Positions 1 to 64,000 of a DNA stretch of 64,000 nucleotides are shown piece by piece (within the stretch, counting starts at the first letter, position 1; each line of letters begins with the position of its first letter). The translations under genes and the position numbers were made by a program. The notes beneath the pieces were generated by a model. The model did not search any database and was not told the DNA's origin. It was given only the letters and a program-made list of their open reading frames with translations. The stretch comes from Maribacter sp. 4G9 (GTDB lineage: Bacteria > Bacteroidota > Bacteroidia > Flavobacteriales > Flavobacteriaceae), in contig NZ_MDGL01000149.1 of assembly GCF_002742265.1 (NCBI RefSeq), positions 1 to 64,000 on the forward strand. The letters are read 5' to 3'.

Positions 1-1
1 T

Positions 2-61
2 GCTATTGCAAAATCTGGTAGACCATATGATGAAACTTACGTTTCCATACTGCCAAGATAA
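2..61 (+). CDS. Possible 3' end of a gene entering from the left edge
   Basis: The second forward frame is open from the window edge and ends with TAA at 59-61, reading AIAKSGRPYDETYVSILPR. Nothing in these 19 residues allows a family assignment. The next gene lies on the other strand, so this would be a convergent partner. It may equally be chance, because a 19-codon open frame is not significant by itself. Confidence 0.25.
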   Translation, partial: AIAKSGRPYDETYVSILPR

Positions 62-175
62 ATAGAAGATGGATTGAATAAAAAAAGCTCAAAGAATCAA
101 GTTATTGAACCTATGAGCGTGGAATAATAATGTCTCAAATTAAGGAAGAATTTGTTTGTTTTTTACCTCAGTTCT

Positions 176-187
176 TTGTTGGCATAC
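176..187. repeat. Left arm of a 12-bp inverted repeat
   Basis: TTGTTGGCATAC lies here and its exact reverse complement GTATGCCAACAA lies at 2420-2431. Together they enclose the three AT-rich genes between. The arms could be the ends of a small mobile or cassette-like unit, but no recombinase is seen. Confidence 0.45.
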
Positions 188-214
188 GTTTTTTAGTTTT
201 GTTCTCTCATTTTT

Positions 215-871
215 TTATGATTTCGGAAGTCTTTTTAATCCGAATTTATAGACATAAATAATAAAGCCTAATATAATTAGCATACCTAACGCAGATGGAA
301 TGTATTGACTTTGTGGCTGATACTCTTCAAAAACTGTTCCTATAAACGCAGATAGCAGAGCCGAAAAAGCACTAGTCATTTTGTATATATGTTCATAAAT
401 CCAAATCCGATTTTTAGTATATTTTTTTCTTGGAATTAAATATCTTAAAAAATCGTATGAGATAACAATTAGTAAAGCACCAACTGTACTATAAATTATA
501 ATAGGTGACCATATCATCCCAATTGACTTGAAATAGTATAAGAAATAGACCAAAATCAAAAGGCTAACTATGGCAACCAGGATATCGAATTTTTTAGGGA
601 TGTTCGATTTCAACTTCAAAATTCTATATCCTGAAAAAGAAACGTAGCCACTTAATATTGTAATGACCAATAAGAATGTATTTCTTCCAAAAACCAGCAC
701 TCCTATTAATCCTGTGAAGATTACAGCAGATATAAATATTAAAAAACACCTTCCGGCTTTATTGTGGGCAACACCTCCTTTTCTACTTAATAAAGCCATT
801 AATCCGAGCAAAAGAGCTATCGAGCCAGTTATTATGTGTATTAAAATATTTGTGTTGTGTAATGTTTGCAT
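215..871 (-). CDS. DUF2306-like multi-pass inner membrane protein
   Basis: A 218-residue hydrophobic protein with about six predicted membrane segments. The first spans residues 9-28 and is followed by a short loop containing AHNKAGR. The opening histidine in a helix (LIHIITGSIAL) and the basic loop with a second histidine resemble the DUF2306 family of predicted membrane proteins, whose function is not established. The ATG lies 14 bases downstream of the lipoprotein gene on the same strand, so the two are probably co-transcribed. Base composition is AT-rich compared with the polyamine cluster further right. I infer family membership from topology and these histidines only. Confidence 0.6.
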   Translation of the reverse strand: MQTLHNTNILIHIITGSIALLLGLMALLSRKGGVAHNKAGRCFLIFISAVIFTGLIGVLVFGRNTFLLVITILSGYVSFSGYRILKLKSNIPKKFDILVAIVSLLILVYFLYYFKSIGMIWSPIIIYSTVGALLIVISYDFLRYLIPRKKYTKNRIWIYEHIYKMTSAFSALLSAFIGTVFEEYQPQSQYIPSALGMLIILGFIIYVYKFGLKRLPKS

Positions 872-885
872 TTTTCCTAATTAAG

Positions 886-1374
886 TTATTTACGAACTTG
901 TAATTCTTTGGCAATATGTGTCACTGTTTCAATTTCAAGTATTTCTGACCATTTATTATTCCGGTAAGTATATATACCCGAACCAATTCCGCTGTATGCA
1001 GGACCCTGATTCATTGGAAATACTTTCCATTTAAAGTTTACAAGTACTACATCTTTGGAAAGCATTTCTAGTGTCAGTTTGGGGATCTCCATTCTCATAT
1101 CAGGAAATTGTTGAAGCACATTCTGGAAACGTTCTCGTAATGCATTTTGTCCAAAATAATTGCCATCGGTTCCATACATCTTAATCTCTGGTGCAAAATT
1201 GGTAAGAAACAAATCAAGATTTCCTTCATTCAATGCTTCAATTGAAGACAAATATAACTCTCGTACTGGATGGTTCTCTTCCTTAAGAACATCATCATTA
1301 TTGGTTACTTTTTTGCTGGCGCAATTATTGAATAATATCGCACTTAATAAACTACAAAGGACTATTGTTCTCAT
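886..1374 (-). CDS. SnoaL/NTF2-like lipoprotein
   Basis: About 162 residues. I chose the internal ATG at 1374 because it gives a clean lipoprotein signal, MRTIVLCSLLSAILFNNC, with the acylated cysteine at residue 18. The frame is open upstream to 1440, but that extension has no signal character. The mature part contains EALNEGNLDLFLTNFAPEIKMYG and later a NFKWKVFPM strand, the helix-then-strand pattern of SnoaL/NTF2-like domains that form a cone-shaped ligand pocket. The protein should be anchored to a membrane facing the periplasm. Its ligand is unknown. Confidence 0.65.
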   Translation of the reverse strand: MRTIVLCSLLSAILFNNCASKKVTNNDDVLKEENHPVRELYLSSIEALNEGNLDLFLTNFAPEIKMYGTDGNYFGQNALRERFQNVLQQFPDMRMEIPKLTLEMLSKDVVLVNFKWKVFPMNQGPAYSGIGSGIYTYRNNKWSEILEIETVTHIAKELQVRK

Positions 1375-1573
1375 AGGAATAAATTTTAGGTTAATATGCT
1401 GGTTGAGCATTTCAGCCCTTCCAATTAAATTCAAACGCAAGTAGCAGAATTTTAATAGGTTATGAAACGGTTTTATGGTAAGAGGTCATAAAATCAAGTG
1501 AGTTAAACCAAAAATAGGGCGAATGATTGAAGACGGTAAAGAATCTATTGAAAAATAAAAATTGTAGCAACAA

Positions 1574-2380
1574 CTACTCAATTTTAATTATCCTTCTAAT
1601 TGTGTTTGAATAACTTTTACTGCTGGTTATGGATGATAAGCCTTTTATAGAAAATTCAATGATGTATCTACCATTAATGTATGGTTTAATTTGTTTAATA
1701 TGATTTTCATTTACCAGATACTTTCGATGTATTCTCGAAAATTTTTTTTCCAGTCTTCTTTCAAGGAAAAGTAAAGAATAGTCACAAAGCCTTTTTTTAC
1801 CGTTCAAATCATAAACGAAAGAATAATTGTCGTAAGCTTCAAAATAGACAATTTCTTGTATAGGAATTAACAAAATATTATCACCTTGCTTTACTGGAAT
1901 ACTCGAGCTAATATCTGAGGATTTCAAATTCTTTTCAATGGATTTGGTGTTACTACTTTGAATTAGATGATTGTTATGAAATATACTGAAACCTAGCACT
2001 GCGGATATTACACCATTAAAAAGATACATTTTACCAGCTGAAAAAGGTTGATAAGGTTCGCTTTTAAAAATCAACGAGCGTATGACATGTTCAACTTCTG
2101 TTGCGAAAAAACCTATAATTAAAAATATACTTAACAATACAATATATAATTTCCAAACGGGATTAATATTTATTTTTAACCAAGGTTTGTTTACGGCTAC
2201 TAGTACAGTGGTATATCCAATAAGAAAACTTGTAAATAGAGATTGAATAGCCCATTGAATCCAATTCAGATCGCCATTCATTATGAAATTGGCAGTCCCA
2301 ATTCCCAAGCCAACTAATACAATGTATGGTAAAAATCGGTTTGCTTTTTTCAGTTCAAATTTGGTGGGAATCATTTTCAA
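1574..2380 (-). CDS. Membrane-bound LytTR transcriptional regulator
   Basis: 268 residues in two halves. Residues about 15-135 hold four predicted membrane helices. Residues about 165-268 form a LytTR DNA-binding domain, with IVYFEAYDNYSFVY, the FSRIHRKYLVN motif and a terminal RRIIKIE. There is no receiver domain, so this is a one-component regulator in which the membrane part presumably senses a signal. LytTR proteins usually bind imperfect repeats near promoters. A perfect palindrome with 10-bp arms lies 56 bases upstream of the start, at 2436-2457. The two genes downstream on the same strand are plausible targets or partners, but this is inferred from position. Confidence 0.8.
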   Translation of the reverse strand: MKMIPTKFELKKANRFLPYIVLVGLGIGTANFIMNGDLNWIQWAIQSLFTSFLIGYTTVLVAVNKPWLKININPVWKLYIVLLSIFLIIGFFATEVEHVIRSLIFKSEPYQPFSAGKMYLFNGVISAVLGFSIFHNNHLIQSSNTKSIEKNLKSSDISSSIPVKQGDNILLIPIQEIVYFEAYDNYSFVYDLNGKKRLCDYSLLFLERRLEKKFSRIHRKYLVNENHIKQIKPYINGRYIIEFSIKGLSSITSSKSYSNTIRRIIKIE

Positions 2381-2419
2381 TTATTCTATTTGTATAAAAT
2401 TACTAGTTCCATTCGGAAT

Positions 2420-2431
2420 GTATGCCAACAA
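2420..2431. repeat. Right arm of a 12-bp inverted repeat
   Basis: GTATGCCAACAA is the exact reverse complement of bases 176-187. It lies just upstream of the LytTR gene start and close to the 2436-2457 palindrome. Confidence 0.45.
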
Positions 2432-2435
2432 TTGT

Positions 2436-2457
2436 ATATAGTAACAAGTTACTATAT
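2436..2457. promoter_or_regulatory. Perfect palindrome upstream of the LytTR gene
   Basis: Two perfect 10-base arms (ATATAGTAAC and its complement) are separated by AA. The site lies 56 bases upstream of the LytTR start codon, in the expected promoter region. It may be an operator for autoregulation or, together with the nearby inverted-repeat arm, part of an element boundary. Confidence 0.5.
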
Positions 2458-2547
2458 TTCTATTTTAGGGGAAGTGCCTTAAAAATCCTACAAATTATTG
2501 ATTGGTGCAAATAAAGTTTTGGTATTTGGAGGGATAAGGGTAATTAG

Positions 2548-2589
2548 AGATTCTTCCTTCTCGCTATGCTCGTCATCAGAATGACAAGA
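2548..2589. repeat. 42-bp direct repeat, copy 1
   Basis: This segment matches 2813-2854 at 41 of 42 positions; the single difference is A versus G in CGTC[A/G]TCAG. It resembles the dispersed intergenic repeats common in flavobacterial chromosomes. Confidence 0.7.
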
Positions 2590-2636
2590 GAGCTTAAGGC
2601 TTTTGATTCATATACTTTTTGTATTCAAAAAAAGCT

Positions 2637-2676
2637 CCCCTCCCTGAGAAGGGAGGGGTGTTCCGCGACAGCGGAA
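2637..2676. repeat. REP-like double hairpin
   Basis: Two adjacent perfect stem-loops. CCCCTCCC at 2637-2644 pairs with GGGAGGGG at 2651-2658 around a 6-base loop. TTCCGC at 2661-2666 pairs with GCGGAA at 2671-2676 around a 4-base loop. Twin GC-rich hairpins in an intergenic region are typical of REP-type elements. Confidence 0.65.
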
Positions 2677-2812
2677 TGGGGAGGGTCGGGATTTATAGAC
2701 TATACTTTTTCCATTGGAGCAATAATGTCCAAAATGGATATTGGTCAAAGAAATACTAGGATTCACAGTAAATGGTTTATACCGTGTGAAACGAAGCATC
2801 CATCCCTAAAAC

Positions 2813-2854
2813 AGATTCTTCCTTCTCGCTATGCTCGTCGTCAGAATGACAAGA
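2813..2854. repeat. 42-bp direct repeat, copy 2
   Basis: Second copy of the segment at 2548-2589, differing at one base. The two copies bracket the double hairpin, giving a compact composite of about 300 bp. Confidence 0.7.
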
Positions 2855-2904
2855 AAAATAGGGATTCGCAGTCAAAACTATAAATGAACCCTTACTAAAT
2901 CTAT

Positions 2905-2929
2905 AAAAAAGCCCTTTAAAAAAGGGCTT
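2905..2929 (-). terminator. Intrinsic terminator, minus strand
   Basis: A 9-bp stem (AAGCCCTTT at 2909-2917 with AAAGGGCTT at 2921-2929) has a 3-base loop and is followed on the minus strand by six T residues. It lies 38 bases past the stop of the small frame ending at 2967, which strengthens the case that something is transcribed leftward here. Confidence 0.7.
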
Positions 2930-2966
2930 GTAGTATGTTTGAGTTAGCTGAGTATAAAACTAATGG

Positions 2967-3143
2967 CTATCTGGCAGCCTTGAAGCTATAGTGGTGTTGG
3001 CCCTTAAAAGTATTGTGGTTTTGCTGAACCCCGAAAATATGGTAGGGATCCTTTGCCAAATCCCTTGCGGAACGGGCAACCGGTCTTTGAAAGAATAGGT
3101 GTTCGCTATCAGTGTGCTGAGTGGGTCTTTGAAAAGGTTTCAT
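2967..3143 (-). CDS. Possible small protein, 58 residues
   Basis: The frame from the ATG at 3143 reads MKPFQRPTQHTDSEHL and ends with TAG, 38 bases before a good intrinsic terminator. The protein is rich in His, Gln and Arg and polar throughout, with no signal peptide or membrane segment. Codon choice looks like that of neighbouring real genes, but no family is recognised. The frame stays open upstream to an ATG at 3224. It could be a genuine small gene, a small RNA, or the degraded end of a longer gene. Confidence 0.3.
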   Translation of the reverse strand: MKPFQRPTQHTDSEHLFFQRPVARSARDLAKDPYHIFGVQQNHNTFKGQHHYSFKAAR

Positions 3144-3545
3144 AGAACAATGTTTTACTGTTAATACTATTTTTAAAGATTTCCGAAGGTTCAAACCTCC
3201 CGCAGGGCGTACCTTCAAAATCACGGGATCGGCAAGAATTAACTACATATCTTTCATTTTGTTATGATTGAATGTATTTAAAAAACCAATCCCTTAAGAG
3301 GATTTTAGTCTTTAAGAAAACAGAAATATCACAATGGAAAATTAGGTGCCCCAATTTTATCAAGTCTGAATTTTTGGTGACGGTTTTTTGCTAACTATAT
3401 TTGGTTGTCAACTAACAGAAATAGCAAAAAAAAATCATTTCCCAAAGCTCCTAACGGAGCCATGATGCAATAGGTTGTTTTTCCGAAACAAGTTAGATGC
3501 GTCCTTGCAAATCAATCAAAAGAGCATTTAAAATGGAATCTCAGC
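3144..3545. other. Intergenic stretch, little visible
   Basis: No convincing gene is seen. A short stem (GCTCC at 3447-3451, GGAGC at 3456-3460) lies about 85 bases past the end of the RimK fusion gene, and its minus-strand continuation reaches a T-run about 13 bases later. It is at best a weak terminator for that operon. Confidence 0.5.
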
Positions 3546-4913
3546 CTAACTAAACTTAAGTTTCCTTTCAATGGCCTTGATCATTTCATTGGCGATGTCC
3601 TTCCCTGTAGCGTTTTCAATACCTTCCAGACCAGGGGAGGAATTCACCTCCAATAACAGGGGTCCTTTGTAGGAACGGATAATATCCACGCCGGCAACGG
3701 CCAAATTCAAGGCTTTGGTGGCCTTCAGTGCCAATTTTTTCTCCTCTTGGGTAATCTTGATCATGGAGGCCTTACCGCCTTGATGGATATTGGCCCTGAA
3801 CTCGCCCTTTTCCGCTTGGCGCTGCATGCTGGCCACGACCTTACCATTGACCACAAAGCAACGGATATCCTGTCCGTTGGCTTCCTTAATGAATTCCTGT
3901 ACCAGGATATTCGTGTTCACGCTTTTAAAGGCATTGATAACACTTTCTGCGGCCTTATTGGTCTCCGCCAACACCACGCCCTTTCCTTGCGTACTTTCCA
4001 ACAGTTTGATGATCAACGGCGCACCGTTCACCATTTTGATCAAATCCTTAGTGTCCATAGGCGATTTCGCAAAACCGGTAATTGGTATATGGATATCGTT
4101 CTTGGAGAACAACTGCGATGCGAAGAGCTTGTCCCGCGATTGGGTAATGGACTCCGCGGAATTCTGGCAATAGACACCCAAATTATTGAACTGACGTATC
4201 ACCGCACAGCCGTAAAAAGTCACCGCCGGTTTTATTCGAGGGATGACCGCATCAAAATCCCTTAGAATATTCCCCCCACGATACCTAATCTCGGGAGAAT
4301 GGGCATCCAGTTTCATATAAGCCTGCTCCACATTTAAAAAGACAATTTCATGCCCACGGGCCTCGGCCGCTTCCATCAAGCGTTTGTTACTGTACAGGTT
4401 TGGGTTGCTTGCCAACAGACCGATCTTCAATCCCGTTTTTTCCATGTAATAGGGCTTGTACTTTTCCGTGATCTCATCTTCGCTAAACTCCTGTATCTGA
4501 TAATTTACCGCAGGGTTCACGATATAACGGTCCGTCAATGCCTCCCTACCCAACAGCATTCGGAATTCCATGGTGTCCCTGTTCGCAAGCGTTAGTTCAA
4601 TGTCAAAAGTGTTTTCGCCCAAGGTAACAGGGGTACGTACCACCAAACGCTCTTCTGAAATACCACTGGAGCTTTTCACCATCCGCCGGTCAATCAAACG
4701 TGCCTCACAGTTTAGGGCAATGCTACGGTTTTCCTGTAAGGGGTTCACCTCAAACTTTACCCATTCCTGGGCCCCTTTGTTCACAATTTTCAGGTTGGTC
4801 GCCTGTATGGAGGAAGTCTTGGCGCCGGAATCTACCCTGGCCTTGATGGCCGGAACGCCCAATTCCTTAAACACGCACCATTCCTCGCTACCTATAATCT
4901 TTAAATCTTCCAA
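3546..4913 (-). CDS. rimK: Fusion of a retropepsin-like (RimB-type) domain and a RimK ATP-grasp ligase
   Basis: 455 residues in two parts. Residues about 1-145 match the ATP-dependent zinc protease/retropepsin-like family, with [12 protein letters not shown] carrying an Asp-Ser-Gly motif. Residues about 160-455 are a RimK-family ATP-grasp ligase, with [14 protein letters not shown], the nucleotide-binding [14 protein letters not shown] and the metal-binding end [15 protein letters not shown]. RimK of Escherichia coli adds glutamate residues to the C-terminus of ribosomal protein S6. In other bacteria the protease-like partner is a separate gene. The ATG lies two bases after the stop of the GNAT-nitrilase gene, so translation is probably coupled. 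The substrate here is not shown by sequence; polyamine-cluster context leaves room for a different acceptor. Confidence 0.85.
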
Positions 4914-4915
4914 TG

Positions 4916-6355
4916 TTATTTTTTTCTTAGTTCAAAAATATCCTTACGACGGTCCCTAAGATTGCGTACCGCCCCAAATTGATTCAATTCCCGCAACAAA
5001 CTGATGTCCACATTGGCAATCAGTATCATCTCCGTATTGGGAGTCGCCTCTGCCTTGATTCCGTTCGTGGGAAAGGAAAAATCACACGGGGTGAAAACCA
5101 TGCTCTGTGCAAACTGTATGTCCATATTCTGCACATTGGGCAAGTTTCCCACACTACCGGCAATGGCTACGTAACATTCATTTTCTATGGCCCTGGCCTG
5201 GGCACAATTGCGAACGCGTGAATATCCGTTCTGCGTGTCCGTCAAGAAGGGCACAAAAAGGATGTCCACCCCTTCCTCTGCCAACAGCCGTGGAAGTTCA
5301 GGAAACTCTACATCATAACAGATCAGTACCCCAATCTTACCACAATCTGTATCAAAGGCCTGTAATTTGGTTCCGCCCTGCATACCCCAAACCTTGGCTT
5401 CGTCTGGGGTTACGTGCAGTTTTTCATAACGTTCCGTTGAACCGTCCCTTCTGCACAAATACCCTACGTTGTAAAGCTTGCCATCGATGACCTCTGGCAT
5501 ACTTCCGGCGATAATATTGATGTTATACGTGATGGAAAACTCCGAAAACTTTTGTACCAATACCTCGGTATGCTTGGCCAGTTCCCTAATGGCATCGGGG
5601 GTACTCATATGGTTGTTCCCTGCCATCAAAGGTGCATTGAAAAACTCTGGGAACAGGGCGAAATCCGACCGGTAACCCGATACGGAATCAATGAAATATT
5701 CCGCCTGTTGTAAGAGTTCGTCGATATCCTTATACGGACGCATTTGCCATTGTATCAGGCCCAACCGAACGATGGTCTTCGCCGTGGTTATCTCATCCGT
5801 AGGTTTTTGATAGTAGATATTGTCCCACTCCATGAGAATGGCAAAGTCGTTTGAATCCTTATCCCCTTCCAAATAGCCTTTCATGACCTTGGAGGGATGA
5901 AAGTCATTACTGATCTGAAAATTCAAGACAGGATCTTCGATTTCCTTATGACGCACCTTTTCTATGTACTGTTTGGGTGTAAGTTCCTTGGCGTATTTGT
6001 GATAGTTAGGCATACGCCCACCAGGAACAATAAAGACATCGATACCATAAAGCACATTGCCCTCGTCCGTATGCGTATTAAAGGTATAGTTGCCAGTAAT
6101 CTTTCTGTACGTGTGCCTATTTTCGAATTTGGCATAGTCCACGATAATGGATAGGGCACAGCCCGCCAACTTTCCGTTGATCTTTATCACTACCTGTCCT
6201 TCAGGAAATTTTTTGATCAAACGATCGATTTCCTTCTCCGTCCAAGCGGCATTGTGAACATTCAGATAAGAGGTTACCATGGCCTCCTTAAGTTCCTTAT
6301 AATCCTTAAGGCTTAGGTACTCCAGTTCTATATTTTCAATTTCTTCTACTTTCAT
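4916..6355 (-). CDS. GNAT acetyltransferase-nitrilase (carbon-nitrogen hydrolase) fusion
   Basis: 479 residues from the ATG at 6355, chosen because the longer reading to 6424 adds a non-conserved leader. Residues about 1-195 resemble a GNAT N-acetyltransferase. Residues about 205-479 are a nitrilase-superfamily hydrolase with all three catalytic residues visible: Glu in LFPEFFNAP, Lys in [10 protein letters not shown] and Cys in [13 protein letters not shown]. This fused architecture is recurrent in Bacteroidota, but its reaction is not firmly established. The nitrilase half is nearest in look to amidases such as N-carbamoylputrescine amidase, which would fit the polyamine context. It lies 183 bases after the small acidic protein gene and directly before the RimK fusion. 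Confidence 0.85.
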
Positions 6356-6538
6356 GCAGTCAAATTCAGCTTTAGCCCCACGGTTCTCGATATGTAAACT
6401 CCAAGGGATTTGGAGGCGATGCACAGGTGTACAAAGTAGTCTCCAGTCCCGTGGCCAATTTAAAAAAGTATGGGTTTAGGCCAAAAGAACCCAAACCCAA
6501 CATTTTAGTATGATCGATTTTATAATAAAACCTAAAGA

Positions 6539-6865
6539 TTAGTCCTCATCATCTTCCCCATCCACCATGTCTTTGGGGTCAGGCTCAATGATTGCATCCG
6601 GATCATCATCAGCAAAATCCTCGTAGTCGTCCTCATCGTAGTTCTCCATGGTATACTCCAACTTGGCACTGATCTTCACCAAATATTTGGTATCCTCCGT
6701 TAAGACCTCCACGGCCTCTATACGCTCACCCTGTGCGTTTTTAAAGGATATGATATTACGATCATCATACCCATCTGGATAGCGCTCCACTAAAAGCTTC
6801 AAAACTTCGGGGGTCAACTTCTTAAAGTCTACAATGACTTTTTTTAAATGTGCGTTCTTGTCCAT
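6539..6865 (-). CDS. Small conserved protein with a strongly acidic tail
   Basis: 108 residues. Residues 1-70 look like a small alpha/beta domain (KKVIVDFKKLTPEVLKLLVERYPDGYDDRNIISF). Residues about 74-108 are almost entirely Asp and Glu and end in DGEDDED. No signal peptide, so cytoplasmic. It starts six bases after the deoxyhypusine-synthase-like gene ends and is surely in its operon. The function is unknown. An acidic C-terminal tail is chemically similar to the Glu-tailed product made by RimK ligases, so it is a speculative partner or substrate of the ligase downstream. Confidence 0.8.
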   Translation of the reverse strand: MDKNAHLKKVIVDFKKLTPEVLKLLVERYPDGYDDRNIISFKNAQGERIEAVEVLTEDTKYLVKISAKLEYTMENYDEDDYEDFADDDPDAIIEPDPKDMVDGEDDED

Positions 6866-6871
6866 AAATAA

Positions 6872-7849
6872 TTAATAGTCCAAAAGATAAGCAAAAATTA
6901 AAGGTGCAACAATGGTCGCATCACTTTCTATAATAAATTTTGGGGTGTCTATATCCAATTTTCCCCAGGTAATCTTTTCATTGGGCACGGCACCCGAATA
7001 GGATCCGTAACTTGTGGTACTATCGCTGATCTGGCAAAAATAGCTCCAGAAAGGCGTATCCGTACGTTCCATATCCTGATATAACATAGGCACTACACAA
7101 ATGGGAAAATCTCCAGCGATACCTCCACCAATTTGGAAAAACCCGATACCATTTTTGGAATTATCGGTATACCAGTCCGCTAAAAAGGTCATGTATTCGA
7201 TACCCGATTTCATGGTACGTGCCTTCAATTCTCCTTTTAGTACATAGGAGGCAAAAATATTCCCCATGGTACTGTCTTCCCAACCCGGACAGATAATGGG
7301 CAGGTTTTTTTCCGCTGCGGCATACATCCAAGAGTCCTTCAAATCTATTTCATAATACTCCTCCAAAACACCTGAAAGCAACATTTTGTACATAAACTCA
7401 TGCGGTAGATAACGTTCTCCCTTATCATCTGCATCCTTCCAAATCTTGAAAATATGTTTTTGCAACCTGCGGAAGGCCTCTTCCTCTGGAATACAGGTAT
7501 CCGTTACCCTATTCAAACCCTTTTCCAACAGATCCCACTCTTCTTGTGGGGTCAAATCACGATAATTTGGCACACGTTTATAATGTGAATGGGCCACCAA
7601 GTTCATGATATCCTCCTCCAGGTTGGCACCGGTGCAGGAAATGATCTGCACCTTGTCCTGGCGGATCATCTCCGCGAAAATCTTACCAAGTTCCGCCGTA
7701 CTCATGGCCCCTGCCAAGGACACCAACATCTTGGCCCCATTGTTCAGTTGCTCCTCATACCCCTTGGCGGCGTCTACCAGGGCAGCGGCATTGAAGTGTA
7801 AATAATATTTTTCAATAAAATTGGAGATAGCTCCCTTATTCTTCGTCAT
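6872..7849 (-). CDS. Deoxyhypusine synthase-like protein
   Basis: 325 residues, close to the size of the family. The NAD/spermidine-binding layout is recognisable, and the C-terminal segment SDSTTSYGSYSGAVPNEKITWGKLDID aligns with the SDSGARPDEAVSWGK region of eukaryotic deoxyhypusine synthase, including the lysine that forms the enzyme-imine intermediate. Bacteria lack eIF5A, so bacterial members are thought to transfer an aminobutyl group to other acceptors, for example in homospermidine formation. It overlaps the end of the agmatinase gene by 14 bases, tying it to putrescine synthesis. Product identity (homospermidine or protein modification) cannot be settled from sequence. Confidence 0.85.
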   Translation of the reverse strand: MTKNKGAISNFIEKYYLHFNAAALVDAAKGYEEQLNNGAKMLVSLAGAMSTAELGKIFAEMIRQDKVQIISCTGANLEEDIMNLVAHSHYKRVPNYRDLTPQEEWDLLEKGLNRVTDTCIPEEEAFRRLQKHIFKIWKDADDKGERYLPHEFMYKMLLSGVLEEYYEIDLKDSWMYAAAEKNLPIICPGWEDSTMGNIFASYVLKGELKARTMKSGIEYMTFLADWYTDNSKNGIGFFQIGGGIAGDFPICVVPMLYQDMERTDTPFWSYFCQISDSTTSYGSYSGAVPNEKITWGKLDIDTPKFIIESDATIVAPLIFAYLLDY

Positions 7850-8774
7850 CGTTAAATTTTAAACTGTTGTTCGATTTATAGTCCACATCATAGGTATTAT
7901 CATACTCCTCATCCGCGTCCTGTCCCATAAACTTATAACTCAACATTTTATAATACAACTTTGCTGCCACAAAATCCGAGGATTTAGCGGAAGGATTTGG
8001 GCAAAGCTCTACCAAATCAAAACCTACCACGTTTTTCTCCTCAAAGACCTGCTTTAAAAACTCCAAGGTCTCGTACCATAAAAGTCCCCCTGGTTCCGGC
8101 GTTCCCGTAGATGGCATAATGGAAGGGTCCAGGGCGTCCAAATCAAAGGTAATGAAGACATTATCCGTCATCGCTTCTATGACCTTGTCCATCCAATATT
8201 CATCGGCAACCATTTCATGAGCGAAGAATGTTTTTTCTTCGTCCATAATAGTCTTCTCTATTGCATCCATGGAACGTATACCAACCTGTACCAGATTGGT
8301 GGTCTGGCTGGCTTCGTGCAGGGCACAGGCATGATTGTATTTGGTTCCTTCATAGGATTCCCGCAAATCTGCATGGGCATCTATATGCAGCACGGTGAGG
8401 TCGTCAAAACATTCATTAAAGGCACGGATCGTACCAATGGAAATGGAATGCTCCCCGCCTACCAAGGTTACAAATTTATTTCTTTTTATATAGTCCTTCG
8501 TGATTTTGTGGACTTCGTTGACCATGGCTTCGGGCGAAGTATGGCCCTCTATCGATTCTGCCAAGTAAATACCTTGTTCGTACACCTCGGTATCGGTCTC
8601 TATATCATAGCGCTCCATATTTTCGGAGGCTTCCAAAAAGGCCTTGGGTCCGTTCACCGTTCCCTTGCCCCAAGTCGTGGTACCTTCATAAGGGACCGGA
8701 ATCAAAATAACCTTAGCGGTTTCCAATTGGGCGAATTTGTCAGGTATACCTGCATAATTCTTTGATGTACTCAT
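7836..8774 (-). CDS. speB: Agmatinase (ureohydrolase)
   Basis: 312 residues. It hydrolyses agmatine to putrescine and urea using two Mn ions. The metal ligands are visible in GGEHS (His109), HIDAHAD (about 130-136) and FDLDALDPSIMPSTGTPEPGG (around 215-235), the diagnostic ureohydrolase signatures. A short acidic tail follows the catalytic domain. The gene follows arginine decarboxylase by 22 bases and overlaps the deoxyhypusine-synthase-like gene, so arginine to agmatine to putrescine is encoded in one operon. The long forward frame antisense to it (8217-8765) is a shadow. Confidence 0.93.
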   Translation of the reverse strand: MSTSKNYAGIPDKFAQLETAKVILIPVPYEGTTTWGKGTVNGPKAFLEASENMERYDIETDTEVYEQGIYLAESIEGHTSPEAMVNEVHKITKDYIKRNKFVTLVGGEHSISIGTIRAFNECFDDLTVLHIDAHADLRESYEGTKYNHACALHEASQTTNLVQVGIRSMDAIEKTIMDEEKTFFAHEMVADEYWMDKVIEAMTDNVFITFDLDALDPSIMPSTGTPEPGGLLWYETLEFLKQVFEEKNVVGFDLVELCPNPSAKSSDFVAAKLYYKMLSYKFMGQDADEEYDNTYDVDYKSNNSLKFNDDEE

Positions 8775-8796
8775 CTGATTTAAAAATTAGAACAAA

Positions 8797-10248
8797 TTAA
8801 TTTGAAAGCTGTTTTTCAACCTTTGTTGATTTTTTCCTTTTCCCTTTTTGATAGTCCCCATACCCTAAAATTTCCAAAAGATCCTCAGCGGTCTGTTGTG
8901 GACTATATAATGTGGTTATCAATTCCCCATTTTCATCCTTATCGATCAGGATATGTTTGGGCTGCGGAATTAAGCAGTGCTGCAAGCCGCCAAAACCACC
9001 AATGGTCTCTTGATAAGCACCTGTATTAAAGAAACCTATATATAGAGGTTTATCCCTTTTATATTTTGGTAGATAGATGGCGTTCATGTTCTGCTCACTG
9101 TTGTAATAGTCATCACTATCACAGGTAAGCCCTCCCAAAAGTACCCTCTCGTACTCATCGTTCCACCGGTTAATGGGCAACATGATAAAACGCTTGTTAA
9201 TGGCCCACGTATCTGGCAAGGTTGTGATAAAGGAGGAATCGATCATATTCCATTTTTCACGGTCGTTCTGTTGTTTTTGATAGAGAATCTCATAAATGGC
9301 ACCGCCACTTTCCCCTACGGTAAAGCTCCCGAATTCCGTAAATATATTGGGAACAGGTACTTCGGCCTCGGTACAGGCAATATTGATTTGGTTCAGGATT
9401 TCGTCCACCATATACTGATAGTCATATTCAAAGGCCAAAGAGTTCTTTATGGGAAATCCACCACCAATATTAAGACTGTCCAAAGAAGGACAAATCTTTT
9501 TAAGCCTAACGTAGACCTTAAGACATTTCACCAATTCGTTCCAATAATAGGCGTTGTCCCTTATACCAGTATTGATGAAGAAATGAAGCATCTTAAGCTC
9601 CACTTTATCATTGTCCTTGATCTGGTTTTCGTAGAATGGCACTATATTTTTATAGCCGATACCCAATCTGGATGTATAAAATTCAAATTTTGGCTCTTCT
9701 TCCGATGCAATACGTATACCTACCTTAAAGGTGTCCTTTATGCTATCCGATAACAGTTCTATTTCCTCATAATTGTCAATGATGGGAATACAGTTGTCAT
9801 GTCCATTATTGATTAGACGTGCGATATTCTCAATGTATTGTTCACGCTTAAACCCATTACAAATAATATAGGAATCATCCTTTAGCTTACCGTCCTTTTT
9901 CAATTGCTCCACAATGTTGATGTCAAAGGCCGAAGATGTTTCTATATGGATATCGTTTTTTAATGCCTCGTGCATTACGTGCTGAAAATGCGAACTTTTG
10001 GTACAATAACAGTAGTGGTACTTGCCCTTATAATCGTTCTTTTTAATAGCATTTGCGAACCAGTTCTTGGCACGCGCAATATTCTCCGATATTTTAGGTA
10101 GATATGTGAATTTTAAGGGACTTCCATATTCCTCGACCAAATCATTCAATGGAATATTGTGGAATTTCAGGTGATCACCGTCCAAGGTAAACTCATCCTG
10201 GGGGAAAAAATAGGTCTGATCAATTAAATCAATATATTTAGTATTCAT
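8797..10248 (-). CDS. speA: Arginine decarboxylase, short PLP fold-type III form
   Basis: 483 residues. It decarboxylates arginine to agmatine, the first step of putrescine synthesis. The PLP lysine is in YCYCTKSSHFQ (Lys84). The phosphate-binding glycines are in NIGGGFP, and the C-terminal catalytic motifs GLTCDSDD and NTGAYQE are present. It is shorter than the roughly 650-residue Escherichia coli SpeA and lacks its extra helical insert, as is usual in flavobacteria. First gene of the leftward polyamine operon; the promoter should lie in 10249-10330, but I see no clear box. Confidence 0.9.
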   Translation of the reverse strand: MNTKYIDLIDQTYFFPQDEFTLDGDHLKFHNIPLNDLVEEYGSPLKFTYLPKISENIARAKNWFANAIKKNDYKGKYHYCYCTKSSHFQHVMHEALKNDIHIETSSAFDINIVEQLKKDGKLKDDSYIICNGFKREQYIENIARLINNGHDNCIPIIDNYEEIELLSDSIKDTFKVGIRIASEEEPKFEFYTSRLGIGYKNIVPFYENQIKDNDKVELKMLHFFINTGIRDNAYYWNELVKCLKVYVRLKKICPSLDSLNIGGGFPIKNSLAFEYDYQYMVDEILNQINIACTEAEVPVPNIFTEFGSFTVGESGGAIYEILYQKQQNDREKWNMIDSSFITTLPDTWAINKRFIMLPINRWNDEYERVLLGGLTCDSDDYYNSEQNMNAIYLPKYKRDKPLYIGFFNTGAYQETIGGFGGLQHCLIPQPKHILIDKDENGELITTLYSPQQTAEDLLEILGYGDYQKGKRKKSTKVEKQLSN

Positions 10249-10726
10249 GTAAGAAATTATATTCGATGTTTGAAAATACGTTTTAATATTTAATTAAATG
10301 TGCTCTTTTCATGTTAAGAAAACATGATGTATTTTCAAATCAAATAAGAATTTGTTTTTGGGTAGTAGGAATAAAAAAGTAGATGTGCTGACTCTGCACG
10401 ATCGAGGGGTTAAAATAGGAAGTCAGCTTTAATATCCGGCTGCTTATCTTATAAGCCATTTTTGGGTTTGACTTCCTACTTCCCAAAAATCCGAACATAG
10501 AAACAAATTGCATTATGTTCAGCTAAAGGCAAAGCCCTTACAAAGAGATTTCTCTTATTTTATGGCACAAATGAAAACAAAAAAATTGAAAAAACAACGG
10601 TTTTGAAACAAAATACGTTCAAGGGAACAAAAAAGACCAAAGAGCTTAATTTTTTCATTTTATTAAAACCACAAACTATTTATATTCAGTATCTTATTCA
10701 TTATTTTTAGGTATAAAACTTATAAG
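10249..10726. other. 478-bp divergent intergenic region with several inverted repeats
   Basis: The region separates leftward speA from a rightward secreted protein. It contains CATGTT/AACATG (10309-10325), a GTGC/GCAC stem near 10386, AGGAAGTCA (10417-10425) against TGACTTCCT (10469-10477), and TTTTTGGG (10459-10466) against CCCAAAAA (10482-10489). The last two overlap and are mutually exclusive, as in a switchable RNA, but no known riboswitch consensus is recognised. Confidence 0.4.
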
Positions 10727-11437
10727 ATGAAAAAAACAAAATATATAGAAAAGGTCCATTTTGTCATTTTTGCCTTGCTGGTAAGCTTGGCAAACGCCCA
10801 AATTTCTTCCGGTGTCTACCTATCCGATGAAGAAAATATCCGTCACGAACTCAAAATCGATAAGGGTTATCTCACCCATACCATTTATAAAACGAACCCC
10901 GCCGAGTTTGTAAAGACGCTTGGAGGCTTCTACTCTGCCGATAGCGAAAAGATCAAAATTAATCTTGAGTTCAATTCCGACTTTGGAAAGGACAGTCTAA
11001 AAGTGATGGAGATACCCTATTCGCTTAATGCGGATAAAATCATGCTTCAGATAGAAAAAGCCGTTACCTTACAAAAAAAGGATGCCGTGGAACAAGACTT
11101 GGATGGACAATGGCTATTTGCCACTCCAGGTCCTGATACGGGGCAGGAACGTCGCGGCGAGGAAAACCCCAGAAAAACATTGAAATTTTTGTTGGACGGT
11201 CGCTTTCAGTGGATTGCCTACCAAACAGAAACCATGGCCTTCTCCGGAACGGGCGGCGGTAGTTTTACATCGGTGGACGGGGTCTATACGGAGAACATCG
11301 AATTTTTTTCCCGTGATAACAATCGGGTAGGTGCCAATTTAGAGTTCAACTACGAAATTAAAGGGGACGATTGGCATCATACCGGCAATAATAGCAGGGG
11401 GGAGCCCATGTATGAAATATGGTCCAGAAGAAATTGA
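10727..11437 (+). CDS. Secreted protein of unknown function
   Basis: 236 residues with a signal peptide: basic MKKTKYIEKVH, hydrophobic FVIFALLVSLA, cleavage likely after NAQ near residue 25. The mature protein consists of short alternating strands (SSGVYLSDEENIRHELKIDKGYLTHTIY) and the segment about 125-175 has DGQWLF and RKTLKFLLDGRFQWIAY, a lipocalin-like pattern. Similar proteins in flavobacteria are annotated only as membrane or secreted proteins. It stands alone between the polyamine operon and tRNA-Arg. Confidence 0.7.
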   Translation: MKKTKYIEKVHFVIFALLVSLANAQISSGVYLSDEENIRHELKIDKGYLTHTIYKTNPAEFVKTLGGFYSADSEKIKINLEFNSDFGKDSLKVMEIPYSLNADKIMLQIEKAVTLQKKDAVEQDLDGQWLFATPGPDTGQERRGEENPRKTLKFLLDGRFQWIAYQTETMAFSGTGGGSFTSVDGVYTENIEFFSRDNNRVGANLEFNYEIKGDDWHHTGNNSRGEPMYEIWSRRN

Positions 11438-11590
11438 TGTAATTCCTTTTGCATACAATTCACAAAAAACCCTATTTTTGCCAGCCTATTTGGCCTCGTA
11501 CCTACCTAACGTTGGACAGGGTTCTGTAAATAGATAGATTTTTGGGGATATGATAAATTGATTCCCGAAAACTTTGAAAAAGTGAATATT

Positions 11591-11662
11591 GGCCTCGTAG
11601 TTCAATGGATAGAATAGAAGTTTCCTAAACTTTAGATGCAAGTTCGATTCTTGCCGAGGCTA
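11591..11662 (+). tRNA. tRNA-Arg (anticodon CCT)
   Basis: A complete 72-nt cloverleaf. Acceptor 11591-11597 pairs with 11655-11661, with a G-T wobble at the first pair. The D-stem is GTTC/GAAT, the anticodon stem GAAGT/ACTTT with loop TTCCTAA (anticodon CCT at 11624-11626), and the T-stem GCAAG/CTTGC with loop TTCGATT. The discriminator is A and CCA is not encoded. It reads AGG codons. Confidence 0.93.
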
Positions 11663-11947
11663 CAAATAAATGCATATAGATGCACCCAAGGTGTTACAAC
11701 CGAAAATAAAAAAAGGACAGCTTGTTGGTCCTTTTTTTGTTGGAGTTTGTAAAGCGATAGCCATCTGTATGCATTTTCAACATGAGCTACCAAAGAACAA
11801 CGTAGTTATCTCTTCCAGAGGCTTATTTTAGATATCAAGAAAATCCAAATATTGTCTATAAAAAAGGACCTCTCGACTGCGCTCGAGGTGACATAAAGAT
11901 AGGATTTACGCATTATCAAATACCCGGAATATCCTAGTCAAAAATCA
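11663..11947. other. Intergenic DNA after tRNA-Arg
   Basis: Holds a terminator and a dispersed-repeat-like hairpin (CTCGA at 11872-11876 pairing with TCGAG at 11883-11887). No gene is seen. Confidence 0.6.
11708..11738. terminator. Bidirectional intrinsic terminator
   Basis: GGAC at 11715-11718 pairs with GTCC at 11728-11731, extended by an A7 run before and a T7 run after that also pair. It works in either direction, serving tRNA-Arg and possibly the leftward SDR operon. Confidence 0.75.
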
Positions 11948-12754
11948 TTAACCCTTTCCTCCACTATTCTTTAACTGGCTGTCCATACTATCCTCCGCAA
12001 ATTTTCCCTGTACGCTCCAACCGCCATCCACATAGAACAATTGACCCGTCACATAACTGGATTCGTCAGAGGCCAAAAAAACGGCTGGGCCAATCATTTC
12101 TTCAGGTTCACCTGTTCTTTTCATGGGCACTACACGACCCCAATTCTCTCGGTAGTCCGGGTCCTCTTCCAAATTTCTTTCCGTGTTGATCGGTCCTGGA
12201 CCAAAAGTATTGACCCTTATCTTGTAAGGTGCCAACTCAACGGCCATTTGCTTTGACATGGCCTCGATTCCCCCTTTACTAGTAGAATAGCAAATAAGGT
12301 TCTTTACGCTCAATACCGAGCAAATGGAAGATATGTTGATAATACTACCTCCATTTTTGTTCTTTTTCATCAATTTGGCAGCCTCAATGGCACAGAACAA
12401 GGTTCCCTTAATATTCAGATTGATGACCTTATCGAACAACGCTTCATCGGTATTAAAAAAATCGCTCCAACCTGTGATGCCGGCATTGTTGACCAAAATG
12501 TTCAATCGGCCATATTTTTCCTCGATATATCGGAACATATTGCGAATATTTTCCACTTTGGAGACATCGGCTGCATAGAATTCCGCCTTGCCTCCCTTGC
12601 TACTAATTCCCTCAACAACGTCCTTTGCATAGTTTGCTCCGGGCAAATCATTTATGATGACAATGGCACCTTCCGCGGCAAATCCTTCAGCGATTTCCCT
12701 CCCTATTCCTTTACCGGCACCCGTAACCAATGCAATCTTTTTATCGAGTCTCAT
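11948..12754 (-). CDS. SDR-family dehydrogenase
   Basis: 268 residues of the classical short-chain dehydrogenase family. TGAGKGIG (about 11-18) binds NAD(P), NNAG is present, and the catalytic Ser, Tyr and Lys are visible in INISSICS and YSTSKGG. The C-terminal YVDGGWSVQG is typical of sugar-acid or polyol oxidising SDRs. It begins two bases before the upstream SDR stop on the same strand and ends a six-gene operon with a lactonase and FAH hydrolase. I infer a role in non-phosphorylative sugar oxidation (L-fucose or L-rhamnose type). The substrate is not shown. Confidence 0.85.
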   Translation of the reverse strand: MRLDKKIALVTGAGKGIGREIAEGFAAEGAIVIINDLPGANYAKDVVEGISSKGGKAEFYAADVSKVENIRNMFRYIEEKYGRLNILVNNAGITGWSDFFNTDEALFDKVINLNIKGTLFCAIEAAKLMKKNKNGGSIINISSICSVLSVKNLICYSTSKGGIEAMSKQMAVELAPYKIRVNTFGPGPINTERNLEEDPDYRENWGRVVPMKRTGEPEEMIGPAVFLASDESSYVTGQLFYVDGGWSVQGKFAEDSMDSQLKNSGGKG

Positions 12755-12756
12755 CT

Positions 12757-13521
12757 TCAGCTATTTAATTTTATAAATCCACCGTCAATAGGATAGTCTG
12801 TACCTGTTATAAATGCGGCCTCATCACTACATAGATACAATGCCAAATTCGCTATTTCCTCGGGCTTTGCCATTCTACCTATAGGTTGCGTTTGCGATAA
12901 TTTTTCAAACATTTCCTCTTGATTGTTTGGAAAGTTTTTGGCGAGATAGCCGTCCACAAAGGGTGTATGTACCCTGGCCGGCGAAATGGAATTACAGGTG
13001 ATATTGTCCTTTATAAAATCCTTGGCCACGGTAAGGGTCATGTTTGCCACGGCCGCCTTGGACATGGAGTAGGCAAACCTATCCTGAATTCCAATGCTTG
13101 CCGCTATACTTGCCATGTTAATGATTCTACCACCACCATTTTTCTTCATGAGGGGTATGGCCGCATACAAGCAATTATAAACCCCTTTTATATTGATTTG
13201 ATAAATTCGGTCTAAATCTGCTTCGGTTGTCGTCTCTGCCGTACCTATATGGGCAACCCCTGCATTATTGACCAGAATATCTATTTTTCCAATGGACTCA
13301 AAAGTGGAAATAACCTCCTGTTGATGGCTTACATCACAGGTATGTACCTGACCCTTCCCCCCATCTTTTTGAATCATGGACAATGTCCCTTGGCCTTCTT
13401 CCTCATTTATTTCTAAAATATGAACCGTTGCACCCCGTTTTGCCAAGACCACGGCTATGGCACGTCCTATTCCACTTCCTGCACCCGTAACAACGGCTAT
13501 CTTATCCTTTAACCTGAACAT
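12757..13521 (-). CDS. SDR-family dehydrogenase
   Basis: 254 residues, classical SDR. VTGAGSGIGRAIA is the nucleotide site, NNAGVAH follows, and the catalytic residues are in INMASIAAS and YSMSKAAV. The C-terminal FITGTDYPIDGGF is also typical. Non-phosphorylative L-fucose and L-rhamnose pathways use two dehydrogenases, one for the sugar and one for the 2-keto-3-deoxy acid. Finding two adjacent SDRs next to FAH and SMP-30 proteins fits that plan. Which of the two acts first cannot be told from sequence. Confidence 0.85.
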   Translation of the reverse strand: MFRLKDKIAVVTGAGSGIGRAIAVVLAKRGATVHILEINEEEGQGTLSMIQKDGGKGQVHTCDVSHQQEVISTFESIGKIDILVNNAGVAHIGTAETTTEADLDRIYQINIKGVYNCLYAAIPLMKKNGGGRIINMASIAASIGIQDRFAYSMSKAAVANMTLTVAKDFIKDNITCNSISPARVHTPFVDGYLAKNFPNNQEEMFEKLSQTQPIGRMAKPEEIANLALYLCSDEAAFITGTDYPIDGGFIKLNS

Positions 13522-13535
13522 ATTTTAAAAATTGG

Positions 13536-14381
13536 TTATGCATTGCTACATGTTTGTTCCTGTCTGCCCAAGTCTTCTATTTCCAAGGCCACTTTATCCC
13601 CTGCCTTTAAGTACTTGGGCGGCTTCATTCCCAGACCTACCCCTGGTGGGGTCCCAGTAGAGATTACATCTCCTGCCTCAAGGGTCATGAACTGCGACAG
13701 GTAGTGTACCACATAATAACAATCGAAAATCATGGTATTGGTATTTCCGTTTTGCATCTGTTCCCCATTGACCCAAAGTTTCATTTTTAGATTATGGACA
13801 TCTTCGATTTCCTCGGAAGTTGCCAAAAAAGGACCCAAAGGATTAAAGTTATCACAGGATTTTCCTTTCGTCCATTGTCCGCCCATCTCCAGTTGAAAAG
13901 CCCTTTCCGATACATCATGGGATATACAATAACCGGCAATGTAGTCCTTGGCCTCCTCAGCACTGTTCAAATATCTGGCATCCTTACCTATCACAACCCC
14001 TAATTCCACCTCCCAATCCGTTTTTTCGCTATTTCTGGGAATTAGAATATTGTCATTAGGCCCAACGACCGTGTTCGCCCCTTTTTGGAAAATAATGGGT
14101 TCCTGCGGAATTGCCATACCCGATTCGGAAGCATGGTCTGAATAGTTTAAACCGATACAGATAACCTTCCCCGGACGGGCAACACAAGACCCCAACCGAA
14201 CCTTGTCATCGACCTCCGGAAACTTGGAGAATTCCAAACCACGTAGTTTTTCGAGTCCCCCATTTTGAAAAAAGGAGCGGTCCCAGTCCGTAAAGGAGCT
14301 GGATAAGTCCCTTCTGTTGCCATTAACATCCAAAATTCCCGGTTTCTCCGCTCCAGGTTTGCCAAATCGTATCAGCTTCAT
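13536..14381 (-). CDS. Fumarylacetoacetate hydrolase family protein
   Basis: 281 residues. The FAH fold is recognised by PGKVICIGLNYSDHASESG, the metal-binding EPIIFQKG and DWEVELGVVIGK, and a C-terminal GDVISTGTPPGVGLG. Members include 2,4-diketo-3-deoxy-L-fuconate hydrolase, which splits the last sugar-acid intermediate into pyruvate and lactate, and that role fits the two SDRs and the lactonase beside it. Other FAH members (ureidoglycolate lyase-like, homoprotocatechuate) are possible. The N-terminal domain of about 70 residues is present, so the protein is full length. Confidence 0.85.
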   Translation of the reverse strand: MKLIRFGKPGAEKPGILDVNGNRRDLSSSFTDWDRSFFQNGGLEKLRGLEFSKFPEVDDKVRLGSCVARPGKVICIGLNYSDHASESGMAIPQEPIIFQKGANTVVGPNDNILIPRNSEKTDWEVELGVVIGKDARYLNSAEEAKDYIAGYCISHDVSERAFQLEMGGQWTKGKSCDNFNPLGPFLATSEEIEDVHNLKMKLWVNGEQMQNGNTNTMIFDCYYVVHYLSQFMTLEAGDVISTGTPPGVGLGMKPPKYLKAGDKVALEIEDLGRQEQTCSNA

Positions 14382-14397
14382 GCTATTTTATATTTAA

Positions 14398-15270
14398 TTA
14401 AGTTTCATATAAAACTGTGGGCACACCTTGATAACCACATTCTTTAACTACAAATAGAGCACCTGCCGGAGGTTGTTCCTGTAATTCCCCATCGGTCAGA
14501 TCCACCTTTGCCGAAGTTACAAAGAGATCTTTTAAATCCTTTCCGCCAAAGGTACAGGAAGTGATTTTTGCTACCGGAAACTTTATGCTCAATAACTTTT
14601 CTCCCGTTTTGGGATCCCAACGGGTCACCTGCCATCCGCCCCAATGGGCAATCCAAAGCATCCCTTCTGAATCCATGGTCATCCCATCCGGAAAACCTTC
14701 CTTCTCCTCTATCCTAATGACCACTCTTTTGTTTTTTATATTTCCGTTGGCCTTATCATAGTCGTAAGCTACAACGGTTTGTGTTGGGGTGTCGATAAAG
14801 TAAAAAGTTTGGTGATCTAGACTCCATTCCATACCATTTGAAATGGTGGTGTTCTTAATTTTTAAGGTGCTTTGATCATTAGAAAAGGCGTAGACCGCGC
14901 CCGTATCGGCATCTTCGGATAGGGACATACTGCCCACCCACAATCTGCCGGCAGGATCACACTTTCCATCATTGAACCTATTTCCCGGTAAATGGCTTTC
15001 AGGATTATCCACATATGTTATCTTTCCGGTTTCCCTATCTAAAAAACCGATACCCGATGTAGAAGCCAAAATAAAATTGTTGTCACAGCATACCGCAATA
15101 CAGCCAACCATTTTTTTAACCGGATACATCTTGTGATTCTTTTTGCTCGGCGAATACTCGTGGATTTCCCCGTTCAAAATATCCACCCAACATATTACAT
15201 TGTTTTTAGAATCCCAAACCGGTCCCTCGCCCAATTCACATTGGTGACCATGTACAACTTCTACCTCCAT
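14398..15270 (-). CDS. SMP-30/gluconolactonase family sugar lactonase
   Basis: About 290 residues from the ATG at 15270. The frame is open to an ATG at 15312, but MEVEVVHGHQCELGEGPVWD matches the usual start of this six-bladed propeller family. Metal ligands are expected at the Glu of GEGPVWD, in NRFNDGKCDPAGRLWVGS, in ISNGMEWSLD and in EGFPDGMTMDSEG, all visible. It hydrolyses sugar lactones made by sugar dehydrogenases. No signal peptide, so cytoplasmic. It precedes the FAH gene by 16 bases. Confidence 0.87.
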   Translation of the reverse strand: MEVEVVHGHQCELGEGPVWDSKNNVICWVDILNGEIHEYSPSKKNHKMYPVKKMVGCIAVCCDNNFILASTSGIGFLDRETGKITYVDNPESHLPGNRFNDGKCDPAGRLWVGSMSLSEDADTGAVYAFSNDQSTLKIKNTTISNGMEWSLDHQTFYFIDTPTQTVVAYDYDKANGNIKNKRVVIRIEEKEGFPDGMTMDSEGMLWIAHWGGWQVTRWDPKTGEKLLSIKFPVAKITSCTFGGKDLKDLFVTSAKVDLTDGELQEQPPAGALFVVKECGYQGVPTVLYET

Positions 15271-15320
15271 GATGTATGTTTCTTTCAGAAATTCTGGAAT
15301 ATTCAAAAGCAAGATCTTAG

Positions 15321-16136
15321 CTATACCTTTGATTTTTCCTTTACAAAATTCAACAGAAGGGGAATGGCCGGATACACCATGTTATGCCCGTACCCATCCA
15401 ACTCCATCAATTCCACATCTGGATGGCCAATGACCTTCATCATCCTATAAAAATAGGCGGTTTCCTCATACCTGCCCAGCATTTCCAATTCCCTGTTTCC
15501 GCTAATCAACAACATGGGCGGAGCATCCTTCCGTATATGGAATAAAGGTGCAAACTCATCCACTATCGCTTGCGTACCGGCTATACCCATTTCCTTCCGG
15601 ATGGTAAAATGGGTGATGGAATGCCCACTAAAGGGAATAAGTCCGGCAATTTTATTGGCGTCAATGTCATACTTGGAAAGGTAACCGGTATCCAGGCCAA
15701 CCATGCTGGCCAAATAGCCTCCCGCCGAATGACCCGTTACAAAGATTTTGTTTTTGTTACCATGATATTTTTCTATGTTTTTAAAGGTCCAAGCGACCGC
15801 TGCTGCGGCATCTTCGATGTAAATAGGGTGCTGCACTTTTGGATGTAGGCGATAGTTCACGGTCACGACCATCACTCCTTGTTCCTTCAATCCATCCGGG
15901 ATATGCTTTTCACCGCCTTCCAATCCACCACCATGAAACCAGACCACAACGGGAAGATCCGTTGTGTCCTTGGGATAATAGACATCCAGTTTGCAGCGCT
16001 CTTTTTGATAGTCCGTTTGTGAATCCGTTAGTCCATTATAATAGCCAATATTCTCTTCTAGGGTATAGGCCAGGTCTTGGGCCAATGCCGGAAGACCTAT
16101 ACACATTACCAAAATCACCAAGAAACTTCTTTTCAT
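15321..16136 (-). CDS. Secreted alpha/beta hydrolase (esterase-like)
   Basis: 271 residues with a signal peptide, MKRSFLVILVMCIGLPALAQ. The catalytic pattern of the BD-FAE/hormone-sensitive-lipase type is clear: the oxyanion motif VVWFHGGGLEGG, nucleophile elbow VTGHSAGGYLAS and a terminal DGYGHNMV carrying the histidine. Likely a periplasmic carboxylesterase, for instance removing acyl groups from an imported sugar. It lies in the sugar-acid operon, 16 bases after the RidA-like gene. Confidence 0.82.
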   Translation of the reverse strand: MKRSFLVILVMCIGLPALAQDLAYTLEENIGYYNGLTDSQTDYQKERCKLDVYYPKDTTDLPVVVWFHGGGLEGGEKHIPDGLKEQGVMVVTVNYRLHPKVQHPIYIEDAAAAVAWTFKNIEKYHGNKNKIFVTGHSAGGYLASMVGLDTGYLSKYDIDANKIAGLIPFSGHSITHFTIRKEMGIAGTQAIVDEFAPLFHIRKDAPPMLLISGNRELEMLGRYEETAYFYRMMKVIGHPDVELMELDGYGHNMVYPAIPLLLNFVKEKSKV

Positions 16137-16152
16137 GCTCTACCTATATTTA

Positions 16153-16713
16153 TTATTCCTGTATCTCCACTACCATTTCAACCTCAACGGCCATATTTCC
16201 GGGCAATGAACCCATCCCTACGGCAGCTCTTGCATGTTTTCCGTTTTCACCAAAAACTTCGACCATTAGGTCGGAATACCCATTGATTACCTTGGAATGG
16301 TCCGTAAAATCGGATGCCGCATTGACCATGCCCTTTACCTGTACCACACGCCTAACCCTGCGCAGATCCCCCAATTCTTCTTTTAGAACGGACAATTGGT
16401 TGATACCCGCTTCTCTAGCCGCATTGTAGCCTTCCTCAACCGTCAGGTCTGACCCTACTTTCCCCACTACATTTTCCCCATTTGCTTGTTTGGGTCCTTT
16501 CCCGGCCAGAAAAAGCAAATTTCCAGTTCTTACGGCATGTACATAGTTGGCCATGGGCTTTCCTATGGACCTTAATTCAATGCCTAATCGATTTAAACTC
16601 GCTTCTGGATAGTAATTCTCATCCAAAGGAAGTTTTTCTACTTCATTTTTGGGCATTTCATTTTTACAGCCCAGTACTAAACACATAAAAATGACAGTCA
16701 AAATTTGTTTCAT
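16153..16713 (-). CDS. RidA/YjgF-family lipoprotein
   Basis: 186 residues. The lipoprotein signal MKQILTVIFMCLVLGC is followed by a RidA-like domain (about 50-186) with NYVHAVRTGNLLFLAGKGP, a long helix EEGYNAAREAGINQLSVLKEELG and GSLPGNMAVEVEMVVEI. RidA proteins deaminate reactive enamines and imines in the cytoplasm; a membrane-anchored exported member is less usual. The arginine typical of active RidA would fall near RAAVGMGSLPGN. First gene of the leftward operon, divergent from the MFS transporter. Confidence 0.8.
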   Translation of the reverse strand: MKQILTVIFMCLVLGCKNEMPKNEVEKLPLDENYYPEASLNRLGIELRSIGKPMANYVHAVRTGNLLFLAGKGPKQANGENVVGKVGSDLTVEEGYNAAREAGINQLSVLKEELGDLRRVRRVVQVKGMVNAASDFTDHSKVINGYSDLMVEVFGENGKHARAAVGMGSLPGNMAVEVEMVVEIQE

Positions 16714-16834
16714 AACCTTGATTCTAAATTATGGATTCTGCTCCAAGGTACTCTATACGTATGTAGTTTACAAATAGGAAAATGGACCGTTTTATAGCTT
16801 TTAAAAATTCACTTGCACCCCTAAGATTCTTCAT

Positions 16835-16851
16835 TATCCTATATTAGGATA
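16835..16851. promoter_or_regulatory. Perfect palindrome between divergent RidA and MFS genes
   Basis: TATCCTA and TAGGATA are perfect 7-base arms around TAT. The site is 122 bases from the leftward start and 99 from the rightward start. It is a good candidate operator for the divergent sugar-acid operon and transporter, but no regulator gene is adjacent. Confidence 0.5.
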
Positions 16852-16906
16852 CACCTAAACTATGATTTTCATAAAAAACAAGAGAAATTATCGCATTTTT
16901 ATTAGC

Positions 16907-16918
16907 TTAGCGTGCTAA
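16907..16918. promoter_or_regulatory. Small palindrome before the MFS gene
   Basis: TTAGC-GT-GCTAA, perfect 5-base arms, 32 bases upstream of the MFS start codon. It may be an operator or a leader feature. Confidence 0.35.
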
Positions 16919-16949
16919 CCAAAAAAACATAATAACAAAACCAACAAAT

Positions 16950-18191
16950 ATGACGAGTTCAACAGCAACTTCAAACGTAAATGCGAACAGACTGTTCTAT
17001 GCCAGTTGTTTCGCCTTGATTACTACCGCCTTTTCTTTTAGTATTAGAGCTGGTATTTTACCACAATTAAGCGAAGAACTAAGCCTAACTGGAGAGCAAT
17101 TAGGATTTATCAACTCTATGTGGTTTCTTGGATTTCCTTTGGCAATGATTGTAGGTGGCCTTATTTACCATAAGGTAGGAGGTAAAGCCATTATGCAATT
17201 TGCCTTTTTTGCTCATGCTCTAGGAATTGTTCTCACTATATATAGCGGAAGCTATATTGGTTTGTTGATTTCTACTTTATTTATTGGACTTGGAAACGGT
17301 TGTACCGAAGCGGCTTGTAATCCTATGATTGCAGATGCCTATCAAGGCTCGCGAATGAGTAAAATGCTTAACCGTTTTCATATGTGGTTTCCTGGAGGAA
17401 TTGCAATAGGTAGCTTATTATCGAAATTCATGACTGATGGCGGTTTATCATGGCAGACTCAGATTTGGATAATTCTAGTACCAACGATTATTTATGCTTT
17501 CCTATTTTTTGGACAATCTTGGCCAAAAGCAAAAGTGGAGGAGGCAGCAACTTTAAGCGGCAATTTTAAATCAATATTCTCCCCGTTATTTCTTTTTATT
17601 GCCTTCTGTATGACATTAACCGCCATATCGGAATTTGGACCAAACCAATGGGTGGGTCTTATCTTAGATAAAAGTGGTGCAAATCCAATGATTATTCTTG
17701 CATTAACTGCTGGATTAATGGCCATAACAAGATATTTTGGTGGTGATTTTGTTAAAAAATTCGACCAATCTGGTGTACTTCTTGGTTCTGCTATTTTAGC
17801 CACTATAGGGGTATATCTTTTCAGTACCCAAACGGGTGCTATGGCTTACTTAGCTGCCATCTTTTTCGCATTTGGTATAGCATTATTTTGGCCTAATATG
17901 ATTGGGTTTGTAGCGGATAAAATACCAAAAAGCGGGGCTTTAGGAATGTCTATCATAGGAGCTATTGGTATGTTCATGACCGGAGCTGTCCAACCCGTTA
18001 TTGGAGGATGGATAGATAGTGATTTAGCTAAAGCGGCTAGCGAAGGTTATACGGGTGATGAGTTAGAATTAGTAGCAGGACAAATGACCTTAGAAAAACT
18101 AACACTTTTCCCCGGAGCATTAATAATTCTTTTCACGATTCTATATTTTTGGATGAAAAACAGAAAATCCGGTGAAGTGGCTACTGCCTAA
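16950..18191 (+). CDS. MFS transporter, probably sugar or sugar-acid uptake
   Basis: 413 residues with about 12 membrane helices in two bundles of six. The N-terminal half has FSFSIRAGILPQLSEELSLTGEQLGFINSMWFLGFPLAMIVGG, and the cytosolic loop lies near residues 185-205. The family resembles transporters found beside non-phosphorylative sugar operons. It is divergent from the RidA-SDR operon with a shared control region, so co-regulation is likely. The substrate is inferred from context only. Confidence 0.82.
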   Translation: MTSSTATSNVNANRLFYASCFALITTAFSFSIRAGILPQLSEELSLTGEQLGFINSMWFLGFPLAMIVGGLIYHKVGGKAIMQFAFFAHALGIVLTIYSGSYIGLLISTLFIGLGNGCTEAACNPMIADAYQGSRMSKMLNRFHMWFPGGIAIGSLLSKFMTDGGLSWQTQIWIILVPTIIYAFLFFGQSWPKAKVEEAATLSGNFKSIFSPLFLFIAFCMTLTAISEFGPNQWVGLILDKSGANPMIILALTAGLMAITRYFGGDFVKKFDQSGVLLGSAILATIGVYLFSTQTGAMAYLAAIFFAFGIALFWPNMIGFVADKIPKSGALGMSIIGAIGMFMTGAVQPVIGGWIDSDLAKAASEGYTGDELELVAGQMTLEKLTLFPGALIILFTILYFWMKNRKSGEVATA

Positions 18192-18210
18192 TATCTTATT
18201 ATCAATATTA

Positions 18211-18242
18211 AAAAGGGACCATAGTTTTGGTCCCTTTTTTTT
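18211..18242. terminator. Bidirectional intrinsic terminator
   Basis: AAAAGGGACC pairs with GGTCCCTTTT across an 8-base loop, with an A-run on one side and a T-run on the other. It sits between the convergent MFS and mutase genes and can stop both. Confidence 0.85.
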
Positions 18243-18245
18243 ATG

Positions 18246-20402
18246 CTATTTGTTATTCTCCAGTAAAATTTCCAGTATTTCGATAGCCGCTTCACTAATT
18301 TTAGTTCCCGGACCATATATTGCAGTTACTCCTTTTTCTTGTAAGAATCGGTAATCCTGTTTTGGAATGACACCTCCCACCACGACAAGTATATCACCTC
18401 GATTATATGCCTTAAGTTCCTCAATAACGGCCGGCACCAAGGTCTTATGTCCCGCAGTCAAGGATGAGATCCCTAAAACATGTACATCATTCTCCATCGC
18501 CTGTTTGGCAACTTCCTTTGGTGTTTGGAAAAGGGAACCTATATCCACGTCAAAACCAATATCGGCATAGGCCGTAGCCACCACTTTGGCTCCGCGATCG
18601 TGTCCGTCCTGCCCCATTTTGGCCACCATAATCCGAGGTCTCCGCCCTTCTTGCTCCGCCAGTTCATCTGCCATGCGAACGGCCTTTTTAAAACTATCGT
18701 CTTGTTTGATTTCTTTGGAATACACGCCCGAAATGGTATTATTGGTCGCGGTATGCCTTCCATAAGCTTCCTCAAGTGCCTGACTGATTTCGCCCAAGGT
18801 AACCCTTGACCTTGCCGCTTCTACAGCTAAAGCTAGTAAATTATCCCGCTGTCTGTTTTCTTTAATTGAATCTTTTGCTGCACCGGTGATGCGATTCAAT
18901 ATACGACGTACTTCTTCTTCATTACGTTGAGCCTTCAAAGTAGTCAACCGATCTATTTGCTGGATTCGTACCTTTTCATTGTCAACCTCCAATATGCTCA
19001 GGTCATCCTCATTTTTCAATCGGTATTTATTGACCCCTACAAGAACATCTTTGCCACTATCCAAACGGGCCTGTTTTTTGGCCGCTGCCTCCTCAATCCT
19101 CATTTTGGGAATTCCTGCCTCAATCGCTTTGGTCATTCCGCCAAGTTCCTCCACCTCCTCAATAAGCTTCCAAGCCTTATGTGCCAATTCATCGGTTAAG
19201 GTTTCTAGGTAATAACTGCCTGCCCAAGGATCTACGGTCTTGGTAATTTTGGTTTCTTCCTGTAGAAACAATTGGGTTTCCCGTGCTATTCTTGCCGAAA
19301 AATCGGTTGGTAATGCTATCGCTTCATCCAAGGCATTGGTATGTAGGCTTTGCGTTCCTCCAAACACCGCAGCCATGGCCTCTATAGTGGTCCTGGCTAC
19401 ATTGTTGAAAGGATCTTGCTCTGTTAGGCTCCATCCACTGGTTTGACAATGGGTACGCAGCATCAATGATTTTTCATTTTTCGGACTAAACTTCTTGACC
19501 AACTTTGCCCACAACATTCTTCCGGCCCTTAACTTGGCGATTTCCATGAAATGATTCATCCCAATACCCCAAAAGAAAGAGAGCCTTGGCGCAAAATCAT
19601 CGATTTTTAGACCGGCTTCCAAACCAGTCCTGATATACTCCATACCATCTGCCAAGGTATAGGCCAGTTCCATATGGGCGGGAGCACCCGCTTCGTGCAT
19701 GTGATATCCGGAGATACTGATGCTATTGAACTTGGGCATGTTTTGGCTGGTATATTCGAATATATCTGCTACCAAACGCATCGATGGCGCTGGTGGGTAG
19801 ATATAGGTATTGCGGACCATGAATTCCTTTAGGATATCGTTTTGGATGGTACCTGACAACTGCTCCTTGGAAAGACCTTGTTCTTCGGCAGCCACAATGT
19901 AAAAGGCCATAATAGGAATTACGGCACCGTTCATGGTCATGGAAACCGACATTTTATCCAACGGAATTCCATCGAACAACACTTTCATATCCTCCACGGA
20001 ATCAATGGCAACCCCGGCCTTGCCCACATCGCCAACCACCCGTTCATGGTCACTATCATAACCTCTATGGGTAGGAAGGTCAAAGGCTACCGATAGGCCC
20101 TTTTGCCCTCCTTCCAAATTTCTTCTGTAAAATGCATTGCTCTCTTCGGCCGTTGAAAAACCGGCATACTGTCTGATGGTCCATGGTTTTTGAACATACA
20201 TCGTAGCATAGGGGCCTCGTAAAAAAGGTGGCATTCCCGCTGGAAAATCCAAATGCTCCAAATCTTCAACATCGGTTTTGAAATATCTTTGTTTCAAGGA
20301 AATTTCCTCCGCGGTATTGAATTCCTTTTGGGATTTACCCGATGTGGTAAACGCTCCCCCACTTGATTTAAGCCTGATATGACCTACATCCCTTCTACTC
20401 AT
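18246..20402 (-). CDS. mutB: Methylmalonyl-CoA mutase, large (B12-binding) subunit
   Basis: 718 residues, standard length. It interconverts succinyl-CoA and (R)-methylmalonyl-CoA with adenosylcobalamin. The N-terminal TIM barrel has [22 protein letters not shown] and [18 protein letters not shown]. The C-terminal cobalamin domain has [10 protein letters not shown] with the lower-ligand His near residue 600, then GISSLTAGH and VVGGVIP. The start overlaps the end of the small-subunit gene by 8 bases, so the heterodimer is translationally coupled. Role: propionate and odd-chain or branched amino acid metabolism. Confidence 0.95.
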
Positions 20403-21783
20403 CCTTCAACCTTTTTTGTTCCATAGCTTCGGCCAACCGCGATTCAATAATAGGTTCAATCAAGGTTTTCCTTGGTGCAGTCTTTACAAAGGGGTACAGT
20501 TCCAAATGAGTCTTCATCGCATCGGAACCAGTTACAAATTTATTGGTGCCCACAAGCACCTCGTTCCCTTGGTTAAATTGCTCCTGTTGTTTGTTGGCTG
20601 CTTCCCCGATATTTTGCTGAACAGCTCCCGTTTTCAACTGCCTTAGGAATCCCCCTTCCTTTTCAACGGATTTAAATAAAATCAATGCCTTTTCGGCCAA
20701 TTGGCGGGTGAGGGACTCAATATAGAAAGCCCCATCGGCTGCATTTTCCACCTTATCGAAGTAGGCCTCCTCCTTTAAGATCAATAGCTGGTTTAAGGCG
20801 ATACGGCTGGAAAAAGCATTGTCCTTATGGTATATTTTATCATAGGGATGATTAAAAACCACCTGCGCACCACCCAAAATCGCTGCCATGGATTCGGCCG
20901 CGGTTCGTACCATGTTCATATTATAGTCGTAGAGGGTCTTGTTCCTTCGGGAAGGTTCGGCGACTATGAGGCAATCCATCTTGATATCATAATCTTCCAT
21001 CAAGGTAGTCCAAAGTAGCCGTAGCGCCCTCAATTTGGCTATCTCAAAAAAATAATTGCCTCCAATGGCCACTTTCAAATTGATTTTTCCCAAGCTTTTT
21101 AAAAGGCCCTTGTCATTCAAATGCTGCACATATTCATGGGCATGGGCAAGACCATAGCCAAGTTGTTGCACAATATCCGCCCCGGCATTTTCATACAACG
21201 TGGTGTCAACGCTCAAAAGGTTATCGGCTTCGGTTTTTAAAAGTCGCTCTAGAATTTCATGATCTTTTGTTAGGTTGTGAAACCAATTTCCCGTGCGTGC
21301 CAAATTTCCTATAATATCGATATGTAAATGAACATTCGATCTTAAATTACCAGCGGACTTGAGCAGTGACTCTACATAAGAAGCCGATAGGAAGGAAAAA
21401 TGGAAGGATACTGGAATCTTTTGCAAGTCTATGTCCTTGAGTAGGGCATCAAACTGAACTTCTTCATTGGGAACACTAAAATGAAAGGTTTCCACACCCC
21501 TTTCCAAAAACTTAAGGGCTCTTTTGTTCGCCTTTTCAGGCACCCCGGCATATATCAACTGCCCTATTTTCCAAGTCTTTTCGGAATCCGTTGAGAGGCA
21601 AGGTTCCCCCAAGTCTTCCCTGTGATAAAAGGGTTTTACATGGATTCCCTCCCTGGATTTCCATACCAATTCCTCATTATAGTCGGCTCCCTTTAAGTCA
21701 TACTGGATTTTCTGCTTCCATGCTTTGGCGGAAACGGAAGGAAATTCTTCGAAAAGAGGTGCTGCTTTTTTCTTTGACATCAC
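20395..21783 (-). CDS. mutA: Methylmalonyl-CoA mutase, small subunit
   Basis: 462 residues. It shares the barrel domain with the large subunit ([40 protein letters not shown], later [26 protein letters not shown]) but lacks the DxHxxG cobalamin motif. It ends soon after the barrel, so the C-terminal B12-like domain kept in many small subunits of about 600 residues is missing here. It is the structural, non-catalytic partner. The start may be the second ATG at 21780. Confidence 0.9.
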
Positions 21784-21852
21784 TCAATCATCTCAATGGG
21801 TGCTTACTCAAAGATACAATAAGAAAAAAGGTTTGACGACAGCAAATATCTA

Positions 21853-22614
21853 TTAGGTGTTGACCCAGTTTTTAAAGGCGGTGGCCTTTGCCTTGCTCAC
21901 TACCACCTTTTCCTCACAAGAAGGTGTGAGGGTTACAATCAGCTTACCATTAAAATAGTACTTGATACTCTCCAATGCATCCTTTTTTACAATAAACTGC
22001 CTATTGATCCTATAAAACTTGGAAGGATCCAATTCTTCTTCAATTTCTTCCAATTTGTTGTCCATGACATAGGATTGATTATCCAAGGTAATGCCTTTAA
22101 CAATGCCCGTGTCAATTCTAAAATAGGCGATGTTATCCGTTTTTAATGGGATGAGCTGATCCCGATGGCTCACCAAAAATGTCGCCCGATACTTTCTGGC
22201 GCCACCCCCGATCAAGTTTAGCAGGCTGTCTATTTGTTGCTTATCTATACCCTTGTCCGGCGTCCTGCTTTTGAACTTTTTTATCGCTTCGGAAAGCTCC
22301 TCTTCATCGATAGGTTTTAAGAGGTAATCTATACTGTTTACCTTAAAGGCCTTGAGTGCATATTGGTCATAGGCCGTGGTAAAAATAATGGGCGTAGTAA
22401 CCTCTACTTTTTCAAAAATTTCAAAGGAAAGTCCGTCCGCCAGATGGATGTCCATAAAAATAAGGGATGCCTTGTAGGGTCTGGATAAAAAATCCACCGC
22501 ATCGGTCACGGATTCCAGGACCTTTTCCACTTCAATGGTTTCATCCATGGATTGAAGCAAATAGGCCAAGTTTTCACTGGCCGCCAATTCGTCCTCTACG
22601 ATGATTACTTGCAC
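21853..22614 (-). CDS. LytR/AlgR-type response regulator (receiver + LytTR)
   Basis: 253 residues. The receiver domain (1-125) has the acidic pocket in VEDE, phospho-acceptor Asp55 in LIFMDIHLADG, TTAYDQYALKAF and the conserved Lys in LLKPIDE. The LytTR DNA-binding domain occupies about 145-250 with VSHRDQLIPLKTDNIAYF and FYRINRQFIV. Its cognate kinase is the LytS-type gene upstream on the same strand, although 465 bases separate them. The target genes are not evident. Confidence 0.93.
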   Translation of the reverse strand: MQVIIVEDELAASENLAYLLQSMDETIEVEKVLESVTDAVDFLSRPYKASLIFMDIHLADGLSFEIFEKVEVTTPIIFTTAYDQYALKAFKVNSIDYLLKPIDEEELSEAIKKFKSRTPDKGIDKQQIDSLLNLIGGGARKYRATFLVSHRDQLIPLKTDNIAYFRIDTGIVKGITLDNQSYVMDNKLEEIEEELDPSKFYRINRQFIVKKDALESIKYYFNGKLIVTLTPSCEEKVVVSKAKATAFKNWVNT

Positions 22615-23079
22615 ACTTTTACAATTTGGTTACTATATTGGTTTTGAACATTTGTTTCTATCTCAATTAAAATGTGTAAATGCCAAGTCCTAATTTTATC
22701 CTAAACACATGCTATTCTTCAGCAATGATTCTACACTTTTGTCCTTCCGTTCATTTTTCCTTGATGAAAAACGAACCAAAAAATCAAGTCGGGCCAAGGA
22801 AATTGCTACGCACCGTCCCCTTTCGGGACTACATGCGTTGTACCCTTCACCGCACTTCCGTCCCTTCGGTGCCTATTTCTGTGTCCCGACCCAGCCACCA
22901 AGAGACTCCCAGTACACCTGAAGGAGTCACGTTTTTAAGGGCAAAATCACCTTTGGCGATTTTTTCAGGTATAGTAAAAAAGAACCAAACTTAGTTATAT
23001 CTACACACAACAAGATATGACCAAATATTTTCTCTTGTATAGGTATGTAGCTTACCCTAACAAATCCCTCGATGAGGCT
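22615..23079. repeat. REP-like repeat region between the kinase and regulator genes
   Basis: This gap splits an expected two-gene operon. It holds an imperfect long stem, GTTCATTTTTC (22749-22759) with GAAAAACGAAC (22766-22776), 10 of 11 paired. There is also GTCCC/GGGAC near 22817-22831 and a stem near 22943-22965 (AAATCACC with GGCGATTT) followed by T residues. The sequence resembles dispersed intergenic elements of flavobacteria. No gene is supported. Confidence 0.55.
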
Positions 23080-24126
23080 TCATGCTTCTTTTGCCAAAGG
23101 TAGCTCCACACTGAAAATATCATTGTCCTGCCGAATGGTAAGGTCCTGTTTTAAAAGCAAGGCATAACGTTTTTTCAAATTTATCAATCCGTTCTTTGTT
23201 CCATCCGCCAAATTCGTCCTAGGCCTGATACCGTTCTCTACAAAAATAGACCCGTTCCTTTGAACGATGTCCACTTTGAGCGGGTGCGAAGCGGATATCT
23301 CATTGTGCTTTACCGCATTCTCTACCAACAGTTGAAGGGCCATGGGCGGCAATTTTTCATCCAGATACGCCTCGTTGATCTCTATATTCAGTTTAAACCG
23401 ATCCCTGTACCGCGTTTCAATAAGATAGGCATAACTTTCCAAAAATTTCAATTCTTCCTTAACGGCCACCAAGTTGGAGTCCCCGCTTTGAAGGATATAT
23501 CGGTACATATGGGAAAGTTTGTTCACAAACTGTGTTGCCGGTTTATTGTCCCTGATCAATGAGGTAAGCGAGTTTAAGGAATTGAACAGAAAATGGGGAT
23601 CAATCTGATTTTTTAAAGCGGCCAACTCGCTCTGCAAATTCTGCTGTTTAAGCCGTTCGTTCTCCAATTTGCTTTCCTGTTGGTCTGTCTGCAAGCGCAA
23701 TACCCTCGCAATAAAGAAAAGGACCACCATCAATACCGTATAATTGAAATTACTGAAACCCCTGGCCCTATCATCCATTTCCTGACCGGTAATAAAAGGA
23801 AACAAATAATTGAAGAGGTTTAGAAACAGTATTAGAATGAGGATGTTAACGAGTATCGATAACATGACCCTAAGTCTGGGGGATTCCTTAAAATATAAGT
23901 ATACGGTATTCGTATTGAACTGCAGCATGATCCAAGAGAAAACCACAAAAAACACATATCTTCCTAAAAAGTCTATCAACAGGTCCCCGGAAAGTTCCAG
24001 GTTGCCATCGGATAACATATTATAAATATAAATGGACCTTGGTAGGGATATCAACAAGGCCAAAAGCAAAGAGATCTTCAGAATCTGACCTATTTTAACG
24101 GGCTTTAGCATGATACTATATTGCAT
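23080..24126 (-). CDS. LytS-type sensor histidine kinase (His_kinase family)
   Basis: 348 residues. Four predicted membrane segments lie in residues 15-140, followed by a coiled coil (about 148-172). The phospho-acceptor motif IDPHFLFNSLNSL (His178) is next, and the ATPase domain has the N-box MALQLLVENAVKHN. This is the LytS/YehU class with short membrane sensors. It pairs with the LytTR response regulator downstream. A small secreted repeat protein lies 125 bases upstream and could be its ligand or target. An alternative start is Met6 at 24111. Confidence 0.92.
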   Translation of the reverse strand: MQYSIMLKPVKIGQILKISLLLALLISLPRSIYIYNMLSDGNLELSGDLLIDFLGRYVFFVVFSWIMLQFNTNTVYLYFKESPRLRVMLSILVNILILILFLNLFNYLFPFITGQEMDDRARGFSNFNYTVLMVVLFFIARVLRLQTDQQESKLENERLKQQNLQSELAALKNQIDPHFLFNSLNSLTSLIRDNKPATQFVNKLSHMYRYILQSGDSNLVAVKEELKFLESYAYLIETRYRDRFKLNIEINEAYLDEKLPPMALQLLVENAVKHNEISASHPLKVDIVQRNGSIFVENGIRPRTNLADGTKNGLINLKKRYALLLKQDLTIRQDNDIFSVELPLAKEA

Positions 24127-24251
24127 GAATCGTATGGTTTCAAATGTACATTAATTTTGGTTGGTTGGGCACAAAGAGGTTATTCATGGAGCATAGGCCC
24201 CCAAGTTAATGAAGGCCTATTAAAAGGAGCTAACTAACAACAATCAACCAC

Positions 24252-24623
24252 CTATTTCGCATATGCGTCAAAATTTTCCGGAAGATATTTGGACACGTCA
24301 AAACCTAAATGCACTTCTTCCTCGGCTTCTAAAACGACAATATCCTTTACATCCAATTCCATTCCTTCATAGGCATTAAAACCTAAAGGCAGGTATTGCG
24401 AAGTATCAAAGCCTAAATCCACTTCTTCCTCAATCTTCAAGACAACAATCTCGCTGGCATCCAAATTGGCGGACTCCATAGCAATTTGCAAACCTTCTGC
24501 AAAGGGATTGTATTTGGCCTTATGCGGATCGTGATTTGTATCCACACAATTAGGATTGGCTTTCGCCGAAATCAATAAAACTCCCAAAATTGCCGTTCCT
24601 AGTAAAACACTTAATTTATTCAT
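24252..24623 (-). CDS. Small secreted protein with two tandem 36-residue repeats
   Basis: 123 residues with a signal peptide (MNKLSVLLGTAILGVLLISAKA). The mature part carries two similar units: residues 54-87 with LDASEIVVLKIEEEVDLGFD then YLPLGFNAY, and 90-122 with LDVKDIVVLEAEEEVHLGFD then YLPENFDAY. The period is 36 residues, with LGFD(T/V)SxYLPxxF as the core. There is a single cysteine (Cys26). I do not recognise an established family or function. It lies upstream of and co-directional with the LytS-type kinase. Confidence 0.75.
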   Translation of the reverse strand: MNKLSVLLGTAILGVLLISAKANPNCVDTNHDPHKAKYNPFAEGLQIAMESANLDASEIVVLKIEEEVDLGFDTSQYLPLGFNAYEGMELDVKDIVVLEAEEEVHLGFDVSKYLPENFDAYAK

Positions 24624-24828
24624 GATATTTATTTTTAATTATAAAACTTTTTTTGAATCATTTACAGGACAAATGTAGGGCTGAAGTATTGCCCATTGGG
24701 AAATAGTAAAGTGAAGTGACTGAAAATCAACTTGAACCTGCTTCGATCTAAAATGAAGTAAACAGGAATACTCGAATTCAAGTAAATAATGGCACTTGAA
24801 TTTAGTAAAATGAGAAATCTCTATAAGA

Positions 24829-24858
24829 TATTACGGGCAGTAAATACTGCCCGTAATA
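24829..24858 (-). terminator. Perfect 14-bp hairpin downstream of the aldehyde dehydrogenase gene
   Basis: TATTACGGGCAGTA at 24829-24842 is followed by AA and its exact complement at 24845-24858. It lies 55 bases past the dehydrogenase stop. No T-run follows on either strand, so it may be a 3'-end stabiliser or a factor-dependent terminator rather than a classical intrinsic one. Confidence 0.55.
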
Positions 24859-24912
24859 GTATTTCGAATATGATTTTTTAAAAAACTAAGAGGTTAATGC
24901 AACGAATTAAAC

Positions 24913-26460
24913 CTATATGGATTTTTGGGAAAATTCTCCATCTACCAATCTCCAGATATGTAAAGGATTGTCGTTTTTAAGTTCAACGGGAAGCAGACTT
25001 TCTGGATAATCCTGATAGCAAACTGGCCTAACGAACCTTTTAATTGCATTGGTTCCTACGGATGTGGAACTTGGAGCCGTTGTAGCGGGAAATGGCCCGC
25101 CATGGACCATGGAATGGCAGACTTCCACCCCCGTTGGGTAACCGTTTACCAAAACTCGCCCAACTTTCTGCTCAAGAATTTCAAACAGCTCGGCATAGTT
25201 CTCCAAATCTTCTTCCGTGGCGTGGACGGTAGCCGTTAGGTGACCTTCCAGTTCACGTGCAGCCTTTAAAAGATCCTCTCGTGTGGCAGCTTCCACTACA
25301 ATGGAAGAAGGACCAAAATTTTCTTCGGAGAGTTTGCTATTTTTCAGATATGTGTCCATTGTCGTCTTAAAGACTTTGGAACTGACCCCAATGTTGTCAG
25401 TAGGCAATTTACCCTCACCTATAATTTCCAAATCTTGGGTAGCGGACAGCTCATCCAAGCCTTTTTTGTATGCCGATTGAATACCTGCCGTAAGCATGGT
25501 GGCCGCCTCCGTGGATTTAATCTGATCGGAAAGGACCTCCAAGAATTCATTGGACCTCTCCCCTTTTGGGTAGAAACTAAGCCCGGGATTGGTACAAAAT
25601 TGGCCTACACCCATATTCAAGGAATTGGAATAACCTTGCGCCAATTGTGATGCCCTCTCTTTTAGTGCCCCTGGCAAAATGAACATAGGGTTTGTGCTTC
25701 CCATTTCAGAAAAGACGGGAATTGGAACGGGCCTGGAATTTGCATAATTGAAAATCGCCATACCTCCATTATACGAACCCGTAAAACCTACCGCTTTAAT
25801 ATCCTCATGTTTGACCAGGTTTTCGCCGACTTCAATAGCCGTTCCCTGAACCATGGAGAAAACACCTTCTGGCAACCCGATTTTTTTGATGGCCTTCTGG
25901 ATGGCACCGGTAATCAGTTCCGTCGTTCCCGGGTGTGCCGGATGACCTTTATAGACCACAGGACAACCTGCGGCCAAAGCCGAAGCCGTATCCCCTCCTG
26001 CCGTTGAAAACGCCAATGGAAAATTACTGGCCCCAAAGACCGCTACCGGCCCTAACGGTATCAACATATGCCGTATATCCGATTTTGGCAAGGGTTCCCT
26101 ATTGGGTTGGGCCAAATCTATACGGGCATCTACCCAAGAACCTTCCCTTACAACACTGGCAAACAATCGTAACTGGTTCATGGTCCTTCCCCGTTCCCCT
26201 GTGAGTCGGCCCAAAGGCAATGCGGTTTCCAAGTGACAGCGTTCCAATAAAGCGTCCCCTAACGCGAGGATTTCATTGGCAATTTCTTCAAGAAATTCTG
26301 CCTTTGTCTCGTTGTCCAACTTCCTATACACCTGAAAAGCCGTGGCGGCATTTTTGGCCGCTTGGTCCACATCTTTCCATGTTGAATTTTTGAATTCGCC
26401 TTCCAATTGTTCCCCGGTCGCCGGGTTTATTGCCTGATAATAGATTGTTTCTTTACTCAT
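24913..26460 (-). CDS. NADP-type aldehyde dehydrogenase, likely 2,5-dioxovalerate dehydrogenase
   Basis: 515 residues. The aldehyde dehydrogenase fold has PLGPVAVFGASNFPLAFSTAGGDTASALAAGCPVVYKGHPAHPGT for cofactor binding and a catalytic Cys in GVGQFCTNPG. Another diagnostic segment is VGFTGSYNGG. This sequence type is alpha-ketoglutarate semialdehyde (2,5-dioxovalerate) dehydrogenase, the last step of oxidative routes from hexarates, pentonates or hydroxyproline. Here it sits at the outer end of the uronate locus. It therefore suggests an additional oxidative branch, although the required aldarate dehydratases are not in the window. Confidence 0.87.
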   Translation of the reverse strand: MSKETIYYQAINPATGEQLEGEFKNSTWKDVDQAAKNAATAFQVYRKLDNETKAEFLEEIANEILALGDALLERCHLETALPLGRLTGERGRTMNQLRLFASVVREGSWVDARIDLAQPNREPLPKSDIRHMLIPLGPVAVFGASNFPLAFSTAGGDTASALAAGCPVVYKGHPAHPGTTELITGAIQKAIKKIGLPEGVFSMVQGTAIEVGENLVKHEDIKAVGFTGSYNGGMAIFNYANSRPVPIPVFSEMGSTNPMFILPGALKERASQLAQGYSNSLNMGVGQFCTNPGLSFYPKGERSNEFLEVLSDQIKSTEAATMLTAGIQSAYKKGLDELSATQDLEIIGEGKLPTDNIGVSSKVFKTTMDTYLKNSKLSEENFGPSSIVVEAATREDLLKAARELEGHLTATVHATEEDLENYAELFEILEQKVGRVLVNGYPTGVEVCHSMVHGGPFPATTAPSSTSVGTNAIKRFVRPVCYQDYPESLLPVELKNDNPLHIWRLVDGEFSQKSI

Positions 26461-26570
26461 TTGTTGTTCATATTCATTTTATATACAAAATGGTAGCAGG
26501 TTTAAATAACTAATTTATCTAAGACCATTAATTCATTATTAATCGTTTTAGCAACTAACCATCTTTTTTA

Positions 26571-27407
26571 TTATATATTTTTTTTGTAGACAGGGCTTAT
26601 TTTACCCATTAATACTAAAATCAGTCCGATAATTATAAATGGAATACTTAATACTTGTCCCATATTCATAAACATTGCGGCCTCAAATCCGACCTGGTTT
26701 TCCTTAAAATATTCAATTATAAGTCTTGCCGAAAATATTAGTAGTAAACACAACCCGAAAATTAACCCATCATGTCTTCTTTTAAAAGACTTTTGATAGG
26801 TGTACATTAAGATACCAAATATCAAAAGATAGGAGAATGCTTCATAGAGCTGGGTGGGATGTCTTGGTATTATATCATCTCTTTGAAAAACGACTCCCCA
26901 ATTTCCGTTTGTCGGTTTTCCATATATCTCCGAATTCATAAAGTTCCCTAACCTTATGAAGGCCCCTACTATTGGACCAACAATTGCAATTCTATCCATT
27001 AACCACAAAAAGTTTGTTTTATATTTTTTACAATATAATCCAAGTGAAATTAATACTCCAATTGTTCCTCCATGACTTGCCAATCCTTGAAATCCGATAA
27101 AATTATAGGAATCCCCTACTTTTTTAATTGGAAGTAAAATTTCGATAGGATTCTTAAAATAATATTCTGGTTCGTAAAAAAAACAATGTCCAAGTCTTGC
27201 CCCCAAGATTATTCCAACAATGACATAAATAATCAATTTGTCTAATCTCTCAAGTGGAACATTTTCTTTTATAAAGATTCTTTTTTCAATTTGGAAAGCG
27301 ACTACAATACCTATCATAAATAGCAAGCTATAATATTTCAAAGGAAAGGAGTCCGTTATCCAAAATATTTCGGGTTCTACATTCCAATTTAGTAATCCAT
27401 CGCTCAT
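26571..27407 (-). CDS. lgt: Prolipoprotein diacylglyceryl transferase
   Basis: 278 residues with seven predicted membrane helices. It moves diacylglycerol from phosphatidylglycerol to the lipobox cysteine of prelipoproteins. The Lgt signature is visible as GAFIRLGNFMNSEIYGKPTNGNWG; the catalytic His is in ASHGGTIG and the C-terminal Arg in FSARLIIEYFKENQ. The gene is conspicuously AT-rich and interrupts the uronate gene order between uxaA and the aldehyde dehydrogenase. It may be an inserted or second copy. A CCCTAA-AA-TTAGGG palindrome lies upstream at 27460-27473. Confidence 0.92.
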   Translation of the reverse strand: MSDGLLNWNVEPEIFWITDSFPLKYYSLLFMIGIVVAFQIEKRIFIKENVPLERLDKLIIYVIVGIILGARLGHCFFYEPEYYFKNPIEILLPIKKVGDSYNFIGFQGLASHGGTIGVLISLGLYCKKYKTNFLWLMDRIAIVGPIVGAFIRLGNFMNSEIYGKPTNGNWGVVFQRDDIIPRHPTQLYEAFSYLLIFGILMYTYQKSFKRRHDGLIFGLCLLLIFSARLIIEYFKENQVGFEAAMFMNMGQVLSIPFIIIGLILVLMGKISPVYKKNI

Positions 27408-27459
27408 TTTCTTAGCTATTAATTTAAAGACATGGTTTGAACTCTAATTTAGAAGTTAC

Positions 27460-27473
27460 CCCTAAAATTAGGG
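27460..27473. promoter_or_regulatory. Palindrome between uxaA and lgt
   Basis: CCCTAA, AA, TTAGGG: perfect 6-base arms. It lies 46 bases beyond the uxaA stop and 53 bases before the lgt start. It could be a 3' hairpin of uxaA or an operator for lgt. Confidence 0.35.
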
Positions 27474-27518
27474 ATTGTATGAAAGCTGGCCTAGGTATTG
27501 AAGCAAGATTATGCAAAT

Positions 27519-29135
27519 TTATAAGGACACCCCACGTTTCCATGGAATAAAATCATCCTGACCCAAAATATCTGCCTTGGCGTTCACCTCGCCGCTGGCC
27601 ACCTGAATGACGTATTCCAAAATCTCCTCTCCCATTTCTTCAATCGACCTTTCACCTCTAATCACCGCTCCCGTGTCAATATCAATGATATCCGACATTT
27701 TATTTGCCATTTCCGTATTGGAGGACACCTTGATTACCGGAGCGATGGGATTTCCCGTAGGAGTTCCCAAGCCGGTAGTAAAAACAACAATATTGGCTCC
27801 AGAGCCAACCATTCCCGTAGTGCTTTCTACATCATTTCCAGGAGTGCAAAGCAAATTCAGACCTGGTCTGATCACATACTCGCCATAATCCAATACCCCT
27901 TGTATGGGGGATGTGCCCCCTTTTTTGGCCGCGCCGGCCGACTTCATGGCATCTGTGATGAGACCGTCCTTGATATTTCCTGGCGAAGGGTTCATATCAA
28001 AGCCCGACCCTACCCGTTCCGCGGAATTCTCATAGGCCTTCATCAATTGCATAAAACGTTCTGCATCCTCGTCGCGGACGCATCGGTTCACCAGCTCCTG
28101 TTCTACCCCGCATAACTCGGGAAATTCAGAAAGGATGGGAGAACCTTCCAAAGCGGCCAATAGATCAGAGGCATAACCAAGTGCCGGGTTTGCCGAAATT
28201 CCGGAAAATCCATCGGAACCCCCGCATTCCAGTCCCATCTTTAATTTGGAAAGGGGAGCAGGTTTTCTTTGAATGTTATTCGCTTCCTTAATTCCCTCAA
28301 AAGATTCCATAATAATGGTATTCAACATATCCTCCGTAGTTCCCAGATTTTGTTGTTCATAGATTAGCACAGGCTTTTTAAGGTTTGGATCCAGCACGTC
28401 CAATGCATTCTTTAAAAGGTTTATCTGTAAGTTTTGACATCCTAAACTTAGGACAGTTGCTCCCGCTACATTGGGATTTTTGATATATCCTGCAAATAAT
28501 TTGGCCAAGGTTTCAGCATCTTGGCGTGTACCCCCGCAACCTCCTTGATGCGTTATGAATTTAACCTCTATATTTTCAAAAGTTCGTTCACCCGTCGTAC
28601 CATCTGCATTAATATCACTAAGGTCCTTGCCGAGTATAAGTCGCCTCAAGAGTTGTCTTTGTTTGCTTATTTTTCCAATGGCCAATTCCTTTTCAAAGGC
28701 ATCCTTTAGTATCTCTATATTTCTATTTTCGCAGAACACTAAGGGAAAGAACAGCCATACATTTTGGGTACCGACCTGGCCATCCGGCCTGTGATACCCC
28801 AAAAAAGTTCGTTCCTTCCATTGGGAAATATTGGGAGGGTTCCAAGTATACCTATCCGTTCTTCCTTGTACTTCCGCACTCTGATGCTTTACATTTTCAG
28901 TAGTCAAAAGTCCCCCCTTTTGTATGAAGTGGAGAGCCCTGCCTACTAAAACCCCGTACATAAAAACCCTGTCTCCCTCCTTTAAGTCCTGGAGGGCTAT
29001 TTTATGTTTTGCCTTGGTAGGATTTACTATGGTAATGTCCTGGCCTTCAAAATGTATTACCTCACCATCGGTTAAGTCCGCCAGGGCTATACCGACATTG
29101 TCCTCTTTATGTACTTTGATTATCTGTTGCATCAT
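27519..29135 (-). CDS. uxaA: Altronate dehydratase
   Basis: About 538 residues from the ATG at 29135. The frame extends to 29159, but that would overlap the end of uxaB, and MMQQIIKVHKEDNVGIAL is the expected start. It converts D-altronate to 2-keto-3-deoxygluconate. The N-terminal SAF-like domain (about 1-95) and the large catalytic domain are both present, with GYHRPDGQVGTQN, THQGGCGG and GLECGGSDGFSGISANPA, whose cysteines and histidines likely bind metal. It follows uxaB by four bases. Confidence 0.95.
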   Translation of the reverse strand: MMQQIIKVHKEDNVGIALADLTDGEVIHFEGQDITIVNPTKAKHKIALQDLKEGDRVFMYGVLVGRALHFIQKGGLLTTENVKHQSAEVQGRTDRYTWNPPNISQWKERTFLGYHRPDGQVGTQNVWLFFPLVFCENRNIEILKDAFEKELAIGKISKQRQLLRRLILGKDLSDINADGTTGERTFENIEVKFITHQGGCGGTRQDAETLAKLFAGYIKNPNVAGATVLSLGCQNLQINLLKNALDVLDPNLKKPVLIYEQQNLGTTEDMLNTIIMESFEGIKEANNIQRKPAPLSKLKMGLECGGSDGFSGISANPALGYASDLLAALEGSPILSEFPELCGVEQELVNRCVRDEDAERFMQLMKAYENSAERVGSGFDMNPSPGNIKDGLITDAMKSAGAAKKGGTSPIQGVLDYGEYVIRPGLNLLCTPGNDVESTTGMVGSGANIVVFTTGLGTPTGNPIAPVIKVSSNTEMANKMSDIIDIDTGAVIRGERSIEEMGEEILEYVIQVASGEVNAKADILGQDDFIPWKRGVSL

Positions 29136-29139
29136 GCTT

Positions 29140-30588
29140 TTATTTATAGCTGTCCACAAATTTCCTGAATCCCTCCTCTACACCATTTGCTTCCAAATGT
29201 TTCAAGGCTTCTTCAATAGCTTCGGGAAGGCCGTCCACGTTGTTTAAATCGGTATCCCAATAGTCAATATTGCCCAATACCTGATGAACGGTGCTCGACA
29301 GGTTGGGCAAATCCCATAGCTTTTTAAGATTATCAATAATAGCCTCATCGTCATTCAAGGGCAAATCCACACCCTTCCATTGGCCTTGATAAAATCGGAT
29401 CAGACAAGCAAAGGCAAAAACTATTTTTAAGGGCAACCTTTTATTTAATTGAACATAACCCAATAGACTTGGCAGTACCCTGACCTTAAACTTGGAGATG
29501 GAATTTAACGCGATGCTGGACAATTGATGTTTGATGAACGGATTTCGGAAGCGGTCAAGGACATCCTTTGCAAAATCCTCCAATTCCCTTTTGTCCATTT
29601 CCAGCGTGGGAATCACTTCCTCGAATATTAGGGAGCGAATAAAGGTACCAGTGAAAGAATCGTCTACCGTATCCTTTACAGTTTCATTACCATAGAGCAA
29701 TCCTAAAGGTACCATGGCCGTATGTGCCCCGTTCAATATCCGAACCTTTCTTGTTCTATACGGTTGCATATCTGGCACAATGTGTACATCCAAATCGGTC
29801 TTATGGAATGGCAATTTCCCCTTTAAGTTTGCATCGCCCTCTATTACCCATAGGAAAAAGGCTTCGGCACTGACAATCAATCTATCCTTATAATTCAACT
29901 GACCATCATATGCCTCAATATCATCCTTTGGATAGCCAGTTACAATACGATCTACCAAGGTATTGTGAAAAGTACATGCATTCAGCACCCAGTGTTTAAA
30001 GTGACCGGAAAGCCCCCATAGGCTTATATATTTTAGAATAATGGTCTTTAGGGTATCTGCGTTGTAATTGATCAACTCGCATGGAATAACCGTTAGCCCC
30101 GATTCCTTACTCCCCTTAAAATATTGAAATCGCTCATGTAGAAAAAGTGTCAACTTTCCCGGAAATGAATTGGGAGGCCGCATTTCCTGCGTATCATTTT
30201 CATCAATACTTATTCCGGCCTCGGTGGTGTTGGATATGATAAACTCCAGTTCTTTTTCATTCGCCAAGGCCAAGAATGCTTCGAAATCTTTATAAGGGTC
30301 AATACCTTTGACGATATTCTTAACAAGTATCTTTTCCTGAACCTCAGACCCATCCTTAATACCTTTCGTAAACAAGGTATACAATCCGTCCTGCTCGTTG
30401 AGCAAGGAAACCATACCTTTTTCAATGGGTTGCACCACGGCCACACCCGCATTGAAACCCACCTCATCGTTCAAAACCTGAAAGGCGTAATCCACAAACG
30501 CACGCAAAAAATTACCCTCCCCAAACTGGACGACTTTTATGGGTAAATTCTTTACGCTATTATTCAATTCCCTATTTAGATTTTGCAT
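29140..30588 (-). CDS. uxaB: Tagaturonate reductase
   Basis: 482 residues of the mannitol/polyol dehydrogenase family. It reduces D-tagaturonate to D-altronate with NADH. The Rossmann start is KVVQFGEGNFLRAFVDYAF and the catalytic region includes VRILNGAHTAMVPLGLLYGNETV, typical of UxaB/UxuB proteins. Together with uxaC and uxaA this gives the complete galacturonate branch. The upstream gap (30589-30762) contains an inverted repeat at 30712-30735 that may be regulatory. Confidence 0.93.
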   Translation of the reverse strand: MQNLNRELNNSVKNLPIKVVQFGEGNFLRAFVDYAFQVLNDEVGFNAGVAVVQPIEKGMVSLLNEQDGLYTLFTKGIKDGSEVQEKILVKNIVKGIDPYKDFEAFLALANEKELEFIISNTTEAGISIDENDTQEMRPPNSFPGKLTLFLHERFQYFKGSKESGLTVIPCELINYNADTLKTIILKYISLWGLSGHFKHWVLNACTFHNTLVDRIVTGYPKDDIEAYDGQLNYKDRLIVSAEAFFLWVIEGDANLKGKLPFHKTDLDVHIVPDMQPYRTRKVRILNGAHTAMVPLGLLYGNETVKDTVDDSFTGTFIRSLIFEEVIPTLEMDKRELEDFAKDVLDRFRNPFIKHQLSSIALNSISKFKVRVLPSLLGYVQLNKRLPLKIVFAFACLIRFYQGQWKGVDLPLNDDEAIIDNLKKLWDLPNLSSTVHQVLGNIDYWDTDLNNVDGLPEAIEEALKHLEANGVEEGFRKFVDSYK

Positions 30589-30711
30589 AAAATTCTATGG
30601 ATATTTTTTTCCAAGACCCTGCGAAAGCTTTACAATAATCTTACTGTAATTCGTTTGGAAAAGGACAACAATTCCTTGGTAAAACCACTATTTAATTTTT
30701 GAAACAAAATA

Positions 30712-30735
30712 CTTCATGCGGTAATTTTCATGAAG
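30712..30735. promoter_or_regulatory. Inverted repeat upstream of uxaB
   Basis: CTTCATG and CATGAAG are perfect 7-base arms 10 bases apart, 124 bases before the uxaB start and 28 bases past the eda stop. It is a candidate operator or mRNA hairpin. The motif does not match the GCAA/TTGC sites near lacI. Confidence 0.35.
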
Positions 30736-30762
30736 ATAGCAAGAAATACCTGGAAATTCCTT

Positions 30763-31440
30763 CTAAGATTCTACGCTTTTTATGGATTTGATAAGAGCCA
30801 AAGTATCCTTGACCGTTTTAGTAAGTCCATCAAAATCCTTATTTGCCAGAACCTCCTTACCAATGAGTTGTGAACCCATTCCAACACAGGTCACCCCTGC
30901 ATCGAACCAACCTTTCAGGTTACCCTCATCGGTACTTACACCACCAGTAGGCATGATGCTAGTCCACGGTTGTGGGCCTTTAATGGCCTTTACAAAACCG
31001 GGGCCATAGGTAGAACCAGGAAACAACTTTATAATTTCGCAACCCAGTTCCTCGGCCCTATTGATTTCAGTCAGTGAACCACAACCCGGGGACCAAAGTA
31101 CTTTTCTTCTATTACACACAAGGGCGATATCCTCCCGCAGGGAAGGAGTTACGATAAAGTTAGCCCCCATTTGCATGAACATACTGGCAGCGGCAGCATC
31201 TGTAATGGAACCAACACCCATGATCATTCCTGGCAGTTCCCTAAGGGCATACTTGTTCAACTCGGAAAAAACCTCAAAGGCAAAGTCCCCCCTGGCGGTA
31301 AACTCCATAAGACGGGCCCCGCCCTTATAACAGGCCTCCAGTACTTTTTTTCCTAATTCAATATCTGCATGATAAAACAAGGGCACCATGCCTGTTTCCT
31401 TCATGACCGCAGCCACTTCCAATCTCGAATATTTTGCCAT
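30763..31440 (-). CDS. eda: KDPG/KHG aldolase
   Basis: 225 residues. It cleaves 2-keto-3-deoxy-6-phosphogluconate to pyruvate and glyceraldehyde 3-phosphate. The Schiff-base lysine is in CEIIKLFPGSTYGP. The general-base region is the divergent RLMEFTARGDFAF, in place of the usual EVTLRT. GVGSITDAAAASMFMQMGANFIVTPS and PTGGVS are also present. The gene follows kdgK in the same direction, with a hairpin in the gap between them. Confidence 0.93.
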   Translation of the reverse strand: MAKYSRLEVAAVMKETGMVPLFYHADIELGKKVLEACYKGGARLMEFTARGDFAFEVFSELNKYALRELPGMIMGVGSITDAAAASMFMQMGANFIVTPSLREDIALVCNRRKVLWSPGCGSLTEINRAEELGCEIIKLFPGSTYGPGFVKAIKGPQPWTSIMPTGGVSTDEGNLKGWFDAGVTCVGMGSQLIGKEVLANKDFDGLTKTVKDTLALIKSIKSVES

Positions 31441-31454
31441 AAGCCCATCCTAAA

Positions 31455-31473
31455 TCCTTCCCGCAGGGAAGGA
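31455..31473. repeat. Hairpin between kdgK and eda
   Basis: TCCTTCCC at 31455-31462 pairs perfectly with GGGAAGGA at 31466-31473 over a 3-base loop. With no T-run on the minus strand it is more likely an RNA processing or stability element than a terminator. Confidence 0.45.
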
Positions 31474-31552
31474 CTTCCATTTTTTTAACTATTAATACTA
31501 AATTTAAACATAAATATTTTCATCATACTCCTTTGAAGGGGTATGTATATGC

Positions 31553-32593
31553 CTATCTAGCCACCCTACCTGAAGCGTCTCCTCCCATCAGCTTTTCGAC
31601 CTCATCGACCGTTACCAAATTGGCATCTCCCTTGATCGTATGTTTCAAACAGGAAGCGGCAACGGCAAAATCCAATGCGGTCTGGTCATCGCCTTCATAC
31701 TTCATCAAACCATAAATGAGTCCGCCCATGAAGGAATCGCCTCCACCTACTCTATCCACGATATCCGTAATTTGGTACTGACGGGTTTCATACATCTTGG
31801 AACCGTCCCAAAGAACACCCGCCCACGTATTATGGGAAGCGGATATGGAACCTCTTAAAGTCGTAATCACCTTTTTGGCTTTTGGAAATTTTTGCATCAT
31901 CTGCTTGCATACGGACAGGAAAGCTTCGGCCTTCACGTCTGCCCCATCTTTATGCACATCCAATCCTTCCGGATGTATACCGAAATGTTTTTCGGCATCC
32001 TCTTCGTTTCCTAAGATAATATCGCAATAGGAATTAAGCTCCGTCATTATCTTTTCACGGTCGCCCCCATATTGCCACAACTTTGCACGATAATTTAAAT
32101 CCGTAGAAATGGTAATTCCTTTTTTATCGGCAGCTTTTACCGCTTCTAGGCAAACATCGGCGGCACCTTGGGAAATTGCCGGGGTTATACCCGTCCAATG
32201 GAACCATTCTGCACCATCAAAAACATCGTCCCAATCGATCATACCTGGTTTAATCTCCGCAATTGCGGAATGTGCCCTATCATATATCACCTTACTTCCT
32301 CGGCTTACCGCCCCGGTCTCCAAGAAATAAATTCCCAAGCGGTCGCCGCCATAAACGATCTTGTCCGTTCCAACACCTCTCTTTCGCATCTCCATGAGGG
32401 CGCACTGCCCTATATCGTTTTTGGGCAGCCGGGTGACAAAATCCACCGGTACCCCATAATTGGCCAATGAAACGGCCACGTTCGATTCTCCCCCACCATA
32501 GACCACATCGAATTCGTTCGCTTGGGAAAACCTTAAAAAACCGGGTGGTGACAATCGTAGCATGATCTCACCGAAAGTAACTACTTTTTTCAT
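31553..32593 (-). CDS. kdgK: 2-keto-3-deoxygluconate kinase (PfkB family)
   Basis: 346 residues. It phosphorylates KDG to KDPG. PfkB signatures are visible: the substrate-side GGGESNVAVSLANYGVPVDFVTRLP (near residue 33), and the ATP/anion-hole DRVGGGDSFMGGLIYG (about 280-295), where GGGD stands in for the usual GAGD; Asp is the catalytic base. It lies 24 bases after uxaC, so it belongs to the same transcript. Confidence 0.93.
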   Translation of the reverse strand: MKKVVTFGEIMLRLSPPGFLRFSQANEFDVVYGGGESNVAVSLANYGVPVDFVTRLPKNDIGQCALMEMRKRGVGTDKIVYGGDRLGIYFLETGAVSRGSKVIYDRAHSAIAEIKPGMIDWDDVFDGAEWFHWTGITPAISQGAADVCLEAVKAADKKGITISTDLNYRAKLWQYGGDREKIMTELNSYCDIILGNEEDAEKHFGIHPEGLDVHKDGADVKAEAFLSVCKQMMQKFPKAKKVITTLRGSISASHNTWAGVLWDGSKMYETRQYQITDIVDRVGGGDSFMGGLIYGLMKYEGDDQTALDFAVAASCLKHTIKGDANLVTVDEVEKLMGGDASGRVAR

Positions 32594-32617
32594 TATGAAT
32601 TTAGATTGAAAATTGTT

Positions 32618-34015
32618 TTAAATATTAAAATATTCCTTTGCATTATTATAACTGATGTCCTGTACCATTTTACCTAACCATTTTGTGTCATTGGGGAGCT
32701 CCCCATTGGCAATATCCCTTCCAATGAGATTGCACAAAATCCTTCTAAAATACTCGTGCCTTGGGAAGGAAAGAAAACTTCTGGAATCTGTGAGCATACC
32801 AATGAAACAGCTTAATAGGCCAATATTGGAAAGCGCGTTCATCTGTTTTTCCATACCGTCCTTTTGATCTAGAAACCACCACCCAGATCCAAATTGGATC
32901 TTACCTCTAACGGAACCATCGTTAAAGTTTCCTACCATGCTTGCCATAACCTCATTGTCTCTTGGGTTTAAATTATAGATAATGGTCTTACATAGTTGGT
33001 TGTTGGTATCCAGATGGTTTAGAAACTTGGATAATTTTTCTGCCTGTAGCCAATCTCCAATAGAATCCCAACCTGTATTTGGTCCCAATTGGGTGAGCAT
33101 TCTATGGTTATTGTTTCTCAAGGCCCCTAAGTGAAATTGTTGAATCCATCCATATTGATGATATTTTCCTGAAAGAAATAAAAGAACGGCACATTTAAAA
33201 GTATTCATGTCATCACCACTGATTGTCTTATTGCTCAACCTTTTTTCGACTATTGTATTGATATCATTTTCGTTAAATGAAGTATAATACATATGTGACA
33301 ACCCGTGGTCCGCTATCCTACAACCATGCGAATGGAAATAAGCTATTCTCTTTTCCAAAGCATCGCATAGGGTAACGAAATTGTTAATGGTTGTTCCTGA
33401 AACTTCAGAAAGTAATTCTATATAATTTACAAAGCCATCAGCTTCAATAATAATGGCATTGTCCGGTCTAAAAGCGGTACTTACCTTAGTAGTAAAATTA
33501 CTTTTCGCCAATATCTTGTGATGCTGCAGTGTATCCGTAGGGTCTTCTGTAGTACATAAAAATTCAACGTTCATTTTGGATATTAGGCCCCTACAACTAT
33601 AATTGTCCTTTTTTAATTCTTCGTTGGCCCTCTCGTAAATCGATGATGCATTTACCTGCGATAAAGGTTCGGAAATGTTGAAATACCGCTGTAACTCCAA
33701 ATGGGTCCAATGGTAAAGTGGATTTCGTAAGGTATAGGGAACAGTATAGGCCCACTTATCAAATTTTTCCTTATCCGTAGCTTCGCCCGTGATATATTTC
33801 TCAGAAATTCCCAGTGTACGCATGGCTCGCCACTTATAATGGTCTCCATCTAGCCAAACCTGGGACAAATTGTCGAACTTAGTATCCTCTGCCAACATTT
33901 TTGGAGATAAATGATTGTGATAATCAATAATTGGCATATCACTGGCGTATTCATGGTAGAGTATTCTGGAGTATTCGTTCTCCAATAAAAAGTCACTATT
34001 CAAAAAAGACTTCAT
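32618..34015 (-). CDS. uxaC: Glucuronate isomerase
   Basis: 465 residues, family length. It isomerises D-glucuronate to fructuronate and D-galacturonate to tagaturonate, the entry to both branches. The amidohydrolase-type metal motif is DYHNHLSPK near residue 32, followed by WKAMRTLGISEKYITG-like sequence (here WRAMRTLG). The C-terminal half has FGSGWWFLDQKDGMEKQMNALSNIGLLSCFIGMLTDSRSFLSFPRHEYFRR, a UxaC hallmark. First of the leftward catabolic group, starting 102 bases after the thuA-like gene. Confidence 0.95.
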   Translation of the reverse strand: MKSFLNSDFLLENEYSRILYHEYASDMPIIDYHNHLSPKMLAEDTKFDNLSQVWLDGDHYKWRAMRTLGISEKYITGEATDKEKFDKWAYTVPYTLRNPLYHWTHLELQRYFNISEPLSQVNASSIYERANEELKKDNYSCRGLISKMNVEFLCTTEDPTDTLQHHKILAKSNFTTKVSTAFRPDNAIIIEADGFVNYIELLSEVSGTTINNFVTLCDALEKRIAYFHSHGCRIADHGLSHMYYTSFNENDINTIVEKRLSNKTISGDDMNTFKCAVLLFLSGKYHQYGWIQQFHLGALRNNNHRMLTQLGPNTGWDSIGDWLQAEKLSKFLNHLDTNNQLCKTIIYNLNPRDNEVMASMVGNFNDGSVRGKIQFGSGWWFLDQKDGMEKQMNALSNIGLLSCFIGMLTDSRSFLSFPRHEYFRRILCNLIGRDIANGELPNDTKWLGKMVQDISYNNAKEYFNI

Positions 34016-34117
34016 AAGATGCTTGTTTAAGGTTAATCTATTTGTTTTGCTAAATAATAGATTTAGAATTTTTCACGGATTTTTGGGAAAGGGGTTTTAT
34101 GATCTAGGTAACCCTAA

Positions 34118-35047
34118 CTAGGGTTTATGACCCATTGGAGCATCATCCACTTTCAAATCACCCATAACATACTGGAGGCCGTCCAGATAAAACTTGAATA
34201 GCTCCGGATTTTGTAAACTTTGCGCATTGTGCGAAGGAGCGGAATAAAAAACCCTTCCCCTACCATATTTTTTTATCCAGGAAACATAATTCATAGTATC
34301 TTTTACCTTATGCTTGATTCCTTCTATCTTATCCACCTCAAAATAAAGTAATGGCCTAAAATTATAATCAAAGTAGGCATTTTTGAAAAAATAGGGTTCA
34401 TCAATATGCTTGAATCCATTTCCATTGAAGGCACTTACCAAGGGGTGGTCTTTGTCCACTTCCTTAAGATGAATTTCCTGCTGTTTTGGATGATAATCAA
34501 AACTCGCTCCGGTCATTCTGCTAAATTCCAGAGAATTGTTCTGTACCACAATCGCGCCATGCATAATCACTAGGCCACCCCCCTTTCTTACATATTCCAA
34601 TAGGTTGGACTCATAATGTTGCGCCTTCCTTTTGGCCTCTTCATCCGTAATGGAAGAATACTTTTTTAACAAGTCATAGAACAAATTTCTTTCAGGGCCT
34701 GTTGGGTTTGAATTATTCAATATTACCGCATCGTAGTTTTTTAGGCTTTTCCTTTCAAAATGGGTGATATCAAAACCGATTTGAACTTCGAAGGCTCCCG
34801 TTTTTTGGGCCAATATCCTCCAAACCTCATTGTTGTGGGGTATGGTCCAGTGATCAAAGCCCGTAGCTTTTGAGAACACCAGAACCTTTCTTTTTTTAGA
34901 GGCAACGACTGTGGTTTTTGATGGGGCATTATCATAAATACTTACCAACCATTCATCGTTTATGGGAAAAGGTTTTAATTCTTGTGCACTAACTGCGTTG
35001 AACATAAGTAAAGCGCAAATAATTAAGGTAGGCAAAACCTTTTTCAT
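34118..35047 (-). CDS. Secreted ThuA-family protein
   Basis: 309 residues with signal peptide MKKVLPTLIICALLMFNAVSAQ. ThuA domains have a glutamine-amidotransferase-like fold; here RKVLVFSKATGFDHWTIPHNNEVW, the GGGLVIMHGAIV turn and KYGRGRVFYSAPSHNAQS are clear. In rhizobia, ThuA works with the Gfo/Idh/MocA dehydrogenase ThuB in turning trehalose-type disaccharides into 3-keto sugars. The start overlaps the lacI end by four bases, so this secreted protein is co-translated with the regulator. A 7-base-arm palindrome (34110-34125) covers the stop codon. Confidence 0.85.
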   Translation of the reverse strand: MKKVLPTLIICALLMFNAVSAQELKPFPINDEWLVSIYDNAPSKTTVVASKKRKVLVFSKATGFDHWTIPHNNEVWRILAQKTGAFEVQIGFDITHFERKSLKNYDAVILNNSNPTGPERNLFYDLLKKYSSITDEEAKRKAQHYESNLLEYVRKGGGLVIMHGAIVVQNNSLEFSRMTGASFDYHPKQQEIHLKEVDKDHPLVSAFNGNGFKHIDEPYFFKNAYFDYNFRPLLYFEVDKIEGIKHKVKDTMNYVSWIKKYGRGRVFYSAPSHNAQSLQNPELFKFYLDGLQYVMGDLKVDDAPMGHKP

Positions 35048-36060
35048 TTTGAAGTAGATGATCTAATTATTAATTTATGACGAACTAAAATAGTATTCGT
35101 AGTCTGTAAGTTTATGTTCCCATTGAGATGAGCTATAATACTTTCTCCGGCAAGCGTTCCCATTTTGTAACCGGGATACTCTATGGTGGTGAGATTTGGA
35201 CTCACTATTTCGCATACAGGATCATTATTAAAACCAACTACTTTTATGTCCTCCGGAACCCTAAAACCTTCCCTTTGCAAAGCAATGATACAATGTGCCG
35301 CAAAATTATCACTGGCCACAAATAGTCCATCTATTTTTTTGTTTGCCCTTTTTATATGACTAATGACTTCTTCAATATGTATTGGGTCTAAGCCAGTTTC
35401 TATCAATTGATCGGCATGCAAGGAAAAGCCGTTCATCAAAAGTGCCTGTTGAAAACCTTTGAACCGATCGGCATACAATGTCCTTTTTAGATTGCCACTA
35501 ACATGTATAGGATTTTTACATCCCTGATCAACAAGGTGCTGACCTGCATCAAAACCTGCCGCTAAATTGTCTATTAAAATGGTGGGACATTGAGGAAGAT
35601 CGATTACACGATCAAAAAACAGAAGTGGTATTTTGCGAGAGGTAAAGGCCTCAAAATGTTCGTAATCGTTGGATTCGTTTGCCAATGACACTAATAGAGC
35701 ATCCACACCACTGTTCAATAATGTAGTTGCATTTATTTTTTCTTTCTCCTCCGATTCTTGGGACTGACTAATAATTAAATTATAGCCAACCTTGTTTGCA
35801 ACTTGCTCGATTCCCGCAAGTACCGTGGACATAAAGTATGAATTTAGTTTTGGCACAATAACCCCGATGGTATTTGATTGCTGCCTACTTAAATTAGAAG
35901 CGAACTTATTCGTCCTGTAGCCCTTTTCTTTTGCCAATTCCAAAACCATTTTCTTGGTGTTATCGCTTATAGAGGGGTGGCCATTTAGGCTACGGCTCAC
36001 CGTAGCTGGTGATAGGCCCAACTGGTTCGCCAAATCATAAATCGTTATTCTTTTAGACAT
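35044..36060 (-). CDS. LacI-family transcriptional regulator
   Basis: 338 residues from the ATG at 36060; the frame reaches 36102, but MSKRITIYDLANQLGLSPATVSRSLNG is the canonical helix-turn-helix start. Residues 5-55 bind DNA and about 60-335 form a periplasmic-binding-like sensor (TIGVIVPKLNSYFMSTVLAGIE, DGLFVASDNFAAHCIIAL). Presumably it responds to a hexuronate or a pathway intermediate. It is divergent from susC with candidate operators in the 260-bp gap, including one over its own -7 box, so autoregulation is likely. Confidence 0.93.
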   Translation of the reverse strand: MSKRITIYDLANQLGLSPATVSRSLNGHPSISDNTKKMVLELAKEKGYRTNKFASNLSRQQSNTIGVIVPKLNSYFMSTVLAGIEQVANKVGYNLIISQSQESEEKEKINATTLLNSGVDALLVSLANESNDYEHFEAFTSRKIPLLFFDRVIDLPQCPTILIDNLAAGFDAGQHLVDQGCKNPIHVSGNLKRTLYADRFKGFQQALLMNGFSLHADQLIETGLDPIHIEEVISHIKRANKKIDGLFVASDNFAAHCIIALQREGFRVPEDIKVVGFNNDPVCEIVSPNLTTIEYPGYKMGTLAGESIIAHLNGNINLQTTNTILVRHKLIIRSSTSK

Positions 36061-36085
36061 ATTAAAATTCAGTTGGAACTTATTT

Positions 36086-36111
36086 GTGCAACAAAAATAC
36101 AATTATTGCAC
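36086..36111. promoter_or_regulatory. Inverted repeat over the lacI promoter
   Basis: GTGCAACAA (36086-36094) and TTATTGCAC (36103-36111) are complementary at 8 of 9 positions, separated by 8 bases. The repeat covers the predicted -7 box of lacI. Confidence 0.5.
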
Positions 36112-36126
36112 GCTACAACCTACAAA
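36092..36126 (-). promoter_or_regulatory. Predicted lacI promoter
   Basis: On the minus strand TATTTTTG (36099-36092) matches the -7 consensus TAnnTTTG exactly. TTTG (36126-36123) supplies the -33 box with a 23-base spacer. The start codon lies about 31 bases further on. Confidence 0.5.
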
Positions 36127-36215
36127 AACATAAAAAATATAGCTAAAATTATAGGTATTATCATTATAGCGTAGTGAAATTTGTTAAAAATTAATTATTT
36201 TATGTAATAATTTAT

Positions 36216-36227
36216 GCAATCGGTTGC
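36216..36227. promoter_or_regulatory. Candidate LacI-family operator at the susC promoter
   Basis: GCAATCGGTTGC has a central CG and arms complementary at five of six positions, the classic LacI-family operator shape. It overlaps the predicted -33 box of the rightward promoter, so binding should repress susC. Confidence 0.6.
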
Positions 36228-36254
36228 TTTTTTCGATATTGATTTCTAGATTTG
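36224..36254 (+). promoter_or_regulatory. Predicted susC promoter
   Basis: TAGATTTG at 36247-36254 matches the Bacteroidota -7 consensus TAnnTTTG exactly. TTG at 36224-36226 gives a partial -33 box at a 20-base spacing. The susC ATG is 66 bases downstream. Confidence 0.55.
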
Positions 36255-36320
36255 GCTCAGTTAACATTAAGTTCACATTTCAGAGCAATTAATTTAATCA
36301 TCAACCTAACAACACAAAAT

Positions 36321-39300
36321 ATGGAAAAATCAAGTCATTTGACCATTTTGAAAAGAGCATGCCTACTGATGGTATTCTGCTATCTTGCCTGCACAAACTT
36401 TTCAAATGCGCAAAGTGGGTCCACAATAACGGGTACTGTTGTGGACAGCGAAAATTCACCCCTACCTGGAGCATCGATTGTCGAAAAAGGAACTTCCAAT
36501 GGAGTTTCTACGGATTTCGACGGGAACTTTTCAATTGATCTTTCTAGTGCCAATGCAATACTTTTGGTTTCCTATATAGGGTATGATCCAAAGGAAATTA
36601 GCGTAGAAGGAAAATCCAATATTGTCATAAACCTTAACGAAAACGCCTCTGCTTTGGACGAAGTAGTTGTTGTGGGTTATGGTAGCCAAAAACGTTCCGA
36701 TGTTACGGGGGCGATAGCAAGCGCCAATCTTGAAGCGTTTGAGGAAGCGCCCAATACCAATATAGCGCAGAGCTTACAGGGTACCGTCCCCGGCCTAAAC
36801 GTTGGCCAGGTGAACACGGCAGGTGGGACCCCTGAAATTACTATTAGGGGGCAAGTATCCCTAAATGGTAGCCAAAGCGTACTTATCGTTTTGGATGGTA
36901 TACAATATAATGGATCATTGTCTTCAATAAACCCAAATGATATCGAATCCATAGATGTATTAAAGGATGTTAGTTCTACCGCAATTTATGGGGCGCAAGC
37001 AGCCAACGGGGTAATTTTGATAACCTCCAAGGGAGGAAAGAGAAATCAAAAACCTAAAGTTTCCATTAGCTCTTCATATGCAACCCTACAACCGTCTCAA
37101 AATATAAGGCCGCTAAGAAGGGATGCATATATTGACCATTTGAACATGCAATTATACGATTTGCGTTTTCTAGCTCCTGACTATCTAACACCAAATCCAA
37201 ACTATGTTGGGTATTTTGAACCCGGGCAGGGTATTAATGCCAATTTTGAACTACAATCAGATACCAATCCCGGTGAATTTAACGACAATGATTACGATTG
37301 GTGGGAGGAAGGTACCCAAACAGGCTTTGTTAGACAAAATGAAATAAGTGTCGCAGGTGCCTCAGAGTCCACTAGCTATTTGGTTTCCTTAGGACTAACC
37401 GAACAGGAAGGTATAATTAGAAACGACGACTTTTCTCGTAGAAGCATCCGCGTAAACCTGGAAAGCAATATCACAAAAGGTTGGAAGATAGGTGTGCAAT
37501 CCTTTGGGTCGTTTGTCAAACAGGATGGTGACGAACCTTTTTTGTCGCAATTGGCAGGTTTTTCCCCTTTACTTGTTCCTTTTGACGATCAAGGTAATCT
37601 TATTCCCAATCCGGCAGGTACCATAGAACCCAATCCCTTTTTGGGCCTGGATACGCAAGACTATGAACGTCATGATTATTTCTTTGCCAATTTATATACT
37701 GAAGTAGACCTTCCTTTTATAAAAGGTTTGTCCTATCGTCTCAATTTTGGTAATAACTATAGAATAGATAAGTTTTACGGATCTAGTATTTATGAAGCGG
37801 GACAAACAGGGCTTGCGAGTAAGGACGTACGGTTTTATAGGGACTATACTTTGGACAATCTGTTAAATTACAGTAGGATTTTTGGAAAGCATGACGTTTC
37901 GGCCACCTTACTCTACGGAGCCATCGAGCGACAAGAAGAGACTACTGTGGCAACGGCCACCGGTTTTGACCGATTGCTGTTGGGCTACAATGATCTAGCC
38001 GTAGGAGCCATACCCACAATAAACTCAAGTGCATATACGGAGACTTTGAACTATCAAATGCTTAGGGCGAATTATAAATTTGATAACAGGTATATCCTGA
38101 CCGGTACTATTAGACGGGATGGATTTTCTGGGTTTGCGGCCAATGAAAAAACCGCTTATTTCCCTTCCGGTGCCTTGGGATGGATTGTGTCCAATGAGTC
38201 TTTTTTAAGGGATTCTGAATGGATAAACAACTTGAAGTTCAGGGCCAGTTACGGTATTAGTGGAAATCAGACCCCAAGATTCACCTCCCTAGCGAGATTG
38301 GGCACCAGAGCCGCCTATGTTTTTGGGGACGGTTCAGGTCCTGCTTTTGGTCAAGAGCTTACCTCATTGGCCAATCCTAACCTAAGATGGGAAAAAACCG
38401 CGGGTCTCAACCTAGGTTTGGACTTCTCACTTTTTACCGATAGGTTGCGAGGAAACCTGGATGTATATCAAAATACTACGGACGATTTATTGTTTTCAGT
38501 AAGGATACCCTTCCTTACGGGTTTTAGCAATATTCAGACAAACGTAGGTAAGATACAGAATACTGGTCTCGAGGTTTCTTTATCGGGTGATATTGTGCGT
38601 AATGACAACTTTACCTGGACGGCTACAGCGAACTTCTCAACAAATAAGAACGAAATTCTAGAACTTACCGGGGAGGACGCTGATGGCGATGGTGTTGAAG
38701 ATGATTTGATTCAAAGTAATCTTTTCATAGGGGAATCCATAAATGCAATTTATGATTACGAAGTAGATGGTATTTACCAAATAGGAGATGATATTCCAGA
38801 TGGTTATGCTATTGGAAATTACAGGGTCGTTGACCAAAACGGTGATGGAGTTATTACGCAAGCGGATGACCGCAAAATACTAGGAACCAGGGACCCTTCT
38901 TATGCAGTGTCTTTGTTGAACACGTTTACCTATAAAAATTTATCCTTTAGTTTTTTCCTTAACTCAATACAAGGTAATGGTGGAAACTATATTTCAAGGA
39001 ATGACAATGCACTTTATAGAAATGCCAATACATTGTACCAAAACGTACTTACAGGAATCGATTACTGGTCACCGGACAATCCAGATGGACTGAACGCCAT
39101 GGCGCCAAGCAGACCTGGGATTTCAGGAACACGTTATGAAAACAGAAGTTTCGTTCGTCTACAGGATATTAATCTTAGATATAACTTCAATAGGGATATT
39201 CTTGAAAGGATAGGTTTAACGGATTTAAGTGTATTTGTTAGTGGAAAGAACCTGTTTACATGGACAGATTGGACTGGATGGGATCCAGAATTTCAAAGGG

Positions 39301-39389
39301 CGTCAGATGGGATTTATGGTGTAGGCCTTACTACTAATGGCAGACCTGTATTAAAAGGATACTCACTAGGTTTAAACTTATCATTCTAA
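36321..39389 (+). CDS. SusC/RagA-type TonB-dependent outer membrane transporter
   Basis: 1022 residues from the ATG at 36321; the frame extends to 36252, but MEKSSHLTILKRACLLMVF is the natural signal peptide. A carboxypeptidase-like regulatory domain (GTVVDSENSPLPGASIVEKGTS) is followed by the TonB box/plug (NASALDEVVVVGYGSQKRSDVTGAI) and a 22-strand barrel ending GYSLGLNLSF. It imports oligosaccharides in energy-coupled fashion with the SusD lipoprotein encoded 11 bases downstream. The substrate is inferred to be a uronate-containing oligosaccharide. Confidence 0.95.
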   Translation: MEKSSHLTILKRACLLMVFCYLACTNFSNAQSGSTITGTVVDSENSPLPGASIVEKGTSNGVSTDFDGNFSIDLSSANAILLVSYIGYDPKEISVEGKSNIVINLNENASALDEVVVVGYGSQKRSDVTGAIASANLEAFEEAPNTNIAQSLQGTVPGLNVGQVNTAGGTPEITIRGQVSLNGSQSVLIVLDGIQYNGSLSSINPNDIESIDVLKDVSSTAIYGAQAANGVILITSKGGKRNQKPKVSISSSYATLQPSQNIRPLRRDAYIDHLNMQLYDLRFLAPDYLTPNPNYVGYFEPGQGINANFELQSDTNPGEFNDNDYDWWEEGTQTGFVRQNEISVAGASESTSYLVSLGLTEQEGIIRNDDFSRRSIRVNLESNITKGWKIGVQSFGSFVKQDGDEPFLSQLAGFSPLLVPFDDQGNLIPNPAGTIEPNPFLGLDTQDYERHDYFFANLYTEVDLPFIKGLSYRLNFGNNYRIDKFYGSSIYEAGQTGLASKDVRFYRDYTLDNLLNYSRIFGKHDVSATLLYGAIERQEETTVATATGFDRLLLGYNDLAVGAIPTINSSAYTETLNYQMLRANYKFDNRYILTGTIRRDGFSGFAANEKTAYFPSGALGWIVSNESFLRDSEWINNLKFRASYGISGNQTPRFTSLARLGTRAAYVFGDGSGPAFGQELTSLANPNLRWEKTAGLNLGLDFSLFTDRLRGNLDVYQNTTDDLLFSVRIPFLTGFSNIQTNVGKIQNTGLEVSLSGDIVRNDNFTWTATANFSTNKNEILELTGEDADGDGVEDDLIQSNLFIGESINAIYDYEVDGIYQIGDDIPDGYAIGNYRVVDQNGDGVITQADDRKILGTRDPSYAVSLLNTFTYKNLSFSFFLNSIQGNGGNYISRNDNALYRNANTLYQNVLTGIDYWSPDNPDGLNAMAPSRPGISGTRYENRSFVRLQDINLRYNFNRDILERIGLTDLSVFVSGKNLFTWTDWTGWDPEFQRASDGIYGVGLTTNGRPVLKGYSLGLNLSF

Positions 39390-39400
39390 TTCAATAAACA

Positions 39401-41074
39401 ATGAAAAAAATAATACTATTTCTAGCTATAATCCCCTTTTTCTGGGGATGTGACGAAGATTTCTTGGAAGAAAGACCAGAAGACTTTTTGAGTTCTACCA
39501 ATGCTTTTACAACATACGCGGATTTTACTGCATCTGTTAACAATTTGTACTTTTTGGTAAGAAGGCAGTTTTACAACAGGGATGAGAATAGGCCGTTCGA
39601 TTTTGTGTATGGCACCGATCTGGTCTTTGACGGGGAGCCTGGGGGCACCCAAAGGCATGGCAATATGGTACAGGCATATGACCCAGCGGGCGATATTGCC
39701 ACCACACATTGGAACTTGCTGTATAAGACCATCTCTGAGGCCAACACGGTTATTGAGCGAGCCCCATTGTCTGAAATGAACGAGGAGGAGATCCAGGACA
39801 TTGTTTCCCAAGCAAGATTTTTCAGGGGATTTGCCTATAACGTATTAGCCACCCTATATGGAGGTGTGCCCATAGTGACAGAGGAGATTAAAGAGCCTAA
39901 AATTGATTTTGTTAGGGCCAGTAAGAATGAGGTGTTACAGCAGGCCATAGATGATTTAATCTTTGCCGCCCAAAACCTACCCGCTATTTCAACAGCACAA
40001 GATGGTCGGGTAAATGATTTAGTGGCACACCATTATCTGGCAGAGGCCTATCTTTCCATGGGGATGAATACAGAAGCCATTGCCTCGGCCACTACGGTCA
40101 TCAATAACCCCAATACCGCTTTAATGACGGCTCGTTATGGCTCCCGTTCCACAGAAGAACCTGGTGACGTTTACTGGGATCTTTTCAGAAGGGGCAATCA
40201 AAACCGTGCCAGCGGCAATACGGAAGCCTTATGGGTAATCCAATTTGAATTGGATGTACAAGGGGGCGGCATACAGTCTGGCAGCCGCGGTGGTTCATAT
40301 CCTGCTGAAAGACATTTTGCACCCTTGTTACGCTTTGCCCCCTTCAACTCCTGGCCAGTAGGTGATTACACTGGAGGAAGGGGAATTGGTTGGGGAATTA
40401 CCACGGAGTTCTATACAAATACAGTATGGGGAAATGACGCCTCCAATCCAGATTTCGTAAATGACATTAGAAATGCCAACCATAACTTTATACGGATTTT
40501 CAACAGGGATAATTCCTCTGCTTTGGCAATAATAGCAGATGAAATAGGCAGGGATACGGTTTGGTCCACCGAAACACAACCAAGGATTCGGGAATTTTAT
40601 GCCTATCCTACCAAGGTAACCACTCCTTATAATCATCCGGAAGGCCTATTAAGACCAAGCAGTGTGCCTTTTGCCCTTACCTCGGCAGCTGGTTCCACGT
40701 ACACGGATCAATATATGTTAAGACTGGCCGAAACTTACTTGCTACGGGCAGAGGCTTACTTGGCCAATAACCAGTCACAATTGGCGGCAGATGATATTAA
40801 TGTGGTACGTAGTAGGGCAAATGCGTCTGCCGTGGCTGCTGGAGATGTAACGTTGGATTATATTTTGGATGAACGTGTTCGTGAATTGGGCCTTGAAGAA
40901 AAAAGAAGGCTTACTTTAATGCGGACAAACACAATTTATGATAGGGTTATACGGTACAATCCGTTTTACGTTGAAAATGGCATGCAGGAACATTTCAATT
41001 TATGGCCCATTCCTGCCAATGAAATCGAGGGTAACCGTGGTGCGGTCTTGGAACAAAACCCAGGGTATAATTAA
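39401..41074 (+). CDS. SusD/RagB-family glycan-binding lipoprotein
   Basis: 557 residues. The lipobox is in LAIIPFFWGC (Cys17). The SusD signature FLEERPEDFLSSTNAFTTYADF follows, with tetratricopeptide-like helices around RFFRGFAYNVLATLYGGVPIVTE and a C-terminal RLAETYLLRAEAYLANNQ and ILDERVRELGLEEKRR. It forms the lid over the SusC barrel at the cell surface and captures oligosaccharides. Followed by 133 bases before the next gene. Confidence 0.95.
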   Translation: MKKIILFLAIIPFFWGCDEDFLEERPEDFLSSTNAFTTYADFTASVNNLYFLVRRQFYNRDENRPFDFVYGTDLVFDGEPGGTQRHGNMVQAYDPAGDIATTHWNLLYKTISEANTVIERAPLSEMNEEEIQDIVSQARFFRGFAYNVLATLYGGVPIVTEEIKEPKIDFVRASKNEVLQQAIDDLIFAAQNLPAISTAQDGRVNDLVAHHYLAEAYLSMGMNTEAIASATTVINNPNTALMTARYGSRSTEEPGDVYWDLFRRGNQNRASGNTEALWVIQFELDVQGGGIQSGSRGGSYPAERHFAPLLRFAPFNSWPVGDYTGGRGIGWGITTEFYTNTVWGNDASNPDFVNDIRNANHNFIRIFNRDNSSALAIIADEIGRDTVWSTETQPRIREFYAYPTKVTTPYNHPEGLLRPSSVPFALTSAAGSTYTDQYMLRLAETYLLRAEAYLANNQSQLAADDINVVRSRANASAVAAGDVTLDYILDERVRELGLEEKRRLTLMRTNTIYDRVIRYNPFYVENGMQEHFNLWPIPANEIEGNRGAVLEQNPGYN

Positions 41075-41207
41075 AAAGATTTTATAAAATGTTATGTTAG
41101 TTTAGTTGTTAGTTTTATTATTTTTTTTTGAAAGTCACTTTTATTTTGCGTCTTCCAAAAATTGATTGAGTTAGTTTAGTTAATTACCGTTGTTCTAACC
41201 AAAGATT

Positions 41208-42425
41208 ATGAAAAGAATTATTTTGATTTTAGTTTTAATGCCAATAATGGCTTGTACATCAAAAAAAGAGGAAATCATTTTCAGTTTAGGAGAGAACAAC
41301 GGTATTCTAGTTGATCGACCTACCTCCGTCCACATTGGAGATTTGGATATTTCAAAGTATGATCTTTACAACAACGGACATCTTATTCCTTATGATTTTG
41401 ATACAGAAACAAATAAAATCTGGTTTGTACATGGTCCCGGAAAATCCCTTGAATATACGCTTAAGCCTAAGAATGAATTCCAAAACGATGTAGATAAATT
41501 AACTGCCAAAAAAGAAGATGGCCTTTTAACCCTATCCATAGGGAATGAGCCTAGGGTAGGTTACAGGTATGGAATGCATTACCCTCCCAACGGAGTAGAT
41601 TCCATTTTTAAAAAATCAGGTTTTATACATCCCCTTCTTACTCCCTCTGGTGATACGCTTACGAGAATAAACCCACCGGACCATTGGCATCATTATGGTA
41701 TTTGGGGACCCTGGACCCATACCAGAATTGATACCGTTAGGGTAGACTTTTGGAATATTGGAGATGGAAATGGTACAGTACTGCACAAGGAATTTAAAAA
41801 AGAATCAAATGGACAAGTCGCTTCCGGTTTTACCGCCGTTCAAGAACATATGGACCTCAAGACTGAAAATAGTCCGCAGGTGGCCCTTGAGGAAAAACTT
41901 GAAGTAAAGATATGGGAGCTCAACAACAAAAACCGCTATATCATGGATTATAGCTCCAGCTTTACCAGTCCCTTAAAAAATGGTATCTTATTTGAAGCCT
42001 ATAGATATGGTGGTGGTATTGGAATGCGATTTACGGAACGTTGGAAAAAGGATAACTGTAAGGTGCTAACCTCTGAGGGAAAAGACAGACTATCCGCAGA
42101 TGGCACAAACGCCAAATGGGCCATTGTGAGCGGTGAGGCCAGCAATGGAACGGGAACGAACGGCATTCTATTTCTGAGTCATTCCGGCAACAGAATGCAC
42201 CCTGAACCTATGCGAGTCTGGCCCATTGACGGAAATGGCGGCCGCGGGGATATGTTCTTTGAATTTTGCCCGATCAGACATGAACCCTGGGAAATTGAAC
42301 CCAATCAAGTATATCAATTAAAATATAGAATGGTGGTCTTTGAGGGAGAACTTTCCCCTGAAGAGGCAGAAGCTTATTGGAAGGACTTCGTTGAACCTGT
42401 ACAATCAGAATTAGAGGTAAATTAA
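41208..42425 (+). CDS. DUF6807 (PmoA-like) lipoprotein
   Basis: 405 residues with lipobox LMPIMAC (Cys16). The conserved HPLLTPSGDTLTRINPPDHWHHYGIWGPWTH motif, with several histidines, marks the DUF6807 family (older name PmoA-like). These proteins occur in polysaccharide loci, often beside Gfo/Idh/MocA dehydrogenases. The fold is beta-rich and the histidines suggest metal or sugar binding. No verified enzyme activity is known to me. It follows SusD and is 12 bases before the first dehydrogenase, so the two probably act together outside the cytoplasm. The gap before it contains GTTAGTTTAGTT twice (41096-41107, 41170-41181). Confidence 0.85.
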   Translation: MKRIILILVLMPIMACTSKKEEIIFSLGENNGILVDRPTSVHIGDLDISKYDLYNNGHLIPYDFDTETNKIWFVHGPGKSLEYTLKPKNEFQNDVDKLTAKKEDGLLTLSIGNEPRVGYRYGMHYPPNGVDSIFKKSGFIHPLLTPSGDTLTRINPPDHWHHYGIWGPWTHTRIDTVRVDFWNIGDGNGTVLHKEFKKESNGQVASGFTAVQEHMDLKTENSPQVALEEKLEVKIWELNNKNRYIMDYSSSFTSPLKNGILFEAYRYGGGIGMRFTERWKKDNCKVLTSEGKDRLSADGTNAKWAIVSGEASNGTGTNGILFLSHSGNRMHPEPMRVWPIDGNGGRGDMFFEFCPIRHEPWEIEPNQVYQLKYRMVVFEGELSPEEAEAYWKDFVEPVQSELEVN

Positions 42426-42437
42426 AATTAACTACCA

Positions 42438-43817
42438 ATGCAAAGAAGAAATTTTATCAAAAAAACATCTATTGGCACCGCTGCGGCAGTAGCATTTCCT
42501 ACAATCGTTCCCTCATCGGTATTTGGGAAAAATGCCCCAAGTAACAAAATCAATATTGGTCAAATAGGCTGTGGGCGTATTGCGCGCGGACATGATATTC
42601 CAGATACCTTTAAATATGATGATGCACGTTTTATTGCCGTTTGTGATTTGGACTCCAAACGTCTTGGAGATGCAAAAACACTGGTAGACGGTTATTACAG
42701 GGAAAAAACGGGTAAGTCCAAATATATGGATACCAAGACCTACGGGGACTACCGTGAAATGCTTTTGGACAAGGATATAGATGCTGTAGTCATCAGTACA
42801 CCAGACCACTGGCATTCCCAACCTGCCATGGAAGCGGCTATTGCCGGGAAGGATATCTACCTTCAAAAACCTACATCACTTACCGTAAAGGAAGGTCAAC
42901 AATTGCAAAAGGCGGTTCAGGAAAATAACGTTGTACTACAAGTAGGCACTCAGCAAAGAGCAATGCCTCAATTTAGAGTTGCGGCAGAGCTTGTTAGAAA
43001 TGGAAGGATTGGTAAAATCCATACCGTTAAAATTGGGTTGCCAGGTGACCCAGCGGGCCCAGAAGCTCCAGCTATGCCGGTCCCTAGTAACCTTAATTTT
43101 GATATGTGGTTGGGCTCTACCCCAGAAGTTCCATATACAGAAATTGGAGTTCATCCGCAAAACGACTATAGTAGACCTGGTTGGTTAAGACATAGAAATT
43201 ATGGTGCAGGAATGATCACTGGCTGGGGACAGCATCATTATGATTCCGCCGCTTGGGGTATGAACACCGAACTTACCGGACCGGTATCGGTTGAAGCATT
43301 GGCAGAATTTCCAAAATCCGGATTATGGAACGTACATGGCGATTTCTTTGTAAAACATGAATATGAGAATGGCATTACCGTTTATACCAGTGGTGGTTAT
43401 ACCAATGGAGTTCAATATATAGGAGAGGATGGTTGGATTTTTGTTTCACGGGGAGATTATACAGCTTCCGCTTCCGATCCAGTGGATAAAGAAAAGAGTT
43501 CAAAAGCATTGAATGCCTCAGATCCCAAAATACTGGAGTCCGTCATTGGTCCCAATGAGATACATTTGGAAAAAATAGATGACCAACATGGCAACTGGTT
43601 GGAGTGTATAAAAACTAGAAAACAACCAATATCTCCCATTGAAAAAGGGCATAAGGCCTGTACCATCTGTTTGATCAGTGATATTGCCATGCAATTTTCA
43701 CGCAAACTAAAATGGGATCCCATCAACGAATGGTTCATAGATGACCCAGAGGCGAACGCCATGTTGCAAAGAGCTCAACGCAAACCTTATGGAACGGATT
43801 ATGTAAAAATGGGATAA
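42438..43817 (+). CDS. Exported Gfo/Idh/MocA-family oxidoreductase (Tat signal)
   Basis: 459 residues. The N-terminus MQRRNFIKKTSIGTAAAVAF has a Tat motif (RRNFIK), implying export folded with its nucleotide bound. The Rossmann motif IGQIGCGRIARGHDIP is at about 38-52. DAVVISTPDHWHSQPAMEAAIAGKDIYLQKPTSLTVKEG carries the catalytic-region Lys-Pro. The family oxidises or reduces sugars, some members at C3 of glycosides. The context (DUF6807, ThuA, second Gfo protein) suggests action on imported uronate-containing sugars in the periplasm. Confidence 0.9.
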   Translation: MQRRNFIKKTSIGTAAAVAFPTIVPSSVFGKNAPSNKINIGQIGCGRIARGHDIPDTFKYDDARFIAVCDLDSKRLGDAKTLVDGYYREKTGKSKYMDTKTYGDYREMLLDKDIDAVVISTPDHWHSQPAMEAAIAGKDIYLQKPTSLTVKEGQQLQKAVQENNVVLQVGTQQRAMPQFRVAAELVRNGRIGKIHTVKIGLPGDPAGPEAPAMPVPSNLNFDMWLGSTPEVPYTEIGVHPQNDYSRPGWLRHRNYGAGMITGWGQHHYDSAAWGMNTELTGPVSVEALAEFPKSGLWNVHGDFFVKHEYENGITVYTSGGYTNGVQYIGEDGWIFVSRGDYTASASDPVDKEKSSKALNASDPKILESVIGPNEIHLEKIDDQHGNWLECIKTRKQPISPIEKGHKACTICLISDIAMQFSRKLKWDPINEWFIDDPEANAMLQRAQRKPYGTDYVKMG

Positions 43818-43823
43818 CATTCG

Positions 43824-43851
43824 AAAGGGTTTCACATCAAAGTCCCTTTTT
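43824..43851 (+). terminator. Weak terminator-like stem after the first Gfo gene
   Basis: AAAGGG at 43824-43829 pairs with CCCTTT at 43844-43849 over a 14-base loop and is followed by two more T residues. It could partly attenuate transcription between the two Gfo genes. Confidence 0.35.
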
Positions 43852-43932
43852 GCTTACCTCCTATTTTGATAACCTACTAGGTCCCATTGTAAAGGTGGGG
43901 CAGAATTTACATTTACTTTGAAATTAAAGCAC

Positions 43933-45315
43933 ATGAAGAAATTCATAGTATTGGCTACTATCCTTTCAATTTTTGGTTTTACAGTTTCATGTGAACAACA
44001 AAAAGGGGAAGAGAAGGACACAAAAAACCAACCTGTTAAGCTAATGACCCTTGATCCGGGCCATTTTCACGCAGCTTTGGTCCAAAAAACCATGTATCCC
44101 CAAGTTGATTCGACCATTTATGTATTTGCACCAAATGGTCCGGAAGTCAAAGATTTTCTCAGTAAGATTGAACAGTACAACACTAGAGATGAAAATCCTA
44201 CCAAGTGGGAAGTAAAAACCTATCTTGGAGAGGATTATCTAACAAAAATGCTTTCCGATAAACCTGGTAATGTAATGGTAGTAGCAGGAAAGAATTCCAA
44301 AAAAATAGACTATATATTGGATGCTGTGAATGCTGGGCTAAACGTTTATGCCGATAAACCTTTGGTTATTGATCCAGAAGGTTTTGAAAAGTTGAAGGAA
44401 GCATTTAAAATCGCCAAGGAGAACGATGTATTGATCTACGATATCATGACAGAGCGATATGAATCAACAACTATGATGCAAAAACAACTTTCGCTCTTAC
44501 CTGCTTTATTTGGGGAATTGGTGGAAGGAACATTGGAAGACCCCGCCATAAGCAAAGAAAGCGTACATCACTTTTTCAAATATGTTTCCGGAAATCCTTT
44601 GGTGCGACCACCTTGGTTCTTTGACGTATCAGAAGAAGGTGAGGGAATCGTGGATGTCACGACACATTTGGTGGACCTGGTACAGTGGGAAGCGTTTCCT
44701 AACGAAGTTATGGATACAACCCAGATAGAAATGATTACCGCAAGAAGGTGGCCCACAAAGGTATCTCAGCAAGAATTTGAAAAGGTCACCGGACTTCCAA
44801 CATTTCCAGAGTACCTTGAGAAAGATGTGGTAAACGATACCTTGCACGTGTACTGCAATGGAGAAATGATCTATAAAATTAAGGATAAGCATGCCAAGGT
44901 ATCCGTAATATGGAACTTTATGGCCCCAGAAGGCACTGGCGATACACACTATAGTATTATGAGAGGTACAAAAAGTGACCTTATCATAAGACAAGGACTA
45001 GAGGAAAATTATAGTCCTGTTCTTTATATTGAAACCAAAGAAATAGATGGTTTTGAAGAACAATTGAATGAAGCATTGAATAGTGATATTAATGACCTAT
45101 TTCCAGGCACTACGCTTACCGAAGTTAAAAAGGGCAAATGGAAGGTGAACATTCCTGATGCATTTAAAGTGGGGCACGAGGCCCACTTTGCACAGGTAAC
45201 GGAGAACTATCTTAAATACTTGGAGTCAGGAGAAATGCCACCTTGGGAAGTACCCAATATGATCACTAAATATTATACTACCATAGAAGCATACAAAATG
45301 GCAAAGGCAAATTAA
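43933..45315 (+). CDS. Gfo/Idh/MocA-like lipoprotein
   Basis: 460 residues from the ATG at 43933; a TTG at 43918 is in frame, but the ATG gives a proper lipoprotein signal, MKKFIVLATILSIFGFTVSC. The domain resembles putative oxidoreductases with DPGHFHAALVQKTMYPQVD instead of the glycine-rich GxGxxG loop, and DAVNAGLNVYADKPLVIDPEGFEKL (the family Lys-Pro in DKPL). Loss of the dinucleotide motif suggests altered or absent NAD binding. It shares one base with the next gene (TAATG), so translation is coupled. Confidence 0.85.
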   Translation: MKKFIVLATILSIFGFTVSCEQQKGEEKDTKNQPVKLMTLDPGHFHAALVQKTMYPQVDSTIYVFAPNGPEVKDFLSKIEQYNTRDENPTKWEVKTYLGEDYLTKMLSDKPGNVMVVAGKNSKKIDYILDAVNAGLNVYADKPLVIDPEGFEKLKEAFKIAKENDVLIYDIMTERYESTTMMQKQLSLLPALFGELVEGTLEDPAISKESVHHFFKYVSGNPLVRPPWFFDVSEEGEGIVDVTTHLVDLVQWEAFPNEVMDTTQIEMITARRWPTKVSQQEFEKVTGLPTFPEYLEKDVVNDTLHVYCNGEMIYKIKDKHAKVSVIWNFMAPEGTGDTHYSIMRGTKSDLIIRQGLEENYSPVLYIETKEIDGFEEQLNEALNSDINDLFPGTTLTEVKKGKWKVNIPDAFKVGHEAHFAQVTENYLKYLESGEMPPWEVPNMITKYYTTIEAYKMAKAN

Positions 45316-46133
45316 TGGGCGAACAATTCTCTTTATCTAATAGAACGTATGCAATCTCTGGGGGAACCGGCATACTTGGAGGGTCAATTGCTGAATACTT
45401 GGTAAATGAAGGGGCTAAAGTCATCCTGTTAGGAAGATCTCTGGAGAAATTGGAATCAAAACAAAAAGTATTGGACCAAATAGCTGCAAACAGTACAACT
45501 ATCTTTAAGGTGGATGTACTTAGTGAAACCGAGTTGTTTAGATTAAAGGAGATAATTTCTACATCTTTTGATACATTGGACGGCTTAATTAATTTGGCCG
45601 GAGGTAATATCCCTGGCGCAACCCTGCGGCCAGATCAGACCATTCATGATATTGCAATGTCAGATACTCAAAAAGTAGTGGACATTAATCTTTTTGGTAC
45701 CGTAATGCCTTCTATAGTTTTGAGTGGTATTATGGTAAAACAAGGTAAAGGTTCTATAATTAATATATCATCCATGGCAGCCAAACAAAGTATTTCAAGG
45801 GTATTGGGCTATTCAATGGCCAAGGCCGGTGTTGATATTTTTACAAAATGGATGGCGCAAGAACTTGCCACAAAACACGGGGATAAAATAAGGGTCAACG
45901 CCATCGCACCAGGATTTTTTATAGGTAACCAGAATAGGAAATTGCTGATTAATGAAGATGGTTCCCTTACGGAAAGAGGACAGCTCATTATCAACAACAC
46001 TCCTATGAAACGTTTTGGCGATGTAATGGAATTAAATGGCATGGTCCATTACCTTTTAAGCGATGCATCCTCATTCGTGACAGGGAGCATTTTTGATTTG
46101 GACGGCGGTTTCAATTCATTTTCTGGAGTTTAG
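45315..46133 (+). CDS. SDR-type D-mannonate oxidoreductase (fructuronate reductase)
   Basis: 272 residues. SDR features: SGGTGILGGSIAEYL for nucleotide binding, NLAGGNIPGAT, the catalytic Ser in INISSMAAK, and YSMAKAGVDIF with Tyr and Lys. The segment APGFFIGNQNRKLLINEDGSLTERGQLII is typical of the SDR class of D-mannonate oxidoreductases that replace UxuB in many bacteria. It reduces fructuronate to mannonate just before uxuA in gene order. No signal peptide. Confidence 0.88.
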   Translation: MGEQFSLSNRTYAISGGTGILGGSIAEYLVNEGAKVILLGRSLEKLESKQKVLDQIAANSTTIFKVDVLSETELFRLKEIISTSFDTLDGLINLAGGNIPGATLRPDQTIHDIAMSDTQKVVDINLFGTVMPSIVLSGIMVKQGKGSIINISSMAAKQSISRVLGYSMAKAGVDIFTKWMAQELATKHGDKIRVNAIAPGFFIGNQNRKLLINEDGSLTERGQLIINNTPMKRFGDVMELNGMVHYLLSDASSFVTGSIFDLDGGFNSFSGV

Positions 46134-46233
46134 AAGATTTGCCAATGAAAGTTCTTGACCAACGGACCTTACAAAAGCGTTTCTATTATGGTATCTTGTT
46201 TTTGAAATAACCATAAAACTGTATATTGTAACC

Positions 46234-46241
46234 TACCTTTG
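46234..46241 (+). promoter_or_regulatory. Possible -7 box upstream of uxuA
   Basis: TACCTTTG matches TAnnTTTG exactly, 35 bases before the uxuA start. A -33 TTTG at normal spacing is not seen, so this would be an internal promoter of uncertain strength. Confidence 0.35.
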
Positions 46242-46276
46242 GAAACACGCGATAATTATCTTTTTTTTAATAAAGA

Positions 46277-47473
46277 ATGAAAAATCTAAAGAAAACATTT
46301 AGGTGGTTTGGACCCGATTTTGGTGTATCGTTAGCGGATATAAGGCAATTGGGCGTACAAGGAATAGTGGCGGCCTGCCAGGAAGTACTGCTGGGCGAGA
46401 TATGGCCCAAGGACACCATTGGTGCCCTAAAGACACAAATAGAAAATCATGGTATGGAATGGTCCGTAGTGGAAAGTGTGAATGTGCATACGGCCATCAA
46501 ATACGGACTCAAGGAAAGGGACCTGTATATATCCAATTATATAGAAACTTTAAAAAATTTAGCGGCCCACGGTATTTATAACGTGTGCTATAATTTTATG
46601 CAGCTCATAGACTGGACCCGCACCGATCTAGATTATATTTTGCCAACCGGAGCATCGGCCCTTCGATATAGTCCAATTTCAGCAGCGGCATTTGACCTTT
46701 TTATATTGGAACGCGAAGGAGCCCAAGAGTCGTATTCAAAAGACGAATATTTAGAGGCCAAGGCCTATTATGGAGCCTTGTCCGATTCCGGAAAAAAGAA
46801 CTTAAAAGCAGCCATTCTGGCCGGTATGCCAGGCTCCAGAAAAGAAATAGATTTAAGCGAATTTAAAAAGAACCACACCACCGTATTGGGTATAAAAAAG
46901 GAAACACTTCAAGAAAACCTATCATATTTTCTCAACGCGGTGATTCCAGATGCTGAAAAATTGGGCGTACGCATGGCCATACATCCGGATGACCCTCCAT
47001 TTTCCGTTTTTGGGGTCCCCAGAATCGTTTCCAATTATGACGATATTAAGTTTTTGTTGGAATGTTGTCCTTCCCCCAGCAATGGGCTAACTTTTTGTTC
47101 CGGTTCTTTGGGAGCATCGGAAACCAATGACTTGGTGAAAATTATAGAGGATTTTGGGGATAAGATCCATTTTATACATCTTCGCAATGTTTCCCGAAAC
47201 CAAGATGGCAGTTTTTACGAGGCCGATCATCTAAGTGGTTCCGTACCTATGCAAAAGGTCATGAAGGCCATCGTACAACAGCAACAAAAACGACATATGA
47301 CACAAAATGGGGTGGTGGACATCCCCATGAGACCAGATCATGGACATGTTTTGTTGGATGATAAAAAGCGCCAGCAGGAATTTTACTCCGGTTACTCGCT
47401 CATTGGCAGGGCCATGGGACTTGCCCAACTTTCTGGGTTGGAAATGGGTGTACGGGAAGGCTTGGTTGTATAA
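46277..47473 (+). CDS. uxuA: Mannonate dehydratase
   Basis: 398 residues. It dehydrates D-mannonate to KDG. Family marks are FRWFGPDFGVSLADIRQLGVQGIVAA, the substrate/metal region MAIHPDDPPFSVFGVPRIVS, GLTFCSGSLGA and HFIHLRNV, with conserved His and Cys residues for Mn binding, then DIPMRPDHGHVLLDD. Together with uxaC and the SDR it completes the glucuronate branch. It stands 143 bases after the SDR gene with a possible own promoter. Confidence 0.95.
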   Translation: MKNLKKTFRWFGPDFGVSLADIRQLGVQGIVAACQEVLLGEIWPKDTIGALKTQIENHGMEWSVVESVNVHTAIKYGLKERDLYISNYIETLKNLAAHGIYNVCYNFMQLIDWTRTDLDYILPTGASALRYSPISAAAFDLFILEREGAQESYSKDEYLEAKAYYGALSDSGKKNLKAAILAGMPGSRKEIDLSEFKKNHTTVLGIKKETLQENLSYFLNAVIPDAEKLGVRMAIHPDDPPFSVFGVPRIVSNYDDIKFLLECCPSPSNGLTFCSGSLGASETNDLVKIIEDFGDKIHFIHLRNVSRNQDGSFYEADHLSGSVPMQKVMKAIVQQQQKRHMTQNGVVDIPMRPDHGHVLLDDKKRQQEFYSGYSLIGRAMGLAQLSGLEMGVREGLVV

Positions 47474-47496
47474 AAAATATAATATTGATTTATAAA

Positions 47497-48489
47497 ATGT
47501 ACACTATCGCTTGGAAAGGAATACGGACAAAAATTTTGTGGGTATGTACTTTGCTTTTGTTGCAATCCTGTGCTTTGGAGAATAACACCAAGGTGCTTTA
47601 TTTTGCCCATTCCCTTCCTATTACACATCCCGTACATAGGGCCATAATGGACATGAAGGAATCCTTGGCCCAAAAATCTGGCGGGAAACTGCAAATAAAG
47701 ATCTTTCCAGATGGACAACTTGGAACGGAGCGCGAAGTCTTGGAACTCCTACAAATAGGGAGTATTTCAATGACAAAGGTAAGTGCAGCCTCCCTTTCCA
47801 ACTTCGCCCCAGACTATCAGGTAACCAGTATTCCCTATTTATTCAGGGACGGCGAACATCTGTTCAAGGTACTGGAAGGTGAAATTGGGAAGGAACTATT
47901 AATGAGCAGTACGGAATATTTACTACGAGGGCTATGTTTCTATGATGCCGGGGCCCGAAGCTTTTATGCAAAGAACCAAAAAATAGAAAGCCCTGCGGAT
48001 TTAGAGGGGATGAAGATCAGGACCATGAACGACCAAATGTCCGTTGATATGGTAAACACACTTGGCGGTTCCGCAACTCCCATGGCCTATGGCGAACTCT
48101 ATACCGCCCTACAACAAAACGTGGTTGATGGAGCGGAAAACAACATTCCTTCCTTTGTTACCAGTAACCATTACGAGGTCTGTAAATACTATTCGTTCGA
48201 TGAGCATACCATGGTACCCGATGTGGTAGTGATCGGAACACGTTTTTGGGAAACATTGAGCGATACGGAAAAAATCTGGCTTCAGGAAGCTGCCGATGAA
48301 AGTGTAGCAAAGCAAAAACGGTATTGGAAAGAAACGGTGGAAGAAAATATGAAGGTGTTGAAAAAGGCCAATGTTCAATTTTTATATCCGGATAAAAGTG
48401 AATTTTCAAAAAATGCCGCTCCGATCATGGAGAAAATGATGCAAGATGAAAAAATGAAAGCGGTAATTGAAAAAATACGGTCAGAATAA
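47497..48489 (+). CDS. dctP: TRAP transporter substrate-binding lipoprotein (DctP family)
   Basis: About 330 residues from the ATG at 47497; an in-frame TTG at 47485 is less likely. The N-terminal WVCTLLLLQSC is a lipobox, so the binding protein is membrane-anchored rather than free. DctP marks: FPDGQLGTEREVLELLQIGSISMT, the carboxylate-binding Arg region GMKIRTMNDQMSVDMVNTLGGSATPMAYGELYTALQQNVVDGAENN. It likely binds a hexuronate. It shares one base with the next gene. Confidence 0.92.
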   Translation: MYTIAWKGIRTKILWVCTLLLLQSCALENNTKVLYFAHSLPITHPVHRAIMDMKESLAQKSGGKLQIKIFPDGQLGTEREVLELLQIGSISMTKVSAASLSNFAPDYQVTSIPYLFRDGEHLFKVLEGEIGKELLMSSTEYLLRGLCFYDAGARSFYAKNQKIESPADLEGMKIRTMNDQMSVDMVNTLGGSATPMAYGELYTALQQNVVDGAENNIPSFVTSNHYEVCKYYSFDEHTMVPDVVVIGTRFWETLSDTEKIWLQEAADESVAKQKRYWKETVEENMKVLKKANVQFLYPDKSEFSKNAAPIMEKMMQDEKMKAVIEKIRSE

Positions 48490-48962
48490 TGCAAAAAACC
48501 TACAATCTCCTGAACAAAATAATCGAGGGCCTTTTGGTAATCATCTTCGGTCTACTCGTCATAGACGTAGTTTGGCAAGTGGTATCCCGTTATGTCGTAG
48601 GCCAATCAAGTTCCTTTACGGAGGAATTCGCACGCTTTTCATTGATTTGGCTGACGGTACTAGGTGCAGCCTATATCAACGGGCAGCAAGAAGGTCACCT
48701 TTCCATGGATTTTTTACTATTAAAATTGCCCGAGGCCAAACGAAAAAGGAGACAAAAAGTAATCCAAATAGCAATGGCCCTCTTTGCTTTTGTGGTTATG
48801 GTCATTGGCGGTGGTAATTTGGTCTATACTACGCTTCGATTGGGCCAAACCTCCTCTGCCCTACATCTGCCACTGGGGTACGTATATAGTATTGTGCCCT
48901 TATGTGGTCTTATTATTATGTTCTTTTCATGGTACAACGTTAAACAACTAAATAGGAAATAA
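48489..48962 (+). CDS. dctQ: TRAP transporter small membrane subunit (DctQ family)
   Basis: 157 residues with four membrane helices; VIDVVWQVVSRYVVGQSSSFTEEFARFSLIWLTVLGAAY is the family signature. It bridges the binding protein and the large DctM subunit. ATG overlaps the dctP stop by one base and dctM begins directly after its stop. Confidence 0.92.
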   Translation: MQKTYNLLNKIIEGLLVIIFGLLVIDVVWQVVSRYVVGQSSSFTEEFARFSLIWLTVLGAAYINGQQEGHLSMDFLLLKLPEAKRKRRQKVIQIAMALFAFVVMVIGGGNLVYTTLRLGQTSSALHLPLGYVYSIVPLCGLIIMFFSWYNVKQLNRK

Positions 48963-50273
48963 ATGAGTATAGAGCTTATAAGTGTTTTGGTCCTTTTTGT
49001 AAGTTTTGCCATTTTATTGCTCTACGGGGTACCCGTAGCCTACTCCATAGGTATTTCCACTACTCTGGTCCTTGTTGTCAATATGGCCTTTAATCCCTCT
49101 GTAACCACGGTGGCCCAGCGAATGACCACCGGTATCGATAATTTTGCCCTTTTGGCTATCCCATTTTTTATTCTGGCGGGGGAACTCATGAACCGTGGTG
49201 GCGTGGCCAATAGGCTTATCGCTTTGGCCAAATCCCTAATAGGGAGCCTTCCGGGAGGACTGGCCTATGTGAACATCATTTCTGCCATGTTGTTCGGGGC
49301 CATTTCAGGTTCGGCCATAGCTGCGGCCTCGGCCATTGGTAGTACACTGACGGACAAAATGGAAAAAGAAGGCTATCCCAGGCAATTTAGTGCCGCCGTA
49401 AACATTAGTTCATCCACTACGGGCCTATTGATACCCCCCAGTAACGTACTCATCATTTTTGCTTTGGCAAGCGGTGGAACGGCCTCCGTGGCCGCCCTAT
49501 TTGTGGCAGGGTACATCCCCGGTATTTTGGTGGGCCTTGCACTTATGGTCATGGTCTTTTTTTATGCTAAAAAGAAGAAATTACCCAAGGCCGATAGGGT
49601 AGGCTTCAAACAGCTTTTTATTGATTTTAAGGAAGCTTTTCTCAGCCTTACGCTGTTGGTTATTGTGGTTGGAGGAATCGTTGCCGGTATTTTTACAGCG
49701 ACCGAGGCTGCGGCTATTGCCGTTGTTTATGCCGCTTTTTTAGGTTTCCTCAACAGGGAACTGCATGTTAGGGATTTTAGGGGCATTTTGCTGAAAAGTG
49801 CGAAAACAACGGCCATCGTCATGTTCTTGATTGCCACTTCCATGGCCATGTCCTGGGTGTTTTCCTTTGAAGGCATACCGCAATTGCTAACGGGAATCAT
49901 GGTCGATTCCGTAAGTAACCCCATATTGATTTTCTTGCTCATCAACTTAATATTACTCATTGTAGGAACTTTTATGGATATGACCCCAGCGGTTCTCATC
50001 TTTACCCCTATTTTCCTTCCCGTTGCCATGGCGCTAGGGATGCATCCTGTTCAGTTTGGAATGGTGATCGTATTGAATTTGTGTATTGGGGTTTGTACCC
50101 CCCCGGTGGGTACTTTACTTTTTGTGGGCAGTGGCGTGGCCCAAGTACCGGTTGGCAAGGTTATCAAACCCTTATTACCCCTTTTATTGGCCATGGTTTT
50201 TGTACTATTTTTAATTACTTATTTTTCAGGAATATCATTGTGGTTGCCCCAATTTTTTGGGTTGATCGATTAG
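48963..50273 (+). CDS. dctM: TRAP transporter large membrane subunit (DctM family)
   Basis: 436 residues with about 12 membrane segments. GVPVAYSIGISTTLVLV, IPFFILAGELMNRGGVANRLIALAKSLIGSLPGGLAYVNIISAMLFGAISGSAIAAASAIGS and LIPPSNVLIIFALASGGTASVAALFVAGYIPG are DctM hallmarks. It carries out sodium-driven uptake of the ligand across the inner membrane. In Bacteroidota, TRAP systems beside uxu/uxa genes usually import hexuronates. Confidence 0.95.
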   Translation: MSIELISVLVLFVSFAILLLYGVPVAYSIGISTTLVLVVNMAFNPSVTTVAQRMTTGIDNFALLAIPFFILAGELMNRGGVANRLIALAKSLIGSLPGGLAYVNIISAMLFGAISGSAIAAASAIGSTLTDKMEKEGYPRQFSAAVNISSSTTGLLIPPSNVLIIFALASGGTASVAALFVAGYIPGILVGLALMVMVFFYAKKKKLPKADRVGFKQLFIDFKEAFLSLTLLVIVVGGIVAGIFTATEAAAIAVVYAAFLGFLNRELHVRDFRGILLKSAKTTAIVMFLIATSMAMSWVFSFEGIPQLLTGIMVDSVSNPILIFLLINLILLIVGTFMDMTPAVLIFTPIFLPVAMALGMHPVQFGMVIVLNLCIGVCTPPVGTLLFVGSGVAQVPVGKVIKPLLPLLLAMVFVLFLITYFSGISLWLPQFFGLID

Positions 50274-50313
50274 AAGTGATACTACAATGATTTCCCCAAA
50301 CAATTTTTTATTC

Positions 50314-52572
50314 ATGAAGTTTGTATTTGTTCCCATAACTATTGCCTTTATTTTTTTTACCTCCTGTAAACCTTCTTATGAAGAGACCGAAATATCTTTG
50401 GATACCTATACCTTGGAAAAAGGTTTTACTTTAAAGGTCTTGGCATCGGAACCACTCCTTAAGGCACCCGTTGCGATGGATTTTGACGATAAGGGCAGGA
50501 TGTGGGTAGCACAGATGCCCGGTTACATGAACGATATGCAGGGCTCCGCGGAAAACGATCCCGTGGGAAGTATTCGTATTCTCGAAGATCTCGACCATGA
50601 TGGTATTGCGGACCATGCAAAAATATTCTTGGACAGCCTGATCATGCCTAGGGCATTGGCCCATGTCTATGGCGGTTTGCTCTATGCGGAACCTCCTTAT
50701 TTATGGTTCGTGGACATCAAGGACGACAAACCAGCGAATCCCGTATTGGTAGACTCACTATATGCCGTAGAAGGTAATCCGGAACATCAGCCCAATGGAC
50801 TATTGTTAAACGTGGACAATTGGATCTACAATGCCAAGTCCAATTTTAGATATAGAAGAAAAAATGGAATATGGTATAAAGAACCAACCACGTTTAGGGG
50901 CCAGTGGGGAATTTCCAATGATAATTTTGGCCGATTATATTACAACGATAACTCAAGGATATTACTTGGGGATTATGTGCTGCCCAATACGTTGATCGGC
51001 AATACCCATTTTACTCCAGACTCCAGTGTGGACAATGTCCTAACCAATGACCAACGTGTCTATCCAAGCCACGCCACCACGGTGAATAGGGGTTATGCCA
51101 AAGGGGTGTTGAACCAAGATAGTATTTTGATCCATGCTACCGCCGCATGCAGCCCCTTGGTTTATAGGGGAGGTTCTTTTTCCAAGGAATATGACCAAAA
51201 TGTCTTTGTATGTCTACCCGAAGGAAATTTGATCAAAAGAGTCCTACTGAACTTCAAAGGGGATTCGATCACGGCGCAGCATGCATGGCAGGATAAAGAA
51301 TTCTTGACCTCTACGGATGAAGGGTTTCGCCCCGTATCGATTAAGAACGGCCCTGATGGCAGTATATATGTAGTGGATATGCACAGGGGTATGATCGGTC
51401 ACCATGCCTATTTAAGTCCTTACTTGAAGAAAAAAACAGCGAGAAACCGTTTGGATACCATCACCAATTATGGGCGGATTTTAAATATCAAATCAGAAAA
51501 TTTTCAAGAGGTACCAATCCCCGATTTTAAAACTAGGACCGGCGAGGAACTTATTTCCTTATTGTCCAGTGGGAATGGTTGGATTCGTGATCGAGCTCAG
51601 CACCATCTGCTATTTCATAAACCCGATGGATTGATACAGGCCTTAAAAGATGTAATATTCAACGCCAATAACGATTGGGCACCAATACATGCGCTTTATG
51701 TTTTGGAAGAATGGGATAAGCTTACCTTCGATTTCCTCTCGGAGGTTATTGAAAAAGGCAATGATAAGGCTGCGGCACATGCCTTGGTACTTTTGAAACC
51801 CTTTGCTTTGGAAGAACATAAGGATTCCGCCAAATCTCTTTTTGAAAAGGTCGTGGACAAAGATAGAATGGTGCTGGATATTTACCTTGGCAATACTCTA
51901 GGTACTTGGATGCAAATTGATAACAATGCCTTTGCCCAGACTTTTTTGACCCTTTTAAAGAGACATAGCGAAAATGCTACGGTACAAGAAGCACTCATAA
52001 GTGGATTGGATGGCATTGAAAAGCAATTACTTGGTACTAAGGACTTAGATGAGGATACCTTTGCCTCCTTTACAGATAAGCTAACAAAAAGTATCTCCAA
52101 TAGGGACCAAAAGGTATTCAATCCAATTTATACGAGAAAAACATTAAATGAGGATGATAGAACAAGTGGCGCAAAAATGTTTTATGCTATTTGTGCCTCG
52201 TGCCATGGACCCAATGGTCAGGGTATCGAGGGCCTTGCACCTCCTCTCATTAATTCGGAACATGTTAAAAATACGGAGCGGTTGGCACTTATTATGCTCC
52301 ATGGTCTGGAAGGCCCCATACAAGTAAATGGGAAGGAATACGACCTTAATTTGGCCATGCCCGGACTCATTAGGAACGAGACCATAACCGATAAGGACAT
52401 TGCGGATATCATCGCCTATGTTACCAATTCTTTTTCTGACAAACCCAAAACCCTCAAGGAAGAACGTATAGCCGAACTGAGAAAGGTTAAATCCTCCTCG
52501 GGCATGGAGTTTACCGAATCTGAGTTAATTCAGCTCGATACTGAAAAAGAGACCTTGGACAAAGGGAAATAA
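50314..52572 (+). CDS. Propeller/HEAT/cytochrome c lipoprotein (PVC-type heme-binding CxxCH protein)
   Basis: 752 residues from the ATG at 50314, which gives lipoprotein signal MKFVFVPITIAFIFFTSC; an ATG at 50287 is also in frame. The N-terminal propeller-like dehydrogenase domain (about 25-380) has FDDKGRMWVAQMPGYMND and NGPDGSIYVVDMHRGMIGHH. A HEAT-like helical region follows. The C-terminal cytochrome c has CASCH near residue 627 and an axial Met in LAMPGLI. Such proteins are thought to pass electrons from sugar oxidation; the substrate is unknown. Thirteen bases (or 40) after dctM, so the same operon. Confidence 0.85.
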   Translation: MKFVFVPITIAFIFFTSCKPSYEETEISLDTYTLEKGFTLKVLASEPLLKAPVAMDFDDKGRMWVAQMPGYMNDMQGSAENDPVGSIRILEDLDHDGIADHAKIFLDSLIMPRALAHVYGGLLYAEPPYLWFVDIKDDKPANPVLVDSLYAVEGNPEHQPNGLLLNVDNWIYNAKSNFRYRRKNGIWYKEPTTFRGQWGISNDNFGRLYYNDNSRILLGDYVLPNTLIGNTHFTPDSSVDNVLTNDQRVYPSHATTVNRGYAKGVLNQDSILIHATAACSPLVYRGGSFSKEYDQNVFVCLPEGNLIKRVLLNFKGDSITAQHAWQDKEFLTSTDEGFRPVSIKNGPDGSIYVVDMHRGMIGHHAYLSPYLKKKTARNRLDTITNYGRILNIKSENFQEVPIPDFKTRTGEELISLLSSGNGWIRDRAQHHLLFHKPDGLIQALKDVIFNANNDWAPIHALYVLEEWDKLTFDFLSEVIEKGNDKAAAHALVLLKPFALEEHKDSAKSLFEKVVDKDRMVLDIYLGNTLGTWMQIDNNAFAQTFLTLLKRHSENATVQEALISGLDGIEKQLLGTKDLDEDTFASFTDKLTKSISNRDQKVFNPIYTRKTLNEDDRTSGAKMFYAICASCHGPNGQGIEGLAPPLINSEHVKNTERLALIMLHGLEGPIQVNGKEYDLNLAMPGLIRNETITDKDIADIIAYVTNSFSDKPKTLKEERIAELRKVKSSSGMEFTESELIQLDTEKETLDKGK

Positions 52573-52662
52573 CCAAGGTAGACGGTGAGGAGATACAGTG
52601 TTATTGGAATTAACTCAGTTGTAGAAATGGCTTCATTGTAAGCTACTGGTCCAACGGCGATT

Positions 52663-55170
52663 TTAAAAATTCAACCGCACCATCACGTTTAATGTGGTTC
52701 CCAAGGCATACCGTGTAAATTGGTTTGCAGAATCATCAATCCCTATTCGGTAATAATCGTTGATGGCATTTTCCTTGTTCAAAACGTTCCAAAGAGAGAT
52801 ACCCATTTTTGAATTGACACCATTTATCAATTTAACCTTGTATAAGGCGGACATATCGATTCGTAAGTAATCCGGTAATCTTGTATTGTTGGCATCATCA
52901 AAATTTATTTCGCCATCAACCACTTCATCGTTTAAAACGGGTACAGAAGTAGGTTTACCGGTTCTATAGTTTAAACCAGCTGAAAAATCGAAAAAATCAT
53001 TTGAATAGGTAGTTCCAAAAGTTAGTGAATGGGTATTGTCAAAATTACTGGGAAACCTACCCTCTTCAAGATTTTCAAAGTTGTAGTTATTGACCATATA
53101 AGAGTAACTTAGCCAACTGCTTAAATTTGTTACCTGTTTTCTAATAAGCACATCCAAGCCAAGAACATCATAGCTTCCGCGCTCCTTTTGAAACTCATAT
53201 TTTGTGGTGAAACTTTGACTCTGTGTGGTAATTCCCTCCACTTCCTTCACATAACCCGTAGCATCGACCAGCCAACCTGCTTTGGCAAATTGAAGTCCCA
53301 AGGAGCCCTGTTTGCTCTTTAAAATGGGAATGCTGTCATTATCCGTCAATTGCCACCTTCTTCGTTCAACGCCAAGGAAATCGTTTTGAAAATTTACGAT
53401 TTGGGAAACATTTTGGTGCTTAAGTTCTCCCTGAGCCTCCAAATGAAAGTTCTTACCCAACTTCTTTCTTAAACTAATCCTGGGCTCTACCAAGAATTCG
53501 CCAAATTTTCCAATATAATTTAATCGCACCCCTGGATTAAGGGTGAAGCCGCCATTATTGTTCCGGTAATGACCCTGTAAAAAAACAGCATGTTCCAAAA
53601 GTACTTCAGAATCCCTTCTTAAAAACCTAGGGATATCAATATCGTTTTCATTAATAACTTCCGATTCTATCAACTGATACCCCAAAGTGCCCCAAAAATT
53701 GTTCCACCTATACTCCCCTTTTAGCCTTATACCTGTTTCCGATACCGTATTTTCCTGTAAAAACCGTTGCCCCTGCAGCACATCTGCATTGATTCCTTGT
53801 AGTTTGTAATCTGTATTATAGGCATCTAAGGATGTGGAAAATTTACTGCTCCAATTTCGCTCATATCCCAGGCCCATAGCTACGCTATTCTGTATCAAGC
53901 CACTTCCCCTAGTGACCGACTCCTGGTTTACGGAGGAGGTTTCGTCAAAATCCAGGTTATTTCCAAAAAGTATAAAATTCAGTCGTATTCGGTCCTTTTC
54001 AGATGGATGGTATAACCATCTTACCGAAGTGTCGTAAAAATTAAATTCCTGGTTGGAGTTTACTACATTTTCCTCGTTATCCTCGATCTCCGTTTGTTGG
54101 ACCACCCGCTTGAAATACGTGCCATATATTGACGTGTCAAAAACATCGTTCAACGATCTTCTTGCCGCCAATTGCAGTGAAGACCTATCCCCAATGGGAA
54201 TATCCGCAAAAAAAACGGCACTTATAAAATTCAACCCCAAACTTCCTTTAAATTCCTTTTGCACATAGGAATCCGTGGACATTTGGATACTCCCCGAAAC
54301 ACCATCGGTAAACGAGGCGTCCGTACCATTGGTTACCACCTTGACTTCCTTTGTAATCTGTGGATTGAAACTCGATATAAGGCCAAAAAAATGCCCTGAC
54401 TGGTACATTTTTATGCCGTCCCATAGTATGAGGTTTTGGTCGTGCGAACCTCCCCTAATATTGATATTTGAAACCGTTTCATCCACACTTACGACGCCTG
54501 GCAATGCTTGTACGGCCTGTAGGACATCTGTTTCTATCAATCCGGGCAAAGCGGAAAAACTGGTAAAGTTTATGGCCGTACTACCGTCACCTTTTCGGTC
54601 TATTCCGCGTACCAGGTAGCCTTCCAAAACAACCGTATCCATTTTGGTAATTTCCTCAAACATCTCAATGATCGGGCATTGATCCTCTCCAAAAGTAACT
54701 GCCTTACGCCTAATGGTAGAGAAACCTAAAAATCGAATTTCTATAATTTCCTCTAGGGAACTTACCTTTATTTCAAAGAAGCCATCCTTGTCACTAACCG
54801 CATTGTCCGTGCCTGAAACAATGGTGGCCCCTTCTAGCATATAGGAATTAAAGGCATCCTTTATTTGGCCACAAACAGACAGTTGTTTGGTAATCGTATA
54901 AATAGAAGTGCCAATTTTTGTAAAGTTAAGCTTGGCCTCCCTTTTGATGGACTCAAATTGCTCCTCCAAGGAGTCATTTACGGAGGGAATATCTATATAG
55001 ATAGTATCCAAAATGTCACTTTGGTAATTAAATTGAATTTGATACCGATCAGATAGCATGGAAAGAAAATCCTTTAGGAAAACCTTATTTTGGATCCCTT
55101 GTCCAAACATTGGAAAAGTTCCAAAAATCAGTACTGTTAGGACGATATAGGCTCTACTGGTTCTCTGCAC
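52663..55170 (-). CDS. TonB-dependent receptor with STN and carboxypeptidase-like domains
   Basis: 835 residues. Signal peptide MQRTSRAYIVLTVLIFGTFPMFG. The STN domain (about 30-95) used to signal to FecR-type anti-sigma factors is seen in FLSMLSDRYQIQFNYQSDILDTIYIDIPS. A carboxypeptidase-like beta domain (100-180), a plug with INIRGGSHDQNLILWDGIKMYQSGHFFGLISSFNP and a 22-strand barrel ending TLNVMVRLNF follow. Not a SusC protein and not followed by SusD. It overlaps fecR by 17 bases, so the receptor is controlled by the FecR/ECF pair. Confidence 0.92.
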   Translation of the reverse strand: MQRTSRAYIVLTVLIFGTFPMFGQGIQNKVFLKDFLSMLSDRYQIQFNYQSDILDTIYIDIPSVNDSLEEQFESIKREAKLNFTKIGTSIYTITKQLSVCGQIKDAFNSYMLEGATIVSGTDNAVSDKDGFFEIKVSSLEEIIEIRFLGFSTIRRKAVTFGEDQCPIIEMFEEITKMDTVVLEGYLVRGIDRKGDGSTAINFTSFSALPGLIETDVLQAVQALPGVVSVDETVSNINIRGGSHDQNLILWDGIKMYQSGHFFGLISSFNPQITKEVKVVTNGTDASFTDGVSGSIQMSTDSYVQKEFKGSLGLNFISAVFFADIPIGDRSSLQLAARRSLNDVFDTSIYGTYFKRVVQQTEIEDNEENVVNSNQEFNFYDTSVRWLYHPSEKDRIRLNFILFGNNLDFDETSSVNQESVTRGSGLIQNSVAMGLGYERNWSSKFSTSLDAYNTDYKLQGINADVLQGQRFLQENTVSETGIRLKGEYRWNNFWGTLGYQLIESEVINENDIDIPRFLRRDSEVLLEHAVFLQGHYRNNNGGFTLNPGVRLNYIGKFGEFLVEPRISLRKKLGKNFHLEAQGELKHQNVSQIVNFQNDFLGVERRRWQLTDNDSIPILKSKQGSLGLQFAKAGWLVDATGYVKEVEGITTQSQSFTTKYEFQKERGSYDVLGLDVLIRKQVTNLSSWLSYSYMVNNYNFENLEEGRFPSNFDNTHSLTFGTTYSNDFFDFSAGLNYRTGKPTSVPVLNDEVVDGEINFDDANNTRLPDYLRIDMSALYKVKLINGVNSKMGISLWNVLNKENAINDYYRIGIDDSANQFTRYALGTTLNVMVRLNF

Positions 55171-56062
55171 TTTTAATCAATACCAAATTCTCTCCAGATT
55201 TTTCATAGGTGAAATTCAGTGACTTGGCTACCGCCTGCAATGCATTTTCCAGGTTGTTCAATTCAAATGCACCTGTAAACTCCTTTGCAACATTAATATT
55301 TTCTGTTTCAATGCGGATATTATAATGCTCCTCAAGTGCCGTGAATACCGTCTTAACGGCCATATTTTCAAAAACCTTCATGTTGTTTAGCCATTCCGGT
55401 TCAGCGACCGAGATGGCATAAGTTTCTGCAAATCCATCAACTACCCTATATGCGCTTCCCGCCGGAAGCTCAATTTTATCCTCTCCATATAACACCTGAA
55501 CAAGACCTTCGTAACAAATGACACTAAAAACATCGTCCGATACCTGCACATTGAATTGTGTCCCCACCACCCTAACAATACCTTGGGAGGTTTGCACATC
55601 GAACTTTTTGCCTTTGGCGACCTTAAAAAAGGCCTCGCCTTTTAATTCTACCGTACGTTCTTTGTCCCAAGTATTTTCATTGAACCTAAGATCAGAGAGT
55701 TCATTTAAAGTTACCATGGAACTATCGGGCAGTTCAACAAGCTCTTTCTGTGCCAATTGGGTCTGGATGGAATTTTCACCGCTTTTGGCAAAAAAAACAT
55801 ACAACCCAAATCCTAGGACAAAGACCGCTGCAATTTTCAGCAACCATTCTGAAAGTCCAGTGGCTCTTGGACTCTTAGCGACCAATTTCCTTTCCAATAC
55901 TTCGAAGCTTGGCAATTTTGAAGGGTTCTGCCCTTTAAAACGTTGACCTTCCTCCCTGATTTCTTTGTAGAATGCGCTTTCCTCCAATGCTTCAAAAGCC
56001 TCGCCCTCTTCAGGTGTCAGTTCCTTATCCAACCATTTTTTTATAAGGTATTGCTTTTCCAT
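55154..56062 (-). CDS. FecR-family anti-sigma factor
   Basis: 302 residues. The cytoplasmic N-terminus (KKWLDKELTPEEGEAFEALEESAFY) binds the sigma factor. A membrane helix lies about residues 80-100 (LLKIAAVFVLGFGLYVFFA). The FecR domain (about 115-215) has VTLNELSDLRFNENTWDKERTVELKGEAFFKVAKGKKFDVQTSQG, and a C-terminal STN-like segment follows (residues 230-300). It relays receptor occupancy to the ECF sigma factor encoded 52 bases upstream. Confidence 0.93.
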   Translation of the reverse strand: MEKQYLIKKWLDKELTPEEGEAFEALEESAFYKEIREEGQRFKGQNPSKLPSFEVLERKLVAKSPRATGLSEWLLKIAAVFVLGFGLYVFFAKSGENSIQTQLAQKELVELPDSSMVTLNELSDLRFNENTWDKERTVELKGEAFFKVAKGKKFDVQTSQGIVRVVGTQFNVQVSDDVFSVICYEGLVQVLYGEDKIELPAGSAYRVVDGFAETYAISVAEPEWLNNMKVFENMAVKTVFTALEEHYNIRIETENINVAKEFTGAFELNNLENALQAVAKSLNFTYEKSGENLVLIKSAENQ

Positions 56063-56114
56063 TTCAAACTTCTAGTTATACCTAAAACACCTTACGCTTA
56101 AAATGTCCCATAAA

Positions 56115-56639
56115 TTATTTCAATTTAAATTCTTCCAAATGCTCTTTTAGTATATCAAATGCCGCATAAATACGGTGCCCTACTACCTTTCTTGTCACCC
56201 CAATCGCATCTGCAATTTCCTGATGTGTCTTGCCTTCCACCTGATTTAGCAGAAAAGCCTCCCTTTGTTCCGGCTTTAAACTGGCAAGCACCCTTTCGTA
56301 TCTTTCCATGAATTGTTCCTTCCGCATTAGGAACTCCGGTGATTCATTGTCGTAGTCGTTGGCCTTAACCTTCTTATAATTCAATACAACCTTTTGGTGC
56401 CTAATCTCGTTGAGCATCATATTGTTCGCTACGGTATAGAGGTAGGATTTGGCAGTCTGTAGGGTTATGTTTGAACAGTTCTCCCACATTTTAATAAAGG
56501 CTTCCTGTACCTTATCGCCAGGATTAAGGTTTGTTCCGTACTTAAAATAGAGAATGTCGTTCAGCCCCGGTGCATATTTCTCGTACAGGTTGGAAAATAG
56601 TATTTTATCACAAATATTGGAGTGCAGTGCTTTGGTCAA
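56115..56639 (-). CDS. ECF RNA polymerase sigma factor
   Basis: 174 residues. Region 2 is visible in LYEKYAPGLNDILYFKYGTNLNPGDKVQEAFIKMWEN and region 4 in LKPEQREAFLLNQVEGKTHQEIADAIGVTRKVVGHRIYAAFDILKEHL. It should direct transcription of its own operon and perhaps the divergent lipoproteins. Region between 56640 and 56781 is shared by both directions. Confidence 0.93.
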   Translation of the reverse strand: MTKALHSNICDKILFSNLYEKYAPGLNDILYFKYGTNLNPGDKVQEAFIKMWENCSNITLQTAKSYLYTVANNMMLNEIRHQKVVLNYKKVKANDYDNESPEFLMRKEQFMERYERVLASLKPEQREAFLLNQVEGKTHQEIADAIGVTRKVVGHRIYAAFDILKEHLEEFKLK

Positions 56640-56781
56640 TGGTGGTGGTTATTTTCTAGCGATTAAAGATAGAGAAAAAAAATATTCACTTTTTTATGGG
56701 ACATTTCATCCAACACGTGTTTTAGTAGTAAATGAACCTTTGCCTGCAACTATTTTGGCAGAAAGAAGAAATACAGACAAA

Positions 56782-58209
56782 ATGAACACCCAAAAAATTA
56801 TCTGCTTAGTATCCTTCCTTGGAATTTTGTTTTTAAGTTCCTGTAGAACGGAGGACGATTTGTCCATAGATCCTCCTATGCAAGAATTTATTGGATCAAA
56901 TACGAACATTGCGGATTTGCTCAACAAAACCTCCTTAAAGGATGGCTCATTTGACAATATAATAGACAATGCCAGTTGTTTTAGCGTAGTATTACCGGTA
57001 AACGTAACGGCCAATGGTCAAGTAATCATGGTTTCCTCCCTAAATGATTTACAGATCATTGAAAACATTTTTGATACGGACCTTGACGATACGGACCTGT
57101 TGGAAATAGATTACCCTATTACCTTGACCGCATCCAACTTTGAAACGACCACGGTAAATTCGTCAGCAGAGTTACTTTCGTTGACTTCCCAATGTCCTGC
57201 AGAAAATGCTTCCGACGATGATATTGAATGTATCGATTTTGTCTTTCCCATAAGAGCGACCGCATTTAATGATAATAGTGAAATTATCGAGTCCTTCAGT
57301 TTTGACAATGACAAAGACTTATTTGATTTCATTGAGGATATAGAGGATTATTCCGCGGCAACCCTCATATTTCCTATCGATCTAGTTCTTTATGATGGTA
57401 GCCAAATCAGTGTTGGTTCCATTTCAGAATTGGAAAGCGTTATTGAAAATGCAGAAGACGTTTGTGACGAGGATGACGACAATGATTTTGACGATGATGA
57501 CTGTGACAATTGCACCACTGATAATATTGATACCATATTCTCTAATTGTATGGAGTGGACCGTGGATAAACTCGAACGAAATGACGATGACCTAGAAGAC
57601 CTTTACAGCAGTTATTCCTTTGCATTCGCAACTAATGGCGATATAACGGTTTCCAGTAACCAAGGTACCACCTTTGGAAGTTGGCAAGCATCCGGTTCCG
57701 GCAATGATATCACCATGGTGATCGATATCCCAGGCTTGAATGATTTTAACGACTCCTGGACCGTACATGAAATACAAGGGACTACTACGGAAGGAAAGTT
57801 GGATTTAAGAAAAGGAGATGACAGGTTACGTTTTGAAAGCTCATGCTCCGGAGAAGGTTCAAGCGGTGGTGATATCCTTAGCGCTGTGCTTACGGCATCG
57901 TCAAGTATATGGCTGATAGATACTTATTTGGATGACGGTGTCGATTTTTCCTCAAATTATAATGCGTATGAATTCACGTTTAATACCAACGGAACAGTTT
58001 TGGCAATCAACGGGTCCTCAACGAATTCCGGAACTTGGTCTTCCCAAAACAACGCGACGGAGCTAATGTTGGATTTTAATTCCATTGTTACTCTGGACGA
58101 ACTTAACGATAGCTGGGACGTAATTTCTGTAGTGGACAATAGAATAGAACTTTCGGATACCAGCGGAGGTGACGGAAGTACGGATACCTTGATTTTTATA
58201 AAAAAATAA
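56782..58209 (+). CDS. Acidic repeat lipoprotein A, divergent from the ECF/FecR/receptor operon
   Basis: 475 residues from the ATG at 56782, which gives lipobox LFLSSC (Cys21); the longer frame to 56554 runs into the sigma gene and is rejected. The N-terminal half holds four similar units starting VVLPVNVTANGQ, IDYPITLTAS, FVFPIRATAF and LIFPIDLVLYDG. Then comes an Asp-rich linker (about 227-250) with DCDNC. Two C-terminal beta modules follow, with the pattern SYSFAFATNGDITVSSNQGTTFGSWQASG. The paralogue next door shares the Asp linker and the modules. Function unknown; surface exposure and binding are inferred. Confidence 0.82.
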   Translation: MNTQKIICLVSFLGILFLSSCRTEDDLSIDPPMQEFIGSNTNIADLLNKTSLKDGSFDNIIDNASCFSVVLPVNVTANGQVIMVSSLNDLQIIENIFDTDLDDTDLLEIDYPITLTASNFETTTVNSSAELLSLTSQCPAENASDDDIECIDFVFPIRATAFNDNSEIIESFSFDNDKDLFDFIEDIEDYSAATLIFPIDLVLYDGSQISVGSISELESVIENAEDVCDEDDDNDFDDDDCDNCTTDNIDTIFSNCMEWTVDKLERNDDDLEDLYSSYSFAFATNGDITVSSNQGTTFGSWQASGSGNDITMVIDIPGLNDFNDSWTVHEIQGTTTEGKLDLRKGDDRLRFESSCSGEGSSGGDILSAVLTASSSIWLIDTYLDDGVDFSSNYNAYEFTFNTNGTVLAINGSSTNSGTWSSQNNATELMLDFNSIVTLDELNDSWDVISVVDNRIELSDTSGGDGSTDTLIFIKK

Positions 58210-58237
58210 TAACCCTAATAACTTAAATACAATTACT

Positions 58238-59140
58238 ATGAAAAAGAACATTTTTAATTTAGGCATGCTAACCGCATTATTACTTTTTATCGCTTCTTGC
58301 ACAAAAGAGGACAGTGACCAGGAAATGCCAAACCTAGCTCAATTACAGGCCGATGCCGAAGAATTGAACAACACCGCATCGTCCAATGGTGTTTGGAGCA
58401 TTACAAAGTTTATTGATTCTGGAAAAAATGAAACCAACGACTTCATAAACTATGGTTTTACCTTTAACCCAGACGGAAGTTTGGTTGCCAACAATGGCAG
58501 TACTACCGTAACGGGAACCTGGTCCGTCACCATAGACGACGACTCCAATGACGATAGTTCCAGCAGCGACGATAATTCCAGCAGTGATGACAACGTTGAT
58601 GATTGCAACAACTGTACGGTAGATCAACTGACCCAAGTTATTACGTCGTGCTCGGATTGGTTTGTGGACAAACTGGAGTTGAACGATGACGACTTTGAAG
58701 ACTCTTATTCCGGTTATAGATTCAATTTTACGGCAGACGGAGGCATTACCGTTACTGCAGGCTCCGACAGTTTTTTGGGAACATGGCAAGCTTCGGGTGC
58801 AGGTAATAACATCCAAGTCATAATCTCAGTACCTAATCTATCGAATTTTGAAGCCACTTGGACTCTGCACGAAATCGAACTCTACAACGGTGAATCCAAA
58901 GTAGACCTTAGAATCAACGGAGATGACAGGTTACGTTTTAAAAATTCATGTACTATCGGGGATTTTAATGGCGGAAGCTCCACCGGTGAAATTGATTTCA
59001 ATATCTTTTTTGCCTCTCCTGCGAACTTTAACGAATTAACGGAAGATTGGAACGTCATTTCACATACACTAAACAAAATTGAATTGATCCACGTGAGTGG
59101 CGGAAATGGAGGGACGGACCTACTGACCTTTGAAAAATAA
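58238..59140 (+). CDS. Acidic repeat lipoprotein B, paralogue of its neighbour
   Basis: 300 residues, lipobox LLFIASC (Cys21). It starts 28 bases after protein A. It has a first module (YGFTFNPDGSLVANNGSTTVTGTWSV), an Asp/Ser linker with DDCNNCTVDQ, and a second module, YRFNFTADGGITVTAGSDSFLGTWQASGAGN, almost parallel to protein A (there NGDITVSSNQGTTFGSWQASG). The four N-terminal units of A are absent. Linker cysteines DC..C and a following C are conserved in both. Family not recognised; roles are inferred from position. Confidence 0.82.
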   Translation: MKKNIFNLGMLTALLLFIASCTKEDSDQEMPNLAQLQADAEELNNTASSNGVWSITKFIDSGKNETNDFINYGFTFNPDGSLVANNGSTTVTGTWSVTIDDDSNDDSSSSDDNSSSDDNVDDCNNCTVDQLTQVITSCSDWFVDKLELNDDDFEDSYSGYRFNFTADGGITVTAGSDSFLGTWQASGAGNNIQVIISVPNLSNFEATWTLHEIELYNGESKVDLRINGDDRLRFKNSCTIGDFNGGSSTGEIDFNIFFASPANFNELTEDWNVISHTLNKIELIHVSGGNGGTDLLTFEK

Positions 59141-59215
59141 GGTAATGCCCATGACGACCTAAATACCTTTCAAAACTATGGAACCCCCCGCTATGAAAAA
59201 GAAGGGTTTGGTCAG

Positions 59216-59250
59216 ACTGTCCTAGGCAATTAGCTTAGGGCAGTTTTTTT
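59216..59250 (+). terminator. Intrinsic terminator of the acidic lipoprotein operon
   Basis: ACTGTCCTA (59216-59224) pairs, with one G-U, to the TTAGGGCAGT segment near 59235-59244, followed by a run of T residues. It is 75 bases after the stop of lipoprotein B. Confidence 0.75.
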
Positions 59251-59322
59251 ATCCCCAAAATCCAGAAACAATGGTCGTTCCATGAGGGCCAATTTCTTAC
59301 CCTGAAAACTTTCCAAACAAAA

Positions 59323-59348
59323 AAACCTTGTCGTTGTAGACAAGGTTT
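59323..59348 (-). terminator. Perfect 10-bp hairpin, probable minus-strand terminator
   Basis: AAACCTTGTC pairs with GACAAGGTTT around GTTGTA; T-rich sequence follows on the minus strand. It may stop read-through past the tRNA-Asn. Confidence 0.5.
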
Positions 59349-59466
59349 CTCTATAATTTTGCCCCCCTCACTTCGTCTGGCTCAGTACAGGCTTGGGTTC
59401 CCTTTGGACTAGCTTTAAATTGAGCGAAGAAATACTCAGGATAAACTTCTCGCCTCGAATAGTAAA

Positions 59467-59500
59467 AAACAAGAAAGCCATTCAATCTCTTGAATGGCTT
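59467..59500 (-). terminator. Terminator of tRNA-Asn
   Basis: AAGCCATTCAA (59475-59485) pairs perfectly with TTGAATGGCTT (59490-59500) around TCTC, and on the minus strand it is followed within four bases by a T6 run. Confidence 0.8.
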
Positions 59501-59512
59501 GCTGTCATTAAG

Positions 59513-59586
59513 CTCCTCCTCTTGGGCTCGAACCAAGGACCCTCTGATTAACAGTCAGATGCTCTAACCAACTGAGCTAAGGAGGA
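59513..59586 (-). tRNA. tRNA-Asn (anticodon GTT)
   Basis: A 74-nt cloverleaf on the minus strand. Acceptor TCCTCCT/AGGAGGA, D-stem GCTC/GAGC, anticodon stem TCTGA/TCAGA with loop CTGTTAA (GTT), T-stem CTTGG/CCAAG with loop TTCGAGC, discriminator G. CCA is not encoded. Confidence 0.95.
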
Positions 59587-59665
59587 AAATACCGTATTTA
59601 TCCTTTAAAGCGGGTGCAAATATAAATGTTTTTTAAACTTTGCCAAACAAAAAAAAGCGGTTTTT

Positions 59666-61018
59666 CTATTTAAATAACCATTTGTACAAATCGTTCCCAT
59701 TAGCGAACAATAATAGGGCGATCAACAGAAAAAATCCTGTCATTTGGGCATATTCCAAAAACTTGTCGCTGGGCTTTCTGCCCGTAATCATTTCATATAA
59801 CAAAAACATGACATGGCCCCCGTCCAAGGCTGGTATGGGAAGTATGTTCATAAAGGCCAGAATAATGGAAATAAAGGCTGTGGCGCTCCAAAAGGCAGGC
59901 CAGTCCCACCCATCTGGAAACAGGCCTCCTATAGCAGCAAATCCACCAACCCCTTTATAAGCTCCGGTAGATGGATTGAAAATCTTCTTCATCTGTTTTA
60001 CATAGCCTCCTAGGGTATTGACACCCTTTTCTATACCCGCTGGTATGGATTCCAAAAACGAATACTTGACCTTCTCTATTTTAAAATAACCGTTTTCAGC
60101 ATATTCCTCAAAACTATTATAACCGGCAAAGACTCCCAGCTTACCTTCATCACTTACCAGGGCTTTTAATGGAATTGTGCGGCCGTCCCTATTAACTGTC
60201 AATTCTACTTCCTGTCCTTTATTTTCCTCCAATATTGGAACAATTTCATCCTGATATTGGACGGATTTGCCGTTCACGGCTACCACGGCATCCTTTTCCA
60301 TTAAACCGATATTTGCATTGGGAGAATCCTCAGGGACTTCACGGATAATGAAAGGGGTCCTATAACTTAAAAATCGAACTCTGTCCTCATCCTCCAAGAG
60401 GGTAGCGATGAAATCCACGGGAATTTCCTTATCGAAGGTCCTTCCATCCCTTTTAATGGTAATGGTATTGCCGTTGATGATTTCCAAAGGCAGGGAACCA
60501 AACTTTTCCACCTTTTTACCATCAACTGCCGTAATCAAATCGCCTGTTTTGATTCCCAGTTCATCACCAATATTTTTTTCGGTGACCAAAAAACCATCCT
60601 TTAAGCTATCCGCAGGAACATACTGCTCCCCATAGGTATAAGCCATACCAATATAGATGATCACTGCCAACACAAAATTTACCGTGACCCCGCCCAACAT
60701 AATGATCAACCGTTGCCAGGCCGGTTTGCTACGAAATTCCCAAGGTTTGGGTTCTTCCTTCATAGCCTCGGTATCCATGCTCTCATCGATCATGCCTGCA
60801 ATCTTCACATATCCACCTAGTGGGAGCCAACCAATTCCATATACGGTTTCCCCTATTTTCTTTTTAAAAAGGGAGAATTTTACATCAAAGAACAAATAGA
60901 ACTTTTCTACACGGGTCTTGAATAATTTGGCGGGTATAAAATGTCCAAGCTCATGAAGTACGATCAACAAGGAAAGGCTTAAAAAAAATTGGATAGTCTT
61001 TATAGCGATGGGGCTCAT
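59666..61018 (-). CDS. rseP: RIP metalloprotease, site-2 protease
   Basis: 450 residues. An intramembrane zinc protease that releases transcription factors or cleaves signal-peptide remnants. Zinc ligands HELGH at 22-26 and Asp in the C-terminal PALDGGH motif near 400 are present. Two PDZ-like regions lie between (around 130-300: NIGDELGIKTGDLITAVDGKKVEKFGS and SPNANIGLMEKDAVVAVNGKSV). About four membrane helices. It may act on FecR-type anti-sigma factors such as the one nearby, as known for related systems. Confidence 0.93.
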   Translation of the reverse strand: MSPIAIKTIQFFLSLSLLIVLHELGHFIPAKLFKTRVEKFYLFFDVKFSLFKKKIGETVYGIGWLPLGGYVKIAGMIDESMDTEAMKEEPKPWEFRSKPAWQRLIIMLGGVTVNFVLAVIIYIGMAYTYGEQYVPADSLKDGFLVTEKNIGDELGIKTGDLITAVDGKKVEKFGSLPLEIINGNTITIKRDGRTFDKEIPVDFIATLLEDEDRVRFLSYRTPFIIREVPEDSPNANIGLMEKDAVVAVNGKSVQYQDEIVPILEENKGQEVELTVNRDGRTIPLKALVSDEGKLGVFAGYNSFEEYAENGYFKIEKVKYSFLESIPAGIEKGVNTLGGYVKQMKKIFNPSTGAYKGVGGFAAIGGLFPDGWDWPAFWSATAFISIILAFMNILPIPALDGGHVMFLLYEMITGRKPSDKFLEYAQMTGFFLLIALLLFANGNDLYKWLFK

Positions 61019-61179
61019 TTACGTCTTCTAAAAATTAAATCGGACAAAAGTACAAGTTTACGAGGTCTAAAAAAAAGAAACTCGGTATACTCCAACTATT
61101 TTTAAGAATATTTTGGCTTTACAGGCCCATTATAATTTGAATGAAAACCCATGCTGGCGTACCTTTGCAAAAAAAGAAA

Positions 61180-61848
61180 ATGCGCTCTTTCTTTGGTAGA
61201 TTCAAGATTTTTGGATGGGTCATGCTGGGTATCTCCGCAGTGATCATATACCTCTTTTTTAATGCCCTCCAACCTAAGAAAACACTTCCTATATACAATC
61301 CGGCCATGGTAAACAGCGAATTGGTGGACCAGGAAATTCAACACATACGAAAGTACCATACCATAGCGGACTTCGCTTTGGTGAACCAAAATGGGGATAC
61401 CATTACCCAAGAAGATTATAAGGACAAGATTTATATAGCTGATTTTTTCTTTACCACCTGCCCTACCATTTGCCCGATCATGACCAAAAACATGGCGTCC
61501 ATCCAAGACAAGATCGGTGATGATGTATTGCTACTTTCCCACTCCGTCACGCCCCAGATAGATTCCGTGGCGCAATTGAAAAAATATGCGATTGAAAAAG
61601 GTGTGGATGACTCCAAATGGAATTTGGTTACGGGAGATAAAAAACAGATCTATGAACTGGCCCGCAAATCCTATTTGGCAGTAAAGACGGATGGCGATGG
61701 CGGCCCCTATGATATGATTCATACGGAGAACTTCATCTTGGTGGACAAAAAAAAGCGCATACGTGGGTTTTATGACGGCACCAATGAAGAAGAAGTCCAA
61801 AAACTCTTGGATGATTTGCAAGTGCTTAAATCGAGTTACGAGGAATAG
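61180..61848 (+). CDS. SCO1/SenC-family copper protein
   Basis: 222 residues from the ATG at 61180, chosen because MRSFFGRFKIFGWVMLGISAVIIYLFF is a proper membrane anchor; an ATG at 61141 would add 13 residues. Thioredoxin-like fold with FFFTTCPTICPIMTKNM (CxxxC, copper and redox site) and the family His in YDMIHTENFIL. It delivers copper to cytochrome c oxidase CuA or acts as a thiol reductase. Confidence 0.9.
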   Translation: MRSFFGRFKIFGWVMLGISAVIIYLFFNALQPKKTLPIYNPAMVNSELVDQEIQHIRKYHTIADFALVNQNGDTITQEDYKDKIYIADFFFTTCPTICPIMTKNMASIQDKIGDDVLLLSHSVTPQIDSVAQLKKYAIEKGVDDSKWNLVTGDKKQIYELARKSYLAVKTDGDGGPYDMIHTENFILVDKKKRIRGFYDGTNEEEVQKLLDDLQVLKSSYEE

Positions 61849-61953
61849 ATTTTAAACTATAAAAAAGTTCCAAGACCGATATATCTCGCCGAATACTTGC
61901 TTATGATAAAAATTGCGTTATTTTTGCTTACTTATATTGAATCTAAATAAGAA

Positions 61954-62199
61954 TTGGAGACAACGGTTGCACACTTAAAGCGAGGTCAAAAGGGGATTAT
62001 CAAGGAGTTTACGGAGGATCTACTGCCCATTAAGCTTTTGGAACTAGGTTGTTTACCGGGCAACGAAGTGGAACTGGTACAGGTTGCCCCCCTAAAGGAC
62101 CCCATCTATATAAATGTAAATGGATCTCATATTGCCATTAGGCGCGTAATTGCGGAGCAAATAGCTTTGGACATCGTTGATGAAGACGTGAAACCATGA
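61954..62199 (+). CDS. feoA: Ferrous iron transport protein A
   Basis: 81 residues, usual size. SH3-like domain: TVAHLKRGQKGIIKEFTEDLLPIKLLELGCLPGNEVELVQVAPLKDPIYINVNGSHIAIRRVIAEQI. The start is TTG: an in-frame TAA lies at 61948-61950 and there is no internal Met, so no ATG start is possible. It overlaps feoB by four bases (ATGA). Confidence 0.92.
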   Translation: METTVAHLKRGQKGIIKEFTEDLLPIKLLELGCLPGNEVELVQVAPLKDPIYINVNGSHIAIRRVIAEQIALDIVDEDVKP

Positions 62200-64000
62200 G
62201 CAAACAAATCAACGTAGCGCTTATAGGAAATCCCAATACCGGGAAAACTTCAGTGTTCAATCAATTGACAGGTCTCAACCAAAAGGTGGGGAACTACCCT
62301 GGTATCACCGTTGAAAAAAAGGAGGGCATCTGTAAACTTCCCAGGGGCGTAAGGGCCCACATAATTGACCTTCCCGGTACGTACAGCCTTAATACCACCT
62401 CTTTGGACGAGAGCGTTGCCGTTGAGCTGCTCCTGAACAAGAACGACAAGGACCACCCTGACGTGGCCCTCGTGATTTCCGATGTTGAAAACCTCAAGCG
62501 GAACCTTCTGCTCTTTACCCAGATAAAGGACCTAAAGATTCCGGCCATCTTAGTCATTAACATGGCCGATCGTATGACCCGAAAAGGTATAAGCATCGAT
62601 ATACCCCTTCTGGAAGAAAAACTCAATGCAAAGATAGCCCTGGTAAGTACCCGAAAAGGTATGGGCATAGAGCAGCTAAAGGAGCTTATTGCGGATTATA
62701 AAAGTCTTTCAAAAACACCAAATGTAGATACCACGGTAATCGACCCGGAATATTTTGAAAAGCTCAAAAAGACATTTCCCAAAGAGGACATCTATAAGCT
62801 ATGGTTGGTCATCACACAGGATGTGAACTTTATGCCCATCGAAAAAAAACTGATCAAAGATGCCTCCTCGTTTAGCACCAAATCAAAATCCGAGTTAAAA
62901 AGACTTCAACAAAAGGAAACCATCCTTAGGTATCAGTTCATTAATGGCATTTTGAAGGAAACCTATAAGGTAGATATTAACGCCGCCAAGGGATTTAGGG
63001 CCACCCTGGACAAAGTACTGACGCACAAGCTTTTAGGGTATCTTATTTTCTTCATCATACTCCTCACCATTTTTCAGGCGATCTATGGGTGGAGCGAGTA
63101 CCCTATGGATATGATAGACGGCTTTTTTGCGTCTGCTACGGAATGGGTAAAGGACACCTTGCCCCCAGGAGTATTCACAAATCTTATTGCCGAGGGTGTA
63201 TTGGCCGGTATTGGTGGCATTGTCATCTTTATCCCCCAAATAGCCTTTCTTTTCCTATTCATCTCCCTTTTGGAAGAAACCGGATATATGAGCCGCGTAG
63301 TTTTCTTGATGGACCGTATCATGCGGCCTTTTGGTCTAAGCGGTAAAAGTGTGGTGCCCTTGATTTCGGGAACGGCCTGTGCGATACCGGCCGTAATGGC
63401 CACCAGGACCATTGAAAACTGGAAGGAGCGACTAATTACCATTTTGGTAACCCCGTTTACAACCTGTTCCGCAAGGTTGCCCGTGTACCTGATCATCATT
63501 GCATTAGTGATTCCCGAAGGTAGTTTTTTAGGACTGAGTTTTAAGGCTTTGACTCTCATGCTACTTTATCTTCTTGGATTTTTGGCAGCGATAGTTTCCG
63601 CCATGGTTTTGAACAAAATTCTTCAAATAAAGAGTAGGACTTTCTTTGTCATAGAGCTACCGAACTACAAATTACCCCTGCTAAAAAATGTGGGATACAC
63701 GGTATTGGAAAAAACCAAAAGCTTTGTTTTTGGAGCTGGTAAAATCATCCTAGCTATTTCCATCATTCTTTGGTTCCTAGGGTCCAATGGGTTCTCGAAT
63801 GATTTTGAAAATGCGGAATCGATTGTTGAAAAAAGAGTTAGGGAAGAGGGTTTTTCTACATATAGCGAAACCTACATCAAAAACAACCTAAATCAATACC
63901 GGGCGTCCTTGGAAGAAAACAGAATCGATTCTGGCGTAATACAGGACTCCGTTCAAACAATGCAATCAACCTTGGAAGGAAGGGCCCTTAATCAAGAAAT
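62196..64000 (+). CDS. feoB: Ferrous iron transporter B, 3'-truncated by the window end
   Basis: 601 codons are visible of a family protein of about 700. The N-terminal G domain has GNPNTGKTS (about 11-19), DLPGTYSL and NMAD motifs; its ATG overlaps the feoA stop. A regulatory helical domain follows, then membrane helices from about residue 280 with Gate signatures GGIVIFIPQIAFLFLFISLLEETGYMSR and PLISGTACAIPAVMATRTI. It imports Fe2+. The open frame runs off the right edge. Confidence 0.95.
   Translation, partial: MSKQINVALIGNPNTGKTSVFNQLTGLNQKVGNYPGITVEKKEGICKLPRGVRAHIIDLPGTYSLNTTSLDESVAVELLLNKNDKDHPDVALVISDVENLKRNLLLFTQIKDLKIPAILVINMADRMTRKGISIDIPLLEEKLNAKIALVSTRKGMGIEQLKELIADYKSLSKTPNVDTTVIDPEYFEKLKKTFPKEDIYKLWLVITQDVNFMPIEKKLIKDASSFSTKSKSELKRLQQKETILRYQFINGILKETYKVDINAAKGFRATLDKVLTHKLLGYLIFFIILLTIFQAIYGWSEYPMDMIDGFFASATEWVKDTLPPGVFTNLIAEGVLAGIGGIVIFIPQIAFLFLFISLLEETGYMSRVVFLMDRIMRPFGLSGKSVVPLISGTACAIPAVMATRTIENWKERLITILVTPFTTCSARLPVYLIIIALVIPEGSFLGLSFKALTLMLLYLLGFLAAIVSAMVLNKILQIKSRTFFVIELPNYKLPLLKNVGYTVLEKTKSFVFGAGKIILAISIILWFLGSNGFSNDFENAESIVEKRVREEGFSTYSETYIKNNLNQYRASLEENRIDSGVIQDSVQTMQSTLEGRALNQE

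Follow-up and report, generated by a model that had tools for sequence, protein, structure and literature searches.

The stepwise 3-keto glycoside pathway of the Bacteroides BT2156-2160 type is reportedly the topic of a 2024 paper in Nature. A uronate locus in a 64,000-nucleotide stretch of Maribacter sp. 4G9 DNA (here, the window) is like such pathways in that a Gfo/Idh dehydrogenase lies in a Bacteroidota sugar locus and, in some relatives, has a PF06439-type partner. Unlike them, the window encodes DUF6807, ThuA, and a Gfo protein without an NAD loop, and it has no PF06439 protein. The locus also resembles a polysaccharide utilization locus in its SusC/SusD pair, its regulator, and the adjoining catabolic genes, but the window proteins scanned gave no match to a glycoside hydrolase (GH) or polysaccharide lyase (PL) family. 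The levoglucosan pathway LgdA-LgdB1-LgdB2-LgdC proceeds by oxidation, elimination, hydration, and reduction (PMC7676230); these are the same four steps as in the scheme that we propose below, with another substrate and other enzymes. The same four-step chemistry has been published for GH4 (PMC10628242). The GH154/GH88 glucuronate dehydratase route takes a nonhydrolytic first step on beta-glucuronides (PMC12269599), as does our scheme, and a DUF2264/GH154-type gene lies in six Bacteroidales DUF6807 loci; unlike in that route, nothing in the Maribacter genome matched DUF2264 or GH88/105 (or GH115) at an E value of ≤0.001. In the LacABC-plus-DUF1080 pathway for 3-ketolactose, periplasmic oxidation precedes cleavage (PMC9007349), and the pathway differs from the window in its LacABC dehydrogenase, its DUF1080 protein, and its lactose substrate.

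Gene layout of the locus

The features of the locus, numbered by position in the window, are as follows.

27519..29159, minus strand: D-galactarate/altronate dehydratase family, probable UxaA (PF20629, PF04295)
29140..30588, minus strand: mannitol dehydrogenase family, probable UxaB tagaturonate reductase (PF01232, PF08125)
30763..31440, minus strand: KDPG/KHG aldolase, probable KdgA (PF01081)
31553..32593, minus strand: PfkB-family kinase, probable KdgK (PF00294)
32618..34015, minus strand: uxaC, uronate isomerase (NCBIfam PRK02925, 622 bits)
34118..35047, minus strand: thuA, secreted ThuA-like protein with a Sec-type signal read from the sequence (PF06283, 111 bits)
35044..36102, minus strand: LacI-family regulator (PF00356, PF13377)
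36216..36227, plus strand: putative LacI-type operator GCAATCGGTTGC in the divergent promoter (pattern match)
36252..39389, plus strand: SusC-like TonB transporter (sequence and context)
39401..41074, plus strand: SusD-like lipoprotein (PF07980, PF14322)
41208..42425, plus strand: DUF6807 lipoprotein, lipobox by eye (PF14100)
42438..43817, plus strand: gfo1, predicted Tat-exported Gfo/Idh/MocA dehydrogenase (PF01408 and PF19051, motifs)
43918..45315, plus strand: gfo2, Gfo-like lipoprotein, lipobox by eye (PF16490)
45315..46133, plus strand: SDR D-mannonate oxidoreductase, fructuronate reductase type (NCBIfam PRK08277, 303 bits, cutoff 281)
46277..47473, plus strand: uxuA, mannonate dehydratase (TIGR00695, PF03786)
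47485..50273, plus strand: dctP-dctQ-dctM TRAP transporter (PF03480, TIGR00787, and TIGR00786 for DctP and DctM; DctQ by context)
50287..52572, plus strand: DUF7133 and cytochrome c lipoprotein with a PVC-type heme-binding CxxCH (PF23500, PF00034, TIGR02604)

The SusC and gfo2 genes are listed with TTG starts, and an in-frame ATG (downstream in the SusC gene) is the likelier start of each. The SusC/SusD pair was recognized by Pfam for SusD and by sequence for SusC. The original prediction, which covered positions 34118 to 52572, had named secreted proteins, SusC/SusD, and a TRAP importer, and coordinates, with Pfam or NCBIfam matches for all but SusC and DctQ, placed each of them where it had been named. 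It had also assigned a full uronate pathway to that region. All the families are present, including the five of the hexuronate route UxaC-UxuB-UxuA-KdgK-KdgA (with UxuB as the SDR type, PRK08277), but UxaC, KdgK, KdgA, UxaB, and UxaA lie outside the region, at 27519 to 34015.

The gfo2 and SDR genes share 1 base at 45315, and dctM is separated from the DUF7133-cytochrome c gene by 13 bp. By this arrangement, the genes for the secreted proteins and those for uronate use form one compact operon behind a conserved LacI-type site. That site, also written GCAANCGNTTGC, is the sole match to its pattern within the window, and a single site is without significance by itself. The pattern was picked by eye from the window scan output, i.e., after the window had been viewed, and was then searched for in relatives, where it was found upstream of lacI in 30 of the 38 named loci having that gene. 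A strict palindrome scan of eight intergenic stretches missed the operator.

The original prediction had recognized no GH or PL gene here, and the profile search, set beforehand as one of two tests that could overturn its interpretation, did not do so: there was no GH or PL family match at an E value of ≤0.001 among the ten locus proteins, ten neighbors (four of them encoded by uronate genes), UxaC, and DctM, with SusC and DctQ outside the scan. That this is a uronate locus with no recognized GH or PL gene is thus confirmed. Elsewhere, the genome does encode a GH67-family protein (G000:C167). For GH or PL genes recurring in relatives, we checked 48 of the 56 cluster representatives not yet scanned (at least 250 amino acids, within 8 kb of the loci) at an E value of ≤1e-10; among the matches listed (25 of 35 and 25 of 39 families), a single GH2 and a single GH3 protein were the only GH entries.

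Extracytoplasmic proteins

The DUF6807 structure model (pLDDT 89) appears most like a galactose mutarotase/PL26-type sandwich. Its best PDB matches by Foldseek were chains of PL26 exo-rhamnogalacturonan lyase (best E value, 7e-7), with TM scores of 0.50 to 0.59 of the query and 0.26 to 0.29 of the target and root mean square deviations of 7 to 10 Å, so that PL26 is covered partially. Alpha-mannosidase, beta-galactosidase, and mutarotase entries followed, the mutarotases at TM scores below 0.5, and the 40 matches at an E value of ≤0.001 included PL26, sandwich domains of sugar enzymes, mutarotases, a viral capsid protein, and YidC. A BFVD fold search gave no useful match, and neither Pfam nor a search of the DUF6807 profile against PDB sequences matched the protein to PL26. 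The motif DHxHH[YF]G was kept in 77 of 77 homologues with at least 40% identity. A lipobox expression, which was too strict and was applied to uncertain starts, matched 18 of the 77 DUF6807 and 21 of 64 gfo2 homologues; lipoprotein status is therefore asserted by eye, for the window proteins. Literature searches, in which synonyms were covered nonexhaustively, returned no mention of PF16490 or DUF7133 and the bare name DUF6807 in a review. PF14100 was mentioned in two papers of the literature searched.

Gfo1 has an intact GxGxxA NAD loop and QKP lysine, as expected of a Gfo/Idh/MocA dehydrogenase. Among its homologues, the Tat motif was found in 69 of 70 and the NAD loop and [QE]KP in all 70, and the genome encodes TatC. 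Its match to the BT_2158 glycoside 3-dehydrogenase family (NF058561) reached 129 bits against a cutoff of 750 and spanned residues 2 to 277 only, far below equivalog level. The best PDB sequences were 8tdf and 8tdh, entries named only as dehydrogenase, which we take to belong to the work on the stepwise 3-keto glycoside pathway; the P2B11 glucuronide-3-dehydrogenase (8tdi) ranked 36th (E value, 2.8e-8). Gfo2 was assigned to the Gfo enzymes on the basis of Pfam and its matches to the PDB relative 4oo3 and to DgpA; its hhalign match to gfo1 was weak (4.5% probability). A Gfo-like lipoprotein lacking GxGxxG had been predicted, and gfo2 fits that description, with DPGHFHAA in place of the loop and DKP and D..TH..D retained. 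Its homologues showed GxGxx[GA] in 0 of 64 and DKP in 64 of 64, with DPGHFHAA in 55 and [DN]PGHFHA in the other nine.

The thuA product scored 111 bits against PF06283, above the gathering score of 33.4, a family match that does not imply a trehalose function. Fusions were seen of DUF6807 to ThuA and of ThuA to GSDH and cytochrome c in other genomes and of DUF6807 to DUF7133 and cytochrome c in the window's own genome. The model of the DUF7133-cytochrome c protein (pLDDT 66) was too poor for judging its fold.

Recurrence in relatives

We surveyed 80 named DUF6807 loci and, separately, 247 Bacteroidota genomes. The named loci carried gfo1 in 78 cases (76 at ≥40% identity), gfo2 in 68, and thuA in 62 (57 at ≥40% identity), counts that are inflated by shared ancestry, many of the loci being from Arenibacter. 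At the genome level, all 17 genomes with PF16490 also had PF14100 (30 of 247 overall; Fisher P = 1.6e-18) and UxuA (66 of 247 overall; Fisher P = 3e-11), with kinship ignored in both tests. Together with the conserved LacI-type operator, this co-occurrence across genomes and loci indicates that the association exceeds chance. Of the 54 full-length loci, 35 had a uronate marker within 10 kb (by taxon label, 21 of 51). The other 19 loci had none; L066 and L075 have the core without uronate markers yet carry SusC/SusD of the window type (78 to 85% identical). L104, L105, L108, and L122 have, in the place of UxuA, gnd together with an SDR and a Ni hexonate epimerase (NF052594; 661 bits in L105), a replacement that may point to mannonate derived from uronate. 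The DUF2264/GH154-type genes, directly upstream of DUF6807 in L104, L114, L118, and L121 and behind gfo1 in L113 and L120, point to glucuronides, but with dehydratase chemistry.

PF06439 proteins, of the 3-keto-disaccharide hydrolase type, were encoded near 5 of the 80 loci. L071, L077 (Pfam, 90 bits), and L078 have full-length homologues, and in L105 (318 bits) and L108 (a homologue) the gene lies directly behind DUF6807 and a Gfo gene whose product had BT_2158 glycoside 3-dehydrogenase as its best NCBIfam match (282 bits, cutoff 750). L065 was left out of this count (its match is the C-terminal part only, at a contig end), and the homologue search model was seeded partly with that fragment. 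The window has no PF06439 match; the 15 in the genome, 14 of them over the cutoff, all lie elsewhere. The PF06439-type genes and the BT_2158-like Gfo lend indirect support to a 3-keto reading. With the lack of a GH or PL profile match, the compact operon, and the NAD loop and catalytic Lys of gfo1, they leave the original prediction partly supported.

A propeller-cytochrome module was found near 42 of the 80 loci, of the DUF7133 type in 30 and as a PQQ-type GSDH with a separate small cytochrome in 12. The latter are loci of marine metagenome-assembled genomes in which the GSDH gene lies directly behind gfo2 and is followed by a small cytochrome c match (12 of the 43 cytochrome matches span only the cytochrome c part, behind a GSDH gene). 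The presence of these modules is left unexplained by the redox-neutral scheme set out below.

A candidate route of uronoside release

We tentatively favor, at somewhat less than an even chance, a LacI-controlled uronoside locus that encodes its own release machinery, which lies outside the cytoplasm, is of neither GH nor PL type, and works by transient, redox-neutral oxidation. SusC/SusD would import uronate-bearing oligosaccharides or conjugates, and gfo1 would leave the cytoplasm folded, via Tat, carrying bound NAD(P). It would transiently oxidize the nonreducing uronosyl residue, most likely at C3; elimination of the aglycone and hydration would next fall to DUF6807 and ThuA (any division of labor between the two is a guess), and gfo1-NADH would re-reduce the product, giving net hydrolysis with no electron acceptor. 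Gfo2, with its catalytic Lys, Asp, and His retained and its NAD loop lost, may be a nonredox partner. Free saturated D-glucuronate, and in this genome probably D-galacturonate as well, would enter by the TRAP transporter and pass through UxaC, the SDR, UxuA, KdgK, and KdgA, families found here whose reactions are established. To our knowledge, the Lgd enzymes do not have DUF6807 or ThuA folds. A bolder claim is somewhat more doubtful: that DUF6807, ThuA, the PF16490 Gfo, and gfo1 are a new extracytoplasmic enzyme set cleaving uronosides through transient oxidation followed by elimination, in which DUF6807 would be an eliminase of 3-keto-uronosides with a mutarotase fold.

Since its nearest fold is that of a PL26 lyase, DUF6807 could instead cut the uronoside directly, as an unrecognized glycosidase or polysaccharide lyase, with the Gfo proteins and ThuA treating side products. 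The invariant DHxHH[YF]G motif would suit such an enzyme, but we consider it unlikely: PL26 was covered partially and had no counterpart by sequence, and the constant pairing with an NAD-loop Gfo would go unexplained. A lyase product is an unsaturated uronate, which needs enzymes other than UxaC, the SDR, and UxuA, yet the genome had no GH88/105 match. It is also rather unlikely that this is an ordinary uronate locus in which GHs encoded elsewhere, such as the GH67-family protein, free the uronate and the exported proteins play an accessory part, acting on other sugars or on uronates that carry modifications. The loci without uronate markers, L066 and L075 with their window-type SusC/SusD among them, would agree with that reading, but the exported genes share an operon and a conserved LacI-type site with the uronate genes, and UxuA accompanies PF16490 in all 17 surveyed genomes that have it.

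The original prediction had envisaged net periplasmic oxidation, in which the cytochrome propeller would take up the electrons or itself be the oxidase, followed by elimination or hydrolysis. The frequency of propeller-cytochrome modules near the loci and their fusions to DUF6807 and ThuA speak for this version, which we nevertheless judge improbable. Gfo enzymes use NAD rather than a cytochrome as their electron acceptor; the cytoplasmic genes consume free uronate rather than a keto product; and in the neighborhood survey, 0 of the 12 GSDH-type loci showed SDR, uxuA, or uxaC. Saturated-uronate catabolism agrees best with a redox-neutral cycle carried out by NAD-loaded gfo1, and such a cycle requires no acceptor; in the redox-neutral scheme, the propeller-cytochrome would be an accessory.

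The relatives that bear the locus include culture collection strains of Zobellia, Arenibacter, and Maribacter. Glycan degradation potential is usually judged by GH and PL genes. If the set described here releases uronates, seemingly incomplete loci would be complete, and DUF6807, PF16490, and ThuA, to which a vague function or none is attached, would gain a testable role. Marine Bacteroidota would then have a glycan release route that GH- and PL-based surveys have missed.

Layout, conservation and regulation of the locus

Every part named in the original prediction was found in place by sequence and profile matches. It recognized no glycoside hydrolase (GH) or polysaccharide lyase (PL) in the locus, and profile scans of the locus proteins other than SusC and DctQ, of the neighbor proteins and of UxaC and DctM likewise matched no GH or PL family. 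The uronate genes form two groups. The D-mannonate oxidoreductase (SDR), uxuA and TRAP genes lie within the operon, and the other group lies immediately upstream:

27519-34015, minus strand: uxaC-kdgK-kdgA-uxaB-uxaA-type genes, just upstream of the operon

Spacing in the operon is 11 bp for susC-susD, 12 bp for DUF6807-gfo1, 11 bp for uxuA-dctP and 13 bp for dctM-cytochrome, and gfo2 overlaps the SDR gene at 45315. The prolipoprotein diacylglyceryl transferase gene, lgt (window 26571-27407), adjoins the uronate genes.

A DUF6807 homologue (E ≤ 1e-20) was present in 21 of 199 same-family genomes, and gfo1 and gfo2 each occurred in 18 of 20 DUF6807 neighborhoods (one per other genome). Scanning named genomes confirmed at least 568 relatives, of which the best 80 were retained; 26 of these 80 loci (L numbers below) were shorter than 20 kb. 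Using tblastn at 1e-8, we found among these best 80 of at least 568 the core partners gfo1 (78/80), gfo2 (68/80) and thuA (62/80), as well as cytochrome (43), SDR (36), susC (35), uxuA (31), TRAP (23) and uxaC (19) genes; two of the 78 gfo1 matches and five of the 62 thuA matches fell below 40% identity. A uronate marker (any of SDR, UxuA, UxaC, hexonate epimerase, UxaE or DUF2264) was found in 42 of the 80 loci, in 35 of the 54 full-length loci, the other 19 having none, and under 21 of 51 taxon labels. These labels, assigned by hand from titles with every metagenome-assembled genome (MAG) its own label, were counted too because Arenibacter contributes many loci.

Across 247 Bacteroidota genomes, PF14100 (DUF6807) occurred in 30, PF16490 (Gfo2) in 17 and UxuA in 66. 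All 17 PF16490 genomes had both PF14100 and UxuA (Fisher 1.6e-18 and 3e-11, uncorrected for phylogeny and genome size), as did 16 of 16 when the window's genome was removed (1.3e-17 and 1.2e-10, likewise uncorrected). PF16490 and PF14100 lay ≤4 kb apart in 13 of the 17. UxuA was present in 25 of the 30 PF14100 genomes and in 8 of the 13 lacking PF16490.

Some loci carried a second, short DUF6807 paralogue close behind the first (L098, L104, L106, L107, L109, L114, L117-L119, L122 and L123; Pfam on L117). DUF1501-type genes lay near L046, L047, L052, L058, L062, L063, L074, L085 and L099, some of these loci also having planctomycete-type PSCyt1/PSCyt2/PSD1 or NHL-repeat genes.

The lacI-susC promoter contains a candidate LacI-type site, GCAATCGGTTGC. 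Since its single window match is within chance (36 of 100 shuffles also had one), the evidence for the site is its conservation: of the 38 named lacI-bearing loci, 30 had the pattern GCAANCGNTTGC upstream of that gene, as had 38 of all 49 such loci (some genomes counted twice), with 47 matches in total in 1.81 Mb. Nine of the 11 loci missing the site (six distinct genomes) had neither SDR nor uxuA, and the remaining two misses had one site match elsewhere in the locus; the site was also present in some loci showing neither gene (e.g., L045, L047 and L063). Gene families, export motifs, linkage and operator conservation are established.

Protein features and propeller-cytochrome modules

After homologues under an identity or length cut were removed, Gfo1 homologues retained the Tat motif (69/70), the NAD loop (70/70) and [QE]KP (70/70); Gfo2 homologues had the glycine loop in 0 of 64, DKP in 64 of 64 and D.T.HL.D in 53 of 64. 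The catalytic residues are assigned from what is established for the Gfo family. Tat export would let Gfo1 take NAD out, as a Sec lipoprotein could not, which would fit the loss of the glycine loop in Gfo2. PDB relatives of Gfo2 were 4oo3 (E 9e-205) and, marginally (E 0.001), DgpA, which PMC11239390 describes as oxidizing puerarin at the 3-position. The P2B11 glucuronide-3-dehydrogenase is a distant Gfo1 relative in the PDB.

The DUF6807 model (pLDDT 89, from 58 sequences) matched PL26 lyase chains best (TM 0.50 to 0.59 of query, rmsd 7 to 10 Å); below these ranked sugar-enzyme sandwich domains and mutarotases, with a capsid protein and YidC among the matches too. A PDB sequence search found no relative with a solved structure. 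PMC10291797 takes PF14100 as a marker of the methane oxygenase PmoA; because PF14100 is here a sugar-locus lipoprotein, such PmoA counts may mislead.

For the best 80 of at least 568 relatives, the 43 cytochrome matches comprise 30 that take in the propeller and 12 that span the cytochrome c part alone. Fusions and replacements were as follows:

L086, L089-L095, L097, L099, L100 and L112 (12 marine MAG loci): GSDH (PQQ-type; Pfam on one) directly behind gfo2, then a small cytochrome c match, replacing the fused DUF7133-cytochrome
G000:C15:502-4395, minus strand (L124): 1298-aa DUF6807-DUF7133-HEAT-cytochrome c fusion (Pfam), a second DUF6807 in the window's genome
L125 (Pfam), L126, L127 and L128 (blastp only): DUF6807-ThuA fusion
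L083 (Pareuzebyella): ThuA-GSDH-PKD-cytochrome c protein ~6 kb behind DUF6807-gfo2, opposite strand; CBM6 sub-threshold

A possible 3-keto route to uronate

PF06439 (3-keto-disaccharide hydrolase) proteins accompany some DUF6807 loci. L077 has one (Pfam), with homologues that cover nearly its whole length in L071 and L078 and a fragment of its C-terminal part in L065; L120 and L037 gave weaker matches. In another locus, such a protein stands in the following gene order:

L105: SDR, PfkB-like, gnd, Ni hexonate epimerase, DUF6807, Gfo, PF06439

Its PF06439 protein scored 318 bits, and its Gfo best matched BT_2158_fam in NCBIfam (282 bits versus a cut-off of 750); homology places the genes of L108 (Seramator thermalis) in that order as well. 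PMC9007349 ties DUF1080 proteins to 3-ketotrehalose and proposes them for 3-ketolactose hydrolysis. Two PF06439 matches lie at G000:C148:112448-113904, ~48 kb past the window end on its own contig. A soil metagenome operon described in PMC5342196 has a PF14100 gene beside two enzymes shown to hydrolyze lactose.

D-glucuronides, perhaps from sulfated glycans, are suggested as the substrate because the loci variously carry UxuA or hexonate epimerase plus gnd, UxaE (one locus), DUF2264/GH154-type genes (PDB matches 9o4u and 9nwf) and sulfatase genes (six loci); PMC12269599 reports GH154 proteins to be glucuronate dehydratases. Searching the window's genome for GH88/105, GH115 and DUF2264 gave no match, and it has one GH67. 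In L104, L105, L108 and L122, genes for a Ni-pincer hexonate epimerase (NCBIfam on L105; present also in L114), 6-phosphogluconate dehydrogenase (L108) and a PfkB-like protein adjoin mannonate oxidoreductase, a group that likely forms a mannonate-to-gluconate bypass of UxuA.

For all reactions outside the cytoplasm, we infer that Gfo1 would oxidize the uronoside, DUF6807 and ThuA would then eliminate and hydrate, and Gfo1 would reduce the product back, making the whole redox-neutral. This scheme is the simplest because the cytoplasmic pathway takes saturated uronate, and the levoglucosan pathway (PMC7676230) and GH4 and glycoside eliminases (PMC10628242) offer precedents. It gives no account of the propeller-cytochrome pair near 42 of the 80 loci, a cytochrome that the original prediction had taking the electrons. 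The conserved system is real. We hypothesize that the locus releases uronate oxidatively, for which the support gained is indirect, and, so conceived, the system would fall among 3-keto glycoside pathways rather than apart from them.
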